Positions 1 to 64,000 of a stretch of 64,000 bases of DNA are shown piece by piece; position 1 is the stretch's first letter; every line of letters begins with the position of its first letter. A model generated the notes under the pieces. That model was not told the origin of the DNA. It was given only the letters and a program-made list of their open reading frames with translations, and made no database searches. This stretch comes from Candidatus Parcubacteria bacterium (GTDB taxonomy: Bacteria > Patescibacteriota > Minisyncoccia > Minisyncoccales > JAGLUP01), in NCBI GenBank assembly GCA_023134715.1, contig JAGLUP010000005.1, forward strand, positions 27,442 to 91,441, written 5' to 3'. Made by a program: the position numbers and the translations under genes.

Positions 1-134
1 AGACAAGAGCCTAAAGCAACCAAGCTATATGTCTGAAGACCGGCCTCTTTTTTTTTATATTCTCTTTCAAATCCAATGAATCCTCCTAAGAGCACAGCTA
101 AAATAAGCTGAAAAATAAACTGAAGTTCATCCAT
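1..134 (-). CDS. MgtC/SapB family membrane protein, N-terminal fragment
   Basis: The reading frame starts at the ATG at 134 and runs off the left edge, showing about 44 residues. A hydrophobic segment is followed by GGFIGFEREYKKKEAGLQTY and then SLVALGSC. This is the N-terminal signature of MgtC/SapB membrane proteins, where G-x-x-x-G-x-E-R-E ends the first helix and a G-L-x-T segment precedes the second. The family is linked to magnesium limitation and membrane potential, but the substrate is usually unknown. The start lies 3 nt downstream of the preceding gene's stop, so the two are probably co-transcribed. The fragment is too short to say more. Confidence 0.68.
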   Translation of the reverse strand, partial: MDELQFIFQLILAVLLGGFIGFEREYKKKEAGLQTYSLVALGSC

Positions 135-136
135 AT

Positions 137-397
137 TTATATTTTATAAACCTTATATCCTTCTCGAACTTTTTCTTTCACTTTAAGCCCAACTGAATCG
201 CCTTTTTTTGCTTTGTCAATTTTCTTATGTTCTGTTTCCATTGACTTTACTTTCTGCTCAAAATCAGTGTCCTCGCCTCCAACGATACGAATAGTATCTC
301 CCACTTTCAAACCAGCAGTAAGCTCAATAACAGCTACCTCAATATGGCCAAAATAATGAGTAATTTTTCCAATTAATTTTCCTTGTTCATCAGCCAT
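137..397 (-). CDS. EF-Tu domain 2-like small protein
   Basis: This 86-residue protein matches only the beta-barrel domain 2 of translational GTPases. It has the G-K-I-T-H-Y-F start, a segment KVGDTIRIVGG, and an ending in which lysines and valines alternate around DSVGLKVKEKVREGYKVYKI. There is no GTPase domain, so it cannot be an elongation factor itself. Stand-alone proteins of this type are often annotated translation elongation factor-like and occur in CPR bacteria and archaea; their role is not known. It lies just upstream of the MgtC-like gene on the same strand. No signal peptide or membrane segment is visible. Confidence 0.75.
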   Translation of the reverse strand: MADEQGKLIGKITHYFGHIEVAVIELTAGLKVGDTIRIVGGEDTDFEQKVKSMETEHKKIDKAKKGDSVGLKVKEKVREGYKVYKI

Positions 398-449
398 AAG
401 TTATAATGATATTATTATTGTTAAATCTTTCGACCTTTTTCTTATTTTA

Positions 450-1841
450 TTACGAAAGCTGGTCTGAAATCCCCATTATTGAAAAAATAAAATTAGAAGA
501 AACATTTCTGCCAATTTTGTAAAATCCTTGTTCTCCAGAGGCAGTAATTCCAAATATGGGAATATCTTGACCCAAGGTTTTCTTTATCGCTTCTGCTTCC
601 TTCAAATATTGAGTTCCTAAAACATAATATCTGGCTCCGCAGGAAAAAAAGAAAGCAAAATGAAACTTTTTTTCTTCAATATCTTTAAGTATTTTTTTTG
701 TCGCGGTTTGTGTAGCTTTTTGAGTTGTTTCTTTTGTAAGCTTTGCCAGATTAAGGCCCATTCCCGTCTTTATTGTTTGTCCAACTATAACTTTTTTATC
801 TTTAACTCCTAAAACTACCAATGGCCAATAAAAATCAGTATCTGTATCAGAAAATGACAAAGTCCAGCCCTTCATCCATGTTTTAAAACCAAACTTCTCA
901 AATTCTTCTTTGCTTATATCGGTATATTTTTTAAATAATTCAGACAAAACATCAAAAGCAGGTTTTTTATTTATTTCCTCAATTGTCCAGTTTTCTCCTT
1001 TAGTAATTATTCCTATTGGCTCTATATTTTCTATTCCAGTGTCTACTCCATAACCAATTTTCAAATCTGAATCAAATACAATAGAAATTACTGCGTTTTG
1101 CTCAACTTTATTATTGAAAAATACAAAGGGTTTTTCTACTATTCCCGGTCCCTTCCCTTGTCCCGCTAACCCTCCACCTATTATCTTTGTCATCTTTTTT
1201 GTATATAAATCAATGCCTTCTAAAATTTGGGCATGATGAAATCCTCTTTGTTCTGAAACATCCCAATCACCGGAAGTTAATAATAATGTATCTAAATACC
1301 TTATGTTCTCAAACCCTTTTTCACTTCTTTTAAGTAAAGACATATAAGCTAAGGAAGGATTCCATTCTAATTCATCTAAAGCCATTTTAATTGAATCAAA
1401 GCCTGCTTTTTTCGGGTCTTTATCAGTGTTTAATCCTATTCCTGTTCCTATTTTTATCAAAGGACTCTCAAGGGCTAAAACACATACTCCATTGAATTTT
1501 AATGACTTTATGATTTTAGATAAGGGTTTTAACAAAACGCCTGTAGTTTTACTGGCCAGTTCTATATTAAAATAATATTTACCTTTGGCGAAAAAACCGA
1601 CTACTGTTCCTCCGACTAAAGGAGTGTCTTTATCTGGAAAAACTTCTCTTATTACTGCTAATGCTTGCTCATGGTTATTTTTCTCTGGATAACGAACTAC
1701 ATAAGAAAGCTCAACAAAAAACATTAAAAGCTTTGGCTTTTTACTGCCAATCTCCTGCTTAGCTTTTCCAGCGGCTTCCTTGGCTGCTTCTATTAAATTG
1801 TCTTTTTGGGATATGCCAATCCCAATATTTACTGCCGCCAT
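450..1841 (-). CDS. FIST N/C domain sensory-type protein
   Basis: A 463-residue soluble protein with an N-terminal FIST domain (about residues 1-250, including VGGTVVGFFAKGKYYF) and a FIST-C domain (about 260-460, including GQTIKTGMGLNLAK and FGITASGEQGFYKIG). FIST domains are predicted small-ligand sensors usually fused to kinases, cyclases or chemotaxis modules. Here the protein stands alone with no output domain. A -10-like TATAAT lies about 20 nt upstream of the ATG. It follows the PP-loop gene on the same strand with a 21 nt gap. The ligand cannot be read from the sequence. Family assignment is fairly sure; the biological role is open. Confidence 0.78.
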   Translation of the reverse strand: MAAVNIGIGISQKDNLIEAAKEAAGKAKQEIGSKKPKLLMFFVELSYVVRYPEKNNHEQALAVIREVFPDKDTPLVGGTVVGFFAKGKYYFNIELASKTTGVLLKPLSKIIKSLKFNGVCVLALESPLIKIGTGIGLNTDKDPKKAGFDSIKMALDELEWNPSLAYMSLLKRSEKGFENIRYLDTLLLTSGDWDVSEQRGFHHAQILEGIDLYTKKMTKIIGGGLAGQGKGPGIVEKPFVFFNNKVEQNAVISIVFDSDLKIGYGVDTGIENIEPIGIITKGENWTIEEINKKPAFDVLSELFKKYTDISKEEFEKFGFKTWMKGWTLSFSDTDTDFYWPLVVLGVKDKKVIVGQTIKTGMGLNLAKLTKETTQKATQTATKKILKDIEEKKFHFAFFFSCGARYYVLGTQYLKEAEAIKKTLGQDIPIFGITASGEQGFYKIGRNVSSNFIFSIMGISDQLS

Positions 1842-1862
1842 AATTTAAATTTATCTTTTTTA

Positions 1863-2465
1863 TTATACCAAATTTATAACAGATTTGACATATGAATGCG
1901 TGTGGTCTTGAGGAAATATTTCCCGCGCTTTTTTAATGCCATATTTTTTTTGAACTATTTCTCTTAATTCAAATTCATATTCCGCGCCGATAAAAGAATC
2001 GCTGGCAGTATATTCTTTAATTAGAAAATATTTTTTTACCAAAAGATTAACTGTTTTTCTACTATAACCCATCAATGGCTGGAGATAATGAATATCAAAT
2101 TTATCTTCAAGCTGCATAATCTCTGCTGAAGAAAGAACCGGGACTCTATCATTTCTTCTAACACCATCAGCAATTATTTTCTTTTTTTTACCAACTTCTT
2201 CCAATGCTTTTAAATGAATATATTTTATTCCGTTATTAGGAAAGCCGTCCTCAAATGTCTGCTCTGCGGCTCGTTCAAGAATTTTTTTGTCTAAATTAAA
2301 AACTTCAAAAGCAAACTTTAATTTTTGAGCCGCTTTTTCGGCTTCTTTCCAATTTGAGAGCGTTCCGAAACTACAAGTAATTAATTTCACATCAAAAAAC
2401 TTTGACAGCATAATCGCGGCTAAAGCAGAATCTTTGCCGCCGCTAAAAAGAATAGAAACTTTCAT
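1863..2465 (-). CDS. PP-loop ATPase, COG2117-like (archaeal-type predicted tRNA-modification ATPase)
   Basis: A 200-residue protein opening with the PP-loop SGGKDS at residues 8-13, the pyrophosphate-binding motif of adenylating ATP pyrophosphatases. A later GVRRNDRVP segment and an IHYLQPLMGY segment resemble the mostly archaeal COG2117 group, which has been predicted to act in tRNA uridine thiolation; this has not been shown experimentally as far as I know. There are no visible paired cysteines of a typical thiolase. The gene is divergent from elp3 with only 24 bp between the start codons, so shared regulation and a joint role in wobble-uridine modification are reasonable inferences. Alternative: a diphthine-ammonia-ligase-like enzyme. 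Confidence 0.68.
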   Translation of the reverse strand: MKVSILFSGGKDSALAAIMLSKFFDVKLITCSFGTLSNWKEAEKAAQKLKFAFEVFNLDKKILERAAEQTFEDGFPNNGIKYIHLKALEEVGKKKKIIADGVRRNDRVPVLSSAEIMQLEDKFDIHYLQPLMGYSRKTVNLLVKKYFLIKEYTASDSFIGAEYEFELREIVQKKYGIKKAREIFPQDHTHSYVKSVINLV

Positions 2466-2475
2466 AAAATTAAGT

Positions 2476-2481
2476 TATAGT
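2476..2481 (+). promoter_or_regulatory. -10 element (TATAGT) close to elp3 start
   Basis: TATAGT lies 8 nt before the elp3 ATG in a 24 bp divergent intergenic gap. A transcript starting 6-8 nt downstream would begin at or beside the start codon, giving a leaderless or nearly leaderless mRNA. No Shine-Dalgarno sequence fits in the gap. Confidence 0.4.
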
Positions 2482-2489
2482 GATTATAT

Positions 2490-4043
2490 ATGAGCCCGAG
2501 TGAAACAATAATCAAACAACTAATTAAAAACAGAATTAAAACTCCTGACGGCTTGTCTTTGATTAAAAGAAAAATAGCAAAAAAATATAATACTTCTCTT
2601 GCTTCAAATATAGCTCTACTTAAAGCATATCATAAATTATTAAACAAAAAAAGAATTAAAAAAAGCAAAATTTTGGAAAAACTTCTTCAAAAACATCCTA
2701 TTAGAAGCTTGTCTGGAGTGGTGGTGGTTTCTGTTTTAACAAAGCCATATCCCTGCCCTGGCAAGTGTATTTTTTGCCCCTCTGAAAAAGGAATCCCTAA
2801 GAGCTATTTATCAGGCGAGCCGGCAGTAGAAAGAGCAAAAATGTTAAACTTTGACCCTTATGTTCAAGTTCAAAAACGTTTGGAAATGCTAAAAGACCAA
2901 GGGCATCCCACTGATAAAGTTGAACTTCGAATAATAGGAGCAACTTTTACTTATTACCCTAAACAATACCAATCCTGGTTTATTAAAAAATGTTTTGATG
3001 GTGCTAATCAAAAAAAATCTAAAAATCTTGAACAAGCTCAAAAGAAAAATGAAAAAGCAAAAAATAGAATAGTGGGGATGAGCATAGAAACAAGGCCTGA
3101 CCTTATCACGAAAAAAGAAATTTTAAATCTAAGGAAATTAGGAATAACAATGGTAGAGCTCGGAGCGCAGACTGTATTTGATGACATCTTAAAGAAAAAC
3201 AAAAGAGGTCATTCAGTTAAAGAGACCATAAATGCTACAAAACTTTTAAAAGACGCGGGATTTAAGATTATGTATCAGATGATGCCTAATTTACTTGGCT
3301 CTAATCTAAAAAAGGATTTGGAATGCTTTAAAATAATTTTTAACAATCCTGTTTTCAAACCTGACTGGCTTAAAATTTATCCTTGTATGGTCTGCCGAAG
3401 CTCAAAACTTTATCAAATCTGGAAGCAGGGAAAATTCAAACCTTATTCCGACAAACAATTAATTGAACTTTTAATTAAAATTAAAAAAATCCTGCCTTAT
3501 TGGGTAAGAGTGGGACGGCTCTTTCGCGATATTCCTTCGCAAAAAATTGAAGCTGGTTCTAAAATCTCCAATCTCAGACAAGTAGTCCAAAAACAAATGG
3601 CAGAAAAAAATATTTTTTGCAAATGTATAAGATGCAGAGAGGTAAGAGAAAAATATGACTCAAAAGAAAAAATTTATCTTTTTAGAGAAGATTACAATGC
3701 TTCAAGCGGAAAAGAAATATTTTTAAGCTTTGAGAATAAAAACAGGACAAAACTTTTTGGTTTTCTCCGCCTCCGCCTCCCAATTGAAACAAAGGAGACC
3801 CGACCTCCTTCATCTATTATTAGAGAACTTCATATTTTTGGACGAGCTGTCCCTGTTTCAGAAAAAAAATCAAGCCCCCAGCATAGGGGATTAGGCAAAA
3901 AATTAATAAAACAAGCGGAAAAAATTACCAAAAAAGAATTCAATGTCTCTAAAATCGCTATTATCTCCGGAATCGGAGTCCGCGGATACTACCGCAAACT
4001 CGGCTATCGCCTAAAAAACACTTATATGATAAAAAAACTATAA
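2490..4043 (+). CDS. elp3: Elp3-type radical SAM / GNAT tRNA uridine(34) acetyltransferase
   Basis: A 517-residue protein with the two-domain build of Elp3, the enzyme that forms carboxymethyl-type modifications on wobble U34 of tRNA using SAM and acetyl-CoA. The radical SAM cluster cysteines are C89, C93 and C96 in KPYPCPGKCIFC, followed by SIETRPDLI and VELGAQTVF. The C-terminal GNAT domain shows IRELHIFG, QHRGLGK (acetyl-CoA binding, near residue 464) and ISGIGVRGYYRKLGY. The length equals archaeal Elp3. A palindrome at 3792-3810 adds residues between the domains. Divergent from a PP-loop ATPase. Elp3 is common in archaea and eukaryotes and patchy in bacteria. Confidence 0.93.
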   Translation: MSPSETIIKQLIKNRIKTPDGLSLIKRKIAKKYNTSLASNIALLKAYHKLLNKKRIKKSKILEKLLQKHPIRSLSGVVVVSVLTKPYPCPGKCIFCPSEKGIPKSYLSGEPAVERAKMLNFDPYVQVQKRLEMLKDQGHPTDKVELRIIGATFTYYPKQYQSWFIKKCFDGANQKKSKNLEQAQKKNEKAKNRIVGMSIETRPDLITKKEILNLRKLGITMVELGAQTVFDDILKKNKRGHSVKETINATKLLKDAGFKIMYQMMPNLLGSNLKKDLECFKIIFNNPVFKPDWLKIYPCMVCRSSKLYQIWKQGKFKPYSDKQLIELLIKIKKILPYWVRVGRLFRDIPSQKIEAGSKISNLRQVVQKQMAEKNIFCKCIRCREVREKYDSKEKIYLFREDYNASSGKEIFLSFENKNRTKLFGFLRLRLPIETKETRPPSSIIRELHIFGRAVPVSEKKSSPQHRGLGKKLIKQAEKITKKEFNVSKIAIISGIGVRGYYRKLGYRLKNTYMIKKL

Positions 4044-4047
4044 AAAA

Positions 4048-4070
4048 AGAAGGAGTTTTTTACTCCTTCT
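4048..4070 (-). terminator. Rho-independent terminator of the NUDIX gene
   Basis: A perfect hairpin with 9 bp arms (AGAAGGAGT / ACTCCTTCT) is followed on the minus strand by seven T residues. The upstream arm contains the last codons and stop of the NUDIX gene. It lies just past the elp3 stop and may also block convergent transcription. Confidence 0.8.
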
Positions 4071-4590
4071 GTTGCTCAAACACTTTTTCCAAGGCTCTTA
4101 GTTGATCTGGAAACATCACTATTTCTTCATCTGGATTAAATCCTGTCTCTTTAACTTCTGCTTTTGTCTTAATCTTGCTCATGTCTTCAGCTCCAATAAT
4201 TATTATCTTATCATGCTCTTCTGAAAGCTCGATCAAGTCAACTTGCTTTTTTTGTATCTCTAGCATTCGGCAACAAGCGTCTACCTCTGCGTGTTTTCCA
4301 TCAATGTCGTTATATTCATAACATTCCTCATGTATCTCCTTAGAATTATAAACATTCACTGTTTGAACAAACTTATCTCCTAATTCTTCTCTTGTTTCTC
4401 TTTCAAGACAGCCAAACACATTTTCTCTATCTTCTATTATTCCGTTAGCCGAGCATTGATATACTCCAGGAAATGTCTGCTTGCCATTATTGGCTCTTCG
4501 CGTCAAAACAACCTTCTTTTTTTCTTTCCCGTCTGCTATTGTCACATAATAATAGAATATTCCTGCGCTTCTTTTATTTAATCCTTTCAA
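4060..4590 (-). CDS. NUDIX hydrolase
   Basis: About 176 residues with a complete Nudix box: GIIEDRENVFGCLERETREE, then LGD, matches G-x5-E-x7-R-E-U-x-E-E-x-G. It therefore hydrolyses a nucleoside diphosphate linked to another moiety; the substrate is not evident. I chose the TTG at 4590 because GGGGTG lies 6 nt upstream, as in other genes of this style; a GTG at 4599 in frame is the alternative. The gene is solitary, with its own promoter (TTGACA-16-TAAGAT) and its own terminator hairpin overlapping the stop, unlike the crowded operons around it. The C-terminal third is not recognised. Confidence 0.85.
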   Translation of the reverse strand: MKGLNKRSAGIFYYYVTIADGKEKKKVVLTRRANNGKQTFPGVYQCSANGIIEDRENVFGCLERETREELGDKFVQTVNVYNSKEIHEECYEYNDIDGKHAEVDACCRMLEIQKKQVDLIELSEEHDKIIIIGAEDMSKIKTKAEVKETGFNPDEEIVMFPDQLRALEKVFEQQKE

Positions 4591-4626
4591 TCTTATCACC
4601 CCATTTTTAATTTTAAAAGATATTTT

Positions 4627-4654
4627 ATCTTAACACTTAAAATAAATCTGTCAA
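4627..4654 (-). promoter_or_regulatory. Sigma70-type promoter of the NUDIX gene
   Basis: On the minus strand TTGACA (4649-4654) and TAAGAT (4627-4632) are separated by 16 nt, about 30 nt before the start codon. The -35 is a perfect consensus. Confidence 0.65.
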
Positions 4655-4777
4655 ATTTTTCAATAACAAACTAGGCCGATCGTCCTGATTTGTTGTGGTT
4701 AAAAATTGACAAAAAGAATAGAGTTTTTCTTCCCAGAAAAATTAAAGGAATAGAACCCTTTTTTATTTTTGAAAAAT

Positions 4778-5629
4778 CTAAAAAAGTAATGTTATTAAAA
4801 ATCCGATTATTGAGAATAAAGCGATTGGAGGCAAAGCAGGAATTGGTTTACGGATTTTTTGGTTAATAAAAAAATAGAAACTTGCAAAAAGGCCAATCAA
4901 AGCAAAAACAGCGACAATTAAAGAATTCAAAATTCCTTGTGAAAGCAAAGAAACAGCCAGTAGAAGAGGAAAGACAACATCTCCGCCGCCTAAAATTAAA
5001 AATCTCCCACCCGTCTTAATTTCTTTTAATGATTCCTTAAAGCCAGAAATTTCCTGCGGAACAACAAATCCTAAAATTGCTTGATGCGCGAGCATTTCTT
5101 TTGCCATTTTTACCATATGCTTGGTTTTATAAACAGCGATAAAATCATAAACAGAAAGAATTATTAAAAGAGAGACTACTAACCAAGGACTCATTCTTAA
5201 CCCTAAATTAGCGCCGGCCCCGGCTAATCCTAAAATTACAATAAAATTATGCGAAAGAACTGAAGGTTTTTTCAACCATGTAAAAATTAAAATCCATATT
5301 AAAATCAAGGCAAAAATATTTGGCATTAATAAACTTAAAGAAATAAATCCTCCTCCAAAAACAGCTAAAACAAAAATAAGTTTAAATATTGCTCCTTTTC
5401 TTTTTCTAAATTTTGCAAAAAAACAAATGGCTAAAATAAAAAATGTGCCGAAAAGAAAATAAAAAAGAAATTGAGAAAAAGAAATTTGCGACAAAAAAAT
5501 CTTTTGAACCTCTAATAATCTGTTTAATTTTAAGGCAGTAATAATTCCCAAACCTAAACACAAAGAAAACAAAACCGCCTCCCAAAAGAAAACCCTCCAC
5601 GGATGTGCAATTAATTTTTCTTTTATCAT
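4778..5629 (-). CDS. Presenilin/signal-peptide-peptidase-like intramembrane aspartyl protease
   Basis: A 283-residue polytopic protein with about nine hydrophobic segments. All three presenilin-family signatures are present in order: YD at residues 161-162 in SVYDFIAVYK, GxGD at 214-217 in LILGGGDVVFPL, and PAL at 264-266 in KPIPALPPI. The two aspartates D162 and D217 are the expected catalytic pair. Such proteins (A22 family) cleave transmembrane helices and are known from eukaryotes and archaea, and rarely from bacteria. The start overlaps the stop of the upstream small gene by ATGA. The 178 bp between its stop and the NUDIX gene hold only a promoter and a frame without a start codon. Confidence 0.85.
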   Translation of the reverse strand: MIKEKLIAHPWRVFFWEAVLFSLCLGLGIITALKLNRLLEVQKIFLSQISFSQFLFYFLFGTFFILAICFFAKFRKRKGAIFKLIFVLAVFGGGFISLSLLMPNIFALILIWILIFTWLKKPSVLSHNFIVILGLAGAGANLGLRMSPWLVVSLLIILSVYDFIAVYKTKHMVKMAKEMLAHQAILGFVVPQEISGFKESLKEIKTGGRFLILGGGDVVFPLLLAVSLLSQGILNSLIVAVFALIGLFASFYFFINQKIRKPIPALPPIALFSIIGFLITLLF

Positions 5630-5739
5630 TTTTTCTTTTTTTGAAATTTATCTCTTAAAACCAATTTATACTTAATGGTGCTAGGCGTCCTATAGGCCGT
5701 CTTTCCCTTTTTCGCTTTTTTAGACGAATACTTTTTCAT
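5626..5739 (-). CDS. Small basic protein (37 aa)
   Basis: This short frame reads MKKYSSKKAKKGKTAYRTPS and then 17 more residues, mostly basic, ending in KFQKKKK. It overlaps the presenilin-like start through ATGA, which supports real translation and coupling. The composition suggests RNA or ribosome association, but I recognise no family. A short palindrome around AGACGGCCTATAGG lies within it. Confidence is moderate because length alone proves little. Confidence 0.5.
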   Translation of the reverse strand: MKKYSSKKAKKGKTAYRTPSTIKYKLVLRDKFQKKKK

Positions 5740-5846
5740 AAATTTATTCTATTCTATCAAAAAACTGATAATAAAAAAATAGGCGACAGCAGGTCGTTTA
5801 TAGTAATTTTTAAAATTATCCTATTTCATCCACGGCCGTAAACGAT

Positions 5847-5993
5847 TTAGGATAAATTCTTTGAAAATTTTTTGTAAAGTTCATTAATCTGTTTTTTCTG
5901 TTCCTCTAAATCAAAAATTTCTCGGCGAATCCGAGATTTTTCTTTGCGAATAAATTTGCGCAAACCTTTAGAAAATTTCTTTTTCTTTTTCAT
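5847..5993 (-). CDS. Small basic helical protein (48 aa)
   Basis: The frame starts MKKKKKFSKGLRKFIRKEKS and continues with a probable amphipathic helix (RREIFDLEEQKKQINELYKK). The lysine-rich start and helix resemble small ribosome-associated proteins, but no family is recognised. It lies downstream of murE in the same direction, after the perfect palindrome at 6011-6048, and 107 nt before the next small basic gene. The 5740-5846 gap holds no other frame I can support. Confidence 0.5.
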   Translation of the reverse strand: MKKKKKFSKGLRKFIRKEKSRIRREIFDLEEQKKQINELYKKFSKNLS

Positions 5994-6010
5994 ATTTTAC
6001 CTTTTACAAA

Positions 6011-6048
6011 TATAACACATATACAACGATCGTTGTATATGTGTTATA
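6011..6048. repeat. Perfect 38 bp palindrome
   Basis: TATAACACATATACAACGA is followed directly by its exact reverse complement, with no spacer. It covers the murE stop codon and ends 18 bp before the start codon of the small gene at 5993. As RNA it would be a 19 bp hairpin with almost no loop. As DNA it could be a dimer-binding operator. There is no clear T-run on the minus strand, so a simple terminator is less likely. Confidence 0.9.
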
Positions 6049-7258
6049 CTTTATTTTTTAATTCTTGCATTTCTTCTTTGACTATTTGGCGGTCGTCCCA
6101 AGGTATTTTTTTGCCACCAGCTACGCACATCCATGGTTCGCATCCCTTGCCGGTAATAATTATTGTATCGCCCGGCCTGGCCAAGCTCAAAGCTTTTTTA
6201 ATCGCCTTTCTTCTATCTAAAATTTTCTGAAAACTCTTTTTAATGCCTTGCTCTATCTCAGATAAAATTTGATTTGGGTTCTCGTCATAAGGGTCTTCAT
6301 TTGTAAGAATAATCTCATCGCAATATTGGTTAGCGATTTTTCCAAACTCTGGCCTCTTCCATTTATCTCGTCCTCCACCAGCAGCACCTAGAACACAAAT
6401 CAATTTTGTATCCTGTATTGTTTTATATACTTTTTCAAGTTCATCGGGAGTGTGGGCATAGTCAACAATAACTGAAAAAGGTTCTTTTATAATGACTTCC
6501 ATTCTTCCGGAAATTGCTTTTATCTTTTCCAGCGCTTTTTTACAAACTTCCAAATCAATTCCTTGAGATAATGCAACGCAAACCGCAGCCAAAGAATTAT
6601 AGACATTAAATTCACCTAAAAGTTTTAAATTAAATTCAACCTCAAAACTTTCTCCTGTTGTTAAATTTTTTATTATAGATTTAGGGCTTATGGAATATCC
6701 ATATTTCTTGTCTGCCTGAAATTTTAAAAAATAATCAGTATTTTTATCATCTAAATTTACAATATGAATTTTTTTAGCAATTTGAAAAAGATTGCCTTTT
6801 GCTTCTTTATATTTTTCAAATGTGCCATGCCTCTCAATATGCTCTGGCGATAAATTAGTAAAAACCGCTGTATTAAAATCAATAAAACAATGACGATTCT
6901 GAAGAATTCCCTCAGATGTTACTTCTATTACCACATATTTACAACCAGCATTCTTTGCTTTTCTTAAAAATTTCTGGATATAACCGCGGCCGGGCATTGT
7001 CATCTTAAAAAGATTTATTTCTTCTTTGTCCTGTATTTTAAATCCTATTGAAGACAAAGAAGCAATAGGAAGTCCTGCCTCTCTAAAAATTTGGTGGAGC
7101 ATTTCAACAACCGTTGATTTGCCGGCAGTACCCGTTACCCCAATAATAATTAATTTTTGGGAAGGAAATCTATAAAAAACAGCGCTTAAAAAAGCTAAGA
7201 GCAAATGATAATAGCTAATTAAAAAACCAGGAATAAATTTTCTTAAAACACTAATCAT
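6044..7258 (-). CDS. murE: MurE-like Mur ligase (UDP-MurNAc-tripeptide synthetase family)
   Basis: A 404-residue Mur ligase that adds the third amino acid of the peptidoglycan stem peptide. The ATP-binding loop is GVTGTAGKSTV (residues 40-50). Central-domain signatures include TMPGRGYIQKF, VIEVTSEGILQNRH and NLSPEHIERHG; the C-terminal domain has SGRMEVI, VDYAHTPDELEKVY and GAAGGGRDKWKRPEFG. E. coli MurE is near 495 residues, and the shortfall is at the N-terminal UDP-binding domain, reduced here to a hydrophobic stretch of about 35 residues. The amino-acid motif, DNPR in diaminopimelate enzymes, reads EDPY here, so the added residue may differ. Last main gene of the nusA-to-murE run. Confidence 0.88.
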   Translation of the reverse strand: MISVLRKFIPGFLISYYHLLLAFLSAVFYRFPSQKLIIIGVTGTAGKSTVVEMLHQIFREAGLPIASLSSIGFKIQDKEEINLFKMTMPGRGYIQKFLRKAKNAGCKYVVIEVTSEGILQNRHCFIDFNTAVFTNLSPEHIERHGTFEKYKEAKGNLFQIAKKIHIVNLDDKNTDYFLKFQADKKYGYSISPKSIIKNLTTGESFEVEFNLKLLGEFNVYNSLAAVCVALSQGIDLEVCKKALEKIKAISGRMEVIIKEPFSVIVDYAHTPDELEKVYKTIQDTKLICVLGAAGGGRDKWKRPEFGKIANQYCDEIILTNEDPYDENPNQILSEIEQGIKKSFQKILDRRKAIKKALSLARPGDTIIITGKGCEPWMCVAGGKKIPWDDRQIVKEEMQELKNKV

Positions 7259-7267
7259 TGAAAAAAT

Positions 7268-7831
7268 TTATTTGCCTAAAATTTTGAGCGCTTGTTTAAT
7301 TCTTTTTTCAGGAGCTTTGATTTCTTCTGGAACTTGAGACAGGGCTTCTTTCGCTTTTTGACGAGAAAAACCAAGATTAGCCAAAGCATTTTCAGCTTCA
7401 TCTATTTTTTTGATTTTTTCTTTTGAAATCTCTTTTAATTTTCCTGAAAGCTCTAAAATAATTGTGCGCGCTTTCTTTTTACCAATTCCTAAAACTCCGG
7501 AGAATATATCTTCGTGCTGATACTCAATTTCTTTCCTTAATTTTTCTAATGGACCTAAAGAAGAAATTTCCAAAGCCATTTTTGGACCTACGCCTGAAAT
7601 GCCAATCAAGAGCTCAAAGAATTCAAGTTCTTTAAAATCTAAAAATCCATATAAATCTAAAGCATTTTCGCGAACACAAAGATAGCAAAAAATTTCAAAC
7701 GATTTATCGTTTTCTGATATTTTTTCCAAAGTTTTTTTAGATAAAAAAATCTTATAACCAACACCTCCCACATCTAAAACAATAAACTTTTCTTTTTTTA
7801 AAACAATTTTTCCTGAAAGATAAGAAATCAT
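7268..7831 (-). CDS. ruvA: Holliday junction branch migration protein RuvA
   Basis: 187 residues, close to the usual 190-200. The N-terminal OB fold begins MISYLSGKIVLKKEKFIVLD, followed by the helix-hairpin-helix region FFELLIGISGVGPKMALEIS and a second hairpin ILGIGKKKARTIILEL-like segment. The C-terminal UBA-like domain (residues 140-187, ALANLGFSRQKAKEAL) normally contacts RuvB. RuvA tetramers bind the four-way junction and direct RuvB. ruvB is not in the window. A TATAAT 8 nt before the ATG may give a separate, nearly leaderless transcript. Confidence 0.95.
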   Translation of the reverse strand: MISYLSGKIVLKKEKFIVLDVGGVGYKIFLSKKTLEKISENDKSFEIFCYLCVRENALDLYGFLDFKELEFFELLIGISGVGPKMALEISSLGPLEKLRKEIEYQHEDIFSGVLGIGKKKARTIILELSGKLKEISKEKIKKIDEAENALANLGFSRQKAKEALSQVPEEIKAPEKRIKQALKILGK

Positions 7832-7839
7832 ATATTTTT

Positions 7840-7845
7840 ATTATA
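7840..7845 (-). promoter_or_regulatory. -10 element (TATAAT) at ruvA
   Basis: A consensus TATAAT on the minus strand ends 8 nt before the ruvA ATG, too close for a leader with a ribosome binding site. Confidence 0.4.
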
Positions 7846-7905
7846 ACATAGCAAAAAACGAAAGAAACTGAATTTTTCAAAGCGAGAATTCTGGATTTTC
7901 TGAGA

Positions 7906-8589
7906 CTATCTCCGCGAATTAATAACCACAACAAATTCTCCCTTTACCTTGTCTTCCTCTATTTGTTTAATCACCTCATTGATTGTTCCGCGATAAATCG
8001 TTTCAAATTTCTTAGTGAGCTCCCGACAAACCACAATATTTCGCGTATGTTCCGCGTCTGTTTCGCGTAAATCACGGAGTGATTTTAATATACGATAACG
8101 GGATTCATAAAAAATAACTGGATATTCTGATTGTAAAACCTTTTCAAAAAACTTTTTTCTTTTTCTTTTTGTAGGAGGAAAACCCATAAATAAAAACCTA
8201 TCCATGGGAAAACCAGAAATTGAAGCGGCTGCAATCAGCGCCGAAGGACCGGGAATAGGAATAATCTGAATTTCATCGCCTAATTGTTCAAAAACTTGGC
8301 TAATCAATAAATTTCCCGGATCAGAAACTCCCGGGGTTCCAGCGTCAGAGACCAAAGCCAAATTTTTGCGAGCTTTTAAAAGCTCAATAATATATTCAAC
8401 TTTTTTAAGCTTTGAATGCTGATGATAGCTTAAAGCTGGGGTTTTTATATCGTAACGCTCTAATAATTTTCTCGTTATCCGAGTATCTTCGCATAAAATA
8501 AAATCAGCCCCTTTTAAAACTTCTAAAGCGCGAGGGCTGACATCCTTAAGGTTTCCTATCGGAGTGGCAACAATATAAAAAATTGCCAT
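7906..8589 (-). CDS. rsmI: 16S rRNA (cytidine(1402)-2'-O)-methyltransferase RsmI
   Basis: A 227-residue tetrapyrrole-methylase-fold enzyme. Diagnostic segments are YIVATPIGNLKDVSPRAL at the start, DFILCEDTRITRKLL, LVSDAGTPGVSDPG and IPGPSALIAA, with GFPPTKRKRKK further on. RsmI uses SAM to methylate the ribose of C1402 in the decoding centre. It is shorter than the E. coli protein (about 286), lacking the C-terminal extension. It lies 16 nt downstream of clpP and 75 nt before ruvA. Confidence 0.95.
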   Translation of the reverse strand: MAIFYIVATPIGNLKDVSPRALEVLKGADFILCEDTRITRKLLERYDIKTPALSYHQHSKLKKVEYIIELLKARKNLALVSDAGTPGVSDPGNLLISQVFEQLGDEIQIIPIPGPSALIAAASISGFPMDRFLFMGFPPTKRKRKKFFEKVLQSEYPVIFYESRYRILKSLRDLRETDAEHTRNIVVCRELTKKFETIYRGTINEVIKQIEEDKVKGEFVVVINSRR

Positions 8590-8605
8590 AGTAATTTATA
8601 ACTTA

Positions 8606-9190
8606 TTATTTCTCGGTTCTTATTACTTTATCAATAATTCCATATTCCTTGGCTTCGTCAGCTGAAAGATAAAAATCCCTATCAGTGTCTTTTTCTATTT
8701 TTTCTAATGGCCGTCCTGTGTGTTCAGCTAAAATTTTATTAAGTTTGCTCTTAATTTTAATAATTTGCCTGGCAGTAATCTCAATTTCTACTGCCTGTCC
8801 TGTAACTCCGCCGGCAACCTGATGAAGTAAAACCTCAGAATTGGGCAAAGCAAATCTCTTGCCTTTGGCTCCAGCCGCTAATATAGTAGCGCCCATTGAA
8901 GCTGCTAATCCAATGCAAACTGTGGATATATCGCATTTTACATACTGCATCGTGTCATAAACAGCCATTCCGGCTGTTACGGAACCGCCGGGAGTATTAA
9001 TATAAAGCTGAATATCTTTTTTATGGTCTTGCGAAGCTAAAAAAAGCATCTGCGCGATAATTGAATTTGCCACCGGGTCAACTATCGGACCAACCAAAAA
9101 AATTATTCTCTCTTTTAAGAGCCGTGAATAAATATCATAAGCTCGCTCGCCAAATTTAGATTTTTCAACAACAGTTGGAATTAAGTTCAT
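8606..9190 (-). CDS. clpP: ATP-dependent Clp protease proteolytic subunit
   Basis: 194 residues with the full catalytic triad: Ser98 in GLAASMGA, His123 in LLHQVAGG and Asp172 in [28 protein letters not shown] is the usual ClpP signature. It forms the tetradecameric protease chamber that works with ClpX or ClpA-type unfoldases, neither seen here. Standing next to trigger factor is the conserved tig-clpP arrangement of bacteria. HQV replaces the more common HQP after the active-site histidine. A TATAAT 7 nt upstream overlaps the tig stop codon. Confidence 0.96.
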
Positions 9191-9197
9191 AAATTTT

Positions 9198-9203
9198 ATT
9201 ATA
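9198..9203 (-). promoter_or_regulatory. -10 element (TATAAT) at clpP
   Basis: A consensus TATAAT on the minus strand lies 7 nt before the clpP ATG and overlaps the end of tig. It could drive a leaderless clpP mRNA in addition to the operon transcript. Confidence 0.4.
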
Positions 9204-10479
9204 AATTTTGCTCTAATAATTGAAAAATTTTCTCTGTGTGAATAACGTCTTTATAATACATCTTTAATTTATTATGGTCAATCTCTTTTTTAGCTGCTTC
9301 AATATCAGGATAATTTTTAAAAACTTTATTTATTTCTTGCTCTATTTCTGCATCAGAGACCTTAATGTCTTCTTTTTTTCCGATTTCTCTCAAAATTAAA
9401 AAATTTCTCACTTTTTTTTCTGCTTCAGAAGAAAAAGATTTTTTTAGCTCCTCCTCTGACTTACTAATTTCAGACAAATATTTTTCAAAACTGATTTTAA
9501 AATCCTGAGAAATTTTTTGTTTCAAATTTTCAATCATCTGGTCTTTTTCTCTTTGTATTAAAATTTCAGGGATTCCAAAATCTAATGAATCATTTATTTT
9601 ATCTAAAATTTCCTGGCGAACTTTTTGTTTTTCTTTCATTTTTTTCTCCTGCTCTAATCCTTGTCTTATATTTTTTTTCAAATCATCTAAGTTTTCAAAC
9701 TTGCCTAAATTTTTAGCAAACTCATCATTAAGTTCCGCTAATTCCATTTTCTGGACTGATTCTACTTTTACCCAAAAATCTGCTTTTTTACCAGCATATT
9801 CTTTTTTGATATAATCCTCGGGAAATATTAAGGAAAACTCTTTTTCCTCATTAGCTGACATTTTTTGTAATTTTTCTTCAAAACCGGGAATAAATCCTCC
9901 TTGTCCAAGCAAAAAAGCGTCTTTCCTCTCTGGCTCATCAAACCCTATTTCTTTATTGCTTGCCCTAAATTTTATTTCTACCCAATCACCTTTTTGCGCG
10001 GATTGATTTTTTAAGGTAAGCTTTGCCCTTGATTTCTGAAGCCACTTCAAACCATCTTCAATTTCTTTTTCTTCTACAGAAATTTGTCTTTTTCTAACCT
10101 GAGAAGCAATCTTTTTATAATCAGACAAATCAATCTCCGGCAAAACAGGAACCATTGCCTTAAATTCAAAAGGATTGCCTAACGCTAATTTTAAAATCTC
10201 TATATTCGGTTGGTCAATTGCCTCTATCTTTTTTTCTGAAATTGCTTGAATATAATTTTCTTTTATAGCTATTTCAGCCGCCTCGTTTAAAATTTTACCT
10301 TGACCAATTTGTTTTTCAGCAATTTCCTGGGGAACTTTGCCCTGCCGAAAACCATCTGCTTTTAAATTTTTAGAAAGCTCGGCAAGAGCTTTCTGATAAT
10401 AATTATTAAATTTTTGCTCTGAAATCTCAAATAAAATTTCTATTTGGGATTTAGGCAGTTTTTTAATTGTTGTTTTCAT
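9199..10479 (-). CDS. tig: Trigger factor
   Basis: A 426-residue ribosome-associated chaperone. The N-terminal ribosome-binding domain contains [17 protein letters not shown], corresponding to the G-F-R-x-G-K-x-P signature. The FKBP-type domain spans about 155-240 ([34 protein letters not shown]). The helical C-terminal chaperone arms follow. Its start overlaps the end of ppa by 17 nt, indicating translational coupling. It folds nascent chains as they leave the ribosome and sits upstream of clpP, as in many bacteria. Confidence 0.95.
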
Positions 10480-11008
10480 TCTTGTATTTTTCTACGGCTT
10501 TTTTAATAACTTTTTTCGCTTCTTCAATGCCTTTCCACCCTCCAATTTTTACATGTTCATACTTTCCTTCTTCCAATTTTTTATAATCAGCAAAAAAAAG
10601 CTCTATTTCTTTTTTAAAATGTTTTCCAAGATCATCAATGCTTTCCACCTCTTCAAATCTGGGATCTACTTTTTTCAATGGAACAGTTATAATTTTATTA
10701 TCAATTCCTGCTTCATCTTCCATTAAAAGCATTCCAATCGGCCGAGCTTCAACTAAACATCCGGGGAAAGTTGGAAAAGTAGTTAAAAGAACAACATCTA
10801 AGCAATCGCCATCATCATAAAGTGTCTGCGGGATAAACCCATACTCAAAAGGAAAAAATAGTGGCGAATGAAGAACTCTGTCTAATTTAAAATAACCCTC
10901 TTCTTTATACTCATATTTATTGCTTCCGCCTTTGGCAACGTCAATTACTACATTAATCTGTTCTGGGGGATTACTTCCGGGTGAAAGAATTTTCAAAAGA
11001 TTTGGCAT
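10463..11008 (-). CDS. ppa: Family I inorganic pyrophosphatase
   Basis: 181 residues. The soluble family I signature is DGDCLDVVLL, matching D-[G/N]-D-P-L-D with the metal-binding aspartates. Other typical parts are INVVIDVAKGGSNKYEYKEE, FEYGFIPQT and DNKIITVPLKKVDPRF. It hydrolyses pyrophosphate released by polymerases and synthetases, pulling those reactions forward. The 3' end overlaps tig. Cys replaces the usual Pro in the signature, which should not affect metal binding. Operon position between nusA and tig. Confidence 0.95.
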   Translation of the reverse strand: MPNLLKILSPGSNPPEQINVVIDVAKGGSNKYEYKEEGYFKLDRVLHSPLFFPFEYGFIPQTLYDDGDCLDVVLLTTFPTFPGCLVEARPIGMLLMEDEAGIDNKIITVPLKKVDPRFEEVESIDDLGKHFKKEIELFFADYKKLEEGKYEHVKIGGWKGIEEAKKVIKKAVEKYKNENNN

Positions 11009-11035
11009 ATTTTTGAAAATCCAAAATTCAAAAGC

Positions 11036-12283
11036 CTAAACTGTTTTAGATTTAGCGCTTTGCGCTTTGGATTTCTTATTAGTTTTTACTTCTTTTTTGA
11101 CTTTTTCTTTTTTATCCTGTTTTTTATCTTGTTTTTTTATTTCTTTTTCATCTTCTTTATCTTTCTCAGACTCTGGGCTTCTTACATCTATTTTCCAACC
11201 AGTTAATTTTGCGGCCAGACGAACATTCTGACCGTCTTTGCCAATAGCTAAAGAAAGCTGGTCTTCAGGCACAATCACCAATGCCTTATTTTTTTCTTCA
11301 ATGCTTACTTCTAAAACATTTGCTGGAGAAAGAGCATTAGCAATAAATTTTTCCGGCTCCTCCTCCCATTCAATAATATCAATCTTTTCACCTTCTAATT
11401 CATTAGTTATCACCAAAACCCGAGTCCCTTTTTGACCCACAGCCGCGCCTATAGGATCAATTCCTTCTTCTGTTGAGGCAACAGCAATCTTGGAACGAGA
11501 ACCTGGCTCTCTGGCAATTGCTTTAATCACAACCTGGCCAGAAGAAATTTCAGGAACCTCTAATTCAAAAAGCTTGGAAATTAATTTAGGAAAAGCTCTG
11601 GACAAAAAAATTATCGGGCCCCTTGAGGTCTCCTCAATTTTTAAAATATAAACTTTTAAACGCTGTCCCGGCTTATAAAATTCTCTTGGAATTTGCTCTT
11701 CTCTTGGTAAAATACCTAATGTTTTCCCTATATTTAAAAAGACATTACTTCCTTCAATACGTTGAACAACTCCAGAGATAACTTCTCCTTCTTTTGATTT
11801 ATATTCATCTAAAATCGCTTCTCTTTCCGCTTCTCTAATTTTTTGCAAAATTACTTGTTTTGCGGTTTGAGCCGCAATCCTGCCATAATCTTCTTTTGAT
11901 TCTAATGGCAAATTAAGCTCTTCTTCTAATTTAATGTCTGATTTTATTTTTTTAGCATCTTCTAATATAATATGCCTTTCTGGATTAAAGCGAATCTTTT
12001 TTTCTTCCTCTGGTCCTTCTTCTTTGGTTTTTTTCTCTTTTAACTTTTCTAATTCTTCATCTGAATAAATCATTTTTTTATCCACCACTAACTTCACCTG
12101 CCAAAACTCTGCTTTGCCGGTTTTAGAATTAAGCTTAGCTTTAATTATTTGCCCTCTTTCTCCATATTCTTTTTTATAAGCCGCAGCAAGAGCTGTTTCG
12201 ATTGTCTCGAGAACTTTTTTAGAAGAAATGCCTTTTTCTTCGGCAATTTGAGCAATAGTTGATGTAAAAATTTTTAAATCCAT
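11036..12283 (-). CDS. nusA: Transcription termination/antitermination protein NusA
   Basis: A 415-residue protein with the NusA order: N-terminal RNA-polymerase-binding domain (1-130, carrying a charged insertion around residues 80-100), S1 domain (about 165-235, GEVISGVVQRIEGSNVFLNIG) and two KH domains (GAAVGQKGTRV and LAIGKDGQNVRLAAKLTGW). The lysine-rich C-terminal tail is low-complexity. NusA slows RNA polymerase and modulates hairpin termination. It heads the minus-strand run through ppa, tig and clpP, behind its own promoter and a leader hairpin that may be used for autoregulation. Confidence 0.96.
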   Translation of the reverse strand: MDLKIFTSTIAQIAEEKGISSKKVLETIETALAAAYKKEYGERGQIIKAKLNSKTGKAEFWQVKLVVDKKMIYSDEELEKLKEKKTKEEGPEEEKKIRFNPERHIILEDAKKIKSDIKLEEELNLPLESKEDYGRIAAQTAKQVILQKIREAEREAILDEYKSKEGEVISGVVQRIEGSNVFLNIGKTLGILPREEQIPREFYKPGQRLKVYILKIEETSRGPIIFLSRAFPKLISKLFELEVPEISSGQVVIKAIAREPGSRSKIAVASTEEGIDPIGAAVGQKGTRVLVITNELEGEKIDIIEWEEEPEKFIANALSPANVLEVSIEEKNKALVIVPEDQLSLAIGKDGQNVRLAAKLTGWKIDVRSPESEKDKEDEKEIKKQDKKQDKKEKVKKEVKTNKKSKAQSAKSKTV

Positions 12284-12305
12284 ATTTTTATATTTTTATT
12301 AAAAA

Positions 12306-12325
12306 TGTCCGTTTCCAACGGACAA
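12306..12325 (-). terminator. Leader hairpin of nusA, possible attenuator
   Basis: On the minus strand GTCCGTT / AACGGAC with a GGAA-like loop is followed by TTTTTAAT. It lies between a nusA promoter and the nusA start, so it would end transcription in the leader. It may instead be the leftover terminator of the upstream bicupin gene. Confidence 0.6.
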
Positions 12326-12349
12326 TTAAATCTTTCTAATCACAATTTC

Positions 12350-12377
12350 ATCCTACCAAAACCAAATTAATTGTCAA
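12350..12377 (-). promoter_or_regulatory. Sigma70-type promoter of nusA
   Basis: TTGACA (12372-12377) and TAGGAT (12350-12355) on the minus strand are 16 nt apart and point into nusA. The leader of about 60 nt contains the hairpin at 12306-12325. Confidence 0.55.
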
Positions 12378-12417
12378 GCTGTGGGGAAATTTTGAGCAAT
12401 TCATTGACAAAATAATT

Positions 12418-13419
12418 TTATAATTCCGATGCACAGTAAAGTTTTGCAAAAATATTTTTTGAAGTATTATGAAGTGAATAATTCTGTTTTTTTAAAAAAA
12501 CCATGTAATCTTTTTTTCCCCGACGAGTCGGGGAAGCTTTTTTTCTCTTATCTTTTGTTTTTATCTCAATACAACCATTAATGATGTAAATTGCCGTATC
12601 TTTTTTCACAGTAAATTTTATATTTTGGCTTGGCTTAATAATTAAAATGAATATTTTATATTTATATCCAAGAGAATTAATAACTTTATATATTAATGTT
12701 CCCCATCTTTCTGCGCGGCTTATCGGCTTAATTATTTTTATATATCCCTTATGTTTTTTAGGTAATTTATCAACACCAATTCTGTCTTGAAATCCTAATG
12801 GAAGCTTAACTGTTGCGTTTAACGCGCTCTTTTTTTGCCTATTGACAAGTGTATGCACAGTCCCTTTCTTTACCAAAATTATTTTTCCCGGCTCAACACT
12901 AAAAGATTTTATCTTATTATTCACTATCGCTTCAACATCAATTTTGCCTGACAATACCATGGTGTATTCATCCATGTCAGAATGTAAATGATAATTTTGG
13001 ATGAGATTTGGCGTTGTTACAGCCATTGAAACGCATAATCCATTATCATAGTAAATATTTTGATGCAAGCCAAAATATTTCCTTACTTCATATATGCCAT
13101 TTTTACTTTTTTCTTTGAAGATACACAATTGATTTGGTTTTAATATGCCAAAAGAGCCAGAAATTTGAAGCAAACAATTCTCCCTCTTAAGATGATTTGC
13201 TCTTTTTATTATTTGAGTTATTTTATTTCTATCTTTAACAGAAAAATTATGTTTTACTGACACCTGTTTTAATATTTGTTTGCCTTTATCTCTTATACGC
13301 AATAATGCTTTTACTCTTTGGTCTCTTTCTCTAAATTTCACTGGCGGTATAAGCGACTGCTGCATTTTTGCAATTTCGTTTAATTTTTTTGAGCTGTTAT
13401 TAATATATGTGTTAATCAT
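12418..13419 (-). CDS. Bicupin-domain protein of unknown function
   Basis: About 333 residues from the ATG at 13419; a GTG 33 nt upstream is an in-frame alternative. Two cupin barrels are seen. The first contains NYHLHSDMDEYTMVLSGKID and GKIILVKKGTVHTLVN, with the H-x-H...E...H pattern expected of a metal-binding cupin. The second (IFILIIKPSQNIKF onward) lacks obvious metal ligands. A 16 bp palindrome at 12518-12533 encodes part of the second barrel (KASPTRRGKKD). The substrate is unknown; sugar-phosphate isomerases and dioxygenases are typical cupins. It has basic, non-cupin N-terminal 100 residues. Confidence 0.6.
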   Translation of the reverse strand: MINTYINNSSKKLNEIAKMQQSLIPPVKFRERDQRVKALLRIRDKGKQILKQVSVKHNFSVKDRNKITQIIKRANHLKRENCLLQISGSFGILKPNQLCIFKEKSKNGIYEVRKYFGLHQNIYYDNGLCVSMAVTTPNLIQNYHLHSDMDEYTMVLSGKIDVEAIVNNKIKSFSVEPGKIILVKKGTVHTLVNRQKKSALNATVKLPLGFQDRIGVDKLPKKHKGYIKIIKPISRAERWGTLIYKVINSLGYKYKIFILIIKPSQNIKFTVKKDTAIYIINGCIEIKTKDKRKKASPTRRGKKDYMVFLKKQNYSLHNTSKNIFAKLYCASEL

Positions 13420-13493
13420 TTTTTTGGATTTGATAATGACAAATAAAACCACTCCATAATAATTTTGATTAAAAGCCGAAGTTAAATTTATTT

Positions 13494-13739
13494 TTACTTC
13501 GGATGAGATTTTATTTCAAGAAAAATATAAGCATCTTTTTCAACCAAAAAGAAAAACCGGTAATTCCGGTCTACTCTTGCCTGCCAAATTTCCTGCTTTT
13601 CATCATATTTCTTGATTTTCAAAGAAGGATGATGAAAATTTTTTAATAAAAAATCAACTTGCTTTTTGAATTTTTTCTTTATTTCTTTTGGTAAAGATTT
13701 AAAATTTCTTTTAAAATGAGGAGTATAAAAAACCTTCAT
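13494..13739 (-). CDS. RelE/YafQ-like type II toxin
   Basis: An 81-residue protein with the fold pattern of RelE/ParE toxins: MKVFYTPHFKRNFKSLPKEI, then WQARVDRNYRFFFLVEKDAY, where R-x-D-R-N-Y-R-F lies on the central strands of ribosome-dependent mRNA interferases. It overlaps the antitoxin stop by one base, the usual antitoxin-first order. It probably inhibits translation when free. Whether it is active cannot be read from sequence; the final His in KSHPK may contribute to catalysis. Confidence 0.82.
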   Translation of the reverse strand: MKVFYTPHFKRNFKSLPKEIKKKFKKQVDFLLKNFHHPSLKIKKYDEKQEIWQARVDRNYRFFFLVEKDAYIFLEIKSHPK

Positions 13740-13957
13740 TATTTTTCTAAGCTTTTAATTAAATCTCTGCTTTTATTAAAAGGCCCGATTATTTCTCCTT
13801 CTTCAATTTCTTTTAATGCCTGTTGCAACCCCTTTTCTGTTTCTATTTGAGAAACTTTATTTTTTGCCAATTTCAAAAGCTCTTCCCAGTCTTGTCTTGA
13901 AACGACTATCAGCTCTTCTCCCTGAGTAATTTTTTTAGGAATAGTTATCACAGCCAT
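13739..13957 (-). CDS. Antitoxin partner of RelE-like toxin
   Basis: 72 residues. The N-terminal half, MAVITIPKKITQGEELIVVS, looks like an AbrB- or Phd-like DNA-binding strand region, and the C-terminal half is helical and acidic, as antitoxins that wrap a toxin are. Its stop overlaps the toxin start, indicating coupled translation. It probably represses its own promoter together with the toxin. The family call rests mainly on context. Confidence 0.75.
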   Translation of the reverse strand: MAVITIPKKITQGEELIVVSRQDWEELLKLAKNKVSQIETEKGLQQALKEIEEGEIIGPFNKSRDLIKSLEK

Positions 13958-14011
13958 ATTTTTATTTTACTCTCTTTTTCTTTTACGTCAACAACAAATT
14001 GATAAACATAC

Positions 14012-14746
14012 TTATATTAAAAATCCGATTAGGGCGCCGAGGAAGCAAAGTAAGCTGAAAATTAGGGTAAAGCGATAAAAATTTATTCCCTGCGCAATTT
14101 TCATTAAAAAATTCAAGCTTAAAAAACCAGCTAAAAAACTAAATATCAAAGACGGCCAGGCATTAAGCAAAATTGAATTTTCTAAAATCAAATAAGTGGT
14201 TGAGACCAAAATCACTGGAGCTGACATCATATAAGAGAGTTTTAAAATCTGAGCAGGGGATAGATTTCCTAAAGACAAACCAAAAATAGTAGAGCCAGAC
14301 CGTGAAAGCCCTGGAATTACCGCTAACCCCTGCAAGCATCCGGCAATCACCGCCAGTTTATTCAAATCTAATCCTAAAGTTTTTTTTGTCTTATGAAAAT
14401 AAGATGTTAAAAGCAAACCAAAACCCATAATCAATAAAAGAACATTTCCCACAGCCATATTCCTAACCAGCTTATAAAAAGGAAATCCAACGATTAAAGA
14501 TATAAAAGTAGAAATTATTAAAAATTGAATTAGTTTGGAATTTTTTAAAATAAAAACCTGCTTCCAATCGTTTCTAAAATAAATTAAAACTGCAAAAAAA
14601 GTTCCTAAATGCAAAAACAAAGCCATATCAACAGGATTGGCTTGTATTTTTAAAAACTGGCTTGCAAAAGCAACCACTCCCTCGCTGGAAATCGGAATCC
14701 ACTCAAAAATCCCTTGTAAAACTCCTAAAATAATATAATCCCACAT
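14012..14746 (-). CDS. uppP: Undecaprenyl-diphosphate phosphatase
   Basis: A 244-residue integral membrane protein of the BacA/UppP family, which recycles undecaprenyl pyrophosphate for cell-wall synthesis. The first motif is EGIFEWIPISSEGVVAFAS and the second PGLSRSGSTIFGLSLG, where the arginine is essential in E. coli. In the first motif the histidine of the usual SSxGH is valine. About seven hydrophobic segments are visible. It starts 7 nt after the pyrD stop. It joins MurE and PBP1A as evidence for a peptidoglycan wall. Confidence 0.9.
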   Translation of the reverse strand: MWDYIILGVLQGIFEWIPISSEGVVAFASQFLKIQANPVDMALFLHLGTFFAVLIYFRNDWKQVFILKNSKLIQFLIISTFISLIVGFPFYKLVRNMAVGNVLLLIMGFGLLLTSYFHKTKKTLGLDLNKLAVIAGCLQGLAVIPGLSRSGSTIFGLSLGNLSPAQILKLSYMMSAPVILVSTTYLILENSILLNAWPSLIFSFLAGFLSLNFLMKIAQGINFYRFTLIFSLLCFLGALIGFLI

Positions 14747-14752
14747 AATTTT

Positions 14753-15685
14753 TTACAAATATTTTAATCTACCTCTTATATCAGAAATAGAAGAATAACC
14801 TTTCTTTTCTAAAATTTCTTCTAATTCTTTATTTATTCTTTGAAAACAATTAACCCCTTCTCTTTCAAAAGTAGTCCCAACTTGAACAGCATCTGCTCCA
14901 GCTAAAAGAAATTCAAATGCATCTTGGCCAGTTTTTATTCCACCCACTCCCATAATAGAAACTTTATCTTTTAATAATTCGTAAAATCTTCTAACATTGC
15001 CCAAAGCAATCGGTTTAATATAGCCTCCGGAAAGCCCGCCAAACCCTTTTTGAGGTTTGATTAAGGTTGTTTCTTTTCCGGGGTCTATGATTAAGGCATT
15101 CCCAACACTGTTTATAGAAGCGATAAAAGGAACATTATATTGCTTTATTAAATCAGCCATTTTTTCTTGCAAAACATAACAAAGATAAGCAGGAAGTTTT
15201 AAACCAATCGGCTTTTCTCCCAAATTAGAAATTTTATCTAAAAGTTCTTTTATTTTTTCAAAATTATAAACAATCGGCAGTCCTTCTTCTACAATATTTG
15301 GACAAGATAAATTTACTTCAATTAAATCCACTTCGCTTTCCTGAAATGTTTTAACTAAAACTCTATATTCTTCTAAAGAAAACCCAACCACACTGGCAAT
15401 AATTGGTTTTTTATATTGTTTTAGTTTAGGGATAAATTCAAGATACTTTCTGTATCCTAAATTTGGCAGTCCTTCAGATTGAAAATAACCGAACGGCAAA
15501 TTAATCTCTCTTGGTTTCTCATTGCCTTTTCTTGGCTCTATGGTGCAGGATTTTAACATTATTGCCGAAGATTCTGATTTCCCGATTTCTTCCAATTCTT
15601 CTAAAGTACCATCTTTTATTCCAGAAGCATTAAAAATATAGGAGTCAAATTCTATTCCGGCTATTTTTGTTTTGGCAGTTATCAT
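14753..15685 (-). CDS. pyrD: Dihydroorotate dehydrogenase, class 1 type
   Basis: 310 residues, TIM-barrel flavoprotein of pyrimidine synthesis. NLSCPNIVEEG holds the active-site cysteine typical of soluble class 1 enzymes (class 2 enzymes use serine). Other signatures are YIFNASGIKDGT near the start, GFGGLSGGYIKPIALG and MGVGGIKTGQDAFEFLLAGA, which bind FMN phosphate. No other pyrimidine gene is nearby, so it may use salvaged orotate precursors or act alone. The class 1A versus 1B distinction is not settled; no pyrK partner is present. Confidence 0.9.
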   Translation of the reverse strand: MITAKTKIAGIEFDSYIFNASGIKDGTLEELEEIGKSESSAIMLKSCTIEPRKGNEKPREINLPFGYFQSEGLPNLGYRKYLEFIPKLKQYKKPIIASVVGFSLEEYRVLVKTFQESEVDLIEVNLSCPNIVEEGLPIVYNFEKIKELLDKISNLGEKPIGLKLPAYLCYVLQEKMADLIKQYNVPFIASINSVGNALIIDPGKETTLIKPQKGFGGLSGGYIKPIALGNVRRFYELLKDKVSIMGVGGIKTGQDAFEFLLAGADAVQVGTTFEREGVNCFQRINKELEEILEKKGYSSISDIRGRLKYL

Positions 15686-15742
15686 AAAAATGTTTATTTT
15701 CTTTTTTAAATAAATTTCCGTATGAGGAAAATGGGACAGTTA

Positions 15743-16270
15743 TTATTTTAACCTACTCACAATAAATTGCGCTCGTTCATCAACTGGCATAACGGGCACG
15801 CGTAAAACCTTATAATCCAATTCTATATATGAATCATAGAGCAATTGATCTAATCGGCGCGCGGTTTCTTTGTCTTCAGCTCTTGCGTAATCCTGCTCAA
15901 AGGGTAAAGAATCCAATAGAAATACACTGCGATATTTTCTCTTCTGAGACGCCTCTTGAGCTGGGCTAATATCTTTACCACAAATTTGATAATAAGCAAT
16001 GCTATCTGGAATCCCGCGCTCAAAAAAAGTAGGCCTATCGGGCTCAATTCTATTCTCAACATCTATCTTCATTTGTAAAACTCTTTTTTGAAATTCTGCT
16101 TCATCTGCTCTAATTTCATCAATTGCTCTTCCTCGGCTCATTTCATTGTCAATCAAAATTCTGGCGGCTTCAGGAACCACAAAATATCCAAGAAATGCGA
16201 GATAATCAATGGTTTTTGTCTTCCCTGAGGAAGGACCACCTGTAATAACATACCAATTAGTTTTAATCAT
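15743..16270 (-). CDS. P-loop ATPase/kinase, AAA_28 (NadR-like) family
   Basis: 175 residues with a Walker A GGPSSGKTKTIDYL at residues 11-24 and FFERGIPDSIAYYQ, the lid/Walker-B-like part of AAA_28 proteins related to NadR kinase domains. VVPEAARILIDNE is another family hallmark. These proteins are often found as nucleotide or nicotinamide-riboside-type kinases or as partners of triphosphate tunnel proteins, but the substrate here is unknown. The gene is solitary, divergent from recG with 60 bp between starts. Confidence 0.75.
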   Translation of the reverse strand: MIKTNWYVITGGPSSGKTKTIDYLAFLGYFVVPEAARILIDNEMSRGRAIDEIRADEAEFQKRVLQMKIDVENRIEPDRPTFFERGIPDSIAYYQICGKDISPAQEASQKRKYRSVFLLDSLPFEQDYARAEDKETARRLDQLLYDSYIELDYKVLRVPVMPVDERAQFIVSRLK

Positions 16271-16305
16271 ATAAAATAAATAAAATTGGCTTTAATCTTT
16301 CTTTA

Positions 16306-16331
16306 TTAGTTATTTTAATATAAAATTAAGG
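16306..16331. repeat. 26 bp direct repeat, copy 1
   Basis: The 26 bp beginning TTAGTTATTTTAATATAAAA and ending TTAAGG also occur exactly at 19518-19543 in the same orientation. The two copies bracket recG and the AEC transporter. Confidence 0.8.
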
Positions 16332-18604
16332 TGATAGCAAATAATAGCAATATGATAACATTATCCACATCAATTGATAAAATTCCCAAAATTGGACCGG
16401 TTTATGTGAAAAAACTTCATAAAATGGGGATTAAAACAGTCCAAGATATTTTATATCATTTTCCTCATCGGTATGATGATTTTTCTAATCTTGTCCCTAT
16501 TTCCAAAGTTAAGCTCAACCAAACTTGTTGTATTCAAGGAAAAATTTTAGAAATAAAAAACAGTAGAACATGGAAAAAAAGAATGGCAATAACCCAAGCA
16601 ATAGTTGAAGATAAAACCGGCGCCATTAGAATAGTTTGGTTTAATCAGCCATATTTAACAAAAAGCTTAAAAATAGGCGACAATGTATGCTTGGCCGGAA
16701 AAGTTGCTTTAGATAAACAAGGAGCATATTTATCAAACCCTGCCTATGAAAAACTATCACCCAAGGAGCTTAGCTCCAGGAGTTTAGCTCCTTACAATTT
16801 GACACATGTTGGCAGATTAGTACCGGTTTATCCTGAAACTGAAAAGCTCTCTTCCCGCTGGCTCCGTTATATTTTAAAACCCCTGCTCTTAGAATTTAGA
16901 AATAAAATTGCCGACCCGTTGCCAGAAAAAATTATAAAACAGGAAAATCTTTTGCCTCTAAATAATGCTCTTTGGCAGATTCATTTTCCTGATTCAATGG
17001 CTTTAGCGAAAAAAGCTCAAAACCGTTTTGCTTTTGAAGAGCTTTTTTTTATTGAACTTGCTGTTTTAAAAGAACGCCTGAAATTAAACCAAAAAGCCGC
17101 AGCTGCCGCTCCTATGAATATAAAAGTTTTGAAAAAATTCACTAAATCTCTGCCGTTCAAACTAACTGATGACCAAAAAAAATCCGCATGGCAGATTTTA
17201 AAAGATTTGGGAAAATCAATGCCAATGAACCGGCTTTTAGAAGGAGATGTTGGGTCGGGAAAAACAGTAGTAGCGGTAATGGCCGCTTTAAATACAGTTA
17301 AAGCTGGCTTGCAGGCAACTATTATGGCCCCAACTGAAATCCTGACAAAACAGCATTTCAAAGAAATCTCTCACTTGCTTTATCCTTTTAAAATCTCTGT
17401 CGCGCTTCTTACTGGCAAAGAAGACAAGCTCGCTTCAAAAAAACTAAAAAACGAAACAATTGAAATCTCCCGTAAAAAATTGCTGGAAAATGTAAAAAAC
17501 GGAAAGATTGATATTTTAATAGGAACCCACGCTTTAATTTCTCCTTCCAGTTCCAGGGTCTCCAGTTTCTTTTATAAAGACCTTGAAGAATTTGGATTTA
17601 AACCCAAAAAAATAAAAAAGAATAGAGTGAAATTTAAAAATTTAGGATTAGTAATAATTGACGAACAGCATCGCTTTGGCATAGAACAACGCGCGCGGCT
17701 TTGTGAAAGCTATAGCGAAGATACAAAATTTAGCGATTATGAAAACAGCAAAGGAGTTTTAATTCCTCATTTATTATCTATGACTGCCACGCCTATTCCT
17801 CGCACACTAGCTTTAACAATTTACGGTGACTTAGATTTATCTTTAATTAATGAATTGCCGAAAGGAAGAAAAAAAATCATTACTGAGATAGTGGCTCCTG
17901 CGGACAGGCAAAAAACATATAACTTTATTAAGAAAGAAGTTAAAAAAGGAAGAAGGGTTTTTGTTGTCTGTCCAAGAATAGAAAAAAACGAAAAAAAAGA
18001 TGGTTTGCCATGGACTGATGTTAAAGCGGTAAAAGAAGAATATGAAAAATTATCAAAAAAAATCTTTCCAAATTTAAAAGTAGGAATGCTTCACGGAAAA
18101 CTTAAATCAAAAGAAAAAGAAAAAATAATGAGGGATTTTAAGATTGGCAAAATTGAAATTTTGGTCTCTACTTCGGTAATTGAAGTAGGGATTGATATTC
18201 CAGAAGCAACCGTAATGATGATTGAGGGCGCGGATAGGTTTGGATTAGCTCAGCTTCACCAATTCAGAGGACGAGTCGGCAGAAGCAAACATCAGTCATA
18301 TTGCTTTCTTTTTACTGACTCTCCGTCTAAAAAAACAAGGCAGCGGTTAAAAGCTCTTGTAAAATGTGAAAGCGGTTTTGATTTATCAGAACAAGATTTA
18401 AAAATCCGGGGTCCAGGGGAAATCTACGGAGTAAGACAATGGGGGATTCCTGATTTAGCTATGGACGCATTAAAAAATCTGCCTTTGGTTGAAAAAACCC
18501 GTGAATCTGTTAAACAATTATTAGAGCAGGACCCGGAATTAAAAAAATTCCCGCTTCTGCGAGAACGCCTCAAAGGATTCCGCGCAAAAATCCACCTTGA
18601 GTGA
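16331..18604 (+). CDS. recG: ATP-dependent DNA helicase RecG
   Basis: 757 residues from a GTG start; an ATG at 16352 (residue 8) is equally likely and begins MITLSTSIDKIPKIGPVYVK. The wedge/OB region (60-160) is followed by the helicase core: LEGDVGSGKTVVAV (Walker A), LVIIDEQHRFGIEQR (DEQH box), HLLSMTATPIPRTLALT, HGKLKSKEKE, and the TRG region RGRVGRSKHQSY. RecG remodels stalled forks and Holliday junctions. It is longer than E. coli RecG (693) because of short insertions: one palindrome-derived near residue 145 (16762-16795), and two lysine/serine-rich segments flanking the DEQH box. Ends 4 nt before the convergent AEC gene. Confidence 0.95.
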   Translation: MIANNSNMITLSTSIDKIPKIGPVYVKKLHKMGIKTVQDILYHFPHRYDDFSNLVPISKVKLNQTCCIQGKILEIKNSRTWKKRMAITQAIVEDKTGAIRIVWFNQPYLTKSLKIGDNVCLAGKVALDKQGAYLSNPAYEKLSPKELSSRSLAPYNLTHVGRLVPVYPETEKLSSRWLRYILKPLLLEFRNKIADPLPEKIIKQENLLPLNNALWQIHFPDSMALAKKAQNRFAFEELFFIELAVLKERLKLNQKAAAAAPMNIKVLKKFTKSLPFKLTDDQKKSAWQILKDLGKSMPMNRLLEGDVGSGKTVVAVMAALNTVKAGLQATIMAPTEILTKQHFKEISHLLYPFKISVALLTGKEDKLASKKLKNETIEISRKKLLENVKNGKIDILIGTHALISPSSSRVSSFFYKDLEEFGFKPKKIKKNRVKFKNLGLVIIDEQHRFGIEQRARLCESYSEDTKFSDYENSKGVLIPHLLSMTATPIPRTLALTIYGDLDLSLINELPKGRKKIITEIVAPADRQKTYNFIKKEVKKGRRVFVVCPRIEKNEKKDGLPWTDVKAVKEEYEKLSKKIFPNLKVGMLHGKLKSKEKEKIMRDFKIGKIEILVSTSVIEVGIDIPEATVMMIEGADRFGLAQLHQFRGRVGRSKHQSYCFLFTDSPSKKTRQRLKALVKCESGFDLSEQDLKIRGPGEIYGVRQWGIPDLAMDALKNLPLVEKTRESVKQLLEQDPELKKFPLLRERLKGFRAKIHLE

Positions 18605-18608
18605 AACT

Positions 18609-19502
18609 TCACAAGAATCCCAAAAGCACGGCCAAAAATATAATGCCAAAAGGAAGCGCGATAGAAAGAAGGTTTGCGTTATATTGTACATCAAGTTTAT
18701 TTTCCTGCGAAAATATAAGGGTTACAAAACTTGGCGGAAGTGACGCGCCAACTATTACCGCAACCTTCTCAACACCAGTTAAATTAAATAAAGAAGTTAA
18801 TAAAAACCCAAGCGCAAGACCTATGGAAGTTTTAAGTAAAATCTCAATCGCAGGCAATTTAAAAGAAGATATAATCGGACGAAACTCAAGCCCCAACATA
18901 AGCATAACTAAAACCAAAACACTTCCTCCAACAATATCCAAAAAATTGGACAAAAAAGCGTTTTGAAATCCAATAAGATTAAAAGCCAGACCAATAAAAA
19001 TCGCCCATATTATCGGCGATTTTAACAATTTTACAACCGCATCTTTTGTCCGAGCGCTATCATTTCCGAAACGGCAAGAGATAAAGTAGACAACAGTAAA
19101 TAAAAAAATAGCATTTGCAAGATCAAACAAAACTATCCGAGAAAGACCCAGTTCTCCAAAAGCAGACAGCATAAACGCATATCCCAATGTTCCTCCCTCA
19201 AGCGTCGGGAATGTCGTCACAAAAACGCCCTTTGTTTTATGTTCTAATTTCAAAAAGCGCGCGAATATAAATCCAGCGACAGCAAGGGTTAAAACAACAA
19301 TCAACCCAGATATAGGAAGATAAATCAAACTTGACTCTATTGTCATTTTAGAAAAAGAGCCAATTATAACAGCGGGAATTACAAGATTTATAAGCAACTT
19401 GCCAAAAATCTCAGAATCCTGTTTTTTTAGTATATTTTTCTTTTTGAAAAAATATCCAATTAGAAAAATGATTATTAGAGGTAATGTTTTTTCAAGAATC
19501 AT
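18609..19502 (-). CDS. AEC family transporter
   Basis: About 297 residues from the ATG at 19502; a GTG 12 nt upstream is possible. It starts MILEKTLPLIIIFLIGYFFK and shows about ten hydrophobic helices split into two halves, with LLINLVIPAVIIGSFSKM in the first half and VGASLPPSFVTLIFSQENKL in the second, the pattern of auxin-efflux-carrier-type permeases. Bacterial members export or import small carboxylates. The substrate is not evident. The gene is convergent with recG and bracketed with it by 26 bp direct repeats. Confidence 0.85.
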   Translation of the reverse strand: MILEKTLPLIIIFLIGYFFKKKNILKKQDSEIFGKLLINLVIPAVIIGSFSKMTIESSLIYLPISGLIVVLTLAVAGFIFARFLKLEHKTKGVFVTTFPTLEGGTLGYAFMLSAFGELGLSRIVLFDLANAIFLFTVVYFISCRFGNDSARTKDAVVKLLKSPIIWAIFIGLAFNLIGFQNAFLSNFLDIVGGSVLVLVMLMLGLEFRPIISSFKLPAIEILLKTSIGLALGFLLTSLFNLTGVEKVAVIVGASLPPSFVTLIFSQENKLDVQYNANLLSIALPFGIIFLAVLLGFL

Positions 19503-19517
19503 ATAATGTATCACTAT

Positions 19518-19543
19518 TTAGTTATTTTAATATAAAATTAAGG
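19518..19543. repeat. 26 bp direct repeat, copy 2
   Basis: Exact second copy of the repeat at 16306-16331. It lies between the AEC transporter and the glycosyltransferase. Confidence 0.8.
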
Positions 19544-19557
19544 CTATAACAACTTTG

Positions 19558-21099
19558 TCAATCCGATTTCCTCACCTTATCTGTAACCCAGAAGCCCATA
19601 TACTTTCCTAAAGCCAAGCGAACTTGCGCGTCTATAGCTGGAAAAGCGCCAAAAAATATTAAAGCAATAGGCAAAAGAAACCACTGGAAAATTAAAGAAA
19701 AATTTTTCCATCTGCTATAGTGAGAAGGTCGAGAGGGTAAAAGAGAAAAACTTAAAACAGCGGAAACAATTATTCCAACCATAGATATGGTCATAATAAC
19801 GCCTGTTAAACGAGGTAAGTTATAAGAAAGCAAACTTATATTAAATTTTTCTCCCCCTATAATTATAGGCAGCCATCCTAAAAAAAAGATTAAAAGAGAG
19901 GCAACGGCCCAGCCCCAAAATCCCTCAATAATATTGAAACTGCGGCAAAGCTTATCTCTAACGCAAATTTTTTTATTTTTCAAAAATCCGTAAATAACAT
20001 AAGGAATTTCTAAACAGCCCCAAGCCCAGCGCAATTGCTGCTTATATTGATTGATTGCTGTTCTTGATAATGTTTTTGCCATTAAAGCGTCCATTGAAAC
20101 AGGATAATATAAGGGAATTACTCGATAATCTCCATTATAATAAAAATAAGATTTCCAAAAAATATGAGAATCGTCAGGAACTAAATTTGAAGGATAGCCA
20201 ACATCAATAAATACTTGAAAAGGCCATGAATGAGAAGAAAAAGTCGCTAATTTTTCCTGCCGCTCCTGAAGCACCATCTGCCAAAAAGTGCCGGAAAGAG
20301 AAATTAAACGAGAAAGAATAGAAGCGTCCCAAATATTATTGTTATAGATTGGAATCGGCTGATAACTGCTTTTTAAAGGTTTTTCAGCAGAAAGATAGTT
20401 CCACACAAGACATGCGAAATATTGAGGAAAAACATGAGTATCAATATCAAAACTAGAAATAATAACATTTTGATAAGGAATATTTTCCTTATCAATTATT
20501 TTTTCTTTGGCCTGTTCCAGCGCCCAAGCAGTATTAGAGCCCTTTCCAGCTATTTCCCCTGTTATATTTTGCGGATGAAAAGTAATTAAAAACCGATAAA
20601 ATTTATCTCCAAATTCCTGTTTAATAATTTGAGCTGTTTCTTGGGCTGACTCTCTGACTTTCTCTTCACAAGCCAGCACAACAATCATTTTATCTTTTGG
20701 ATAATTTGAATTTTCTAATGCTCTGAAAGTGGTCCTTATAATGTCTGCATCTTCTTTATAAAAAGGCAGAACTATCAAATGATAAATATCTTTCCAATTT
20801 TTAGTTTTCGGCTCTTTATTTAACTTTTCAAGCCAATTAATTTTAAGATGTTTTTTCATTTTTTTCCATGTAGATATCTGATAGAAAGAAAAATAACAAA
20901 CTCTGCAGAGCCAATAAAGATCAAATAGAATTATAAAAATAGCTACCCAAACTGGCTTATACCAAGAAAGAAAAAAAGCCCCAGTCAATGTTGTCAAACT
21001 GAGGAATAAAGGCAACATCTCTAAACATCTGAAAATAATTCTCTCCTTCGGACTCTCTAAATCCGATGCCTTGCTAATTTCTAAATAGCTTTTGTCCAT
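19558..21099 (-). CDS. Membrane glycosyltransferase family 2
   Basis: A 513-residue protein with two N-terminal and about four C-terminal membrane helices around a GT-A catalytic domain (residues 105-370). The D-x-D metal site is SSFDIDTHVFP, and QLRWAWG matches the Q-x-x-R-W signature of processive glycosyltransferases such as cellulose or hyaluronan synthases. It therefore probably polymerises or transfers a sugar at the membrane, perhaps for surface polysaccharide. The product cannot be told. It is solitary, downstream of the tRNA group. Residues SDLESPKER near the start are encoded by a short palindrome. Confidence 0.85.
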   Translation of the reverse strand: MDKSYLEISKASDLESPKERIIFRCLEMLPLFLSLTTLTGAFFLSWYKPVWVAIFIILFDLYWLCRVCYFSFYQISTWKKMKKHLKINWLEKLNKEPKTKNWKDIYHLIVLPFYKEDADIIRTTFRALENSNYPKDKMIVVLACEEKVRESAQETAQIIKQEFGDKFYRFLITFHPQNITGEIAGKGSNTAWALEQAKEKIIDKENIPYQNVIISSFDIDTHVFPQYFACLVWNYLSAEKPLKSSYQPIPIYNNNIWDASILSRLISLSGTFWQMVLQERQEKLATFSSHSWPFQVFIDVGYPSNLVPDDSHIFWKSYFYYNGDYRVIPLYYPVSMDALMAKTLSRTAINQYKQQLRWAWGCLEIPYVIYGFLKNKKICVRDKLCRSFNIIEGFWGWAVASLLIFFLGWLPIIIGGEKFNISLLSYNLPRLTGVIMTISMVGIIVSAVLSFSLLPSRPSHYSRWKNFSLIFQWFLLPIALIFFGAFPAIDAQVRLALGKYMGFWVTDKVRKSD

Positions 21100-21178
21100 T
21101 TAGATAAAATACCAAAATTTACCCAAAATAACAAGCTTTTACTATCAATAAATTTCAAGAGTGATTTGTAATTCGTGT

Positions 21179-21251
21179 GGGCGTATCCCGACTCGAACGG
21201 GAGGCCTTTTCGATGTCACCGAAACGCTCTAACCAACTGAGCTATACGCCC
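21179..21251 (-). tRNA. tRNA-Val (GAC)
   Basis: A 73 nt cloverleaf with acceptor GGGCGTA/TACGCCC, D-arm GCTC/GAGC, anticodon stem TTTCG/CGAAA with loop GTGACAT (anticodon GAC), and T-arm TCCCG/CGGGA with loop TTCGAGT. The CCA end is not encoded. Confidence 0.96.
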
Positions 21252-21264
21252 GAAGTGTGCGCGT

Positions 21265-21324
21265 GGATGGATTCGCCCCGTCATCCGACAGGGCACCCAG
21301 TTGAATAACTGGGCGAACCATTCC
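21265..21324 (-). ncRNA. Compact three-way-junction element between two tRNAs
   Basis: The 77 bp spacer between tRNA-Ile and tRNA-Val folds into one outer helix (21265-21275 with 21314-21324, two single-base bulges) enclosing two hairpins: GCCCTGTC/GACGGGGC with a 4 nt loop and CCCAGTT/AACTGGG with a 4 nt loop. Almost no base is unpaired. It lacks a T-loop TTCGAA and D-arm, so it is not a normal tRNA. It may be a structured processing element, a degenerate tRNA or a palindromic repeat. The fold was done by eye. Confidence 0.4.
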
Positions 21325-21328
21325 ATGT

Positions 21329-21399
21329 GGGCATACCAGGATTCGAACCTGGAACCACTGACTTATAAGATCAGCGCTCTGCCCTTGAGCTATATGCCC
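21329..21399 (-). tRNA. tRNA-Ile (UAU)
   Basis: A 71 nt cloverleaf with acceptor GGGCATA/TATGCCC, D-arm GCTC/GAGC, anticodon stem CTGAT/GTCAG with loop CTTATAA (anticodon UAU) and T-arm CCAGG/CCTGG with loop TTCGAAT. UAU reads the AUA isoleucine codon directly. Most bacteria use a CAU anticodon converted to lysidine for this codon. CCA is not encoded. Confidence 0.93.
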
Positions 21400-21404
21400 T
21401 AATC

Positions 21405-23330
21405 CTATTCTATTTGCTTCACCTTCAAAGAACCAATTTTAGGAGTTTTTTTCGTCTTTTCGACGATTTTAGAACTGGAATTAATCTCTTGTTTTTTCGC
21501 GCTAAAATTCTTCCCGTTAATCAAACTCTCAAATTCAGCTCTTTCAATTATTTCTTTTTCTATCAAAACCTTGGCAATTTTATGAAGCAAGGCCTTTTTT
21601 TGAGTAAGAATTTTTTTAGCTTGATTTTCAGCGTTTTTAATAAACTTGGCCACTTCTTCGTCAATCTGAACTGCTATTTTTTCGGAATAATTTCTCTGTT
21701 CAGAAATCTCTTTTCCTAAGAAGACCAATTCTTCTTTTTCTCCAAAAGAAACCGGGCCCAAAGATGACATTCCATATTCCTTGACTAACCTACGGGCTAA
21801 TTCTGAAGCATTTTCTAAATCATTAGACGCGCCAGTGGTAATTTCGTTAAAAACTAATTTTTCAGCTGTATAACCGCCAAGCAAGGTCGCAATTTCCGCT
21901 AAAAATTGGGTTTTAGTTTTAATCCTTGTATCTTCCTTGGGCATCTTTAATGTATAACCAGCCGCGCGTCCTCTGGCAATAATTGAAATTTTTCTTATTG
22001 GCTCTGTGCCTGGCAAAGAAGCAGAAACTAAAGCATGGCCGGCCTCATGATAAGCAGTGATCTCTTTTTCTTTTTTAGATAAAATATGCGATTTTCTTTC
22101 TGGTCCCAATAAAACTTTTTCAATTGATTCTAAAAACTCTTCTTGAAAAACCTGTTCTTTGCTGCGTCGGGCCGCTAAAATTGCGGCTTCATTAGCTACA
22201 TTAGCTAAATCAGCCCCGGAAAATCCAGGAGTTCTCTCGGCTACTTCCCTTAAATTAACATCCAGGGCAATCGGCTTTCCTATGCAGTGAATTTTTAAAA
22301 TTTCTTCTCTATCATTAATATCCGGCAGATCTAAAACAACTTTTCTGTCAAACCTGCCTGGCCGAAGAAGAGCAGGATCCAAAACATCCGGACGATTGGT
22401 CGCTGCGAGAACAATGACTTTGCTGTCTTTTTCAAAACCATCCATTTCCACTAAAATCTGATTTAATGTCTGTTCTCTTTCATCATGCCCTCCGCCAATT
22501 CCTGAACCTCGCGCTCTTCCAATAGCGTCCAACTCGTCAATAAAAATAATAGATCTCCCATATTTTTTCGCTTCCTGGAAAAGAGACCTCACTCTCCCGC
22601 TTCCAACTCCAACAAACATTTCCACAAATTCTGAACCAGAAATTGAAAGAAATGGCACATTGCTTTCTCCTGCAACCGCGCGAGCCAGCAATGTTTTCCC
22701 TACACCGGCTGGACCTAAAAGCAAAACTCCTTTGGGAATTTTTGCCCCCATTTTTAAATATTTCTTGGGATTTTTTAAAAAATCAACAATTTCTTTTAAT
22801 TCTTCTTTTGCTTCTTTTAGACCTGCCACGTCTTTAAAAGTAATTTTTTCTTTTGCCTGACCATCAGCTCCGAATAAACGAGCTTTGGCTTTAGAAAAAT
22901 TAAACGCCTGCATTGCTCCGCCCTTCGCCTGTCTAAAAATCATCCAAAAAAATACTCCAAAAAGCAAAAGAGGAAGCAGTGATATGGCGCCAAGAATTAA
23001 AAGAGAAGAAAATTCTTTTTTTTCTTTTGGCGCTATTCCGGCTTTCTCAATCTTATCCGCGCTCACTCCATAATTTATTAAAGATTCAGACAAAGCTAAT
23101 TCTGGCTCTTTTCGGGAAACTGCTTCTTTATCATCAGTATAAATAATAGAAAGCTCGTCTCCTGAAACAATAATTTTCTTAATCTTTTCCTGGTTAACAT
23201 CAGCGACCAATTCGCTAAAAGATATTTGTTTTGGTTCTTCTCCCGCTTGCGAGCCGAATAAAGCAAAAATACTTGAGATAACTAAAAAAATTATGATTAT
23301 AAAAATAAAATTTTTTAACGGTTTACTCAT
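21405..23330 (-). CDS. ftsH: ATP-dependent zinc metalloprotease FtsH
   Basis: 641 residues: an N-terminal membrane segment, a short extracytoplasmic region, a second membrane segment (near 110-132), an AAA+ domain with GPAGVGKTLLARAVAGE, Walker B IIFIDELDAIG and the second region of homology ATNRPDVLDPALLRPGRFDR, and the peptidase domain with the zinc motif HEAGHAL. FtsH hexamers extract and degrade membrane and misfolded proteins. The C-terminal tail is lysine-rich. It starts 1 nt after the rpsA stop region, so it is probably co-transcribed with rpsA. Confidence 0.97.
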   Translation of the reverse strand: MSKPLKNFIFIIIIFLVISSIFALFGSQAGEEPKQISFSELVADVNQEKIKKIIVSGDELSIIYTDDKEAVSRKEPELALSESLINYGVSADKIEKAGIAPKEKKEFSSLLILGAISLLPLLLFGVFFWMIFRQAKGGAMQAFNFSKAKARLFGADGQAKEKITFKDVAGLKEAKEELKEIVDFLKNPKKYLKMGAKIPKGVLLLGPAGVGKTLLARAVAGESNVPFLSISGSEFVEMFVGVGSGRVRSLFQEAKKYGRSIIFIDELDAIGRARGSGIGGGHDEREQTLNQILVEMDGFEKDSKVIVLAATNRPDVLDPALLRPGRFDRKVVLDLPDINDREEILKIHCIGKPIALDVNLREVAERTPGFSGADLANVANEAAILAARRSKEQVFQEEFLESIEKVLLGPERKSHILSKKEKEITAYHEAGHALVSASLPGTEPIRKISIIARGRAAGYTLKMPKEDTRIKTKTQFLAEIATLLGGYTAEKLVFNEITTGASNDLENASELARRLVKEYGMSSLGPVSFGEKEELVFLGKEISEQRNYSEKIAVQIDEEVAKFIKNAENQAKKILTQKKALLHKIAKVLIEKEIIERAEFESLINGKNFSAKKQEINSSSKIVEKTKKTPKIGSLKVKQIE

Positions 23331-23331
23331 G

Positions 23332-24399
23332 CTATTTTTTTAAACTTAATATCATTGAATGCTTGGCCGGGTCAAGAGATAAAAGTTGAAACTTATATTC
23401 CTTGCCGATTTCCAAAACCTCAGCCATTTTTTTCTGAGACCCAAATTCAGAAATATGAATTAATCCCTGGATTTTTGGGGCAACTTGGATAAATGCTCCA
23501 AAAGGATTAAATTTTGTTACCTCGCCTTTTAAAATATCATTTTTTTTAAATTTTTTTTCAATGCCATCCCATGGATTTTCTTTTAAGGCCTTTAATGATA
23601 AAGAAACTTTATTGTCCTTGATTTCAATAATTTTCGCTTTAACCTCTTGCCCTGATTCCACTATTTTAGAAGGGTCTTCAATTAACTGCCAATCTAATTC
23701 AGAAAGATGGCAAAGCCCTTCCAGCTCTCCCTCGCCCTTGCCAAATTTTATAAAAACTCCAAAGTCAACAATGCCTGTTACTTTCCCTTCAACCATGTCT
23801 CCAACCTTATAATCCTGCAAAATCTCTTTTATTTTATTTATCTCTTTGGCTTTTTCTGATAAAATCAATTTATTCTCTTTTAAAGATAAATCTAAAATTT
23901 TCACTTTGAGCGCCTTGCCAATAAATTTTTGCAGCTCTATTAAAATTTTTTGCTGGTCGCCCTTCTCTACCCTAGGATAATGCTCCGAACAAAGCTGAGA
24001 AACTGGCAAAAAAGCAGAAACTCCTGAAACCTGAGCAAGCAGCCCCCCTTTATTAGCTCCGGAAATTTTTACCTCAAAAATCTCTTCTTTTTCTTTTTTT
24101 CGCCTTAATTCTTCCCAAACAAGTTCTTGACTTGCTTCTTTTAAGGAAAGCTCTCTATAACCATCTTCATTCTCTGGCTCAATTATCTTGGCAGAAACTT
24201 GAGCGCCAATTTCTAAATTTTTCAAATCATCTTTTGCTATATAATATTCCCTGCCATAGATTATTCCATTTCCCATAATTCCAAGGTCTAAAAAAAGAGC
24301 GGAACGGGCTTTGCCAACAACCCGGCCTTCTACAACCTCCCCAACTTTAGGCATATTTATCAAATCATCTTTAGTATCTAAAACTTTTTTATTTTTCAT
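23332..24399 (-). CDS. rpsA: Small ribosomal subunit protein bS1 (S1-domain protein)
   Basis: 355 residues containing four S1 repeats, at about 14-80, 95-175, 195-268 and 282-352. The third and fourth are the clearest: GDMVEGKVTGIVDFGVFIKF and KGEVTKFNPFGAFIQV, with LCHLSEL and LIHISEF. It is shorter than the six-repeat E. coli protein and similar to Gram-positive types. S1 recruits structured or SD-poor mRNAs to the ribosome, of interest given the weak SD sites in this window. A TATACT 8 nt before the ATG suggests a leaderless mRNA. Confidence 0.88.
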   Translation of the reverse strand: MKNKKVLDTKDDLINMPKVGEVVEGRVVGKARSALFLDLGIMGNGIIYGREYYIAKDDLKNLEIGAQVSAKIIEPENEDGYRELSLKEASQELVWEELRRKKEKEEIFEVKISGANKGGLLAQVSGVSAFLPVSQLCSEHYPRVEKGDQQKILIELQKFIGKALKVKILDLSLKENKLILSEKAKEINKIKEILQDYKVGDMVEGKVTGIVDFGVFIKFGKGEGELEGLCHLSELDWQLIEDPSKIVESGQEVKAKIIEIKDNKVSLSLKALKENPWDGIEKKFKKNDILKGEVTKFNPFGAFIQVAPKIQGLIHISEFGSQKKMAEVLEIGKEYKFQLLSLDPAKHSMILSLKK

Positions 24400-24407
24400 A
24401 TATTAAT

Positions 24408-24413
24408 AGTATA
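24408..24413 (-). promoter_or_regulatory. -10 element (TATACT) at rpsA
   Basis: TATACT on the minus strand ends 8 nt before the rpsA ATG. The divergent region 24414-24632 is AT-rich, with simple GAAAAAT-type inverted repeats and no supported gene. Confidence 0.4.
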
Positions 24414-24632
24414 CATTATTTTATTTATTTTTCAACAGTTGAGTAGAAAATCAATATATGATATGCTAAAAATGGCATAAATGAAAAACTGAAAACTAAA
24501 AATGAAAAACGACAAAGAAAAATTAAAAAAGATTTTAAAAATAATAAATAATAAATAATAAATTAAAAATTTTAGATTTTAGATTGTGATTTTTCATTTT
24601 TCATTTTCTATTTTTAATTTAGCGAAGCGAAT

Positions 24633-25289
24633 ATGAATATTATTTGGCGCGGGCATTCTTGTTTTCAAATTACTGTTCAAAATAAAAAACAAGGACAAAT
24701 AAATATTGTTATTGATCCGTTTGATGAAAAACTCGGTATTCGAGTTCCTAAATTGGAAGCTGATGTTTTATTGATTACTCATCAACACTATGACCACAAT
24801 AATATTAAAGCGGTTAAAGGAAATCCGTTTTTAATTCAAGGACCAGGAGAATATGAAATAAAAAAAATTTCCATTCATGGAATTTCATCTTTTCACGACG
24901 ATAATCAAGGAAAAGAACGAGGCGAAAATACTATTTACACAATCAAAAATAACGGAATTCAACTTTGTCACCTTGGAGATTTAGGTCAAAAAGAATTAAC
25001 TGAAGAACAGGTTGAAAAAATTGGTCAAATAGATATACTTTTTATTCCTGTCGGAGGAACCTATACTATTGGATCCCAGGAGGCATTAAAAGTAATTAAC
25101 CAAATTGAACCCAAAATTGTTATTCCAATGCATTATCACTTGCCGAATATTAAAATAAAATTGGATAATCTTAATAACTTTTTAAAGGCAATTGGCGAAA
25201 AATCAATTGAACCCTTGGACAAGCTTTCTATTAAAAGCAAAGACCTGGAAGAGCAGGAAAAAATGAAAGTAATCGTGCTGAAACCGTGA
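24633..25289 (+). CDS. MBL-fold metal-dependent hydrolase (UlaG-like)
   Basis: 218 residues. The metallo-beta-lactamase signature is THQHYDHNN (H-x-H-x-D-H), followed by GPGEYEI, HLGDLGQKEL and IVIPMHYHLPN, with the first strand GHSCFQI typical of UlaG-like proteins. Such enzymes bind two metal ions and hydrolyse phosphodiesters or lactones; the substrate is unknown. Its stop overlaps the GTG start of the next small gene by 4 nt, forming an operon with gyrA. Confidence 0.85.
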   Translation: MNIIWRGHSCFQITVQNKKQGQINIVIDPFDEKLGIRVPKLEADVLLITHQHYDHNNIKAVKGNPFLIQGPGEYEIKKISIHGISSFHDDNQGKERGENTIYTIKNNGIQLCHLGDLGQKELTEEQVEKIGQIDILFIPVGGTYTIGSQEALKVINQIEPKIVIPMHYHLPNIKIKLDNLNNFLKAIGEKSIEPLDKLSIKSKDLEEQEKMKVIVLKP

Positions 25290-25552
25290 AACATTTTTTA
25301 GAAAAACTCCAAAATAAATCTGAACGTGTAAGAAAAACTATACTTTGGTCAATAATAATTATATTAAGTTTGTTTTTATTATTTTTCTGGTTTAAAAGTT
25401 TTAACCAAAAAATAAAAGATTTTCAAAAAAAAGACATTAATCAAGAACTGAAACTGCCTGACTTTAAAGAAGAACTCAAAACAATTCCCAAATTTCCGGA
25501 ACAAGAATTAAAAGAATTAGAAAAAATAATCGAAGAAAACAATGGACAATAA
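25286..25552 (+). CDS. Small single-span membrane protein of unknown function
   Basis: 88 residues from a GTG start that overlaps the MBL stop. A charged N-terminus (about 18 residues) is followed by one membrane helix ([19 protein letters not shown]) and a charged, probably coiled C-terminal half rich in K and E. It overlaps gyrA by 11 nt. The tight overlaps on both sides support a real gene. No family is recognised. It could anchor or regulate a complex at the membrane, but nothing in the sequence specifies this. Confidence 0.7.
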
Positions 25553-28025
25553 TTCTCAAAAATCAAATAAAGAAATCGGCTATATTAAACCGCGGGAAAT
25601 AGTTGAAGAAATGAAAGAATCATATATTGATTACGCAATGTCAGTTATTATCGCGCGCGCATTGCCTGATGTTCGCGACGGCTTAAAGCCGGTCCACCGC
25701 AGAATTTTATACGCAATGCTCGAAGACGGATTAAGAGCAAACGCAAAATTTAGAAAATCAGCAACTGTTGTCGGGTCTGTATTAGGACGTTATCATCCTC
25801 ACGGCGATATTGCTGTTTATGACGCAATGGCAAGAATGGCCCAGGATTTTTCGTTAAGATACCCTCTAATCAACGGGCAGGGAAACTGGGGCAGTATTGA
25901 CGGAGATAATCAGGCCGCTATGCGTTATACCGAAGCAAAACTCTCAAAAATTGGCGAAGAAACGCTAAAAGATATTGAAAAAAATACTGTTAATTTCAGA
26001 GACAATTATGACGGCACAAGAAAAGAACCGTGCGTTCTGCCATCGCCGCTTCCTCAACTTCTTTTAAACGGCTCTCTGGGAATCGCTGTTGGAATGGCGA
26101 CAAATATTCCTCCTCATAATCTCTCTGAAGTGGTAGAAGCGGTAATACACCTAATTGACAATCCAAAAACAACAACTGAAGATCTTTTCCAATTCATTAA
26201 AGGACCTGATTTTCCCTTAGGAGGAATAATTTTTGACAAAAAAGAAATAATATCCGCTTATTCTCAAGGCAAGGGACCTATTTTAACCAGAGGTAAAGCA
26301 GAAATTATAGAAAATAAAACTCATCAACAGCAAATTATTATTACTGAGATTCCCTATCAAACCCAAAAATCAAACTTAGTCACTCAAATAGCAAAATTAG
26401 TAGAAACGAAAAAACTGGAAGGAATTAAAGATGTCCGAGACGAGTCAGATAGAGATGGAATGAGAATTGTTATTGAGCTTAAAACCGGAGCTTATCCTCA
26501 AAAAATCTTAAATCGTTTATATAAATTCAGCGACCTTCAAAAAACTTTTCACCTTAATATGCTTGCCATAGTAGACGGAATCCAGCCAAAAATTCTTTCC
26601 CTTGCTGAAATTCTTAATTATTATATTTTACACAGAAAAGAAGTAATAGTAAGAAGAACTAAATATGAATTAGCAAAAGCAGAAGAAAGAGCGCATATTT
26701 TGCAAGGATTAGTTATGGCGCTTGGAAAAATTGACGCGATTATCAAAACAATCAAGCAGTCAAAAAACAGAGAAGACGCTCAGAAGAATTTAATCGAAAA
26801 ATTTAAATTTACCACTATCCAGGCAAACGCTATTCTGGAAATCAAGCTTCACTCCTTGGCTAAATTAGAACGTGAAAAACTGGAACAAGAACTTGAAGAG
26901 CTTTTGACTAAAATTAAAAAACTCAAGGCGATTCTGAAAGACCCTAAAAAAATAAGAAAACTAATGAAAGATGAACTGCAGGAGGTTAAAGAAAGATACG
27001 GAGACCAGAGAAGAACTAAAGTGGTTGCTCAAAAAATTGGAGAAATCGCTGAAGAGGATTTAATTCCTCAAGAAGAAACAATTATTGTTTTAACGCAGGG
27101 CGGTTATATTAAAAGAATAAATCCATCTGTTTATAAAATTCAGAAAAGAGGAGGAAAGGGAATTTTAGGAATGAAAACGCTTCAGGAAGATATTATTGAA
27201 CATTTTATTTCAGCCAATACTCATGACTCGCTTCTTTTCTTTACTGACTCAGGAAAAGTTTTCCGAACCTTTGCCTATGAAATTCCTGAAGGCAGTAGAG
27301 TGGCAAGAGGAAGAGGGCTTTTAAACTTTTTAGAAATTTCTCAAGAAGAAAAAGTTCTTTCCTTGATTACTTTAAAAAAAGATGATAAAGAGTTATCAAC
27401 AAGATATTTAGTAATGCTTACAGAAAATGGTATAATAAAAAAGACATCTTTGAAAGAATTTGAGAATGTGCGAAGAAACGGGCTTATTGCCATAAAACTA
27501 AATAAAGGAGACGCTCTGAAATCTGTAAGGAAAAGCAGTGGAGAAGATGAGATAATTTTAGCCACAAAAAAAGGACAATCTATCAGATTTAAAGAAAAAG
27601 AAATTCGCGCTATGGGACGTCCAACTGCAGGCGTAAAAGCAATCCGATTAAAAAAAGAAGATAAAGTTGTGGGAATGGACACCATAGAAAGCCCCCGCCA
27701 AGAGCGGGGCAAGCAAAACTTAGATAAGAATTATTTATTGGTGGTTAGTGAAAACGGATATGGAAAGAAAACAGATATTAAAGAATATCGAAAACAAGGC
27801 AGAGGAGGTTCGGGAATAAAAACAGCTAACATAACTAAGAAAACCGGCGAAATTGTCTTTTCTAAAATCATTACGGAAGAAGAAGATTTAATCGTAATCT
27901 CCCAACAAGGACAAGTAATAAAAACAAATATTGCGTCTATCCCGATTTTAAGCCGCGCCACTCAAGGCGTTAGAATAATGAAGCTTAATGAAAACGATAA
28001 AGTCGCATCCGCAACTTGTATTTAA
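25542..28025 (+). CDS. gyrA: DNA gyrase subunit A
   Basis: 827 residues with the catalytic tyrosine Y129 in [12 protein letters not shown], the winged-helix region [19 protein letters not shown] and C-terminal beta-pinwheel blades (for example [28 protein letters not shown]). GyrA cuts and rejoins DNA to introduce negative supercoils with GyrB, which is not in the window. The quinolone-contact position equivalent to E. coli Ser83 is Ile90, while Asp94 matches Asp87. A palindrome at 27691-27710 adds residues inside a C-terminal blade. The canonical GyrA box form QRRGGKG reads QKRGGKG here, still favouring gyrase over ParC. Confidence 0.94.
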
Positions 28026-28029
28026 AACT

Positions 28030-28554
28030 ATGGATAATTTTTTAAACCCAAGTAAAATATTAAAAAATTTGGACTTACGCGATAATATGGTTGCTGTGGA
28101 TTTTGGCTGCGGCACTGGCGGATGGGCGATTCCTTTAGCAAAAAGATTAGAAGAGGGCAAGGTCTACGCTTTAGATATTCAAGAAGAAATGCTTTCGGCC
28201 TTAAAAAGCCATGCTCAATTAGAAAAAATATATAATATTGAAACAAGGATTTGCGATTTAGAAAGAGAAAACGGCTCTGGCCTGCCGGAAAATTCATTAG
28301 ATCTGGCCCTGTTAACCAATATCTTATTTCAATTGGAAGACAAAAAAATCGTGCTGCAGGAAATTAAAAGAATTTTAAAAAAACAAGGAAAACTTTTGAT
28401 TGTTGATTGGAACGCTGACGCTTCTTTCGGACCAAAAGAGGGAAGAATTTCTGCTGAAGAGATAAGTAGAATAGCGAAAGAAATCGATTTTAAATTAGAA
28501 AAAGAATTTGACGCCAGCGCCCATCACTACGGCTTAATTTTTACCAAAGAATAA
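28030..28554 (+). CDS. Class I SAM-dependent methyltransferase
   Basis: About 174 residues from the ATG at 28030, which starts 4 nt after the gyrA stop; a longer frame from 27988 would overlap gyrA needlessly. Motif I is VAVDFGCGTGGWAIPLA, followed by YALDIQEEML (acidic ribose-binding residue), LTNILFQLEDK and ILKKQGKLLIVDW. These are the SAM-binding steps of a Rossmann-fold methyltransferase of the UbiE/type 11 kind. The substrate is unknown. Probably co-transcribed with gyrA. Confidence 0.85.
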   Translation: MDNFLNPSKILKNLDLRDNMVAVDFGCGTGGWAIPLAKRLEEGKVYALDIQEEMLSALKSHAQLEKIYNIETRICDLERENGSGLPENSLDLALLTNILFQLEDKKIVLQEIKRILKKQGKLLIVDWNADASFGPKEGRISAEEISRIAKEIDFKLEKEFDASAHHYGLIFTKE

Positions 28555-28618
28555 TTTTTATTACTTCTTGCTTTCTGCTTTCCACACCCTAACTATTGTT
28601 AATTTTAAAAAATTCAGT

Positions 28619-28624
28619 TAAAAT
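28619..28624 (+). promoter_or_regulatory. -10 element (TAAAAT) before the first VirB2-like gene
   Basis: TAAAAT ends 7 nt before the ATG at 28632, leaving no room for a leader. No Shine-Dalgarno sequence is present. Confidence 0.3.
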
Positions 28625-28631
28625 ATAAATA

Positions 28632-29060
28632 ATGAAAATAAATAAAAAAATTTTAATAATATTTTTATTTTCTTTTGTTTTCTTAAATGCAGGAACAAGT
28701 TCTGTTTTTGCAGTAGAGGAGGCATCAACTTGCAAAGAATACTGCAGTGATCCGTATAACGCGGACACTGATGAGGGCACATACACTGAGCCGGCAGGAA
28801 AGGTTTGTATATGCAATCCTTTGCAGGCTACCAGCACTGAAGCGATAATTAATTCAATTGTCAACTTTATTTTCTGGTTTGGAATGGCGTTAGCGCCTTT
28901 AATGATAATTATTGCCGGATTTTTCTTCTTAACTGCTGGCGGAGATCCAGATAACATAAAAAAAGCGAAAAATATAATTACATGGACATTTGTCGGACTA
29001 CTTATTATTCTAATGGGTAAAGGACTGATTTCAGCGTTGAAAAGCGTATTAGGAGGATAG
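28632..29060 (+). CDS. VirB2/TrbC-like pilin-type membrane protein
   Basis: 142 residues: signal peptide (ILIIFLFSFVFLNAGTSSVFA), a short cysteine-rich region with five or more Cys, and two C-terminal membrane helices separated by FLTAGGDPDNIKKAKNIIT. This loop, with G-G-D-P and a lysine-rich turn, is the hallmark of VirB2/TrbC-like pilins in CPR genomes. VirB2 forms the pilus or channel fibre of type IV secretion systems. Four more proteins in the window share the same arrangement. It is monocistronic. Confidence 0.75.
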   Translation: MKINKKILIIFLFSFVFLNAGTSSVFAVEEASTCKEYCSDPYNADTDEGTYTEPAGKVCICNPLQATSTEAIINSIVNFIFWFGMALAPLMIIIAGFFFLTAGGDPDNIKKAKNIITWTFVGLLIILMGKGLISALKSVLGG

Positions 29061-29077
29061 TTGAAGAAAATCCAAAA

Positions 29078-29118
29078 TCCAAAATCCAAATTGTTCCAAA
29101 TTGTTCCAAATCAAATCC
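29078..29118 (+). repeat. Interspersed ATCCAAA-type repeat, copy 1
   Basis: A run of TCCAAA units, including CCAAATTGTTCCAAATTG, is about 95 percent identical to the left flank of the 45.5 kb cassette (45519-45557). It lies between two VirB2-like genes. Confidence 0.7.
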
Positions 29119-29232
29119 AAATTTTAAATTTCCAATTTTAAAAACAAGAAAAGGTCGAAGATATTAACATTACTAATCTATGAATTCTATTTGTATTATT
29201 AGTATGAATTCGTATATTAGTATCGCATTTTT

Positions 29233-29670
29233 ATGAAAAAGATTTTATCTGTATTAATTTTAGCCGTAGTTTTAACAACATTAGTAGCACCAGCAATGGT
29301 TTCCGCCGAAGGCCCAACAGAATGCTGTGAATTAAAAAGGGATTTTACATTAAATGGAGTAACTTATGACAAAACTGATGTTGTGGGTCCGACAGGCGGA
29401 AATTGCGACGTAGCAATAACTGAGACAACAGATGACTGGGGACTACTTTGTCTTCTTAACACAATTTACGGTATAACTAATCTGATATTTATTATCCTAA
29501 TGGCTATTTCAGTAATAATGATATTAGCCGGAGGATTTACTATTTTAACCGCTGGAGGCAACGCAGAGCAAGTGGGCACAGGAAAAAACTATATAACTTA
29601 CGCTGTTGTAGGAATAGCAGTCGCGCTTTTAGCAAGAGTAATCCCATCTATTGTAGTATACGTCCTGTAG
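29233..29670 (+). CDS. VirB2/TrbC-like pilin-type membrane protein
   Basis: 145 residues: signal peptide ending VSAEG, an external segment with ECCELKRDF and four cysteines in all, and two membrane helices around ILTAGGNAEQVGTGKNYIT. The two helices and glycine-rich loop match the neighbouring VirB2-like protein, while the N-terminal extracytoplasmic part differs. It probably assembles in the same membrane apparatus. The upstream gap (29061-29232) contains TCCAAA repeats and a stretch rich in TATTAGTAT, and no other gene. Confidence 0.74.
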   Translation: MKKILSVLILAVVLTTLVAPAMVSAEGPTECCELKRDFTLNGVTYDKTDVVGPTGGNCDVAITETTDDWGLLCLLNTIYGITNLIFIILMAISVIMILAGGFTILTAGGNAEQVGTGKNYITYAVVGIAVALLARVIPSIVVYVL

Positions 29671-29734
29671 AATAGAAAATTCAGTGTTTAATCCCCTTCT
29701 TTTGCCAGCAGTGAAAAGGAGGGGGTTTGCTTAA

Positions 29735-29760
29735 GCCGAGGTGATAAAATCACAGTAGAC
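29735..29760 (+). repeat. Partial 5' copy of tRNA-Leu
   Basis: GCCGAGGTGAT followed by AAAAT matches the first 16 or so bases of the tRNA-Leu at 29817 with little change, 82 bp upstream. The rest of the tRNA is absent. It is either a duplication remnant or an integration footprint. Confidence 0.45.
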
Positions 29761-29763
29761 ACA

Positions 29764-29805
29764 GGAGACCCGACCTCCTTTGCCAGTGAAGGAGGTCGGG
29801 TCTCC
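29764..29805. repeat. Palindromic GACCCGACC element, 15 bp arms
   Basis: GGAGACCCGACCTCC is repeated in inverse after a 12 nt loop. The core GACCCGACC recurs at 29919, 29955, 40434, 40856 and inside elp3 (3792-3810). There is no T-run immediately after it. Confidence 0.8.
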
Positions 29806-29816
29806 GTTATTTTCTT

Positions 29817-29900
29817 GCCGAGGTGATGAAATTGGCAAACATGCGAGATTTAGGATCTCGTGCTCGTAAGAGCTTGTGGGTTCGAGTCCCACCCTCGGCA
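29817..29900 (+). tRNA. tRNA-Leu (UAG)
   Basis: An 84 nt class II tRNA: acceptor GCCGAGG/CCTCGGC, anticodon stem CGAGA/TCTCG with loop TTTAGGA (anticodon UAG), a long variable arm (TGCTCGTAAGAGCTT) and T-loop TTCGAGT. CCA is not encoded. A terminator-like hairpin follows. Confidence 0.95.
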
Positions 29901-29912
29901 CAAACAAAAAGC

Positions 29913-29933
29913 AGTCTAGACCCGACCTAGACT
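29913..29933 (+). terminator. Terminator after tRNA-Leu
   Basis: AGTCTAG / CTAGACT arms enclose the loop ACCCGAC, followed by ACTTTTTTAC. It sits 12 nt past the tRNA. Confidence 0.75.
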
Positions 29934-29952
29934 ACTTTTTTACATATTTAAA

Positions 29953-29986
29953 AAGACCCGACCTTTGGATTTAAGGTCGGGTCTTT
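29953..29986 (-). terminator. Terminator-like hairpin at the hsp20 end
   Basis: AAGACCCGACCTT is inverted after a short loop, with AT-rich flanks on both sides (TTTAAT on the plus strand, TTTTTAAAT on the minus). It is placed between tRNA-Leu and the convergent hsp20 and may act in both directions. Confidence 0.65.
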
Positions 29987-29989
29987 AAT

Positions 29990-30439
29990 TTACTGCTTAA
30001 CTGATATTTTTCTCTCTTTTTCTCGATGAATTATCGGCAATTTAATAGTTAGGATGCCTTTTTTCATAGAAGCGCTGATTTCTTCAGGATTTACTTCTTC
30101 AGGTAAAACTATTTTTCTGGAAAATGCTCCCCACCAGCATTCTTGATAAAGATATTTCGGCCCGCCCGCGTCGCTCCCGCCGGGTTTTTTTCTCTCGCCC
30201 CTTATGGTTATTATATCGTTCTCAATTGAAATATCTAAATCCTCTGGCTTAACGCCGGCAACAGGGGACTGAATAACAATTTCTGAATCTGTTTGGAAAA
30301 CATCAACAACCAGCTGCCCTTCTTTTTTAAACCATTTTTCCTCGCTTTCCTTCTCTTTCTCTTCTTCCAAATCTAAATCCAATTCTTTTATAGAAATCTC
30401 TTTTCCCTTATTTTTTTTTGATTTTTTTAAAAACCCCAT
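29990..30439 (-). CDS. Hsp20/alpha-crystallin family small heat shock protein
   Basis: 149 residues: a charged N-terminal third (KKSKKNKGKEISIKELDL and an acidic run), then an alpha-crystallin domain (about 50-140) with VDVFQTDSEIVIQSPVAGVK, ITIRGERKKPGG, IVLPEEVNPEEISASMKKGI and LTIKLP. ATP-independent holdase that protects unfolding proteins. The loop KPGGSDAGGPKYLYQ carries residues from a GC-rich palindrome (30160-30186), an insertion that the fold tolerates. The C-terminal I-x-I/V anchoring motif is represented by KISVKQ. Confidence 0.9.
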   Translation of the reverse strand: MGFLKKSKKNKGKEISIKELDLDLEEEKEKESEEKWFKKEGQLVVDVFQTDSEIVIQSPVAGVKPEDLDISIENDIITIRGERKKPGGSDAGGPKYLYQECWWGAFSRKIVLPEEVNPEEISASMKKGILTIKLPIIHREKERKISVKQ

Positions 30440-30460
30440 AATTTAATAATTAAAAATTAT

Positions 30461-31183
30461 CTACTCACTAATCTCACAGACGCTCTCCATTTTATTCGCT
30501 TTTTTAAACGCAAAGAAAACAAACACGGAAAGAAAAATTAAAATAATTAAAGGCAAATTAAATTTTAAACTTCCCTCTATTGCTATTATAGAAAAATTAT
30601 AAAGTCCGTGCAAGAACACGGCTATCCCCAGCCCTAATTTTCTAATCAAATATTTAAACGTGTTTTTTGGCTCACAAAAAGACAAAGCCAAAAAATAGCC
30701 AATCATTCCAGAACATAAAGCGTGCAAAAAAGTGGCTCCCACAAATCGAAGAGCGGTAACTCCTAAAACTCCTGCCAACGGCTGAAAAAACATTTCAGGG
30801 GAAAATAAAATTAAAATATTCTCTACTGTCGCAAATCCCAAGGCCGCGATAATCATATAAAGCATAGCGTCCACCGGCTCATCAAATTCTGAATTATTCA
30901 ACACCTTTTTCTTGACTACTAAATATTTTAAGCCCTCTTCAACTAAAGCCACACCTATAAAAAAATTTAAAATTAAAGTTGATGTTGAGGAAAAATTTAA
31001 TACCTTAGTAATTTCAAAAAATCCTTTTTCTAATAAAACAGCGGGGAAAGTAATCAACATTCCGTAAAAGAAAATTCTTAAAATCATCCTGTTTGATTCT
31101 GGATGAACATCTTTTCGCAAAAAATACAAAAGCCAGATTATACCGGGAGCCAGGGCGCAAATTAAAAGAGAAAAACCATTCAT
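30461..31183 (-). CDS. PrsW-like intramembrane protease family protein
   Basis: 240 residues with about seven to eight membrane helices. Motif VEEGLKYLVV (E-E-x-x-K) is followed by DAMLYMIIAALGFATVENIL with a conserved E-N, and histidines appear in ATFLHALCSG and VFLHGLYNFS. These match the glutamate and histidine metal-site residues of PrsW/CPBP-type proteases. B. subtilis PrsW cleaves an anti-sigma factor; the target here is unknown. Its start overlaps the tsaD stop by 4 nt. Confidence 0.85.
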   Translation of the reverse strand: MNGFSLLICALAPGIIWLLYFLRKDVHPESNRMILRIFFYGMLITFPAVLLEKGFFEITKVLNFSSTSTLILNFFIGVALVEEGLKYLVVKKKVLNNSEFDEPVDAMLYMIIAALGFATVENILILFSPEMFFQPLAGVLGVTALRFVGATFLHALCSGMIGYFLALSFCEPKNTFKYLIRKLGLGIAVFLHGLYNFSIIAIEGSLKFNLPLIILIFLSVFVFFAFKKANKMESVCEISE

Positions 31184-32313
31184 ACCTTTAAGTTAGCATT
31201 TACTTTAATATTTTTCCAATTTTTTGTTTTTTGGTTTTTATGATAATACGCTGTTATGGCTATCATCGCCGCATTGTCAGTGCAGAAAATTTTTGGGGGA
31301 ACCAAAAATTTTAGTTTGTAGTTTATAGTTTGTAGTTTATGGTTAAATTGCCTTCTTAACTCTTTGTTTGCTGTAACGCCACCGCCAAGAATTATAGATT
31401 TTGCCTTATATTGTTTAGCGGCTTTAATAGTTTTAAAAATTAAAACATCAATTATCGCCTGTTGAATCTCCCGGCACATCTCTTGAATATATTTTTTTGA
31501 CCTTGCTGTTTTTTCAGGCCGTTTTTTAAAATCATATAAGACCGCTGTTTTCAACCCAGAAAAACTAAAATCATAATCCTTGCTATGAAGCATCGGTCTT
31601 GGCAACTTAGTTTGTAGTTTATAGTTTATAGTTTGTAGTTTCGCGGCTTCAGCGGAAATGGCAGGACCACCAGGATAATCTAACCCTAAAATTCTCGCTG
31701 TCTTGTCAAAACACTCCCCGGCCGCATCATCCCTTGTTTCTCCTAAAATTTTATACTTTCCAATTCCCTTCATTAAAATCAACTGCGTATGCCCGCCGCT
31801 TACCACTAAACATATCGCAGGGAATAAGTATTTTGTATTTTGCCCGCCCGCATCGCTACGCGAAGCGTTGCGGGCGGGGATTTTGATATCTGGTGGCAAC
31901 CAATTAGCAAGTATGTGCGCTTCTATATGGTTAACTGGAATAATCGGCAAATCCCATAAACAAGAAAGCTCTTTAGCAAAATTCACTCCCACCCATAAAC
32001 ACGGCTCTAATCCTGGACCTATCGTCACCGCAACCGCGTCAATATTTGGTTTTCTGAACTTTGATAATTTGGCTTTTCCTAATGCTTTTTTCAAAACTGG
32101 CTCTAAATTTTTCTGGTGTTCTCTTATCGCCATAGTCGGGTAAATTCCGCCATATTTCTTATGGATTTCAGCTTGAGAAGAAACAATATTGCTTAAAATT
32201 TTTACTTTTTGCTTATTAATCTCTAATACGGCAACGCAGGTATCATCGCAGGATGTTTCAATAGCTAAAATTTTCATTGCTCTTATTTTATCATTTGACT
32301 TGATTTTTTTCAA
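31180..32313 (-). CDS. tsaD: tRNA N6-adenosine threonylcarbamoyltransferase TsaD
   Basis: 377 residues; the likely start is the ATG of MKILAIETSCDDTCVAVL about 12 codons in (32277). Signatures: ISAETSCD-like start, HKKYGGIYPTMAIREH, TIGPGLEPCLWVGVNFAKEL, VNHIEAHILANWL (metal histidines), LVVSGGHTQL, and LDYPGGPAIS. It transfers threonylcarbamoyl to A37 of ANN-decoding tRNAs. Three repeat-derived insertions are in frame: a GC palindrome (31842-31879) and two copies of a LQTINYKL-encoding repeat (31312-31343, 31608-31640). Despite them the frame is open and all active-site motifs remain. Confidence 0.94.
   Translation of the reverse strand: MKKIKSNDKIRAMKILAIETSCDDTCVAVLEINKQKVKILSNIVSSQAEIHKKYGGIYPTMAIREHQKNLEPVLKKALGKAKLSKFRKPNIDAVAVTIGPGLEPCLWVGVNFAKELSCLWDLPIIPVNHIEAHILANWLPPDIKIPARNASRSDAGGQNTKYLFPAICLVVSGGHTQLILMKGIGKYKILGETRDDAAGECFDKTARILGLDYPGGPAISAEAAKLQTINYKLQTKLPRPMLHSKDYDFSFSGLKTAVLYDFKKRPEKTARSKKYIQEMCREIQQAIIDVLIFKTIKAAKQYKAKSIILGGGVTANKELRRQFNHKLQTINYKLKFLVPPKIFCTDNAAMIAITAYYHKNQKTKNWKNIKVNANLKV
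31312..31343 (-). repeat. TTTGTAGTTTATAG repeat inside tsaD, copy 1
   Basis: A near-tandem TAGTTTGTAGTTTATAG unit encodes KLQTINYKL in tsaD. A second copy lies at 31608-31640 in the same gene. Neither block belongs to the TsaD family consensus as I know it. Confidence 0.7.
31608..31640 (-). repeat. TTTGTAGTTTATAG repeat inside tsaD, copy 2
   Basis: Second in-frame copy of the tsaD repeat, encoding KLQTINYKLQ between the PGGPAIS segment and the KLPRPMLHS segment. Confidence 0.7.
31842..31879 (-). repeat. GC-rich palindrome inside tsaD
   Basis: TGCCCGCCCGC ... GCGGGCGGGGA arms enclose a CGCTACGCGAAGCG inner palindrome. The coded residues are PARNASRSDAGGQ. Closely related palindromes occur in hsp20 (30160-30186) and at 39288-39317. 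Confidence 0.75.
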
Positions 32314-32341
32314 TTTTTAGTTATAATGATTATGTTATTTT

Positions 32342-32414
32342 GACCCCATCGTCTAGAGGCCTAGGACTCCAGGTTTTCATCCTGGCAACAGGGATTCGAC
32401 TTCCCTTGGGGTCG
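32342..32414 (+). tRNA. tRNA-Glu (UUC)
   Basis: 73 nt: acceptor GACCCCA/TGGGGTC, anticodon stem CCAGG/CCTGG with loop TTTTCAT (anticodon UUC), T-loop near ATTCGAC. The next three bases are CCA, so the 3' end appears to be genome-encoded, unlike the other tRNAs here. Confidence 0.93.
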
Positions 32415-32422
32415 CCAATTTG

Positions 32423-32493
32423 TGGACCTAGCGAGAATCGAACTCACATTTCCGCAATGCGAATGCGGTGTATTACCATTATACTATAGGCCC
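32423..32493 (-). tRNA. tRNA-Ala (CGC)
   Basis: 71 nt: acceptor GGGCCTA/TAGGTCC, with the G3-U70 wobble pair that identifies alanine tRNAs, D-arm GTAT/ATAC, anticodon stem CCGCA/TGCGG with loop TTCGCAT (CGC), T-arm GTGAG/CTCGC. It ends 8 nt from the convergent tRNA-Glu. Confidence 0.94.
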
Positions 32494-32495
32494 GG

Positions 32496-34058
32496 TTAAG
32501 TGACCCAATATTTTTTCTTGGTCATTTCGTCTTTTTTTATTTCAATTTTCTGACGCTCTTCTATGGCTTTTTTAGACAAGGAGCTAAGCTCCTTGTCAGA
32601 TAATTTGCTTAATTTTTTAATTTCTTTCTGTAAAAATGTTTTTTTGTTCTTTTTTGGGTCAGCAAGAACATAACCCAATAGGACATCTAAAATTTGTCCT
32701 ATCTTTGGTCCCGGTCTAATGTTTAAAATTTTTATTATATCATTGCCTGAAACCTTGAGTTTTTTAACTGAAATCACATCTTTGGATAATTTTTCAATAA
32801 GATATTTTAAATGTCTTAACTTATATGGCTCGGCTTTGGGACATCCAGAGCCAATTCTATCGCACATTCTAAGCTGTAATAACTCCTCTATGTTTTCAGG
32901 ACCCACGCTCCTGACTAATTTTCTTACTGACGCCTCGCCGACTTCGTCAACATTATAGTAAAAAAGATGATAACGAACCAATTTAACAATCTTTTCAATG
33001 TCTTTTTTAGAAAATTTCAAACGATTTAAAGCTTGAATTGTCATTCTCGCTCCCACAACTTCATGATTATAAAAAGTAGCGTTTTCTCCCTTGCCTCTCT
33101 TTGTTCTTGGCTTGCCAATATCGTGAAGCAAAGCGGCTATACGGACATATTTATTAAAATCCCGCTTAACAGCGTATTTTAAAGATAAAAGATTATGCTC
33201 ATAAACCCCGTAAATATGATGTTTGTTTTGGGAAATATCCAATCCTTCTAATAATTCTGGAATAATATACTTTAAAAGCCCTAATTTTCGCAAAAGCTCT
33301 GTCCCTTCATACGCCCTGTCTGACATAATAATTTTTAAAAACTCATCTCTTATTCTTTCTTTTGAAATCGCCTGAAGCCAAAGGCTGTTTTTTTTAATCG
33401 CTTCAGCTGTTTTTGGTTCAATCGCAAACCCCAATGTAGCGGCAAATCTTACCGCCCTTAACATGCGCAAGGCGTCTTCATCAAATCTTTTTTCCGGCTC
33501 GCCTACAGCCCGAATAATTTTATTTTCCAAATCCTTCTGCCCCTCAAATAAATCAATAATTCTGACCTTTAATTTTTTTCCAGGATAAACTCCTCCTGCC
33601 GATTGCCCATAAATTTGGCCTAAAGGGGTTGGCTTAATCGAAAGTATTGTTTGAACTTCTATTGCCATTGCGTTTACCGTGAAATCCCTTCTTTTTAAAT
33701 CATCTTTCAATGTCTTAGCAAATTTTATCTCGTCTGGATGGCGCTTATCTGTATATTTTGCCTCGGTCCGATAAGTTGTAATCTCAATTTCTTTTAATTT
33801 AGAATTTTTGCTTCCTGTTTGAACAGTTACTGTAAGAAATTTGTTCTCGTAAAAATTCTTTGGGAATACTTTTTGAATTTCTTCTGGCTTGGCGTTTGTA
33901 GTAATATCCCAATCCTCTGGCTCAACGCCTCTCCCTCCTTCGCTCTCGCTTCGGCGGGCAAGTAAAAAATCACGCACACAGCCGCCGACAATATATGCCT
34001 CAAATCCTTGTTTTTCCAATTCTTTAATAATAGATTTTACTTCTTTTGGAATTTCCAT
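32496..34058 (-). CDS. cca: CCA tRNA nucleotidyltransferase with HD domain
   Basis: 520 residues. The polymerase-beta-type head has EAYIVGGCVRDFLLARR and DWDITTNAKPEEIQ (metal-binding D-x-D), then KRRDFTVNAMAIE and GEPEKRFDEDALRMLRAVRF, all class II CCA-adding enzyme signatures. A C-terminal HD region has RIAALLHDIGKPRTK and YNHEVVGARM. It adds or repairs the 3' CCA of tRNAs, needed because most tRNAs here do not encode it. In-frame palindromes lie near residue 35 (RRSESEGGRG) and at 32575-32597. Confidence 0.94.
   Translation of the reverse strand: MEIPKEVKSIIKELEKQGFEAYIVGGCVRDFLLARRSESEGGRGVEPEDWDITTNAKPEEIQKVFPKNFYENKFLTVTVQTGSKNSKLKEIEITTYRTEAKYTDKRHPDEIKFAKTLKDDLKRRDFTVNAMAIEVQTILSIKPTPLGQIYGQSAGGVYPGKKLKVRIIDLFEGQKDLENKIIRAVGEPEKRFDEDALRMLRAVRFAATLGFAIEPKTAEAIKKNSLWLQAISKERIRDEFLKIIMSDRAYEGTELLRKLGLLKYIIPELLEGLDISQNKHHIYGVYEHNLLSLKYAVKRDFNKYVRIAALLHDIGKPRTKRGKGENATFYNHEVVGARMTIQALNRLKFSKKDIEKIVKLVRYHLFYYNVDEVGEASVRKLVRSVGPENIEELLQLRMCDRIGSGCPKAEPYKLRHLKYLIEKLSKDVISVKKLKVSGNDIIKILNIRPGPKIGQILDVLLGYVLADPKKNKKTFLQKEIKKLSKLSDKELSSLSKKAIEERQKIEIKKDEMTKKKYWVT
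32575..32597 (-). repeat. Perfect palindrome inside cca
   Basis: GACAAGGAGCT, one central A, then AGCTCCTTGTC: an 11 bp perfect inverted repeat in the C-terminal codons of cca. Related AGGAGCT/AGCTCC palindromes occur in recG (16762-16795). Confidence 0.8.
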
Positions 34059-34070
34059 ATCAATTTCATT

Positions 34071-34910
34071 CTAAAATAAAAAAACCTGCTTGGCAACGCC
34101 AACTAATAAAAAAACCGAAGAATTGCTCCGGCTTATTTTTTTATTTAATTCATGATTTCCCCATGGAACTGTTAAGTCAACTTCATCAATCATCCCATGA
34201 TCGTACTCAAACTGCTTTCTAACAGCAGAGGTTGCTACCGACCCTTTATTGACCCATTTTTCATTTATTTGATCTTCTTTAGTAAGCTCGTAAAACACAT
34301 AGACATAAGGGTGGTAATAACACTTTTTGTTGCTTGAATAACTAACATCTACTATTTCTCCATTTTCTCTCTCAAGCCAGGCATGATTTACGCTCAATAA
34401 TCCTCTTGTCCAGTTCCAGCTATAATTCTCTTCAGGGCAATAGAGATAGCCAACTACTAACTTAATCTCTTCGTCGGGATAAAGAGATTTTAAAAACCAA
34501 TAAGCTATCGGCGCTCTATTTCGACAACAACCAAAATTTTCTCTGTTTAAAAATTCAGAAATGTCATCAATGTCAGAAAATTTCTCTGTCTTCAGTATTG
34601 CTCTGGCGCAAAAATAGGACTGCTCCATTCTTGCTAAAAAAATATGGCCATACAATAAAGTCTCCGCAAAATATCTATCTATCCCTGACTTGTCTATCGC
34701 AAATGCAGACCTATGGGTAATTTCTTTCTCTAATATATTGCCCTCAATGCTTCCATTCAAAACAACGTTTGCTGAAGAACTTTCTTCAAATGTTGTCATT
34801 CCGGCTGCTATCATCAAGGCAAACATCAAAAAAATTATTTTCAAAAAAAATTTACTTTTGCCCTGACATTTATTTTCCTCCCAATTCTCTTTTCGTATTA
34901 TCAAATCCAT
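34071..34910 (-). CDS. Secreted papain/transglutaminase-like Cys-His protein (predicted)
   Basis: 279 residues as read. A charged N-terminus and one membrane helix or signal (FLKIIFLMFALMIAAG) precede an extracytoplasmic domain. Residues around 145-215 show FGCCRNRAPIAYWFLKSLYP, then VNHAWLERENGEIVDVS, the Cys-helix, H-x-W and D order of transglutaminase/papain-like enzymes. It may cleave or cross-link proteins outside the cell. A strong SD (AAGGCGGT) and its own promoter precede it. The last about 20 residues are probably artefactual: the frame runs through a terminator hairpin after an A7 tract. Confidence 0.55.
   Translation of the reverse strand: MDLIIRKENWEENKCQGKSKFFLKIIFLMFALMIAAGMTTFEESSSANVVLNGSIEGNILEKEITHRSAFAIDKSGIDRYFAETLLYGHIFLARMEQSYFCARAILKTEKFSDIDDISEFLNRENFGCCRNRAPIAYWFLKSLYPDEEIKLVVGYLYCPEENYSWNWTRGLLSVNHAWLERENGEIVDVSYSSNKKCYYHPYVYVFYELTKEDQINEKWVNKGSVATSAVRKQFEYDHGMIDEVDLTVPWGNHELNKKISRSNSSVFLLVGVAKQVFLF
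34115..34131 (-). terminator. Terminator hairpin of the Cys-His gene
   Basis: On the minus strand CCGGAG and CTTCGG pair around CAATT, followed by seven T residues. The same hairpin with flanks is repeated at 35003-35019. Confidence 0.75.
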
Positions 34911-34955
34911 TCTAACCGCCTTAAATCAAATCTATATTTTCAAATTACTGTTCTC

Positions 34956-34984
34956 AACTTAACAAATTAATTTTCTTTTGTCAA
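34956..34984 (-). promoter_or_regulatory. Sigma70-type promoter of the Cys-His gene
   Basis: TTGACA (34979-34984) and TAAGTT (34956-34961), 17 nt apart, on the minus strand. The region of about 45 nt to the ATG includes the SD. Confidence 0.6.
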
Positions 34985-35002
34985 TTTAATCAAAATAAAA
35001 AA

Positions 35003-35019
35003 CCGAAGAATTGCTCCGG
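35003..35019 (-). terminator. Terminator hairpin of the 45 aa gene
   Basis: Second copy of the CCGGAG-CAATT-CTTCGG hairpin with a following T-run, 22 nt beyond the stop of the small gene at 35041. Confidence 0.7.
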
Positions 35020-35040
35020 CTTATTTGTTTTGTCTTTTCT

Positions 35041-35178
35041 TTACTGCTCTGCGAGCTCGCGGCGCTCGTACTCTTCCTGTATTGTCCGCAAATTTACCTT
35101 TTTCCCATTCTTTTTTTGTTCTTCTTCTTTCCCAAATTCTCCTTGCGCATATTTTTTCTGAATTTCCATCAAACCCAT
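35041..35178 (-). CDS. Small charged protein (45 aa)
   Basis: The frame starts MGLMEIQKKYAQGEFGKEEE and ends YERRELAEQ, a highly charged probable helix. A near-perfect SD, GAGGTG, lies 5 nt upstream of the ATG, and a terminator follows the stop. This complete transcription unit supports a real gene. No family is recognised. The same SD style occurs in four other solitary minus-strand genes of the window. It lies upstream of the Cys-His gene in the same direction. Confidence 0.6.
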   Translation of the reverse strand: MGLMEIQKKYAQGEFGKEEEQKKNGKKVNLRTIQEEYERRELAEQ

Positions 35179-35297
35179 TTTGCCACCTCGTTATCCATTA
35201 TTTTTTTATTAATGTGCGTCAACACATCTTTTGAGAAAAGATTACCATAGTTATTGATTTTTTGCAATGATTAGGTTAAAATTAAAATAACCAAATT

Positions 35298-35369
35298 GCC
35301 CCTGTAGCTTAATGGATAGAGTACTGGGCTTCGGACCCAGTGGTGCGAGTTCGACTCTTGCCAGGGGCA
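35298..35369 (+). tRNA. tRNA-Arg (UCG)
   Basis: 72 nt: acceptor GCCCCTG/CAGGGGC, anticodon stem CTGGG/CCCAG with loop CTTCGGA (anticodon UCG), T-loop TTCGACT. CCA not encoded. The following VirB2-like gene starts 22 nt downstream. Confidence 0.95.
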
Positions 35370-35390
35370 CAAAAAACTGTTATCATAAAA

Positions 35391-36023
35391 ATGATTATGG
35401 CAAAAAAAATTAAAATCTTTTTTTTAATCCTGATTTTTGGGAGTTTTGTTTTCAGTCCTTTAATATCTTTGGCAGCTAATCAATATTCAGTTGAAGGAGG
35501 CACAGTAAGCTATGAAGGAATAGTGCCCTGCGGCAAGCCGATAGAACTCAACGGAACTTGCTGTATTCTTCCCTGCACTCTCTGCCATTTTTTTGTAATG
35601 TTTGAGCAGATAATAAACTTTTTTATGCTTACCCTTGTACCGGCGATTGCGGTTCTAATGATAGTAATTGGCGGACTTATATTTCTTTTATCCGGACAAA
35701 ATCCAAGCGGAATAGACCAGGGAAAAAGAATTATGACTTCAACAGCAAAAGGATTAGTAATAATTTTCGCGTCCTGGCTGATTATTAACACTTTTTTCGT
35801 ATATATTAAAGCGGCCAGCTGGACAGGACTATCAAGTGGCTGGTTTCAAATTAAATGCGGGATAACAACTAATGATTGTGACCCAAGAAGAAAATGCAAT
35901 CCTCCAATTATTACTACCGATTGTTGTTTGGGCAGCTGCTGTAAAGACCTGCCAAGCGGCACGACACCATGCGCCACTTTTCACTCAAATGGCGACCAAG
36001 TATCAGACGCTGAATGCCAATAA
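35391..36023 (+). CDS. VirB2/TrbC-like membrane protein with Cys-rich tail
   Basis: About 210 residues from the ATG at 35391; an upstream frame would start inside tRNA-Arg and is rejected. It has a signal peptide (FFLILIFGSFVFSPLISLAA), a cysteine-rich external part (CCILPCTLCHFF), two membrane helices around IGGLIFLLSGQNPSGIDQGK, and a long C-terminal tail with about twelve cysteines. The helix-loop-helix is VirB2-like, as in four other proteins of the window. The Cys-rich tail would be oxidised outside the cell. It ends 3 nt before tRNA-Lys. Confidence 0.72.
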   Translation: MIMAKKIKIFFLILIFGSFVFSPLISLAANQYSVEGGTVSYEGIVPCGKPIELNGTCCILPCTLCHFFVMFEQIINFFMLTLVPAIAVLMIVIGGLIFLLSGQNPSGIDQGKRIMTSTAKGLVIIFASWLIINTFFVYIKAASWTGLSSGWFQIKCGITTNDCDPRRKCNPPIITTDCCLGSCCKDLPSGTTPCATFHSNGDQVSDAECQ

Positions 36024-36026
36024 CCT

Positions 36027-36099
36027 GCCTCGCTAGCTCAACCGGCAGAGCAGGGGCCTCTTAAGCCCAAGGTTATAGGTTCGATTCCTATGCGAGGCA
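36027..36099 (+). tRNA. tRNA-Lys (CUU)
   Basis: 73 nt: acceptor GCCTCGC/GCGAGGC, D-arm GCTC/GAGC, anticodon loop CTCTTAA (anticodon CUU) on a stem GGGC/GCCC, T-arm ATAGG/CCTAT with loop TTCGATT. Confidence 0.95.
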
Positions 36100-36138
36100 C
36101 AAAATTTATTTTTAATATTTAATTTTAGTAAAACGCTT

Positions 36139-36405
36139 ATGCTTACATTAAAACAAAAAGAAAAAATTATAGCTAAACACAATCTTCATAAAACAGACAC
36201 TGGTTCTCCAGATGTTCAAATTGCCATTCTTTCTGAAAAAATCAAACAATTAACCTCTCATCTGAAAAAACATCCTAAAGATCTTCACTCTAAAAGAGGC
36301 CTTTTAAAAATGGTTTCTCAAAGAAGAAAACTTTTGAAATACTTAGAAAAAGAAGACACGAAGAGATATAATACCATTGTGAAAAAAATAGGACTAAAGA
36401 AATAA
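36139..36405 (+). CDS. rpsO: Small ribosomal subunit protein uS15
   Basis: 88 residues, the standard length. Signatures: [39 protein letters not shown] and [16 protein letters not shown]. It binds the 16S rRNA three-way junction in the platform early in assembly. It is followed 6 nt later by pnp, a conserved rpsO-pnp arrangement. Confidence 0.97.
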
Positions 36406-36411
36406 AATTTT

Positions 36412-38511
36412 ATGACTGAAAAAACTTATAAACTAAAACTTAACGGAAAAGAGCTTAAAGTTGAGCTCAAAAACTTGGCCGAGCAGGCAAATGGCGAGGT
36501 TTTGGTGCAATACGGAGATACTTTGGTTCTGGCAACTTGCGTAATGGCGCAAGAAAGACAAGGTATTGATTTTTTTCCTTTAACCGTGGGATACGAAGAG
36601 CGATATTACGCCGCTGGAAAAATCAGGGGCTCCCGCTATATGAGAAGAGAGGGGCGACCGTCAGACGCCGCAATTTTAACTTCGCGCCTGATTGACAGAG
36701 CTATTAGGCCAAGATTTCCAAAAGGATTTAAAAAAGAAGTTCAAATAATCATAACCTGCCTTTCCTGGGACGCTGAAAACGACCCGGATATATTAGGATT
36801 GATTGCGGCTTCTTTAGCTCTCTCAATTTCTGATATTCCTTGGTCAGGGCCAATCAGCGCCGTAAGAATAGGAAAAATAAACGGGAAATTTATTCCTAAC
36901 CCAAGTTATGAAGAAAGAGAAATAGACAAACTGGATTTAACAATGTCCGCGATAGGGCCTTCGCTTCTTATTAATATGATTGAAGCTGACGCTCAAGAGG
37001 TTTCAGAAGAAGTAATTATGGAAGCAAATAAATTTGCCAAACCCTATTTAAAAAAAATAATTGATTTTCAGGAGCAAATAATAAAAGAGCAGGGGAAAGA
37101 AAAAATTGCTGTTGATATTCAATCGCCAGACGCTGAACTGGAAAAAGAAATAAAAGATTTTCTGAAAAATCAGGAATTGGAAAAAGCTCTTTTTGCTAAA
37201 GACAAACAAGAACGGCAGAAAGGGATAGATAATATTAAAGAAAAATTATTAAATTTTATCACGGAAAAATATCCGAATTCGCCAGGTGGTGAAAAAAAAA
37301 TAAAACAGGCGAATGATCTACTAGAACAAGAAATCAATGGATTAATACATAAAAATATTATTGAAAAAGAAAAAAGGCCGGATGGAAGAGAATTAGATGA
37401 GGTGAGAAAAATTTCCTGCGAAGTCGGACTTCTTCCAAGAACGCATGGGTCGGGCCTCTTTACTCGAGGGATTACTAGGGGACTATCAATCCTAACTCTT
37501 GGAGCGCCTGGAGATGTGCAGCTGCTTGATGGAATGGAAATTGTCGGCAAAAAAAGATTTATGCTTCATTATAACTTTCCGCCTTATTCAGTAGGTGAAG
37601 CAAGAATGCTAAGGGGGCCGGGAAGAAGAGAAATAGGACATGGAAATCTGGCAGAAATCGCCCTGCTTCCGTTAATCCCAGATGTGGATAATTTCCCATA
37701 TACTATCAGGATTGTTTCTGAAATGCTTTCTTCTAACGGCTCAACCTCAATGGCATCGGTTTCTTCCGCTTCTCTGGCTTTAATGGACGCCGGCGTGCCA
37801 ATTAAAACGCCCGCGACTGGAATTGCCATTGGGCTAATGAGTAATGAAAAAGGAGATTATAAGATTTTGACAGATATTCAGGGGCCAGAAGACCATTATG
37901 GAGATATGGATTTAAAAGTAGCTGGAACTGAAAATGGAATAACAGCTATTCAAATGGATGTTAAAGTTGACGGTATAAATGAAAAAATCTTAGAACAAGC
38001 TTTGTCCCAAGCAAAAAAAGCTCGACTTCAAATTTTGGATGAAATGAAAAAAGCAATAGACGGTCCCAGACCAAAACTTTCTCCATACGCCCCAAGAATT
38101 TTAACCATTCAAATTGATCCTAAAAAAATTAGAGAAGTTATTGGTCCCGGAGGAAAAATAATCAATGAAATAATTGAAAAATGCGAGGTTTCTATTGATA
38201 TTGAAGACACAGGAGAGATTTTTATCACCGCGGAAAAAGAAGAATCAGCTAAAAAAGCGGTTGAATGGATAAAAAATATTATCAGAGAAGCTAAAGTGGG
38301 AGAAATTTTTCAAGGCAAGGTTAAGAGAATTATGGATTTCGGGGCTTTTGTTGAAATCCTGCCCAACCAAGAAGGACTGGTCCATATTTCCAAACTTGCC
38401 GACCATAGAGTTGAAAAAGTAGAAGACATAGTAAAAGTTGGAGATATATTGCCGGTCAAAGTTGTAGAAATTGACCAACAAGGAAGAATTAACCTTTCCG
38501 CAAAAATATGA
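36412..38511 (+). CDS. pnp: Polyribonucleotide nucleotidyltransferase (PNPase)
   Basis: 699 residues. Two RNase PH cores (about 15-230 and 320-540), an all-helical linker, a KH domain (GPGGKIINEIIEKCEVSIDI) and an S1 domain (GEIFQGKVKRIMDFGAFVEI). Active-site parts include DRAIRPRFPKGF and DIQGPEDHYGDMDLKVAGT. PNPase degrades RNA 3'-5' by phosphorolysis and can add tails. Its stop overlaps the next gene through ATGA. Length and domain order are normal. Confidence 0.97.
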   Translation: MTEKTYKLKLNGKELKVELKNLAEQANGEVLVQYGDTLVLATCVMAQERQGIDFFPLTVGYEERYYAAGKIRGSRYMRREGRPSDAAILTSRLIDRAIRPRFPKGFKKEVQIIITCLSWDAENDPDILGLIAASLALSISDIPWSGPISAVRIGKINGKFIPNPSYEEREIDKLDLTMSAIGPSLLINMIEADAQEVSEEVIMEANKFAKPYLKKIIDFQEQIIKEQGKEKIAVDIQSPDAELEKEIKDFLKNQELEKALFAKDKQERQKGIDNIKEKLLNFITEKYPNSPGGEKKIKQANDLLEQEINGLIHKNIIEKEKRPDGRELDEVRKISCEVGLLPRTHGSGLFTRGITRGLSILTLGAPGDVQLLDGMEIVGKKRFMLHYNFPPYSVGEARMLRGPGRREIGHGNLAEIALLPLIPDVDNFPYTIRIVSEMLSSNGSTSMASVSSASLALMDAGVPIKTPATGIAIGLMSNEKGDYKILTDIQGPEDHYGDMDLKVAGTENGITAIQMDVKVDGINEKILEQALSQAKKARLQILDEMKKAIDGPRPKLSPYAPRILTIQIDPKKIREVIGPGGKIINEIIEKCEVSIDIEDTGEIFITAEKEESAKKAVEWIKNIIREAKVGEIFQGKVKRIMDFGAFVEILPNQEGLVHISKLADHRVEKVEDIVKVGDILPVKVVEIDQQGRINLSAKI

Positions 38512-40424
38512 ACAAAGAAAAATTAGAATTCTTAAAAAGAGCGGAGATTAGAACAATGGAAAAAGACATTGCCCGATTTCGGGAAGAAGAAGCGCAAAAA
38601 GCTCGAGAAAAATTAACTACTAAAGAACCCGTTGAAATTCCTGCGAAGACTGAAGAAGACAAGCATGTAGCTATCCCGCGAAGTGAAACTATAGCGAGCG
38701 AAGAAGAAAAAATCAAAGAAGAGAAACAAATAGCTGAAGAAATTGAAAAAAAATGGCTTAAGGAAAAAGCAGAATTAGAACAAAAAAAAGCTGAAGCAGA
38801 AGAAAGAAAAAAAATATTGGAAAATCAGAAAGAACCAATAGAAACAAAAAAAAATGATTTATTAAAACAACTAGAACAACTCAAGCAAACCCTTGAGCCA
38901 ATTTTAATAAAAGAAAAAGAAATTGAACAAAGGAGAAAAGAAATTGAAGAAAAAGAGCGACTCACTGTTTCTTTTGAACAAAAACGGAAAATTGAAAAAC
39001 AAAGATGGCAGGTTGAAGATGAAATAAAGGAAACAGAAAAACAAAGATGGCAGGTTGAAGATGAAATTGAAAAAATAAAGCAGGAAATAAAAAAATATAT
39101 TTTAGAAGAACAAAAAATCTTAAAAGAAAAGGTTCTGATAAAAGAAAAAAAAGATACATTAAAAAAACAGCTTCAAGAAATTGAAGAAAAAGTAGAGCCT
39201 CTAAAATTAAAACTGAACGAAATTTTAGAAAAAGAAAAAGAGTTAAAACAAGAAATTGAGAATGTGGACAAACCCGCCGAAAGTCCTCCTGCCCGCAATG
39301 CAAGCGATGCAGGCGGGGCAAGCATTCAAGCGAGCAGTCCTGAGCAAATTCCAGAACCTCAGCCAGATGCTGATCCGCCTTTGGCGGAAACGCCTAAGCC
39401 TGCTACTCAGAGTCCAGAGGACGATGAAGTAGTCCCGCCTACTGGCGGGGAGCCAGAACCTCAGATTAAAGAACCCCCAAAATACGAACAACCACCTGAA
39501 ATAAAACAAATAAGAGCAACGCTAGAAGAAGTTCAAAAAAGAGAAGAAGAAGAAAGAGGACGATTCTTAAGAAAAATTGAAGAAACAGATATTGAAGACG
39601 AGCCAGCCGAAAGTCCAAGTATCCAGGAAAGCGAGCCCGCAAAAGTGGTTTTCAGACATCTCCCACAAAAACCCCGCCTTCTTGAAAAAATCTGGATTAG
39701 ATTTATAATCTTAATTGTTATTTTCTTAATTTTGGCAAGTATTTTCACTTTTTGGTACTGGTATTTTGAAATAAAATCCCCTCAAGATTCTAAATCGTCA
39801 ACTCCAGAAGAAATAATGGAATCAAGAGTAGTCATCCCTCCAGAATCTTTAATTTCAGTTGAGACAATAAAAATTTTTGAAATAAATTCCGACGAACAAA
39901 CAGTTGACGTTTTTGAACGAGCAATAAAAGAAAACCTGTCAAAAGGATTCATTAGAATTATAATTAAAAATCAAACAGAAAATAAAATTTTAGGATTAAA
40001 AGAATTTTTTGAAAATTTCCAGATTAAAGCGCCTGAAAACTTTGAGCAAAAATTAAATAATGATTTTACCTTGTTTATTTATTCTTCAGAAAATAATAAC
40101 TTCGGCTTTACGGCTGAAATAACACCCGCCGAAAGTCCTGCGGACAATCAGGCGGACAGGGAGAATTTAAAAGAAATAATGCTTTCTTGGGAGGAAACCA
40201 TTAAAAAAGACCTTGAACCCCTTTTGTTTGTTTTAGCTGAAAACAAGGATTTAACTCCTTCTCATGCCTTTAAACAAGCATCCCATAAAGAAGCAGATTT
40301 TCGTTATATTAGTTTTTTAGAAGAAGATTTAGGAATTTGTTATAGTATTTTTGACAATTATTTTATTCTTACTTTTTCGGGCGATACAATAATAAAAACT
40401 ATAGATAATATAAAAAATAAATAA
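38508..40424 (+). CDS. Coiled-coil membrane protein with extracytoplasmic C-terminal domain, unknown
   Basis: 638 residues translated from the pnp stop overlap (ATGA). Residues 1-250 form a long charged coiled coil, including a repeated KQRWQVEDEI unit; 255-335 is Pro/Glu-rich low complexity; one membrane helix lies near 397-420 (FIILIVIFLILASIFTFWYW); the last 200 residues form a folded domain outside. Several GC-rich palindromes are translated in the linker (39288-39317, 39374-39391, 39433-39451) and near 40138-40160, producing the recurring PAESP motif. The family is not recognised. The topology suggests a link between the cytoplasm and envelope. Confidence 0.75.
   Translation: MNKEKLEFLKRAEIRTMEKDIARFREEEAQKAREKLTTKEPVEIPAKTEEDKHVAIPRSETIASEEEKIKEEKQIAEEIEKKWLKEKAELEQKKAEAEERKKILENQKEPIETKKNDLLKQLEQLKQTLEPILIKEKEIEQRRKEIEEKERLTVSFEQKRKIEKQRWQVEDEIKETEKQRWQVEDEIEKIKQEIKKYILEEQKILKEKVLIKEKKDTLKKQLQEIEEKVEPLKLKLNEILEKEKELKQEIENVDKPAESPPARNASDAGGASIQASSPEQIPEPQPDADPPLAETPKPATQSPEDDEVVPPTGGEPEPQIKEPPKYEQPPEIKQIRATLEEVQKREEEERGRFLRKIEETDIEDEPAESPSIQESEPAKVVFRHLPQKPRLLEKIWIRFIILIVIFLILASIFTFWYWYFEIKSPQDSKSSTPEEIMESRVVIPPESLISVETIKIFEINSDEQTVDVFERAIKENLSKGFIRIIIKNQTENKILGLKEFFENFQIKAPENFEQKLNNDFTLFIYSSENNNFGFTAEITPAESPADNQADRENLKEIMLSWEETIKKDLEPLLFVLAENKDLTPSHAFKQASHKEADFRYISFLEEDLGICYSIFDNYFILTFSGDTIIKTIDNIKNK
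39288..39317 (+). repeat. GC-rich palindrome in the coiled-coil gene
   Basis: CCTGCCCGC ... GCAGGCGGG arms around AATGCAAGCGAT. Encoded residues PARNASDAGG match those of the tsaD and hsp20 insertions. Confidence 0.75.
40138..40160 (+). repeat. Palindrome in the coiled-coil gene
   Basis: CCTGCGGAC, then AATCAGGCGGACAGG: inverted arms CCTG/CAGG and CCGC-type repeats. It encodes part of PAESPADNQADRE. Confidence 0.55.
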
Positions 40425-40431
40425 ATAAATA

Positions 40432-40468
40432 AAGACCCGACCTTAAAGAATCCCAAAGGTCGGGTCTT
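40432..40468. repeat. GACCCGACC palindrome, left copy beside TraR-like gene
   Basis: AAGACCCGACCTT, an 11 nt loop and the inverse arm. It is identical, loop included, to 40854-40890. The two copies bracket the TraR/DksA gene. It may terminate the pnp transcript. Confidence 0.85.
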
Positions 40469-40470
40469 AA

Positions 40471-40848
40471 ATGTCTTTTATGATAAACGAAGAGCTACAA
40501 TTAAAACTAAAACAAAAATTGGAGAAAGAAAAAGAGCTTTTAGAAAAAGAACTCCAGGGTTTTGCTAAAAAAAGCGAAACTCTAAAAGGGGATTGGAAAA
40601 CTCGTTTTCCTAAATTTAATGGCGGAAAAATAGAAGAAGAAGCAGATGAAATAGAGGAATATGAAACCCTGCTGCCGATTGAATATAATCTTGAATTACG
40701 ACTCAAAGACATTAACTCGGCTCTAAATAAAATTAAAAAAAGTGGGCCAGCTTGTAAATACGGAATTTGCGAGAAATGCGGAAAATCAATATCAAAAGAA
40801 CGTTTAAATGCTTGTCCTGAAGCAAAAACCTGCGCTAAATGTAAATAA
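40471..40848 (+). CDS. TraR/DksA-type zinc-finger protein
   Basis: 125 residues; an ATG at 40480 is an alternative start. The coiled N-terminal part (ELQLKLKQKLEKEKELLEKE) is followed by a four-cysteine zinc finger CKYGICEKCGKSI ... CPEAKTCAKC, as in DksA/TraR, which insert into the RNA polymerase secondary channel. The D-x-x-D-A tip of DksA is not obvious. The gene is bracketed by identical 37 bp palindromes. The start codon lies 2 nt after the left one, leaving no room for a ribosome binding site. Confidence 0.85.
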   Translation: MSFMINEELQLKLKQKLEKEKELLEKELQGFAKKSETLKGDWKTRFPKFNGGKIEEEADEIEEYETLLPIEYNLELRLKDINSALNKIKKSGPACKYGICEKCGKSISKERLNACPEAKTCAKCK

Positions 40849-40853
40849 ATAAA

Positions 40854-40890
40854 AAGACCCGACCTTAAAGAATCCCAAAGGTCGGGTCTT
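40854..40890. repeat. GACCCGACC palindrome, right copy beside TraR-like gene
   Basis: Identical copy of 40432-40468, including the loop AAAGAATCCCA. It lies between the TraR/DksA gene and the convergent M23 peptidase gene and can act as a terminator for both. Confidence 0.85.
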
Positions 40891-40898
40891 AAATAACC

Positions 40899-41918
40899 CT
40901 ATTGAGCAAACGGATTGCGAGCCCCCCGAACCTCAAAATGAAGATGGCATCCCAAAGATCCAGAAGGAATAGTATAACCGCTATGCCCCATATAGCCAAT
41001 AATTTCTCCTTGAGAAACTTCTTGCCCAGACGCAGTAATTATCTTTGAGAGATGACCATAAAAAGTAACCACTTCATTCGGATGAATAATTCTTATATAA
41101 CTGCCAGCTATTCTATGATAACCTGTTTTTTGAACTACACCGCTCGCAGCCGCTAAAATTGGTTCGCCGCAGCTCACTCCTTCATGACTAAAATCAATTG
41201 CGTTATAAAGGTGCAGTCCTTGAGTAATTCGGCAGGGAGGAAGAATGGGACAAATAAAATAACTTGAAGCAATCGGCGTGGTATATGCCGCGCTATAAAC
41301 AATTTTTGGTTTTACGCCATTAGGAATAACTAAAACATCGCCGATAAAAATCTCTGCTCCAGACAAATTGTTAGCAGTAATAACCTCGCTGACGTCTCCC
41401 TTATAGTCTTGGACAACCTGACTTAGGGTGTCGCCTGATTTCACTAAATGCATTATTCCGGAAACCGGCAAAATAAGCAATTTTTGCCCGGGCTTAATTA
41501 CAGAATTTTTACTCAAATTATTTGCCCAAAGCAATGTCTCAAGAGTAATTTCAAACTTAGAAGTAATGGTAGAAAGAGTGTCTCCCTGCTCAATAATATA
41601 TTCAACAATTTCTTCTCTCTCTAAAAAAGAATCATCCATGCCCAAACCGGCCAAAACCTTAGAAGAAACAAGTGTATAGGGAGCAGCCCCGAGCAAACTG
41701 TTGCTCTGGGCTAAACATAAATCAGAAAACCCTTGAGCCGCTGGAAAAGATGATTGCTGAACTCCAATCGCCCAATAAGAACTGCTTACTTCTTTGCCAA
41801 CAAAAACAGGGCTTTCCTGCCCGCCTCGCCAAACGGCGGGTTTGTCAGAAACCCCGCAAATTAAAACAATTAATCCTATTAAAAAAACAAGTTTTTTAAT
41901 TCTACTCATATACCCCAT
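40899..41918 (-). CDS. Secreted M23 peptidase with two LysM domains
   Basis: 339 residues. A signal peptide (LVFLIGLIVLICGVS) is followed by two LysM repeats at about 110-200 (EYIIEQGDTLSTITSKFEI and MHLVKSGDTLSQVVQDY) and a C-terminal LytM/M23 domain with GLHLYNAIDFSHEG and CHLHFEVRG, the H-x(n)-D and H-x-H zinc ligands. It probably binds and cuts peptidoglycan. Residues SDKPAVWRGGQES come from a palindrome at 41819-41840. The gene is divergent from the VirB6-like gene by about 115 bp, and a cell-wall hydrolase is useful near a secretion system. Confidence 0.9.
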   Translation of the reverse strand: MGYMSRIKKLVFLIGLIVLICGVSDKPAVWRGGQESPVFVGKEVSSSYWAIGVQQSSFPAAQGFSDLCLAQSNSLLGAAPYTLVSSKVLAGLGMDDSFLEREEIVEYIIEQGDTLSTITSKFEITLETLLWANNLSKNSVIKPGQKLLILPVSGIMHLVKSGDTLSQVVQDYKGDVSEVITANNLSGAEIFIGDVLVIPNGVKPKIVYSAAYTTPIASSYFICPILPPCRITQGLHLYNAIDFSHEGVSCGEPILAAASGVVQKTGYHRIAGSYIRIIHPNEVVTFYGHLSKIITASGQEVSQGEIIGYMGHSGYTIPSGSLGCHLHFEVRGARNPFAQ

Positions 41919-42020
41919 TAGGTAATATTAAATTCTTGTTTTAATCTTATCCTGTCCTGATTAAAAGTCAAGCCCTTTTCTCCACAACCCTCTACCATTT
42001 ATTATTTATTATTATTTTGT

Positions 42021-42026
42021 TATAAT
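42021..42026 (+). promoter_or_regulatory. -10 element (TATAAT) at the VirB6-like gene
   Basis: TATAAT ends 7 nt before the ATG at 42034, a spacing that would make a leaderless transcript. It is the likely head promoter of the secretion-like locus. Confidence 0.45.
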
Positions 42027-42033
42027 TACTTTA

Positions 42034-43914
42034 ATGAACCGTTCCTCTCAAAAAATTTTAATAACCCTTTTAACTCTATCATTTATAGGAATAGGGTTAA
42101 TCCTGCCAATCCACTCTGCTCACGCTTTTCTTTCAGAACTTATCGCGGGTGCATTTCTCTCAATTTCTCTTTTGATATTGGGAATGGTTTCTGAAATAAT
42201 TCTGACGCTATCCGGCATATTGCTCCAATGGGTAATCAGTCCTGGCTTTATTGATCTTTCTTACGTCAACCCAGCTGGAAATCCAGTTATAGCAATTGGA
42301 TGGACGCTTATGAGAGACCTTGCAAATATGGGGCTTATTATTGTCTTGGCATATATGGGATTAGCTACCTCTTTAAGATTGGGTGGATTTGAAACTAAAA
42401 AAATATTAATTCGCTTAATTGAAATTGCTCTTTTAATCAATTTTACCCCTGTTATTTGCGGTCTTATTGTTGACGCTTCTAATGTTATAATGAATTTTTT
42501 CCTAAGCGAACTGAATGGAGGAAGAACATTAACTGGACAATTCTCTGCTTACACCAACATTGTAACAAATGAAATCGGCTCCCTCGGAGCAATGGTAAAT
42601 CCCCTTAATCATATTCCACTAATTTTAAAACTAATAGTCCTTGTTTTTTTTAATTTAAAAATTGCTCTTCTTTTTATTCTATACGCTTGGCTTTTTTTAA
42701 TCAGATATGTGGCTATTTGGTTTTTAGTTATTGTCTCTCCTTTTGCTTTTTTATGTTATATTTTGCCAACAACAAAAAACATATTTGATCAATGGTGGAA
42801 AAATTTCATTCAGTGGTCTATTATAGGAATACCAGCCGCTTTCTGCTTTTATGTAGGAGAACAAATAATGGCAATGCTCTCTAAAAATGAAATAGGAATT
42901 GCCGCTGTGCCACATGGAGGAAAAGTCACTGCTGCAATGGCTGGCTGGTTAAGCGAGATTTTGCCATATGGAGTAGTCACAATTTTTCTGCTCCTTGGGC
43001 TTGCGGTTGGCATGACCAGCACAGCAGCCGGCGCTAATTGGGCTATAGCAACAGGAACAAAAGGAATGAAATGGGGAGGCAAATGGTTAGGAAGAACAAC
43101 CGTAAGGGCTCCAGGCAAAGCATCTGAAACAATTAAAAAAACAGCGCAAAGACTAGAGGTAAGCCAGCGACGAGGATTAAAAGGCGTAAAACCAGTCACA
43201 TGGGCAAATGATACAAGGGATTGGACAAAAAGGAGACAACAAGAAGTTGAAAAAAGAATAGGGACAAAACCAATTATTGGTAAAGATAAAATAGGAAGAA
43301 AAGCGGCAGGAGCAGTAGGGGGAGTAATAGGAGGAGCGATAAAAGGAGCAAAAACATATATTCCGCCGCGAGAAGATATTCCTATAATAAAAGAAATTTT
43401 CCCAACTCAACTTCAAGAAGAAATCAAAATAGAACAATTAAAGGGCAAGTATAAAAAAGAAGCGGCAAAATCAGTTACTAAAAATATAGACGGTGCTTTG
43501 AGGATTATAAGAAAGAAAACATTTACCGATGAACAAAAAGCTCGCAAAGCCGCCTATATTGACGCCTTGCTTGAGGCATATCCAAATATGGCAAAAGAAT
43601 TCGGAAAAACTGTTGCTAAAGTATTAGACGAAACAACCCCTAAAAACTTTGCAAAAAACACCCGCCCTGAAGCGCTAAAAAATGAGGATCTTTTCTGGAA
43701 AATAAGTATGTCGCAGCTAAAAGCAATGGCGAAAGACGGAAGCAAGGAGCAGAAAGACGCTATTGTAAGCATTTTGCCAGCTGTTAAAAAATCTATTGAA
43801 GCAATGGAAGACAAGGTTGACAAAAAAACAGGAAAAATTATAAAAAAAGGAAGAGACAATGAAAAAGCTGTAGAATTATCAGACAAAGTATTAATGATTA
43901 AAGAAGAATTTTAA
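42034..43914 (+). CDS. VirB6/TrbL-like inner-membrane protein
   Basis: 626 residues: a signal-like first helix (LLTLSFIGIGLILPIHSAHA), then five or more membrane helices to about residue 340, including WTLMRDLANMGLIIVLAYMG and RYVAIWFLVIVSPFAFLCYI, which resemble VirB6/TrbL. A basic cytoplasmic tail of about 280 residues follows. VirB6 is the polytopic channel component of type IV secretion. This is the largest gene of the system here and starts the VirB-like run. A small gene follows after 4 nt. Confidence 0.75.
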   Translation: MNRSSQKILITLLTLSFIGIGLILPIHSAHAFLSELIAGAFLSISLLILGMVSEIILTLSGILLQWVISPGFIDLSYVNPAGNPVIAIGWTLMRDLANMGLIIVLAYMGLATSLRLGGFETKKILIRLIEIALLINFTPVICGLIVDASNVIMNFFLSELNGGRTLTGQFSAYTNIVTNEIGSLGAMVNPLNHIPLILKLIVLVFFNLKIALLFILYAWLFLIRYVAIWFLVIVSPFAFLCYILPTTKNIFDQWWKNFIQWSIIGIPAAFCFYVGEQIMAMLSKNEIGIAAVPHGGKVTAAMAGWLSEILPYGVVTIFLLLGLAVGMTSTAAGANWAIATGTKGMKWGGKWLGRTTVRAPGKASETIKKTAQRLEVSQRRGLKGVKPVTWANDTRDWTKRRQQEVEKRIGTKPIIGKDKIGRKAAGAVGGVIGGAIKGAKTYIPPREDIPIIKEIFPTQLQEEIKIEQLKGKYKKEAAKSVTKNIDGALRIIRKKTFTDEQKARKAAYIDALLEAYPNMAKEFGKTVAKVLDETTPKNFAKNTRPEALKNEDLFWKISMSQLKAMAKDGSKEQKDAIVSILPAVKKSIEAMEDKVDKKTGKIIKKGRDNEKAVELSDKVLMIKEEF

Positions 43915-43918
43915 AAAA

Positions 43919-44101
43919 ATGAAAAACTATAATCAAATAAATAAGTCTACTATAAAAAAGAGAGAGGAAATGACAGATCAAGAAAAAATTAAAAATGCTT
44001 TAAATTTTATTAAACAAATAAAAAAAGTTTCTATAAAAAATAAATCAACCAACGAATTGATTCCACAAAAAAAAGATACCTATAGAGAACCTGTCGAATA
44101 A
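43919..44101 (+). CDS. Small protein (60 aa) sharing a motif with the SPFH protein
   Basis: 60 residues with KKREEMTDQEKIKNAL at 13-28. The C-terminus of the convergent SPFH protein contains KKRSEMSDREKIDAAL, identical at 11 of 16 positions. It starts 4 nt after the VirB6-like stop, so is probably translated from the same mRNA. It is otherwise basic and without membrane segments. No family is recognised. Its reality rests on the shared motif and position. Confidence 0.5.
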   Translation: MKNYNQINKSTIKKREEMTDQEKIKNALNFIKQIKKVSIKNKSTNELIPQKKDTYREPVE

Positions 44102-44125
44102 TTAATCTAAAAATTTCAAAAAAAT

Positions 44126-44152
44126 AGGAAGGGGAATATTTATTCCCTTCCT
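44126..44152 (-). terminator. Terminator of the SPFH gene
   Basis: AGGAAGGG ... CCCTTCCT arms with an AT-rich loop, followed on the minus strand by ATTTTTTTG. The upstream arm encodes the last codons of the SPFH gene. Confidence 0.78.
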
Positions 44153-45378
44153 AATGCTGCATCAATTTTTTCTCTGTCAGACATTTCGCTTCTCTTCTTT
44201 TTCTCTCCCTTCTTCTCTTCCTTCTCTGGTTTTTCTTTTGGTTTTCCTGTCGCTCCTTGGGTAGCAGTTATAATTCTTATAATCATTTTTTCCATCTGAG
44301 CTAAATAACTATTCCCAGATGAAGGGCTACCGATAGGCGAACCACTACTACCTATCTCTGCATCTCCCACTCTAACTTCACGATAAAGACCTGCTTTTAT
44401 CGCCATTTTTCTTAACGCAAAATTTGTGGATTTGTCCAAATACTCTCTTACTAATTTAGGGTCTTTTTTTATCTCTCTTTGTATTTCTTCTTTGGTTCTG
44501 CCCTGAACTATCGCCATTGATCTAACAATCATTCCAACTGTTTCTTCTGCGTCTCCTTCTGCTTCTAACTCCATCTGCTTTTGCTTGGCAAGAGCATCTT
44601 GGTACTTCTTACCCATCTCGACATTTCTCAAATCAATACCATTTTTAACTATTTCAACTCCCCACTCTTTCTTAAACATAACAATTAGAGGGTCGCCGTG
44701 CAAATCTTCCCAAATCTCTTCAGGAGCCGACTTGGCAGAAATAAGGTCGTCAAATTCTCTTGTTCCTATCCAAACTTTTAAACGTGCGAAAAGACGAGCT
44801 GTAAGTTTTTCGCACCAATTTGGGGGCGCACGGAAAAGCGTTTTAAAGGGATTTACCACTTTCATAGTTACCAAAAAAAAGGCATTCACTGGAATTCTTT
44901 CGTCTGGCTTTGTCTCAACATTTACTAATTCTTTTAAACAATATGTAGCTTCTTTGACTAATATATAGGACATATTTTCTTTTTTATGAGAAACTATTTT
45001 ATCCTTGCCCTCTTCATCAATGTGAAGATCTCTCCACCGAAAAGTATACTTATACACATTGTCTATAAACCGAATTCCTACAAAACGTAGCCCTCCAAAA
45101 ATTTTAAAATATTTTGAAATAAAACTCGTAAGGCCTTTGCTTTCCACTACGTCTCCTTTCGAGTCAATCTCATAACCGCTCCAAGACATAACGCACTTTT
45201 TAAATCCGCCCATTCTCATTATTGGCTTTGCCGTTCCTTCATCTACCACTGTAAATTTCAAAAAAATAGCACACAGTAATAAAACCACAGCAATTCCTTC
45301 TGCTCCAAAAACCAACAATACTATCAATCCTATTAATAATACCAGTCCTAAGATTAATCCTATCTTCATTGTTTTCAT
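44140..45378 (-). CDS. SPFH/Band 7-type membrane protein
   Basis: About 412 residues from the ATG at 45378, which has the SD GAGGTG 9 nt upstream; a GTG overlapping that SD is rejected as the start. Two N-terminal membrane helices (LILGLVLLIGLIVLLVFGAE and a second) precede a band 7 region (about 70-270) with FRWRDLHIDEEGK and VNAFFLVTMKVVNPFK, and a coiled segment KYQDALAKQKQMELEAEGDA. SPFH proteins organise membrane microdomains or regulate proteases such as FtsH. It has its own TTGACA-17-TATGTT promoter and terminator. The C-terminal 16 residues resemble the adjacent 60 aa protein. Confidence 0.75.
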   Translation of the reverse strand: MKTMKIGLILGLVLLIGLIVLLVFGAEGIAVVLLLCAIFLKFTVVDEGTAKPIMRMGGFKKCVMSWSGYEIDSKGDVVESKGLTSFISKYFKIFGGLRFVGIRFIDNVYKYTFRWRDLHIDEEGKDKIVSHKKENMSYILVKEATYCLKELVNVETKPDERIPVNAFFLVTMKVVNPFKTLFRAPPNWCEKLTARLFARLKVWIGTREFDDLISAKSAPEEIWEDLHGDPLIVMFKKEWGVEIVKNGIDLRNVEMGKKYQDALAKQKQMELEAEGDAEETVGMIVRSMAIVQGRTKEEIQREIKKDPKLVREYLDKSTNFALRKMAIKAGLYREVRVGDAEIGSSGSPIGSPSSGNSYLAQMEKMIIRIITATQGATGKPKEKPEKEEKKGEKKKRSEMSDREKIDAALGRE

Positions 45379-45445
45379 TTTTTCATTCACCTCATATTTG
45401 TATATTCAATTTGTAAGTTACAATTTAACTTTTAATTGACTTCTT

Positions 45446-45474
45446 AACATACTATAGATTTTTACTTTTGTCAA
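45446..45474 (-). promoter_or_regulatory. Sigma70-type promoter of the SPFH gene
   Basis: TTGACA (45469-45474) and TATGTT (45446-45451) are 17 nt apart on the minus strand, about 70 nt before the start codon. Confidence 0.6.
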
Positions 45475-45518
45475 TGGTTATGCTAAAATAATAACACTTT
45501 GAATTACAAACTCAAAGT

Positions 45519-45564
45519 AAATCCAAAATCCAAATTATTCCAAATTATTCCAAATCAAGCTCAA
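45519..45564 (+). repeat. Left inverted repeat of the four-helix-bundle cassette
   Basis: AATCCAAATTATTCCAAATT and following AGCTCAAAATC match the reverse complement of 46027-46054. The first 39 bp also match 29078-29118 with two differences. Confidence 0.7.
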
Positions 45565-45567
45565 AAT

Positions 45568-45611
45568 CCCCGCCCGACTTCGCCAAAAGACGAAGTCTTT
45601 GGCGGGCGGGC
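45568..45611 (+). repeat. GC-rich palindrome upstream of the four-helix-bundle gene
   Basis: CCCGCCC ... GGCGGGCGGG outer arms and an ACTTCG / CGAAGT inner stem. It directly precedes the first conserved codon of the gene, where the start codon should be. Confidence 0.75.
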
Positions 45612-45965
45612 AAAACCCAAAAAGTTTACGATATAGAGGAGCGAACAGCGATCTTTGGAGAAAATGTTATTGAGCTTTGCAAGTCTTTATCCAGAAATGC
45701 TATAAATCTTCCCTTAATTAACCAAGCAATTAGAAGTGGCACAAGTATTGGAGCTAATTATATGGAAGCAGATGGCGCTGAATCAGGAAAAGATTTTAAA
45801 CATAAAATTGCTATTTGCAAAAAAGAAGCAAAAGAAACTCGTCATTGGTTAAGAATGATTGCCAAGGCCAATTCAGATAAAGCAGAAAGCTGTCGTAAAC
45901 TTTGGAAGGAAGTTCAAGAATTATCTTTGATATTTTCTTCTATCCTTAGGCCAAAAAAGAAATAA
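45612..45965 (+). CDS. Four-helix-bundle (23S rRNA intervening-sequence type) protein, start unclear
   Basis: The conserved frame begins KTQKVYDIEERTAIFGENV and continues through GTSIGANYMEADGAESGKDF and ICKKEAKETRHWLRMI, a full S23/IVS-type bundle of about 117 residues. No ATG, GTG or TTG exists upstream in frame before the stop at 45492; the first ATG (45762) would remove two helices. The GC-rich palindrome at 45568-45611 sits where the start should be. It is either a broken gene or initiates at a non-standard codon such as ATT 45534. Inverted repeats flank it. Function of the family is unknown. Confidence 0.6.
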   Translation, partial: KTQKVYDIEERTAIFGENVIELCKSLSRNAINLPLINQAIRSGTSIGANYMEADGAESGKDFKHKIAICKKEAKETRHWLRMIAKANSDKAESCRKLWKEVQELSLIFSSILRPKKK

Positions 45966-46026
45966 TTTGACATTTAGTCATTTGGATTTTATTTGCCAAC
46001 CTGCGGTTGGTCAGCCGTAGGCTGAG

Positions 46027-46054
46027 ACTTTGAGCTTTGGAATAATTTGGATTT
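46027..46054 (+). repeat. Right inverted repeat of the four-helix-bundle cassette
   Basis: Reverse complement of the left flank (TTGGAATAATTTGGATTT preceded by GACTTTGAGC). A palindrome lies at 45993-46026 just inside it. Confidence 0.7.
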
Positions 46055-46061
46055 AATATTT

Positions 46062-46388
46062 ATGACTATTGCTTCCAAGCAAAAAGAAATAAAACGGATT
46101 ACAGGCAGGATTGTAGAAAAATACAAGCCAGAGAAAATTATTCTTTTCGGCAGTTTTGCTTATGGAAATCCTACTAAAGACAGCGACGCAGACCTGTTTA
46201 TTATTAAAAAAACGAAGCAACTAAAAACAAAACGTATTCTAAAAGTAGACAGAATGCTGTTAGACAGGAATATCCCTTTAGATATTTTAGTTTATACTCC
46301 TCAGGAAGTTAAAAACCGAATTTTATTAGGAGACTTTTTCATTAGAAATATTATTCAAAAAGGTAAAATTCTTTATGTCAAAAAATAA
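46062..46388 (+). CDS. MNT-type nucleotidyltransferase domain protein
   Basis: About 108 residues from the ATG at 46062; a TTG start at 46047 lies within the inverted repeat and is rejected. FGSFAYGNPTKDSDADLFII matches G-S-x(10)-D-x-D of minimal nucleotidyltransferases. In MNT/HEPN pairs this protein acts as the antitoxin by adenylylating the HEPN ribonuclease. The stop overlaps the HEPN start by 14 nt, the usual operon form. Confidence 0.85.
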   Translation: MTIASKQKEIKRITGRIVEKYKPEKIILFGSFAYGNPTKDSDADLFIIKKTKQLKTKRILKVDRMLLDRNIPLDILVYTPQEVKNRILLGDFFIRNIIQKGKILYVKK

Positions 46389-46767
46389 TATAAACTTAAC
46401 TAAAAAGTGGATTATAAAATCGCAGAATGACCTTGAATCGGCAAAAATTCTTTACAGAGAGAATGGGCCCACGGATTCTTTATGTTTTCATTGCCATCAA
46501 GCTGTGGAAAAAATTCTAAAAGGATTTTTGGTTTTTCACAAAAAAGAATTCCCTAAAATTCATGACTTAATTTTGCTTTTAAAACTCTGTGAAAAAATAG
46601 ATAAAAATTTTAAAACCTTGGAAAAAGAAGCATCTTTTTTGAATAGATATTATATTGAAGCAAGATACCCGCCTGAAATTACCACTTACCCTAAAAAAGA
46701 ATGTCAAAAAGCTATAGGATTTGTTGAAAAAATAACTCAATTTACAATAAACAAAATTTATATTTAA
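46375..46767 (+). CDS. HEPN domain protein, partner of MNT
   Basis: 130 residues, all helical: KSQNDLESAKILY, CFHCHQAVEKILKGFLV and HDLILLLKLCEKID are HEPN hallmarks. The R-x(4-6)-H active site of toxic HEPN RNases is not clear; R-Y-Y-I-E-A-R-Y follows in its place. It may therefore be a non-toxic HEPN that positions substrates. A 115 bp gap to the PrgI-like gene shows no other gene. Confidence 0.83.
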   Translation: MSKNNINLTKKWIIKSQNDLESAKILYRENGPTDSLCFHCHQAVEKILKGFLVFHKKEFPKIHDLILLLKLCEKIDKNFKTLEKEASFLNRYYIEARYPPEITTYPKKECQKAIGFVEKITQFTINKIYI

Positions 46768-46882
46768 TTATCCCTCCAGACAACGCTTCCCGTATTCTTG
46801 TTTTCACCAATGATATGGTAGTATAAATAATACTTTATATATTTGTTTCTTATATTTTATTTTTAATATTTTATATTGAAAT

Positions 46883-47305
46883 ATGCAATTTCAAGTTCCA
46901 CAATTTATTGAATATGAAACGAAAATTATCGGGCCTTTAACGCTTAAGCAGTTTATGTTTTTGGCAATAACCTGCGCGTTCTTGCTTGCTGTTTACTTTC
47001 TTGAACTTCTATCCTTATCCAAATTTTTAATTTTGGCAATAATCATCGGAGGGGCAACCTTTTTTCTCGTTTTCTGGAAAGTTGATGGCCGCCCTATGTT
47101 AACTGTTTTTAAAAATCTTTTACTCTTTACCGGCTCAAATAAACTTTATCTTTGGAAAAGAAAAAAAACATTTGCTTCATTCAAACCGTTAGAACGAAAA
47201 AAAACAGAAAACTTAAAAACAGAAAAAGAAAAAGATGAATTGCCGCTTAAAATAGCTGGAACAAGCCAGCTTAAAAAAATAAGAAAACAACTTGAAATAA
47301 GCTAA
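46883..47305 (+). CDS. PrgI family protein (VirB3-like)
   Basis: 140 residues: MQFQVPQFIEYETKIIGPLT is the standard PrgI start, followed by two adjacent membrane helices (FMFLAITCAFLLAVYFLEL and FLILAIIIGGATFFLVFW) and a basic tail. PrgI is the VirB3-like inner-membrane partner of VirB4 in Gram-positive conjugation loci. It precedes the TraC-like and VirB4 genes by 11 nt, the usual VirB3-VirB4 order. Confidence 0.85.
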   Translation: MQFQVPQFIEYETKIIGPLTLKQFMFLAITCAFLLAVYFLELLSLSKFLILAIIIGGATFFLVFWKVDGRPMLTVFKNLLLFTGSNKLYLWKRKKTFASFKPLERKKTENLKTEKEKDELPLKIAGTSQLKKIRKQLEIS

Positions 47306-47316
47306 ATATAATAAAC

Positions 47317-47958
47317 ATGAAATCATCAACTCAAGAATTTTTGGAAATTGACCAAATCAGAGAAGGGGTTATTGTTCTCAAAAACAGAAGTTTAAGAGGG
47401 GCTCTTATGGTTTCTTCCCTGAATTTTGCTTTAAAATCAGAGGAGGAACAAAATGCTATTATTTATCAATTCCAAAATTTTCTAAATTCCCTTGATTTTT
47501 CCTGCCAAATCATTATCCAATCACGAAAACTCAATATCACCGGCTACTTAGATAAATTAAAAGATTTAGAAAAAAAACAAGAAAATGAATTGCTTAAAAC
47601 CCAAACAGGAGAATATCGAGAATTCATCAAAGGATTAGTAAAAGAAGAGGCAATAATGACTAAAAATTTTTATGTAGTCATTCCTTTTTCTCTTTTTGAG
47701 ACCGAAACCGTTTCAGCCACGAAAAGTTTGCTAAAAAAACAAAAAACTCCAAATATTTTAACAGAAGAGCAGTTTCAAAGATGCAAAGCCCAGCTCTGGC
47801 AAAGAATAGAATTCGCGGTAATGGGACTCAGGAGATGCGGGCTTAAAGCCATTCCATTGACCACTCTTGAGCTTATTGAGCTTCTCTGGACATTATACCA
47901 TCCAGAAGAAGCAGAAGCCGGCTATCACCCTGAATTCCCTCCCGAACTATCAATATAA
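47317..47958 (+). CDS. TraC-like N-terminal domain protein of a VirB4 system
   Basis: 213 residues: FLEIDQIREGVIVLKNRSLR and ENAIIYQFQNFLNSLDFSCQ-like segments resemble the N-terminal TraC/VirB4 domain, here as a separate protein without an ATPase. It includes NFYVVIPFSLF and ends near LYHPEEAEAG. The next gene starts 34 nt later and carries the motor. The break is at a natural gap, with the second protein having its own complete VirB4 fold, so this does not look like a frameshift. Confidence 0.75.
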   Translation: MKSSTQEFLEIDQIREGVIVLKNRSLRGALMVSSLNFALKSEEEQNAIIYQFQNFLNSLDFSCQIIIQSRKLNITGYLDKLKDLEKKQENELLKTQTGEYREFIKGLVKEEAIMTKNFYVVIPFSLFETETVSATKSLLKKQKTPNILTEEQFQRCKAQLWQRIEFAVMGLRRCGLKAIPLTTLELIELLWTLYHPEEAEAGYHPEFPPELSI

Positions 47959-47992
47959 TTCGCATTTATTCGCATATTCGTATTATATTATT

Positions 47993-49789
47993 ATGAAGAT
48001 ACCATATCTTAAAAAAATTTTTAAAACAGAGAAATATAAACTGCCTAAAAAGCTTTTTGAAAAGGAAACCATAAAAATAGAAGACATTATTTCTCCGTCC
48101 TCTGTTGAGCTTACCTCTGACCATATAAAATTGGGAAACAAATTAGTTAAGACATTTTTTATCTTTTCCTACCCCAGATATTTATCCACAGCATGGTTTT
48201 CTCCTGTTATAAATTTAAGCACTCCTATGGATATTTCTCTTTTTACTCATCCGATTGAAACAGAAATGGTCTTAAAACAATTAAGAAAAAAAGTGACTGA
48301 AATTCAAGCCGAACTAATGGAAAGAGAAGAAAAGGGATTAATCCGAGACCCTGCTTTAGAAACTGCGCACCAAGATATGGAATCTTTAAGAGACAACCTC
48401 CAAACCGCGCAGGAGAGAATGTTCCGTTTCAGCTTATATATCACTATTTACGGAAACACTGAAAAAGAACTTAAAGAAACTGAAATAACTTTGAGACAAA
48501 TTCTTGAGTCCCGCTTAATCTACATAAAACCAGCGAGTTATCAACAAAAACAAGGATTTATTTCCTGTTCTCCCTACGGACTTGACCAGTTAAATATTTA
48601 CACTTCAATGAATACCGCTTCTTTATCCAGTATTTTTCCTTTTGTTTCTTTTGATTTAAGCTCTAACGAAGGAATTTTATACGGAGTCAACAGGCATAAT
48701 AATTCCTTAATTTTATTTGACAGATTCAGTTTAGAAAACGCGAACGCCTGTATCTTCGCTAAGTCGGGCTCGGGTAAATCGTACGCAATAAAATTAGAAA
48801 TTCTGCGCTCTCTTATGCTGGGAGTTGATGTAATAGTAATTGACCCGGAAAATGAATACGAATTCTTGTCTAATGCTGTGGACGGCTCTTATTTTGATAT
48901 TTCTTTGAGCTCCCCTCATCATATCAATCCTTTTGACTTGCCAATCCCCAGAGAAGACGAAAACCCGGAAGATGTTTTAAGAGAAAATATTATAAACTTA
49001 GTAGGGCTTTTAAGAATTATGCTCGGAGGATTAACTCCAGAAGAAGACGCTGTTATTGACCAAGCGCTCACTGAAACCTATAAAGCAAAAGATATCACGG
49101 CTGAATCAGATTTTTCTCAAATTGAAGCGCCTTTAATGAACGATTTTGAAATGGTCTTAGAAAATATGGAAGGAACAGAATCATTAGTTAAAAGAGTGGG
49201 AAAGTTCACCAAAGGAACTTATGCCGGCTTTTTTAACCAACCGTCTAATGTTTCAATGAAAAATAAATTTGTGGTTTTTGGGATAAGAGATATGGAAGAA
49301 GGGTTAAGGCCAATGGCGATGTTTATTATTTTAAGATATATTTGGAAAACAATTAGGGCAGAATTGAAAAAAAGAATTTTAGTTGTTGATGAGGCCTGGT
49401 GGATAATGAAAGACGAAGACGGGGCTTCATTCTTGTTCGGGGTTGCTAAAAGAGCGCGAAAATACTGGCTGGGAGTAACCACTATTACTCAAGACATCGG
49501 CGATTTTATGAGTTCCTCTTACGGCAAGCCGATTATCACTAATTCCTCTCTCCAGCTTTTAATGAAACAATCGCCGGCAAGCATTGATGTGGCTCAAAAC
49601 ACTTTTAATTTAACTAATGAAGAAAAATATCTGCTTTTAGAAGCGGCTGTTGGGGAAGGAATATTCTTTGCCGGCCAAAAACGCGTGGCTATAAAAATAA
49701 TCGCTTCTTACGCTGAAGACCAAATCGTCACCACCTCGCCGGAGCAGGTTTTAAAAATAAAACAAGCTAAAAGAAAACTGGAAAAATAA
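47993..49789 (+). CDS. virB4: VirB4-like conjugation ATPase
   Basis: 598 residues from the ATG at 47993; the longer frame overlapping the TraC-like gene is rejected. An N-terminal VirB4 region includes PRYLSTAWFSPVINLSTPMD and MFRFSLYITIYGN. The motor has Walker A CIFAKSGSGKSYAIKLEI (about 256-263), IVIDPENEYEFL, and Walker B ILVVDEAWWIMKD (about 461-473), with TQDIGDFM later. VirB4 powers pilus assembly and substrate transfer. It is the only clear secretion motor in the window; no VirD4 or VirB11 is seen. Confidence 0.93.
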   Translation: MKIPYLKKIFKTEKYKLPKKLFEKETIKIEDIISPSSVELTSDHIKLGNKLVKTFFIFSYPRYLSTAWFSPVINLSTPMDISLFTHPIETEMVLKQLRKKVTEIQAELMEREEKGLIRDPALETAHQDMESLRDNLQTAQERMFRFSLYITIYGNTEKELKETEITLRQILESRLIYIKPASYQQKQGFISCSPYGLDQLNIYTSMNTASLSSIFPFVSFDLSSNEGILYGVNRHNNSLILFDRFSLENANACIFAKSGSGKSYAIKLEILRSLMLGVDVIVIDPENEYEFLSNAVDGSYFDISLSSPHHINPFDLPIPREDENPEDVLRENIINLVGLLRIMLGGLTPEEDAVIDQALTETYKAKDITAESDFSQIEAPLMNDFEMVLENMEGTESLVKRVGKFTKGTYAGFFNQPSNVSMKNKFVVFGIRDMEEGLRPMAMFIILRYIWKTIRAELKKRILVVDEAWWIMKDEDGASFLFGVAKRARKYWLGVTTITQDIGDFMSSSYGKPIITNSSLQLLMKQSPASIDVAQNTFNLTNEEKYLLLEAAVGEGIFFAGQKRVAIKIIASYAEDQIVTTSPEQVLKIKQAKRKLEK

Positions 49790-49795
49790 TAGATT

Positions 49796-50257
49796 ATGGC
49801 GGAACAAATAATTGAAAATATAAGCGACGAACAAATAGCGTCTTCTGATGTTAAGCCTGGAAAATGCTCTCCTCTTGATATAGATTTTATAATGATGCTT
49901 AGTTTTGCCTTCCTTGTAGATGTATTAGATATGCTTTTAGACACCTTGGGATTAGTGGCCGGAGGAACTGGAAAAGTGGTAGGAATTGCGTTTGATATTA
50001 TTACCTTTCTTATTATTGCATATTGGATGTATCAAAAAGAAATGAAAATAGGAATTACTGGAAAATTAAACAAACAGCTTGTTGCAACTGGAAAAAAAGC
50101 TATAAAAAAAATTGAGAAAAAAATTGCCAAGAAAATAGCCAATAAGGTGTTAACAAAAGTATTATTTAAAAGCGGAATAGCAATTATAATTGAGGTTCTT
50201 CCTGGATTTGGACTTTTTACATCTTGGACAGCGTTAGTAATTAGCTGTTTATTTTAA
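49796..50257 (+). CDS. Membrane protein of the VirB-like locus, unknown
   Basis: 153 residues: an acidic N-terminal 25, three hydrophobic segments (FIMMLSFAFLVDVLDMLLDT, VVGIAFDIITFLIIAYW and a last near the C-terminus), and a lysine-rich segment KKAIKKIEKKIAKKIANK between. It lies 6 nt downstream of virB4 and 11 nt before the 446 aa VirB2-like gene, so it belongs to the operon. No family is recognised. Confidence 0.7.
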   Translation: MAEQIIENISDEQIASSDVKPGKCSPLDIDFIMMLSFAFLVDVLDMLLDTLGLVAGGTGKVVGIAFDIITFLIIAYWMYQKEMKIGITGKLNKQLVATGKKAIKKIEKKIAKKIANKVLTKVLFKSGIAIIIEVLPGFGLFTSWTALVISCLF

Positions 50258-50268
50258 TTTTTAATAAA

Positions 50269-51609
50269 ATGAAAAATAAATTTTTATTTTTACTCATTTT
50301 AATTTGGATTCTTATCTCAAGCTCTGGTCCAGTAAGTGGATTAGAAGTTGAATATCCAGAAGTTATTGGAGAAGAGTTGACGACCTCCACCAGCTTACCT
50401 GGCTATGTTAAATATATTTTTAATTTTTCTTTAGGACTCGCGGTTTTAATCGCTTTTTTCTCAACAATTTTAGGCGGATTTTGCTATCTAACATCAGCTG
50501 GAAGCCCTAAAAAACAAAGAGGATGCAAAGACCAAATCCTCGCTGGGATATTAGGATTAATCATTTTATTTTCTTCTTATACAATTTTATTTACTATTAA
50601 TCCTCAGCTGGTAATTTTTAAATTTGCGCCGATACAAATGGCTACCTCAACATCGCCCACTTTTTCTTTTGATGAAAAGAAATTTAACTTTCAAGAATTG
50701 CCATTAGGAACCATAATTGAGAACAAAATTTTAAACAAGAATAATTGCCAAATTATGGATATAAAAAGCTGCGCAAAGATTCTAAACCAAGCTAATTGCA
50801 CTACTACCGGGTCAACAAGTTTTACAAATTGCCAGGGCATTACTTGTGAAAACCCAGGAAGTTGCGAACTCCTAACAGAAATGAATGATTTGGACAATAT
50901 TCTATATGTTGCCTCAAGCGCAAAAGCGTTTTCCGAGTATCTTGAAGAGCTGTCAAAAGAATTAAATGATCTAGCCGTAGAGCTGGAAAATGCTGTTAAC
51001 AATTGCTACTGCTTTAGATCAAAAACTGGACAATGCGGATTTAATGGTTCATGCGGAGGAAAATGCAATCAAGGGTCTTGCGGTTGTGGAAATGATTCCT
51101 GTCCTTTTACAGATAGAGCTAAATTTGACATAACAGACCCAAACAGCTTGGTCAATGAAATAGAGCCTCAAAAAATCGCTCTTGACTGGTACTCTCAAGT
51201 TTTTTACGCCTTTTTTATAAGCAGCGAGAATATTGCTGATGTTGATAATAATTTTCAAAACAATAATGATATCAGCATTGTTGATCCGCTGATTCAGGCT
51301 GAAATACAAGTAAAAATTGCCAAAATGACAGAAATTCAAGAAAAAAACGGAGACTTCCAAAAAATCAAACAAAATTTTGAAAATCAAGTAAAAAAAGCCG
51401 GAACAGCGTCAATAATAATGAAAACCTGTACGCTTCAACCAAACACTTATAATGAATTAGCCGCGTTTAAAGATTTTCTCCAAGAGCAAGAAATAATTGT
51501 AAAAAAACCATTTTGTGATGACCCAAATTTCTCTTTAGGAAACACTTGCGAAAAAAACAAGGTCATTCTCCCATTTGAAGATTCATTTACTTTTTATTGC
51601 CAACAATAA
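50269..51609 (+). CDS. VirB2-like membrane protein with large Cys-containing C-terminal domain
   Basis: 446 residues: signal peptide, then LEVEYPEVIGEELTTS, two membrane helices around YLTSAGSPKKQRGCKDQILA and FSSYTILFTINPQLVIFK. The same N-terminal 120 residues recur in the 440 aa protein at 52985, while the remaining 320 residues are different. The C-terminal region is extracytoplasmic and has many Cys, including an EGF-like GNGSCGGKCNQGSCGCGNDS-type patch. It may display this domain on a VirB2-type scaffold. Confidence 0.7.
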   Translation: MKNKFLFLLILIWILISSSGPVSGLEVEYPEVIGEELTTSTSLPGYVKYIFNFSLGLAVLIAFFSTILGGFCYLTSAGSPKKQRGCKDQILAGILGLIILFSSYTILFTINPQLVIFKFAPIQMATSTSPTFSFDEKKFNFQELPLGTIIENKILNKNNCQIMDIKSCAKILNQANCTTTGSTSFTNCQGITCENPGSCELLTEMNDLDNILYVASSAKAFSEYLEELSKELNDLAVELENAVNNCYCFRSKTGQCGFNGSCGGKCNQGSCGCGNDSCPFTDRAKFDITDPNSLVNEIEPQKIALDWYSQVFYAFFISSENIADVDNNFQNNNDISIVDPLIQAEIQVKIAKMTEIQEKNGDFQKIKQNFENQVKKAGTASIIMKTCTLQPNTYNELAAFKDFLQEQEIIVKKPFCDDPNFSLGNTCEKNKVILPFEDSFTFYCQQ

Positions 51610-51612
51610 ACC

Positions 51613-52998
51613 ATGAAACCAGTTTCTAAAAAACAAATAATTCTTATTTTACTTCTTCTGTTTTTATCTATTCTAATATTTTCAAAAGGAAAAACTATTA
51701 AAGCAGAAGAACAAGAAAGCACGCTGTCCTGCGGAGACCCAATGCCTGCGGGAAAAATAATTGATGACACTGAAAAATTTAGTAAAGCTTTATCAGAATA
51801 TTTAGATGAAATAGAGACAGAAGCAAATAATCAATATAATTCTGCCCAAGCTCAAGCAATGGCAGTGTCATCGCAAGGGCAAGCGGACTTCCTGCCTATT
51901 CTTCCTGATCAATGCTGGAACGGTTTTGAACCAGAAGAATATAGATGCAAAAGCGGCTATTGGGCGCGATATGCTCTATGTTGCGTAAGCGTTATATACA
52001 GAGATGGAATACCTGTTGGATGCAGCTGTTATAGCCTTGCGTGCGTTAGTTGCGGTTGTAAATGCTTTTATCGCAACTATGATTATGATGAACTGCAAAC
52101 AGATTTTGATGAAATGCAAGAAGATTATATGGATAACCTCGATAACGCTATTAGCGACATAAGCAATAAGTGCCAAGACAGCGAATGCACTAGAGAGGAA
52201 AAAATTTATTCCCCCGCTTGTAATACTAATATCTGTCCCAGCCAAGCAGAAGACCCGGATATTCCTGGAAACACTATTAACTGCTCCGGAGCTGCAAGCA
52301 TAGAATTATGCGATAAATGCGAACGAGCCCTATGCCAAAGAGAATCAAGAATTGATTTTTCTTTAACAGTGGCAAGCGGAACCACAACAATAACAACAAT
52401 AATAAAAATATGTCCCCGCATAGAAGACCCAGATAACCCAGGCCAGTTTATTAATTGCGAGCAAGAATTAAATAACAATGATAATGAAATCGCTGATATT
52501 GCGTCAACCGCGTCTGACTTATTGGCAGATTTTATAAATATACACTCCTATAGCAGTCCCTGTCCGCCCCTTATATGGGAAAAAATAGAAATTATAAAAA
52601 ACGGATATAATTCCGTTAAAAATTCTTTTTCTAAAATTCAAGAAAATTATGATTATCTTGAGGATTTAATTAAAGCCACTGATATCTACCCTGATAAAAA
52701 TAAAATTTATCGTCAAGAAATCATTGACAAAATGGGTGTCTCAACTTCTACTCCAGGCATTAGAAGCTCTTTATCTAAATGCGTTATCACTAAAAGCGAG
52801 TATAGCGAACTAATTGAGGAAAAAACACCGGTAGAAGAGCCCATTTCTTGCCATTTGCTAATTAAGTTGATAAAATACGGAACACTTGTTAAAATAGATG
52901 GTGAAAATATCTGTGATGAAAGCATTCTCACGGAACCCTTTTTAACGCCTGATAATATTTATTTAAATTATTATTGTTGTAAATATGAATTCTATTAA
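51613..52998 (+). CDS. Secreted or anchored Cys-rich protein of the VirB-like locus
   Basis: 461 residues with a clear N-terminal hydrophobic segment (IILILLLLFLSILIFSKG) and no other membrane helix. It is rich in Cys (for example CSCYSLACVSCGCKCFYRNY) and has helical stretches between the Cys clusters, and two copies of a CPSQAEDPDIPGNTINC-like motif. It lies 3 nt after the 446 aa gene and overlaps the next by 14 nt, so is translated with them. No family is recognised; an oxidised extracytoplasmic protein is the most that can be said. Confidence 0.65.
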   Translation: MKPVSKKQIILILLLLFLSILIFSKGKTIKAEEQESTLSCGDPMPAGKIIDDTEKFSKALSEYLDEIETEANNQYNSAQAQAMAVSSQGQADFLPILPDQCWNGFEPEEYRCKSGYWARYALCCVSVIYRDGIPVGCSCYSLACVSCGCKCFYRNYDYDELQTDFDEMQEDYMDNLDNAISDISNKCQDSECTREEKIYSPACNTNICPSQAEDPDIPGNTINCSGAASIELCDKCERALCQRESRIDFSLTVASGTTTITTIIKICPRIEDPDNPGQFINCEQELNNNDNEIADIASTASDLLADFINIHSYSSPCPPLIWEKIEIIKNGYNSVKNSFSKIQENYDYLEDLIKATDIYPDKNKIYRQEIIDKMGVSTSTPGIRSSLSKCVITKSEYSELIEEKTPVEEPISCHLLIKLIKYGTLVKIDGENICDESILTEPFLTPDNIYLNYYCCKYEFY

Positions 52999-54307
52999 AA
53001 TGTTAATTCTAAATCGCAAAAAAATATTTATATTCTTCTCTTTGATTATTTTTTTGTCTCTTTGTCTAACCAGTTTTTCTTTTGCTGCCGAAGAGTTGGA
53101 GATTGAATACCCTGAAGTTTTAGGAGAAAATTTATCTGCCAAGCCTATTCTCTCAGAATATATAAAATACATTTTCCACTTAGCATTAATGCTTGGCGGT
53201 CTTATTGCTTTTGGAGCTTTGGTTTCCGGCGGCTTCCGCTATATGTCTTCAGTCGGCTCTCCATCTGCTATGGATGACGCTAAAAACCAAATTACCGCAG
53301 GATTTCTTGGTTTAATTATTTTACTCTCTTCTTATATTGTTTTAAACACGATTAATCCTCAATTAGTGATTTTAAAAATAGGCAAACCCAGTCTTGAGCA
53401 GGGGATAATTCTCAACCCGGGCGCAAATGAAAAACATGTAAGAATCAGCACATCAAACCTCCAGGCTGTTTATGGGTCTTCTTTTGTAGTAACAAATATT
53501 CAATTTTTATCTGCGTCTCCGCCAAACATCTTAGAAGTAACTGTCTGTTCTGAAACCGGCTACAAAGGAATCTGTCAAAAATGCGCTGGCGACGGAGCTT
53601 CGCCAATAGTTAATCCAAAATCAATCTCTCTTCACTGGAAAATACCCGGAATTGAGCTTTTTGCTGATGTTAATCACGCAGGGGACTCTATTTTTTATCA
53701 ACAAAGCGTTAGTTCTTTAGGAAAATTCGACAACAAAGCCAGTTCTATTAAATTTGCGACTTCTACTATTATAAGCTATGGAGCAATCCTCCACAAAGAC
53801 GCTGAATGGAAAGGAAGCTGCGCGATTTATCATGGAATAGATAAAAATGATTTAAGCGATGATGGCCCAATAAATAAAATTAAACAAGATGAGGCCTCTT
53901 CTCTCTATGTCTATTTAAAGCCAGATGCAGATGAAACTGTAGAATGCACGGTCTGGCTCTGCAAAGATGTGTGGTGCTGTCCCAATGAAAAATGCAGTGA
54001 AGGGTTCAACCCAGGGTGCGATTGCGAAGACTTTGATTTAAACGGCAACAACCTTGACCCTGTTTTGACTGGAAATATAGGTGCTCTCAGCGACGAGGTT
54101 AGATCAATATATATTGACAATAAACAAGGAAAATGCTGGGCAGTTTTAACCGAAGACGCTGATTATACAGGAAATGTATGCGAAGTATTTAAACACACAG
54201 ACCCATATCTACATGATAATAGTATGGGTAATTGTGGTGTTCACTTGGATTTTTGGAATCCTAATCCCTGCGCCACTTCTTTAATAATTATACCTGTAAA
54301 ACAATAA
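52985..54307 (+). CDS. VirB2-like membrane protein with beta-gamma-crystallin-like C-terminus
   Basis: 440 residues. Signal peptide, EIEYPEVLGENLSAKPILSE, two membrane helices around YMSSVGSPSAMDDAKNQIT, ending NTINPQLVILK (residue 130). The C-terminal 300 residues contain beta-gamma-crystallin-like Greek-key motifs at about 222-257 (IELFADVNHAGDSIFY, then LGKFDNKASSIKF), 263-310 and 383-436 (CWAVLTEDADYTG). Crystallin motifs often bind calcium. It is the last gene of the run and ends at a bidirectional terminator. Domain calls were made by eye. Confidence 0.65.
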   Translation: MNSIKMLILNRKKIFIFFSLIIFLSLCLTSFSFAAEELEIEYPEVLGENLSAKPILSEYIKYIFHLALMLGGLIAFGALVSGGFRYMSSVGSPSAMDDAKNQITAGFLGLIILLSSYIVLNTINPQLVILKIGKPSLEQGIILNPGANEKHVRISTSNLQAVYGSSFVVTNIQFLSASPPNILEVTVCSETGYKGICQKCAGDGASPIVNPKSISLHWKIPGIELFADVNHAGDSIFYQQSVSSLGKFDNKASSIKFATSTIISYGAILHKDAEWKGSCAIYHGIDKNDLSDDGPINKIKQDEASSLYVYLKPDADETVECTVWLCKDVWCCPNEKCSEGFNPGCDCEDFDLNGNNLDPVLTGNIGALSDEVRSIYIDNKQGKCWAVLTEDADYTGNVCEVFKHTDPYLHDNSMGNCGVHLDFWNPNPCATSLIIIPVKQ

Positions 54308-54335
54308 AATTCTTAAAATAATTAAATAAAAAAAG

Positions 54336-54354
54336 CCCTGTTGTAAAAACAGGG
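54336..54354. terminator. Bidirectional terminator between VirB-like run and 326 aa gene
   Basis: CCCTGTT / AACAGGG around GTAAA, with T-runs on both strands (ATTTTT on the plus strand, CTTTTTTT on the minus). Confidence 0.85.
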
Positions 54355-54367
54355 ATTTTTACTTTAT

Positions 54368-55339
54368 TCATATTCCAGCGCCATGATAATTTTTTATCTT
54401 CCACTTGCCATTCACTTGTTTCGCCATAACTATGCGTACACCCTTTTGGTCTCCTTTTTTGTTTCCAAATAAAACATCAAAGGGCACTTCGTCCCAAGCC
54501 TCTCTACAAAGAATTTCAGTGTTGTCAAAGGGAATACGTTTATTTATTTCAGACAAGCGTCCTTCCACGGTCCATGTCGATGTTCCTATTTTGGCTCTTG
54601 TAAACAAACCTTTTGCCTGTTCCTGCTTTCCCTTCCTGATTAAAGACAAAAATTCTTTTATTACGTTGTCAGGTTCTTGAACGCCGGTTAAACATGGTTT
54701 CGCTAAGCAATCTTTTACCTTTGACTTGCTTGCTTGTTTTATCTCATATACCCTCCATTTACCGTCGCTTTCTCTGTAAAAAACAACATTAAACCCCTGG
54801 CAAAACTCAGCTTTATCGCATGCTCTTACTGTTGCGTATCCTATTCCATAAAATTTTTGGTCAGGACGTTCAAGAACTTTCACTCTCTCTATCGGCTCAA
54901 CCTTGCCCTTGATGTAAGACCTAATGCCCTCGCTTTCCTTTGTTAAATAATCATCTATGTCGCGATTTTCTCTAAGCGCCTCTGCAAAAGCAATCGCTGC
55001 TTTTTTTGCTTCTTTCTTATCTTTTTCAAGCTCTAATTTAGGAGATAAACCAGCTCTTGAAACCGTATCTATCGCCCTTTCTGCCACATCTGTAATTCCT
55101 TGCCTCTTGGCTTCCCAACTATTAACTGTTGTTGTTGTTTTTTGCCTATTGTCGCTGCCGCCAAATCCCATAGCCATGCTCTTATTTCTATTGCTCTTGT
55201 TTACACCGGAAGCAGGAACTCCTGTTGTTACAAACAACAGCCCTCCCATCCCTAACATTCCTACGATAACAACTAATATAAGCGCGGCTATCATTAAATT
55301 CCTTTGTTCGTTTTTATTTACATTCGCTCCATTCGCCAT
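54368..55339 (-). CDS. Membrane-anchored protein with NTF2-like C-terminal regions, unknown
   Basis: About 323 residues from the ATG at 55339, chosen because GAGGTG lies 6 nt upstream; a GTG 9 nt earlier is rejected. One membrane helix (LMIAALILVVIVGMLGMGG) anchors the protein; the rest is extracytoplasmic. Two stretches (about 105-200 and 215-320) end in WRVYEIKQA and GKWKIKNYHG, like DUF4878/NTF2-type domains that bind small ligands. Cys residues are present. It is solitary with its own SD and a shared terminator. Confidence 0.55.
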   Translation of the reverse strand: MANGANVNKNEQRNLMIAALILVVIVGMLGMGGLLFVTTGVPASGVNKSNRNKSMAMGFGGSDNRQKTTTTVNSWEAKRQGITDVAERAIDTVSRAGLSPKLELEKDKKEAKKAAIAFAEALRENRDIDDYLTKESEGIRSYIKGKVEPIERVKVLERPDQKFYGIGYATVRACDKAEFCQGFNVVFYRESDGKWRVYEIKQASKSKVKDCLAKPCLTGVQEPDNVIKEFLSLIRKGKQEQAKGLFTRAKIGTSTWTVEGRLSEINKRIPFDNTEILCREAWDEVPFDVLFGNKKGDQKGVRIVMAKQVNGKWKIKNYHGAGI

Positions 55340-55430
55340 TTCAATCACCTCAATATATTTAGATATTCAGCATATTCAATTTTGAATATACTATTTCAGT
55401 GTCTCATACTAAAAATGGTTTGTCAATAGC

Positions 55431-55895
55431 TTAACAAGGTTTTATTATTACTCTTCTCTCCGGCTCCTCGCCTATGCTGTCAGTAGCAACATCGGAGCGT
55501 CCGGCTAATTCAAGATGAATTATCCTTCTTTCATAAGCCAGCATTGTATCCAATGTTTTTTCTTCCTTTGTTAAAGCCACATCCTCGGCCGCTGACACGG
55601 CCAACTCTTTTAAATACTCAATCTTCTTTTTTTTGTAGTCGCTAATATCAAGATTGATAAAAAAGGGCGCTTGAATTTTCTTCCTTAATATAATTTTTAA
55701 AAGCCGTTGTATCTCTGCTAAAGTTTGTCCTTTTTCTCCGATTAAAATTTGCGGCTCATCTATTTCTAAATCAATATCAACAACCTCTTCAGAGTCAGAA
55801 GAAATTTTTACTCTAATCTCCGCGTCAAAACCTGCTTTTTCAAAAAATTCTTTTGCATTATTTTTAATTTTTTCTAAATCTTTTTCATTAATCAT
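55431..55895 (-). CDS. khpB: KH-R3H RNA-binding protein KhpB/Jag
   Basis: 154 residues from the ATG at 55895; the longer frame overlaps yidC. A KH domain (about 30-105, QILIGEKGQTLAEIQRL) is followed by an R3H domain (ERRIIHLELAGRSDVATDSI). The Jag-N domain is missing. KhpB binds sRNAs and mRNAs and is linked to cell elongation and division. The start overlaps the yidC end by 8 nt in the conserved rnpA-yidC-khpB order. Confidence 0.92.
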   Translation of the reverse strand: MINEKDLEKIKNNAKEFFEKAGFDAEIRVKISSDSEEVVDIDLEIDEPQILIGEKGQTLAEIQRLLKIILRKKIQAPFFINLDISDYKKKKIEYLKELAVSAAEDVALTKEEKTLDTMLAYERRIIHLELAGRSDVATDSIGEEPERRVIIKPC

Positions 55896-56622
55896 GTTGT
55901 GTTTGTTTTTTAAGCGCAATATGCTGCTGCCCGACTGAAAATAGGGCGGTTGTGAGCCAATAAAGAGCAATTGCTGACGGAAGAGACCAGCAGATATAAA
56001 CAGTAAAAATCGGAAAGATATACATCATTTGCTTTTGCATTATTTGAGCAAAATCACTGGACTTTTTTTGAGGCTGTTTAGCTTGAGATGTAAGCATTTT
56101 TGTCTGGAAAAATTGAGCTGCTCCCGCTAATAACGCTAAAAAAAGCGAACCTTTATTAGCAAGGTTTATAGCTCCTAAAAAAATAGGGTTTAAATCAGCG
56201 GGAGAAGAAACAAATGAATACAACATTTCAAACTCATTTGGGTCAAACCCGTTTTCAAAACTTTTAAATACTAAGAAAAGAGCTATTAAAAGCGGCAGCT
56301 GAATTAAAAGAGGCAAAAATCCTGCAATGGGATTAATTTTCTCTTTTTTATAAAGCTCCATTACTTCTTTTGCCATTTTTTCCCGATTCTCTTTGTATTT
56401 TCTTTGAATTTCTTGAATTTTTGGCTGAAGCTCTGACAACGCTTTCTGGGACTTTATAGATTGGAGAGAAGAAGGATAAAGCAATAAACGGATAATTATA
56501 GTCAAAATTATTACTGCTACCCCGAAATCCTGCCCTGGAACATATTGGTAAATTAAAATTAAACCGTTAAATAAGGGCTGATACAATACGATATTAAAGA
56601 TGTTAATAAAAAAATTTATCAT
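55888..56622 (-). CDS. yidC: Membrane protein insertase YidC
   Basis: 244 residues, the short form without a large periplasmic domain. It begins NIFNIVLYQPLFNGLILIYQ and has VIILTIIIRLLLYPSSLQSI with the groove arginine, a cytoplasmic coiled loop (KIQEIQRKYKENREKMAKEV), GFLPLLIQLPLLIALFLVF, and a last helix near IFTVYICWSLPSAIALYW. YidC inserts membrane proteins, alone or with SecYEG. It overlaps rnpA by 4 nt. Confidence 0.95.
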   Translation of the reverse strand: MINFFINIFNIVLYQPLFNGLILIYQYVPGQDFGVAVIILTIIIRLLLYPSSLQSIKSQKALSELQPKIQEIQRKYKENREKMAKEVMELYKKEKINPIAGFLPLLIQLPLLIALFLVFKSFENGFDPNEFEMLYSFVSSPADLNPIFLGAINLANKGSLFLALLAGAAQFFQTKMLTSQAKQPQKKSSDFAQIMQKQMMYIFPIFTVYICWSLPSAIALYWLTTALFSVGQQHIALKKQTQHD

Positions 56623-56963
56623 TTTGTTAAAATTTTTGCTTTTATTAAAACTCTGTTGACATTTTCATTGATTTCTTCAAAACTTTTTTCCTTTATATCT
56701 GTATCTGGCAGCAAAACTACATCATAGCCAACTCTCATCTCTCCTGATTTTGCCTTTATGGACTCTCTAAGTCGTCTTTTTATCTTATTCCTTATTACCG
56801 CTTTTTTAGAAATCTTTTGGCTCACTATAAAGCCAAAACGATTTGTTTCTAAATTATTTTTAATCAATTTTAAAAATAAAAAGTCCTGCTTAAATCCTTT
56901 TCCTTTTTTAAAAATTCTATCAAAATCCTTCTTATTCCTTAAACGATTTTCTTTAGATAGCAT
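56619..56963 (-). CDS. rnpA: Ribonuclease P protein component
   Basis: 114 residues beginning LSKENRLRNKKDFDRIFKKG with the RNR motif VIRNKIKRRLRES. It binds the catalytic RNase P RNA and helps it cut the 5' leader of pre-tRNAs. Located between rpmH and yidC, as in most bacteria near the origin. The RNase P RNA gene is not in the window. Confidence 0.95.
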   Translation of the reverse strand: MLSKENRLRNKKDFDRIFKKGKGFKQDFLFLKLIKNNLETNRFGFIVSQKISKKAVIRNKIKRRLRESIKAKSGEMRVGYDVVLLPDTDIKEKSFEEINENVNRVLIKAKILTK

Positions 56964-56973
56964 ACAATTTATT

Positions 56974-57108
56974 TTACACGCTTAATTTGGTTCTCCCTTT
57001 TGTTCTCCTTGATGCTAAAACTCTCTTGCCGCCTTTGGTTCTTTGTCTAACCAAAAACCCGTGTGTCTTTTTTCTTTTTCTTTTTTTAGGCTGATAAGTA
57101 ATTGACAT
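56974..57108 (-). CDS. rpmH: Large ribosomal subunit protein bL34
   Basis: 44 residues reading [20 protein letters not shown] and then [20 protein letters not shown], ending KLSV. The THGFLVR and [10 protein letters not shown] segments are the bL34 signature. It ends 10 nt upstream of rnpA. It is divergent from dnaA across 150 bp. Confidence 0.97.
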
Positions 57109-57259
57109 ATAATTTAGTATAGTATTAGATTAAAAATTAGTCAAATTTTTTATCTACTGCTTACTGTTTTTTTGTTCCACAATTTGTCCACAGATAATTA
57201 ACAAATAAATAATTTTATATATATTTTGTTTTTACTTGACACTATTGTATAATAAGACA
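57109..57259. other. rpmH-dnaA intergenic region, probable part of oriC
   Basis: AT-rich 151 bp containing a DnaA-box-like TTGTCCACA at 57184-57192 and a second TTCCACA at 57173-57179. Together with the dnaA-dnaN gap it is the classical bacterial origin setting. Confidence 0.55.
57248..57253 (+). promoter_or_regulatory. -10 element (TATAAT) at dnaA
   Basis: A perfect TATAAT ends 6 nt before the dnaA ATG at 57260; the start site would fall at or next to the A of ATG, giving a leaderless mRNA. The -35 (TTGTTT) is weak. Confidence 0.5.
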
Positions 57260-58624
57260 ATGACTAAGGAAGAACTTTGGCAAGCCGTGCTTGCTGATAT
57301 CCAATTTCATATTTCCCGAGCAAACTTTACTACATGGCTTGCAAACACTGAAATAATTTCAAAACAAGACAAATGTATTTTGGTTTCAGTCCCTAATTCT
57401 TTTTCAAAAGAATGGTTGGAAAATAAATACAATAAACTTATTTTAAAAGCTCTTTATAATATAAACAACGACATTAAAGAAGTGAAATATGAAGTTAAGC
57501 CATGTGCGCTAAAAACATTAGACCACTTAGCTTCTACTGATTTGCCCAAGCCAAAATTAGAACAACTGAACTTTCAAGAATTTAAAATTAATAAAAAAAC
57601 AAATCTTAACCCTCGTTATACTTTTGACAATTTTGTAATTGGCTCTTTTAATGAATTAGCTCAAGCAGCGGCTTGGGCTGTTTCTAAAAAACCAGGGCTA
57701 GTCTACAACCCCTTGTTTATTTATGGCAATGTAGGACTTGGCAAAACCCACCTTTTACAAGCAATCGGCAACAAAATTATTGAAAAATCCGCTTCAAAAA
57801 ATGTTCTATATATCCCTGCGGAAAAATTTACCTCTGAAGTGGTATCCTCAATTAGAAATGGGACTATTGAAAGTTTGAAAGCAAAATTTCGGCAAACTGA
57901 TGTTTTGATTCTTGACGATGCTCAATTTTTAGCCGGCAAAGAAAAAACTCAAGAAGAATTTTTTCATACCTTTAACTCTTTATATGAAAAAAACAAACAA
58001 ATAATTCTTTCTTCAGACCGCTCTCCCAAGGCAATCCCCGCATTAGAAGAAAGATTAAGGTCCCGATTTGAGGGGGGAATGATAGCAGATATTAGCGCTC
58101 CGGATTACGAAACAAGATTAGCCATCCTTAAAACAAAAGGCCAAGAGAAAAAAATAGACCTTTCTAATGAAACACTGGAATATATTGCCTCTAATGTCCA
58201 AAAAAATATCCGCGAGATGGAGGGAGCTTTAAATAGTTTAGCGGCTTATCAGAAATTAAACAACGAACAGCTTGACGCAAAAATTGCCCGCAAACTTTTA
58301 AAAAACCTTATTTCTTCGCCGCCTAAGATTGTGAGCCCTAAAATAATAATTCAAATGGTGGCAGAATTTTTTGACTTAAAAGAAAGAGATCTTATCACCC
58401 CATCAAGAAAAAAGGAAATAGTCAGACCCCGCCAAATCGCAATGTATTTATTAAGAAACGAACTAAAAAGCTCTTTTCCTTTTATTGGCAGAAAGTTTAG
58501 CGGTAAAGACCACACAACCGCAATCTACGCTTGCACAAAAATTAAAAAAGAAATAGAAAATAGTGAAAAATTCACAGATGAAATTAATCTAATTAAACAG
58601 CGAATTTATAGCCAATCCTGTTAA
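57260..58624 (+). CDS. dnaA: Chromosomal replication initiator protein DnaA
   Basis: 454 residues from the ATG at 57260, which begins MTKEELWQAVLADIQFHISR, a normal DnaA start; an earlier ATG-like codon 24 nt upstream is rejected. AAA+ domain: FIYGNVGLGKTHLLQAIGN, VLILDDAQFLAGKEKTQEEF. C-terminal DNA-binding domain has FIGRKFSGKDHTTAIYACTK, which reads DnaA boxes. It unwinds oriC and loads the helicase. The spacing to dnaN is 226 bp. Confidence 0.97.
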   Translation: MTKEELWQAVLADIQFHISRANFTTWLANTEIISKQDKCILVSVPNSFSKEWLENKYNKLILKALYNINNDIKEVKYEVKPCALKTLDHLASTDLPKPKLEQLNFQEFKINKKTNLNPRYTFDNFVIGSFNELAQAAAWAVSKKPGLVYNPLFIYGNVGLGKTHLLQAIGNKIIEKSASKNVLYIPAEKFTSEVVSSIRNGTIESLKAKFRQTDVLILDDAQFLAGKEKTQEEFFHTFNSLYEKNKQIILSSDRSPKAIPALEERLRSRFEGGMIADISAPDYETRLAILKTKGQEKKIDLSNETLEYIASNVQKNIREMEGALNSLAAYQKLNNEQLDAKIARKLLKNLISSPPKIVSPKIIIQMVAEFFDLKERDLITPSRKKEIVRPRQIAMYLLRNELKSSFPFIGRKFSGKDHTTAIYACTKIKKEIENSEKFTDEINLIKQRIYSQSC

Positions 58625-58850
58625 TTTCTTTAATTGACCTGTGAAATAAGTGTGGAAAAAACTGTGAAAAAAGAAAGGATAATAATAGAATAAAATTCAA
58701 ACCAAAAATCTTAACACATTATCCACTTCGCACTCCACTACCTTTTCAACAGTTTAAATTATATAGAAATAAACAGGAATTTTAAATAATTAACAGTACT
58801 AATACCAATAATAAGTTTAATTTAATTAATATAATTAATAATATAATATT
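58625..58850. other. dnaA-dnaN intergenic region, probable oriC
   Basis: A 226 bp AT-rich gap with TTATCCACT (58719-58727, 8 of 9 to the DnaA box), TTTTCCACA on the minus strand near 58650 and an AT-only stretch next to dnaN (about 58805-58850), a candidate unwinding element. No gene is seen in it. Confidence 0.6.
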
Positions 58851-59975
58851 ATGAAAATTACTATTTTAAAAGAAAATTTTAAAAACGGTCTAAATATCAT
58901 AGAAAGAATAACTGGTAAAAACTTAACACTTCCGGTTTTAAATAATGTTTTACTCACGGTTGAAAAAAACTTTCTAAATCTAAGCACAACTGATTTAGAA
59001 ATGGGAATAAATTGGTGGGGATTAGTTAAAACCGAAAAACAAGGAAAAATTTCTATACCAGCTAAATTATTATCAAGTTTTACAGGATTACTTCCAGATA
59101 AAAAAATAATTTTAGAGGCAAAAGATAAAACTCTTTTTATTGAATGTGAAAAACGTAAAACCAAAATAAAAGGACAAGACCCAGAGGAGTTTCCTTTAAT
59201 TCCAAAAATAGAGAACCAAGAATTTATAGAGGTTGATAGTTATAAATTTTGTCAAGGATTAAGTCAGGTTATAGAGGTTATATCTTCTTCTCAAGTCAGG
59301 CCCGAGATATCAGGCGTGTATTTATTATTTCAAAAAGATTTAATTAAAATGGTCGGCACCGACAGCTTTAGGTTGGCTGAAAAAACTCTTTCTTTGAAAA
59401 ATAAAATTAAAAAAGAGTGCTCTTTAATAATCCCGCAGAAAACAATCAGAGAACTAATTAATGTTTTAGGGGAGAAAAAAGAAAAATTAAAAATATTTTT
59501 TTCTCCGAGCCAGATAATGTTTGAACTTGTTATGCCCGAGATTTCTCATCCGCAGGTTCAGATTATTTCCCGCCTAATAGACGGCGAATATCCGGATTAT
59601 CAAGAGATTATTCCTAAAAACTATGAAACGCAGATTATTTTAGAAAAAAAAGAATTTTTGAACCAAATTAAAACCGCCAGTTTATTTAGCGGAAACATTA
59701 ACGAGGTTAAGTTTAAAATAAACCCGAAGGAAGGAAAAATAGAGATTTTTACTCAAAGTTCAGAGCTTGGAGAAAATAAATCATATTTACTCGGAAAAAC
59801 AGAGGGAAATCCCATAGAGGTTTCTTTTAATCATAAATTTATTTCAGACGGCCTTTCTAATATAGAAAGCTCAGAGGTAATCTTTGGATTAAATAAAGAC
59901 GGCGGTCCGGCAGTTTTAAAACCAGTTGGAGACGAAAGCTATATCTATGTTGTAATGCCCGTAAAATCAGATTAA
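58851..59975 (+). CDS. dnaN: DNA polymerase III beta sliding clamp
   Basis: 374 residues with three clamp domains. Typical segments: ITGKNLTLPVLNNVLL, NLSTTDLEMGI, EFPLIPKIE, GTDSFRLAEKTL, LIDGEYPDYQEIIPKNYE, SSEVIFGLNKDGGPAVLKPV and the C-terminal YIYVVMPVK, where the usual M-P-M/V-R-L appears as M-P-V-K. The clamp ties polymerases to DNA. It follows dnaA, the normal order at bacterial origins. Confidence 0.96.
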   Translation: MKITILKENFKNGLNIIERITGKNLTLPVLNNVLLTVEKNFLNLSTTDLEMGINWWGLVKTEKQGKISIPAKLLSSFTGLLPDKKIILEAKDKTLFIECEKRKTKIKGQDPEEFPLIPKIENQEFIEVDSYKFCQGLSQVIEVISSSQVRPEISGVYLLFQKDLIKMVGTDSFRLAEKTLSLKNKIKKECSLIIPQKTIRELINVLGEKKEKLKIFFSPSQIMFELVMPEISHPQVQIISRLIDGEYPDYQEIIPKNYETQIILEKKEFLNQIKTASLFSGNINEVKFKINPKEGKIEIFTQSSELGENKSYLLGKTEGNPIEVSFNHKFISDGLSNIESSEVIFGLNKDGGPAVLKPVGDESYIYVVMPVKSD

Positions 59976-59989
59976 AAATTAATAATATT

Positions 59990-60310
59990 ATGACCATAGA
60001 AAACACCAAAAAATCAAAAAGTTTAATAGAAAAAATATGGTGGATGATACCAATATCTATTGTTCTAACAACCCCTTTAATAGCGTCTATGATATTAGGT
60101 GGAGAGGATACTCTCAGAAACTGGTGGGATAGCATAACACGATTTAGTGTAATAACAATTTATTATATATTGGGGGTTTTCTTTGTTGTTGTTGGATTTT
60201 TTATAACAAAAAATCGTTCATTAATACTCCGCATACTTATATCTTCGGGATTGGGTATTTTAGTATACTGGATTTTCACGATTTTAGTAATTGTTTTAAC
60301 TACTAAATAG
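59990..60310 (+). CDS. Small membrane protein of unknown function
   Basis: 106 residues with three hydrophobic segments (WWMIPISIVLTTPLIASMIL, ITIYYILGVFFVVVGFF and ILISSGLGILVYWIFTILVI). It lies 14 nt after dnaN, probably in the same transcript, and is followed by a terminator shared with the convergent PBP gene. I recognise no family. Confidence 0.6.
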   Translation: MTIENTKKSKSLIEKIWWMIPISIVLTTPLIASMILGGEDTLRNWWDSITRFSVITIYYILGVFFVVVGFFITKNRSLILRILISSGLGILVYWIFTILVIVLTTK

Positions 60311-60343
60311 ATGGCGTCAAAATGGTAGTTGGGAAGTGTTCCC

Positions 60344-60356
60344 GTAGCTTAGCTAC
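60344..60356. repeat. Short palindrome GTAGCT-T-AGCTAC
   Basis: A perfect 6 bp inverted repeat around one base, related to the AGCTNAGCT palindromes in cca and recG. Confidence 0.5.
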
Positions 60357-60365
60357 AGGAATTTT

Positions 60366-60392
60366 AAAATCCCGTTATTTATTCGGGATTTT
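60366..60392. terminator. Bidirectional terminator at the PBP gene end
   Basis: AAAATCCCG / CGGGATTTT around TTATTTATT. It closes the dnaN-linked transcript and includes the last codons of the PBP gene on the minus strand. Confidence 0.8.
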
Positions 60393-62520
60393 GTTTTAAA
60401 AATTTGGGGTTTAGAACAAGCCAATTCTTGATTGCCTGTTCCCAGCCGCTGTATTGAGAGTCGTCCTTAGGATTTTCTGGTAAAGCCCCCCGAGGATTAT
60501 CTTTAATAACATAATGAAGAATTGAATGAGGGTCTTTTTGGTCAATCTCTCCATTTAAGATTGGCTTTTCGACTGTAATTGTTTTTGGTTTTTCAAAATC
60601 TTCTTTTGGATACATAGAAAGCGCTTTTCCCATAAAATTATGCCAGATTGGCGCAGACAGCGTCACGCCAGGACTTTTTGCTGTTGGAGTGTTGTCATTG
60701 TTTCCCGCCCAAACTCCAGCTGCGATTGAAGGAGAATAGCCGATAGTCCAGGCATCTTTATATTCTTGGGTTGTTCCTGTTTTTGCGGCTGTTTGATAAT
60801 TTTCAAAATACAAAGGAGAGTTAAAGCCAAATAGCGGAGCTCTGGCTTTGTTGTCAGATAAAATATCATTAATAAGATTGGCAGTTTCTTTGCTTAAGAC
60901 CCTTTTTAGGGTTTTTTTATTTTCTTCAATAATATTGTTGTTTCTATCTTCAATTTTTAAAATACTTACAGGAGGAATTTTAAGCCCCTTAGTGGCAAAA
61001 ATTCCGTATGCCGAGGTTATGTCTAATAATTTTACTTCACCGCCTCCTAAGACCAAAGAGAGGCCGTAATGCGAGGGTTTTTGATTCAGGGTGGTAATTC
61101 CTAACTTTTTAGATAGGTTAATAGTATTTTCCAATCCAGCCAAATAAAGAACTTTTACAGACGGAACATTTATAGATTGAGCCAGAGCATGGCGAAGATC
61201 AATTGGTCCTTGAAATTTTCCGTTATAGTTTTGAGGAATATAGGGCTTTGCGCCCCAAGTTCCAAAATTAGTTTTTGCATTCCATAGAATTGTTTCTGGA
61301 GTATAGCCCATTTCAAAAGCAGCGGCATAAGCAAATGGCTTAAATGCTGATCCTGGCTGGCGAAGGGCTTTTGTGGCGATGTTAAATTTTGGCTCAAATA
61401 AACAATTTTTTTTAGAAATACAATCTTTCGGGTAATTTTCGTCAGCATGCCAATTTTTTGAGCCAACCATGGCTAATATCTCTCCGGTTTGAGGGCTGAG
61501 CGCCACCATAGCCGCATTAAAAGCTTTGCGCGTCTCATTAGACGCTGCGCCTTGTTCTATCGCTTGTTCGGCTGCTTGTTGAAGCTCCCAGTCCAAAGAA
61601 GTATAGACCTTGAGCCCTTTTTCTTTCAAGAATTCTTCACCGTATTTTTGTTCTAAATATTCTTTTACATAAAAAACAAAATGGGGAGCTTTGATTGGCC
61701 TAAGAATTTCTGAAAATTGCAGGGTTTGTTTTTTTGTTTCTTCGGCTTTTTCTGCGGTAATATAGCCGCATTTCGTCATTCTGTCTAAAACATAATCTTT
61801 TCTTGCGAGTAAATTGTCTTTATGCTCTCCGTAGGGCGACAAATAGCTTGGTGCCTGGATTAGAGATGCCAAAATAGCAGCTTCAGATAGAGATATTTCC
61901 GAAACAGATTTTTTGAAAAATGTTTGACTGGCGGATTCTACCCCATAGCAATTAGAGCCAAAAGGAACTTGGTTTAAATAAAATTCTAAAATTTGTTCTT
62001 TTGAGTACCGTCTTTCTAATTCCAATGTAGAAATGATTTCCCTTGTTTTCCTTCTCGCGGTTTTTTCCAGAGTCAAGAAAGAAGACCTTATAAGCTGTTG
62101 AGATATTGTTGAACCGCCAGCAGCTGGTTTTTTTAATTTCAAATTAATTAAAATTGAACGGCCTATTGCTTTTGGGTCAATGCCTATATGATTATAAAAA
62201 TTAGCGTCTTCACAGGCGATTACCGCTTGTTTCAAATGTTCCGGCATTGCGCTTAAAGGCATTAATGTTCTTTTCTCTTCTCCGTAAATATCATACAAAA
62301 GAATTTCGCCGGTTCGGTCATAAATTTTAGTTGACTGGATATACGGCCTTTCTGTGAATTTTTCAGGATTAGGAAAATCTTTAATATAATAAATGATTAA
62401 GGAGAACGCGGCAAAAGCAGCAAGAAAAAAACAGCAAACAGAAAATTTTAAAATTAAGACAATTTTTTTTCTTTTTTTGCTTTCTTGATAAATTTTTCTA
62501 TGAAATTTTCTTTTTGCCAT
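60379..62520 (-). CDS. Class A penicillin-binding protein (PBP1A family)
   Basis: 713 residues: a cytoplasmic basic tail, one membrane helix (ILKFSVCCFFLAAFAAFSLI), a GT51 glycosyltransferase domain (about 75-250: EDANFYNHIGIDPKAIGRSI, GGSTISQQLIRSSFL, YLNQVPFGSNCYGVESA) and a transpeptidase domain with SAFKPFAYA (S-x-x-K), SQSINVPSV (S-x-N) and KTGTTQEYKDAW (K-T-G). It polymerises and cross-links peptidoglycan. Length is normal. Evidence that the cell has a wall, with MurE and UppP. Confidence 0.95.
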   Translation of the reverse strand: MAKRKFHRKIYQESKKRKKIVLILKFSVCCFFLAAFAAFSLIIYYIKDFPNPEKFTERPYIQSTKIYDRTGEILLYDIYGEEKRTLMPLSAMPEHLKQAVIACEDANFYNHIGIDPKAIGRSILINLKLKKPAAGGSTISQQLIRSSFLTLEKTARRKTREIISTLELERRYSKEQILEFYLNQVPFGSNCYGVESASQTFFKKSVSEISLSEAAILASLIQAPSYLSPYGEHKDNLLARKDYVLDRMTKCGYITAEKAEETKKQTLQFSEILRPIKAPHFVFYVKEYLEQKYGEEFLKEKGLKVYTSLDWELQQAAEQAIEQGAASNETRKAFNAAMVALSPQTGEILAMVGSKNWHADENYPKDCISKKNCLFEPKFNIATKALRQPGSAFKPFAYAAAFEMGYTPETILWNAKTNFGTWGAKPYIPQNYNGKFQGPIDLRHALAQSINVPSVKVLYLAGLENTINLSKKLGITTLNQKPSHYGLSLVLGGGEVKLLDITSAYGIFATKGLKIPPVSILKIEDRNNNIIEENKKTLKRVLSKETANLINDILSDNKARAPLFGFNSPLYFENYQTAAKTGTTQEYKDAWTIGYSPSIAAGVWAGNNDNTPTAKSPGVTLSAPIWHNFMGKALSMYPKEDFEKPKTITVEKPILNGEIDQKDPHSILHYVIKDNPRGALPENPKDDSQYSGWEQAIKNWLVLNPKFLKQNPE

Positions 62521-62572
62521 TGCGTTCAGTTTACTAAATTTAAGATGAATTTACAAATTTTAAACTTCCTGC

Positions 62573-62578
62573 TATTAT
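62573..62578 (+). promoter_or_regulatory. -10 element (TATTAT) at tyrS
   Basis: TATTAT ends 7 nt before the tyrS ATG, with a TTACAA 16 nt upstream as a possible -35. Confidence 0.45.
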
Positions 62579-62585
62579 AAAAATA

Positions 62586-63785
62586 ATGAAAATAAATACT
62601 GATTCTAAAAAAATAAAAGAGCTGTTAGGCAGAGGCGTAAAAGATGTAATTGAGAAAAAGAGCGTATTGAGAAAGCTGAAATCCGGAAAAAAATTAAGAA
62701 TAAAGCACGGCATTGAGCCAACAGGCGTAAATTTGCATATAGGCAGAGCTATTTCTTATTGGAAGTTAAAAAAATTTCAAGAACTAGGACATCAAATTGT
62801 AATAATTATAGGGGATTTTACAGCGCAGATTGGAGACGCTTCCGATAAGCAAGCAATGAGACAACCATTAACTGAAAAAGAAATTAAGACAAATATGAAA
62901 AATTATGAAAAACAGCTTGGCAAAATTTTAGATATGGAGAAGTCTGAACTACATTATAATACAGAGTGGTTCAATAAATTCAGCATGAAAGAAATGTTTA
63001 AGCTTTCAATGAATTTTACCGCCCAGCAAATGATTCAAAGAACAAATTTTAAAGAGCGCTGGGAACAGGGAAGGCCAATAGGAGTGCATGAATTAAATTA
63101 TCCATTATTACAGGGCTATGATTCAGTTGCTATTAAAGCGGATATTGAAGTTGGAGGATTTGACCAGCTTTTTAACCTTCTTACTGGCAGGGAAGTCCAA
63201 AAAATTTATAATCAAAAACCGCAAGACATCATAACGTTTAACATGCTTTTTGGATTAGACGGCAGAAAAATGAGTACATCTTGGGGGAATGTAATTAATA
63301 TATTAGATTCTCCGCAAGAGCAATACGGAAAAATAATGTCAATGAAAGATGAATTAATAATTAATTATTTTGAATTAGCGAGCCGTATTTCTCTTGAAGA
63401 GATTGAAAAAATAAGACAAGCGATGAAAGTTAATAGGATTAATCCGCGGGACGCTAAAGCCAGATTGGCGCGAGAGATCGTTGAGCTTTATCATGGGAGG
63501 CAAACGGCTTTAAAAGCGGAAAAAGAGTTTGAGCAGATTTTTAGGCAAAAAAAAATACCTTCAAAAATTCCAAAGGTAAAAATTAAGGAAAAATCTTTAA
63601 ACATTTTAGATTTATTAGTTAAAGTAAAATTAGTTTCTTCAAAAAGCGAGGCGAAGAGATTGATTCTGCAAAAAGGAGTGAGGATAGACAAAGAAACTCA
63701 AAACAATTGGCAGAAAGCAATTGAAATAAAAAAAGGAACAATAATTCAAATAGGAAAAAGAAAATTTGTAAAAATTATTATATAG
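62586..63785 (+). CDS. tyrS: Tyrosyl-tRNA synthetase
   Basis: 399 residues. Class I signatures: GIEPTGVNLHIGRAISYW with HIGR as the HIGH motif, GDFTAQIGDASDKQAM, QGYDSVAIKADIEVGGFDQ and GRKMSTSWGNV (KMSTS as KMSKS). A C-terminal S4 RNA-binding domain (LLVKVKLVSSKSEAKRLILQ) contacts the tRNA. The architecture is that of TyrRS; TrpRS lacks S4. It is a solitary gene with a closely placed -10 element. Confidence 0.95.
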   Translation: MKINTDSKKIKELLGRGVKDVIEKKSVLRKLKSGKKLRIKHGIEPTGVNLHIGRAISYWKLKKFQELGHQIVIIIGDFTAQIGDASDKQAMRQPLTEKEIKTNMKNYEKQLGKILDMEKSELHYNTEWFNKFSMKEMFKLSMNFTAQQMIQRTNFKERWEQGRPIGVHELNYPLLQGYDSVAIKADIEVGGFDQLFNLLTGREVQKIYNQKPQDIITFNMLFGLDGRKMSTSWGNVINILDSPQEQYGKIMSMKDELIINYFELASRISLEEIEKIRQAMKVNRINPRDAKARLAREIVELYHGRQTALKAEKEFEQIFRQKKIPSKIPKVKIKEKSLNILDLLVKVKLVSSKSEAKRLILQKGVRIDKETQNNWQKAIEIKKGTIIQIGKRKFVKIII

Positions 63786-63870
63786 AAATTTTACAATTTA
63801 AGGACACAATAAGAAAATGAGGAAAGTTTTCCACATGTAAATTTTTGAAAAAGTGTTAAACTGATTTAAT

Positions 63871-64000
63871 ATGTTCAAAAAATCAGAAAAATCATTCACA
63901 GTCATAGAACTCTTAGTAGTTATCGCTATTTTAGGATTATTAGCATCTATAGTTCTCGTTCATTTGAAAGAAGCCAAGGCGTCAGCCAGAGACGCTGAAA
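63871..64000 (+). CDS. Type IV prepilin-like protein, N-terminal fragment
   Basis: Starts [20 protein letters not shown] and continues [20 protein letters not shown] before the window ends. This is a class III prepilin signal: short basic leader, S|F-T-V-I-E-L junction and a hydrophobic helix with Glu5. Ser rather than Gly stands before the cleavage site. Pseudopilins and pilins both fit. Its partner genes lie outside the window. Confidence 0.85.

Follow-up and report, generated by a model that had tools for sequence, protein, structure and literature searches.

REP/REPtron and TIR elements, together with their RAYT (TnpAREP) and TIRYT transposases, have been described (Di Nocera 2013, PMC3733652), and REPs lying inside DNA-repair and tRNA-synthetase genes have already been reported (PMC3733652). 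In known REPtrons, TnpAREP cleaves single-strand REPs with a GTAG guide (PMC8266576). Rickettsia palindromic elements, as cited in PMC3733652, are in-frame palindromic insertions found in many conserved genes.

The window analysed here is a stretch of 64,000 nucleotides (contig 8, positions 27442-91441) from a host assembly of 762 kb in 12 contigs. The named TsaD sequences nearest to that encoded in the window are those of Nealsonbacteria, Gribaldobacteria and Staskawiczbacteria. The window is therefore part of a Patescibacterial genome, of the order that includes Nealsonbacteria and Staskawiczbacteria, in which REP-like palindromes of several families occur. Although streamlined Patescibacteria are considered to offer little room for selfish DNA, genes for replication, translation and repair carry short palindromes across an order. 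A preliminary description of the window listed such palindromes in a series of genes and knew of no account of them in this group; all were confirmed at their positions and in frame (Table 1), and a search of the open-access literature yielded no account of them from Patescibacteria.

Palindromes in coding DNA and their families

Genome-wide copy numbers were determined by pattern searches with the reversed pattern as a control (the reversed family A pattern is also palindromic and has equal composition), while the remaining statistics were obtained on selected stretches. Relatives are represented by MAGs, their loci were chosen by pattern match and are a non-random sample, and ORF calling was mechanical.

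In a 219-kb sample of the host genome, ca. 40 hairpins were found in coding DNA versus 11-14 after codon shuffling; for perfect palindromes with arms of at least 8, the numbers in host coding DNA were 18 versus 4-8 in codon-shuffled controls. Coding sequences of relatives from the same order contained 121 perfect palindromes versus 19-27 in shuffled sequences, i.e., about five times more, while no excess in coding DNA was seen in loci of other phyla (24 versus 15-26). The excess of palindromes over chance is real. Order-wide, 382 palindromes, mostly singletons, were observed versus 57 expected overall. Because the excess of singletons is general, a sequence-unspecific process that makes palindromes may also operate in these genomes.

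Table 1. Palindromic elements located in the window (positions are those of the window)
Location	Element	Positions	Strand	Encoded peptide or remark
elp3	Family B hairpin AAGGAG-ACCCGAC-CTCCTT	3792-3810	+	No added length versus solved Elp3 structures
Bicupin gene	Palindrome TTCCCCGACGAGTCGGGGAA	12516-12535	-	
recG	Family A double palindrome AAGGAGCTTAGCTCCAGGAGTTTAGCTCCTT	16762-16795	+	Encodes PKELSSRSLAPY; length-variable loop
gyrA	GC-rich palindrome	27691-27710	+	SPRQERG; loop length varies in relatives, not a length outlier
Intergenic	Family B inverted pair	29764-29805	.	
Intergenic	Family B single hairpin core TAGTCTAG-ACCCGAC-CTAGACTA	29918-29928	+	
Intergenic, adjoins hsp20	Family B inverted pair	29952-29986	.	
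hsp20	Family C-like palindrome	30160-30186	-	PGGSDAGG; ca. 2 residues longer than most relatives
tsaD	Family C-like hairpin IPARNASRSDAGG	31842-31879	-	Extra residues, variable loop
cca, 3' part	Family A palindrome GACAAGGAGCTAAGCTCCTTGTC	32575-32597	-	DKELSSLS; length unchanged
cca, 5' part	Family C-like (CCCGCC GAAGCGAGAGCGAA GGAGGG)	33930-33962	-	LARRSESEGG; 10-residue insertion
Coiled-coil gene	Family C-like element	39288-39317	+	PARNASDAGG
Coiled-coil gene	Family C hairpin CCGCCTTTGGCGG	39375-39387	+	
Coiled-coil gene	Family C hairpin CCGCCTACTGGCGG	39435-39448	+	
Coiled-coil gene	Family C element CCGCCGAAAGTCCTGCGGACAATCAGGCGG	40125-40160	+	PAESPADNQAD
Directly 3' of coiled-coil gene	Family B inverted pair AAGACCCGACCTT...AAGGTCGGGTCTT	40432-40468	.	
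Between convergent genes	Family B inverted pair	40854-40890	.	
M23 peptidase gene	Family C hairpin near N-terminal hydrophobic segment	41819-41840	-	PAVWRGG

The pattern searches bore out the family structure suggested by the preliminary description. The family A 13-mer GGAGCTWAGCTCC, with one mismatch allowed, occurs at 33 sites genome-wide, and its reversed control at none. These sites cluster into ca. 22 places. Some are in genes (recG, the 3' part of cca, prfB, pgk and a few more), and all others are intergenic. An extended 17-mer, AAGGAGCTWAGCTCCTT, has seven sites in the host genome. Family B (AGACCCGACCT; 22 sites, reversed control 0) is a hairpin with an invariant loop, ACCCGAC, and compensatory stem changes (stem covariation of 0.513 versus 0.168 in shuffled data, a level reached in 0 of 500 shuffles). 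It is mostly intergenic, often present as inverted pairs, many of them near the 3' ends of genes, and its coding copies are confined to elp3 and two other genes. Family C, defined as CCGCC N2-20 GGCGG, is found 39 times genome-wide versus 9 for the reversed control, and 29 of the 36 copies examined (ca. 80%) are in coding DNA, though a few (e.g., those in L20 and in an aminopeptidase) may be native sequence. Its elements are short, ca. 30-45 bp, and fall into diverse subfamilies: one, CCGCCGAAAGTCCTNCGGACAWTCAGGCGG, is translated as PAESP..QAG in some genes but in different frames in others, and another is read as FAKATAG or SAKAMAD. The coiled-coil gene element CCGCCGAAAGTCCTGCGGACAATCAGGCGG has ca. 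eight more near-identical copies across the genome; the gene itself has no Pfam match. No sequence family was found for the bicupin palindrome.

We conclude that the palindromes are of at least three kinds, families A, B and C. That one insertion family accounts for every site was considered and rejected, because orthologues contradict it and the cores are of three unrelated kinds. The cores that the preliminary description saw as shared, and likened to Rickettsia palindromic elements, come from different systems. One, the AGGAGCT family, is linked to a Y1 (RAYT-like) transposase, and its coding copies in many cases leave protein length unchanged. Another, the GACCCGACC hairpins, is found mostly between genes and combines an invariant loop with covarying stems. 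Rickettsia-like insertion is wrong as the only explanation.

Y1 transposase genes and the palindromes that flank them

The host genome contains one Y1_Tnp gene (L283, 1279-1941), coding for 221 amino acids counted from the first methionine, with family A units on both sides. The protein matches PF01797 above the cut-off, and its translation contains an HxH motif, NPNHFHL. Against the NCBIfam model REP_Tyr_transpos (NF047646) it scored 20.7 bits, below the cut-off of 80, and no GTAG tetranucleotide was seen 5' of family A hairpins in the contexts of copies inspected by eye. We therefore conclude that this protein is not a canonical RAYT. As in REPtrons, an IS200-related Y1 HuH transposase is encoded between copies of a palindrome that also occurs dispersed through the genome; as in TIRYT/TIR systems, a RAYT-like gene lies between terminal inverted repeats with no relationship to GTAG REPs. 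The transposase-like gene flanked by family A probably spreads this family, whose most likely role is that of substrate for the Y1 (HuH, RAYT/TIRYT-like) transposase of this genome.

The order-wide distribution of AAGGAGCTWAGCTCCTT is patchy. It was present in 26 of 119 genomes, those with low copy numbers being possibly background, since AAGGAGCT showed no over-representation in loci of relatives that had not been selected (1 palindrome and 43 half-sites). The highest counts were in G061 (31) and G075 (23), and these two of the 119 genomes also encode the closest homologues of the host transposase (60% identity, E-value 1e-85, and 51% identity, 5e-68, respectively; the next are at ca. 45% or less). 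G083 and G037 have family A (12 and 7 copies, respectively) without a close homologue of the host transposase.

When 72 transposase genes were compared, most were flanked by palindromes, and many had a third one inside, within the hypervariable loop that directly precedes the HuH motif. The palindromes differ between transposases yet agree within each locus. Since shared 10-mers were noisy in the test for internal palindromes, this test was run with GC-containing 11- to 13-mers. In 36 of the 72 loci, a GC-containing 12-mer was common to the internal region (codons 40-85) and the gene's own flanks; with permuted flanks the mean was 0.5 and the maximum 4, and other parts of the gene gave 1-5. 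Palindromes of a genome's own transposase were ca. 16 times denser in other loci of the same genome (8 loci in 341 kb versus 21 in 14.8 Mb of loci from other genomes). Three of these are in G008, G025 and G036, where the palindrome of the genome's own transposase is present at one recG site, in the helicase domain; in G025 it is a double copy and residues are added. The unit in recG of the window is the one that flanks the transposase gene in L283. Together, these data suggest that the transposases mobilise the palindromes. Transposase-palindrome pairs offer many natural cases in which an enzyme and the hairpin that it recognises have changed in step, and the rules of recognition could therefore be deduced from sequence comparison.

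Insertions and length-neutral copies

Insertion was assessed on orthologue alignments of up to 40 genomes from the order of the host. In rnhA, which lies outside the window in the same genome, 14 extra residues are absent from four relatives. Most relatives lack the LARRSESEGG segment of cca; G083 has a similar insert and L068 a different one at this place, and the hairpin itself is imperfect, with one stem mismatch and a 14-nt loop. The tsaD hairpin scored above every gene-matched segment, and judging by the alignments this segment is probably a true insertion. For the recG copy insertion is possible, since the loop varies in length. Relatives carry palindromes of their own in the same genes, as in the recG wedge loop of G008, G015 and G025; for the G008 insert (GGTTGAAGCC), a search for a matching RAYT palindrome gave none.

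The view that the palindromes had been inserted in frame thus stands, as clear or probable, for the 5' part of cca and for tsaD, and as possible for recG. By length, it does not stand for elp3, the 3' part of cca or gyrA, and hsp20 is only marginally longer than its relatives. In the 3' part of cca, the palindrome lies within a conserved KELxxL stretch whose length is not increased, the same core is present in G037 and G083, and a one-mismatch version is present in G036; with the segment found in orthologues, the insertion proposed here had to be abandoned. The likeness to Rickettsia palindromic elements holds for the CCGCC...GGCGG family, which is mostly intragenic and adds residues in rnhA, cca and probably tsaD. 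The term insertion is valid for family C and some family A copies and fails for elp3, the 3' part of cca and several other family A copies.

These data bear on the simplest alternative, in which nothing is mobile and ordinary intrinsic terminators, chance GC-rich stretches and variable loops account for all sites. Family B pairs in many cases, and family A copies in some, are indeed located directly 3' of genes, and gyrA and hsp20 are ordinary variable loops, but the coding copies, the repeated identical cores and the insertions proven by orthologues (rnhA, cca) contradict this explanation and make it highly improbable.

In pgk, the family A copy does not increase length relative to relatives, and in eight proteins aligned to solved structures (tpiA, murC, alaS, dprA, miaA, prfB, metG and fpg) the site is not lengthened. 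In other genomes, 21 of 68 sampled 17-mers were within coding sequence, some of the hosts being short, uncertain ORFs, and the coding copies used few frames (KELSSL, KGAKLL or RSLAPL). The native sequence at family A host sites is often already alike, being a half-site or a near-palindrome (e.g., murC L316, tpiA L317). Simple insertion does not fit the length-neutral coding copies, which look instead like replacement or completion of a near-match. They pose a testable question, i.e., how a repeat enters a gene without adding bases.

One answer is that template switching during replication completes imperfect inverted repeats in coding DNA without a mobile element, with length-neutral copies arising where codons such as AAG GAG CTN already give one arm. 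The order-wide and coding excess of mostly singleton palindromes, the half-sites and near-palindromes in native relatives and the unchanged length of the host proteins all agree with this view. It leaves unexplained the occurrence of one 13-mer in 33 copies versus none for a reversed pattern of the same composition, the match between transposase clade and palindrome, and the insertions that add length, and we regard it as doubtful, albeit with some chance of being right.

Another answer treats family A as a DNA site under selection, for instance for uptake or binding, which would evolve through point mutations at any place where the protein permits them, in the manner of uptake sequences, and would double as an intergenic terminator stem. 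DNA uptake sequences are length-neutral in compatible reading frames, and their inverted pairs serve as terminators; they are present in hundreds or more copies per genome. The frequent length-neutrality of family A coding copies, their few compatible frames, and the many intergenic copies right after stop codons, some then followed by T runs, are consistent with a selected site. The copy number is, however, very low for an uptake motif (7 for the 17-mer, 33 for the 13-mer), its occurrence across the order is patchy and it goes along with a transposase, so that this explanation appears quite improbable.

A joint explanation, with transposase-borne family A, insertion-like family C and a conserved-loop hairpin family B, is the one that we favour and consider probable. 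In this joint explanation, the Y1 enzyme would process the palindromes that flank it as single-strand hairpins at replication, and family A copies would spread to gene ends, and into coding sequence where frame and protein tolerate it. Some coding family A copies are insertions. Others have taken the place of a similar native stretch with length kept; the route was probably not transposition but a short templated conversion, or the completion of a near-match to a palindrome. Family C hairpins behave as in-frame insertions, with no transposase assigned to them, and family B probably acts at the RNA or single-strand level, e.g., in termination. According to a more far-reaching reading, which we consider unlikely, each Y1 enzyme co-diversifies with a private palindrome at both flanks and in the internal loop before HuH, and this palindrome also overwrites near-matching codons with length kept. 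The overwriting of codons would then be a conversion-like mode of spread undescribed for REPs, a suggestion that we make with equally low expectation.

Comparison with described repeat systems

Within the literature searched, the Patescibacterial version of these elements, the internal palindrome of the transposase gene and the length-neutral copies appear to be new. Family A and REP/TIR systems have in common palindromes of 20-40 bp, single or in inverted pairs, around a single Y1 HuH transposase gene, and their dispersal mostly between genes. Unlike in REP/RAYT systems, no GTAG was seen here and the match to the NCBIfam RAYT model is weak, a third matching palindrome is present inside half of the transposase genes sampled, and many intragenic copies are length-neutral. 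Compared to DNA uptake sequences, the copies are far fewer (33 and 22 sites), patchy and transposase-linked. Family C resembles Rickettsia palindromic elements, insofar as the cited account characterises them, in its behaviour: it is in-frame and adds residues (14 in rnhA, 10 in cca, and probably some in tsaD). Residue addition of this type is absent at elp3, the 3' part of cca and pgk, and the Patescibacterial elements differ in being short (ca. 30-45 bp) and in having diverse subfamilies.

Intergenic palindromic repeats

An AT-rich, almost perfect palindromic repeat of 38-40 bp, TATAACACATATACAACGATCGTTGTATATGTGTTATA, was found between genes and is distinct from families A, B, and C of this genome. 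A further intergenic palindromic repeat has the core AGGTCGATCGGCC and arms TTTGTTA; its core k-mers were the most over-represented in the genome sample.

Positions of two palindromic repeats in the window and in loci L027 and L032
Repeat	Locus	Positions	Location
TATAACACATATACAACGATCGTTGTATATGTGTTATA	window	6008-6051	intergenic
TATAACACATATACAACGATCGTTGTATATGTGTTATA	L027	14924-14963	intergenic
TATAACACATATACAACGATCGTTGTATATGTGTTATA	L032	6914-6951	intergenic
AGGTCGATCGGCC core	L027	17787-17828	intergenic
AGGTCGATCGGCC core	L027	18996-19037	intergenic

Repeats and interruptions within genes

An oxidoreductase-like gene of the source genome (L010/L011) contains two hairpins of family B (loop ACCCGAC), and the same gene in a relative (L410, genome G037) carries, in a comparable linker region, a palindrome of family A, the family that flanks the transposase gene.

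In relatives, including L057, L191, and L151, low-complexity repeats such as ATCCAAAATCCAAAATCC lie in-frame within tsaD and recG loops, where they read QNPKSKIQNPKSKI. Such repeats are a second type of coding repeat in the order, beside the palindromes.

GyrA open frames of 1217-1349 amino acids were observed in loci L114 and L116 and in genomes G003, G036, G024, and G027. Relative to the window protein, these frames are interrupted after approximately its residue 80-137, and the interruptions are probably inteins.
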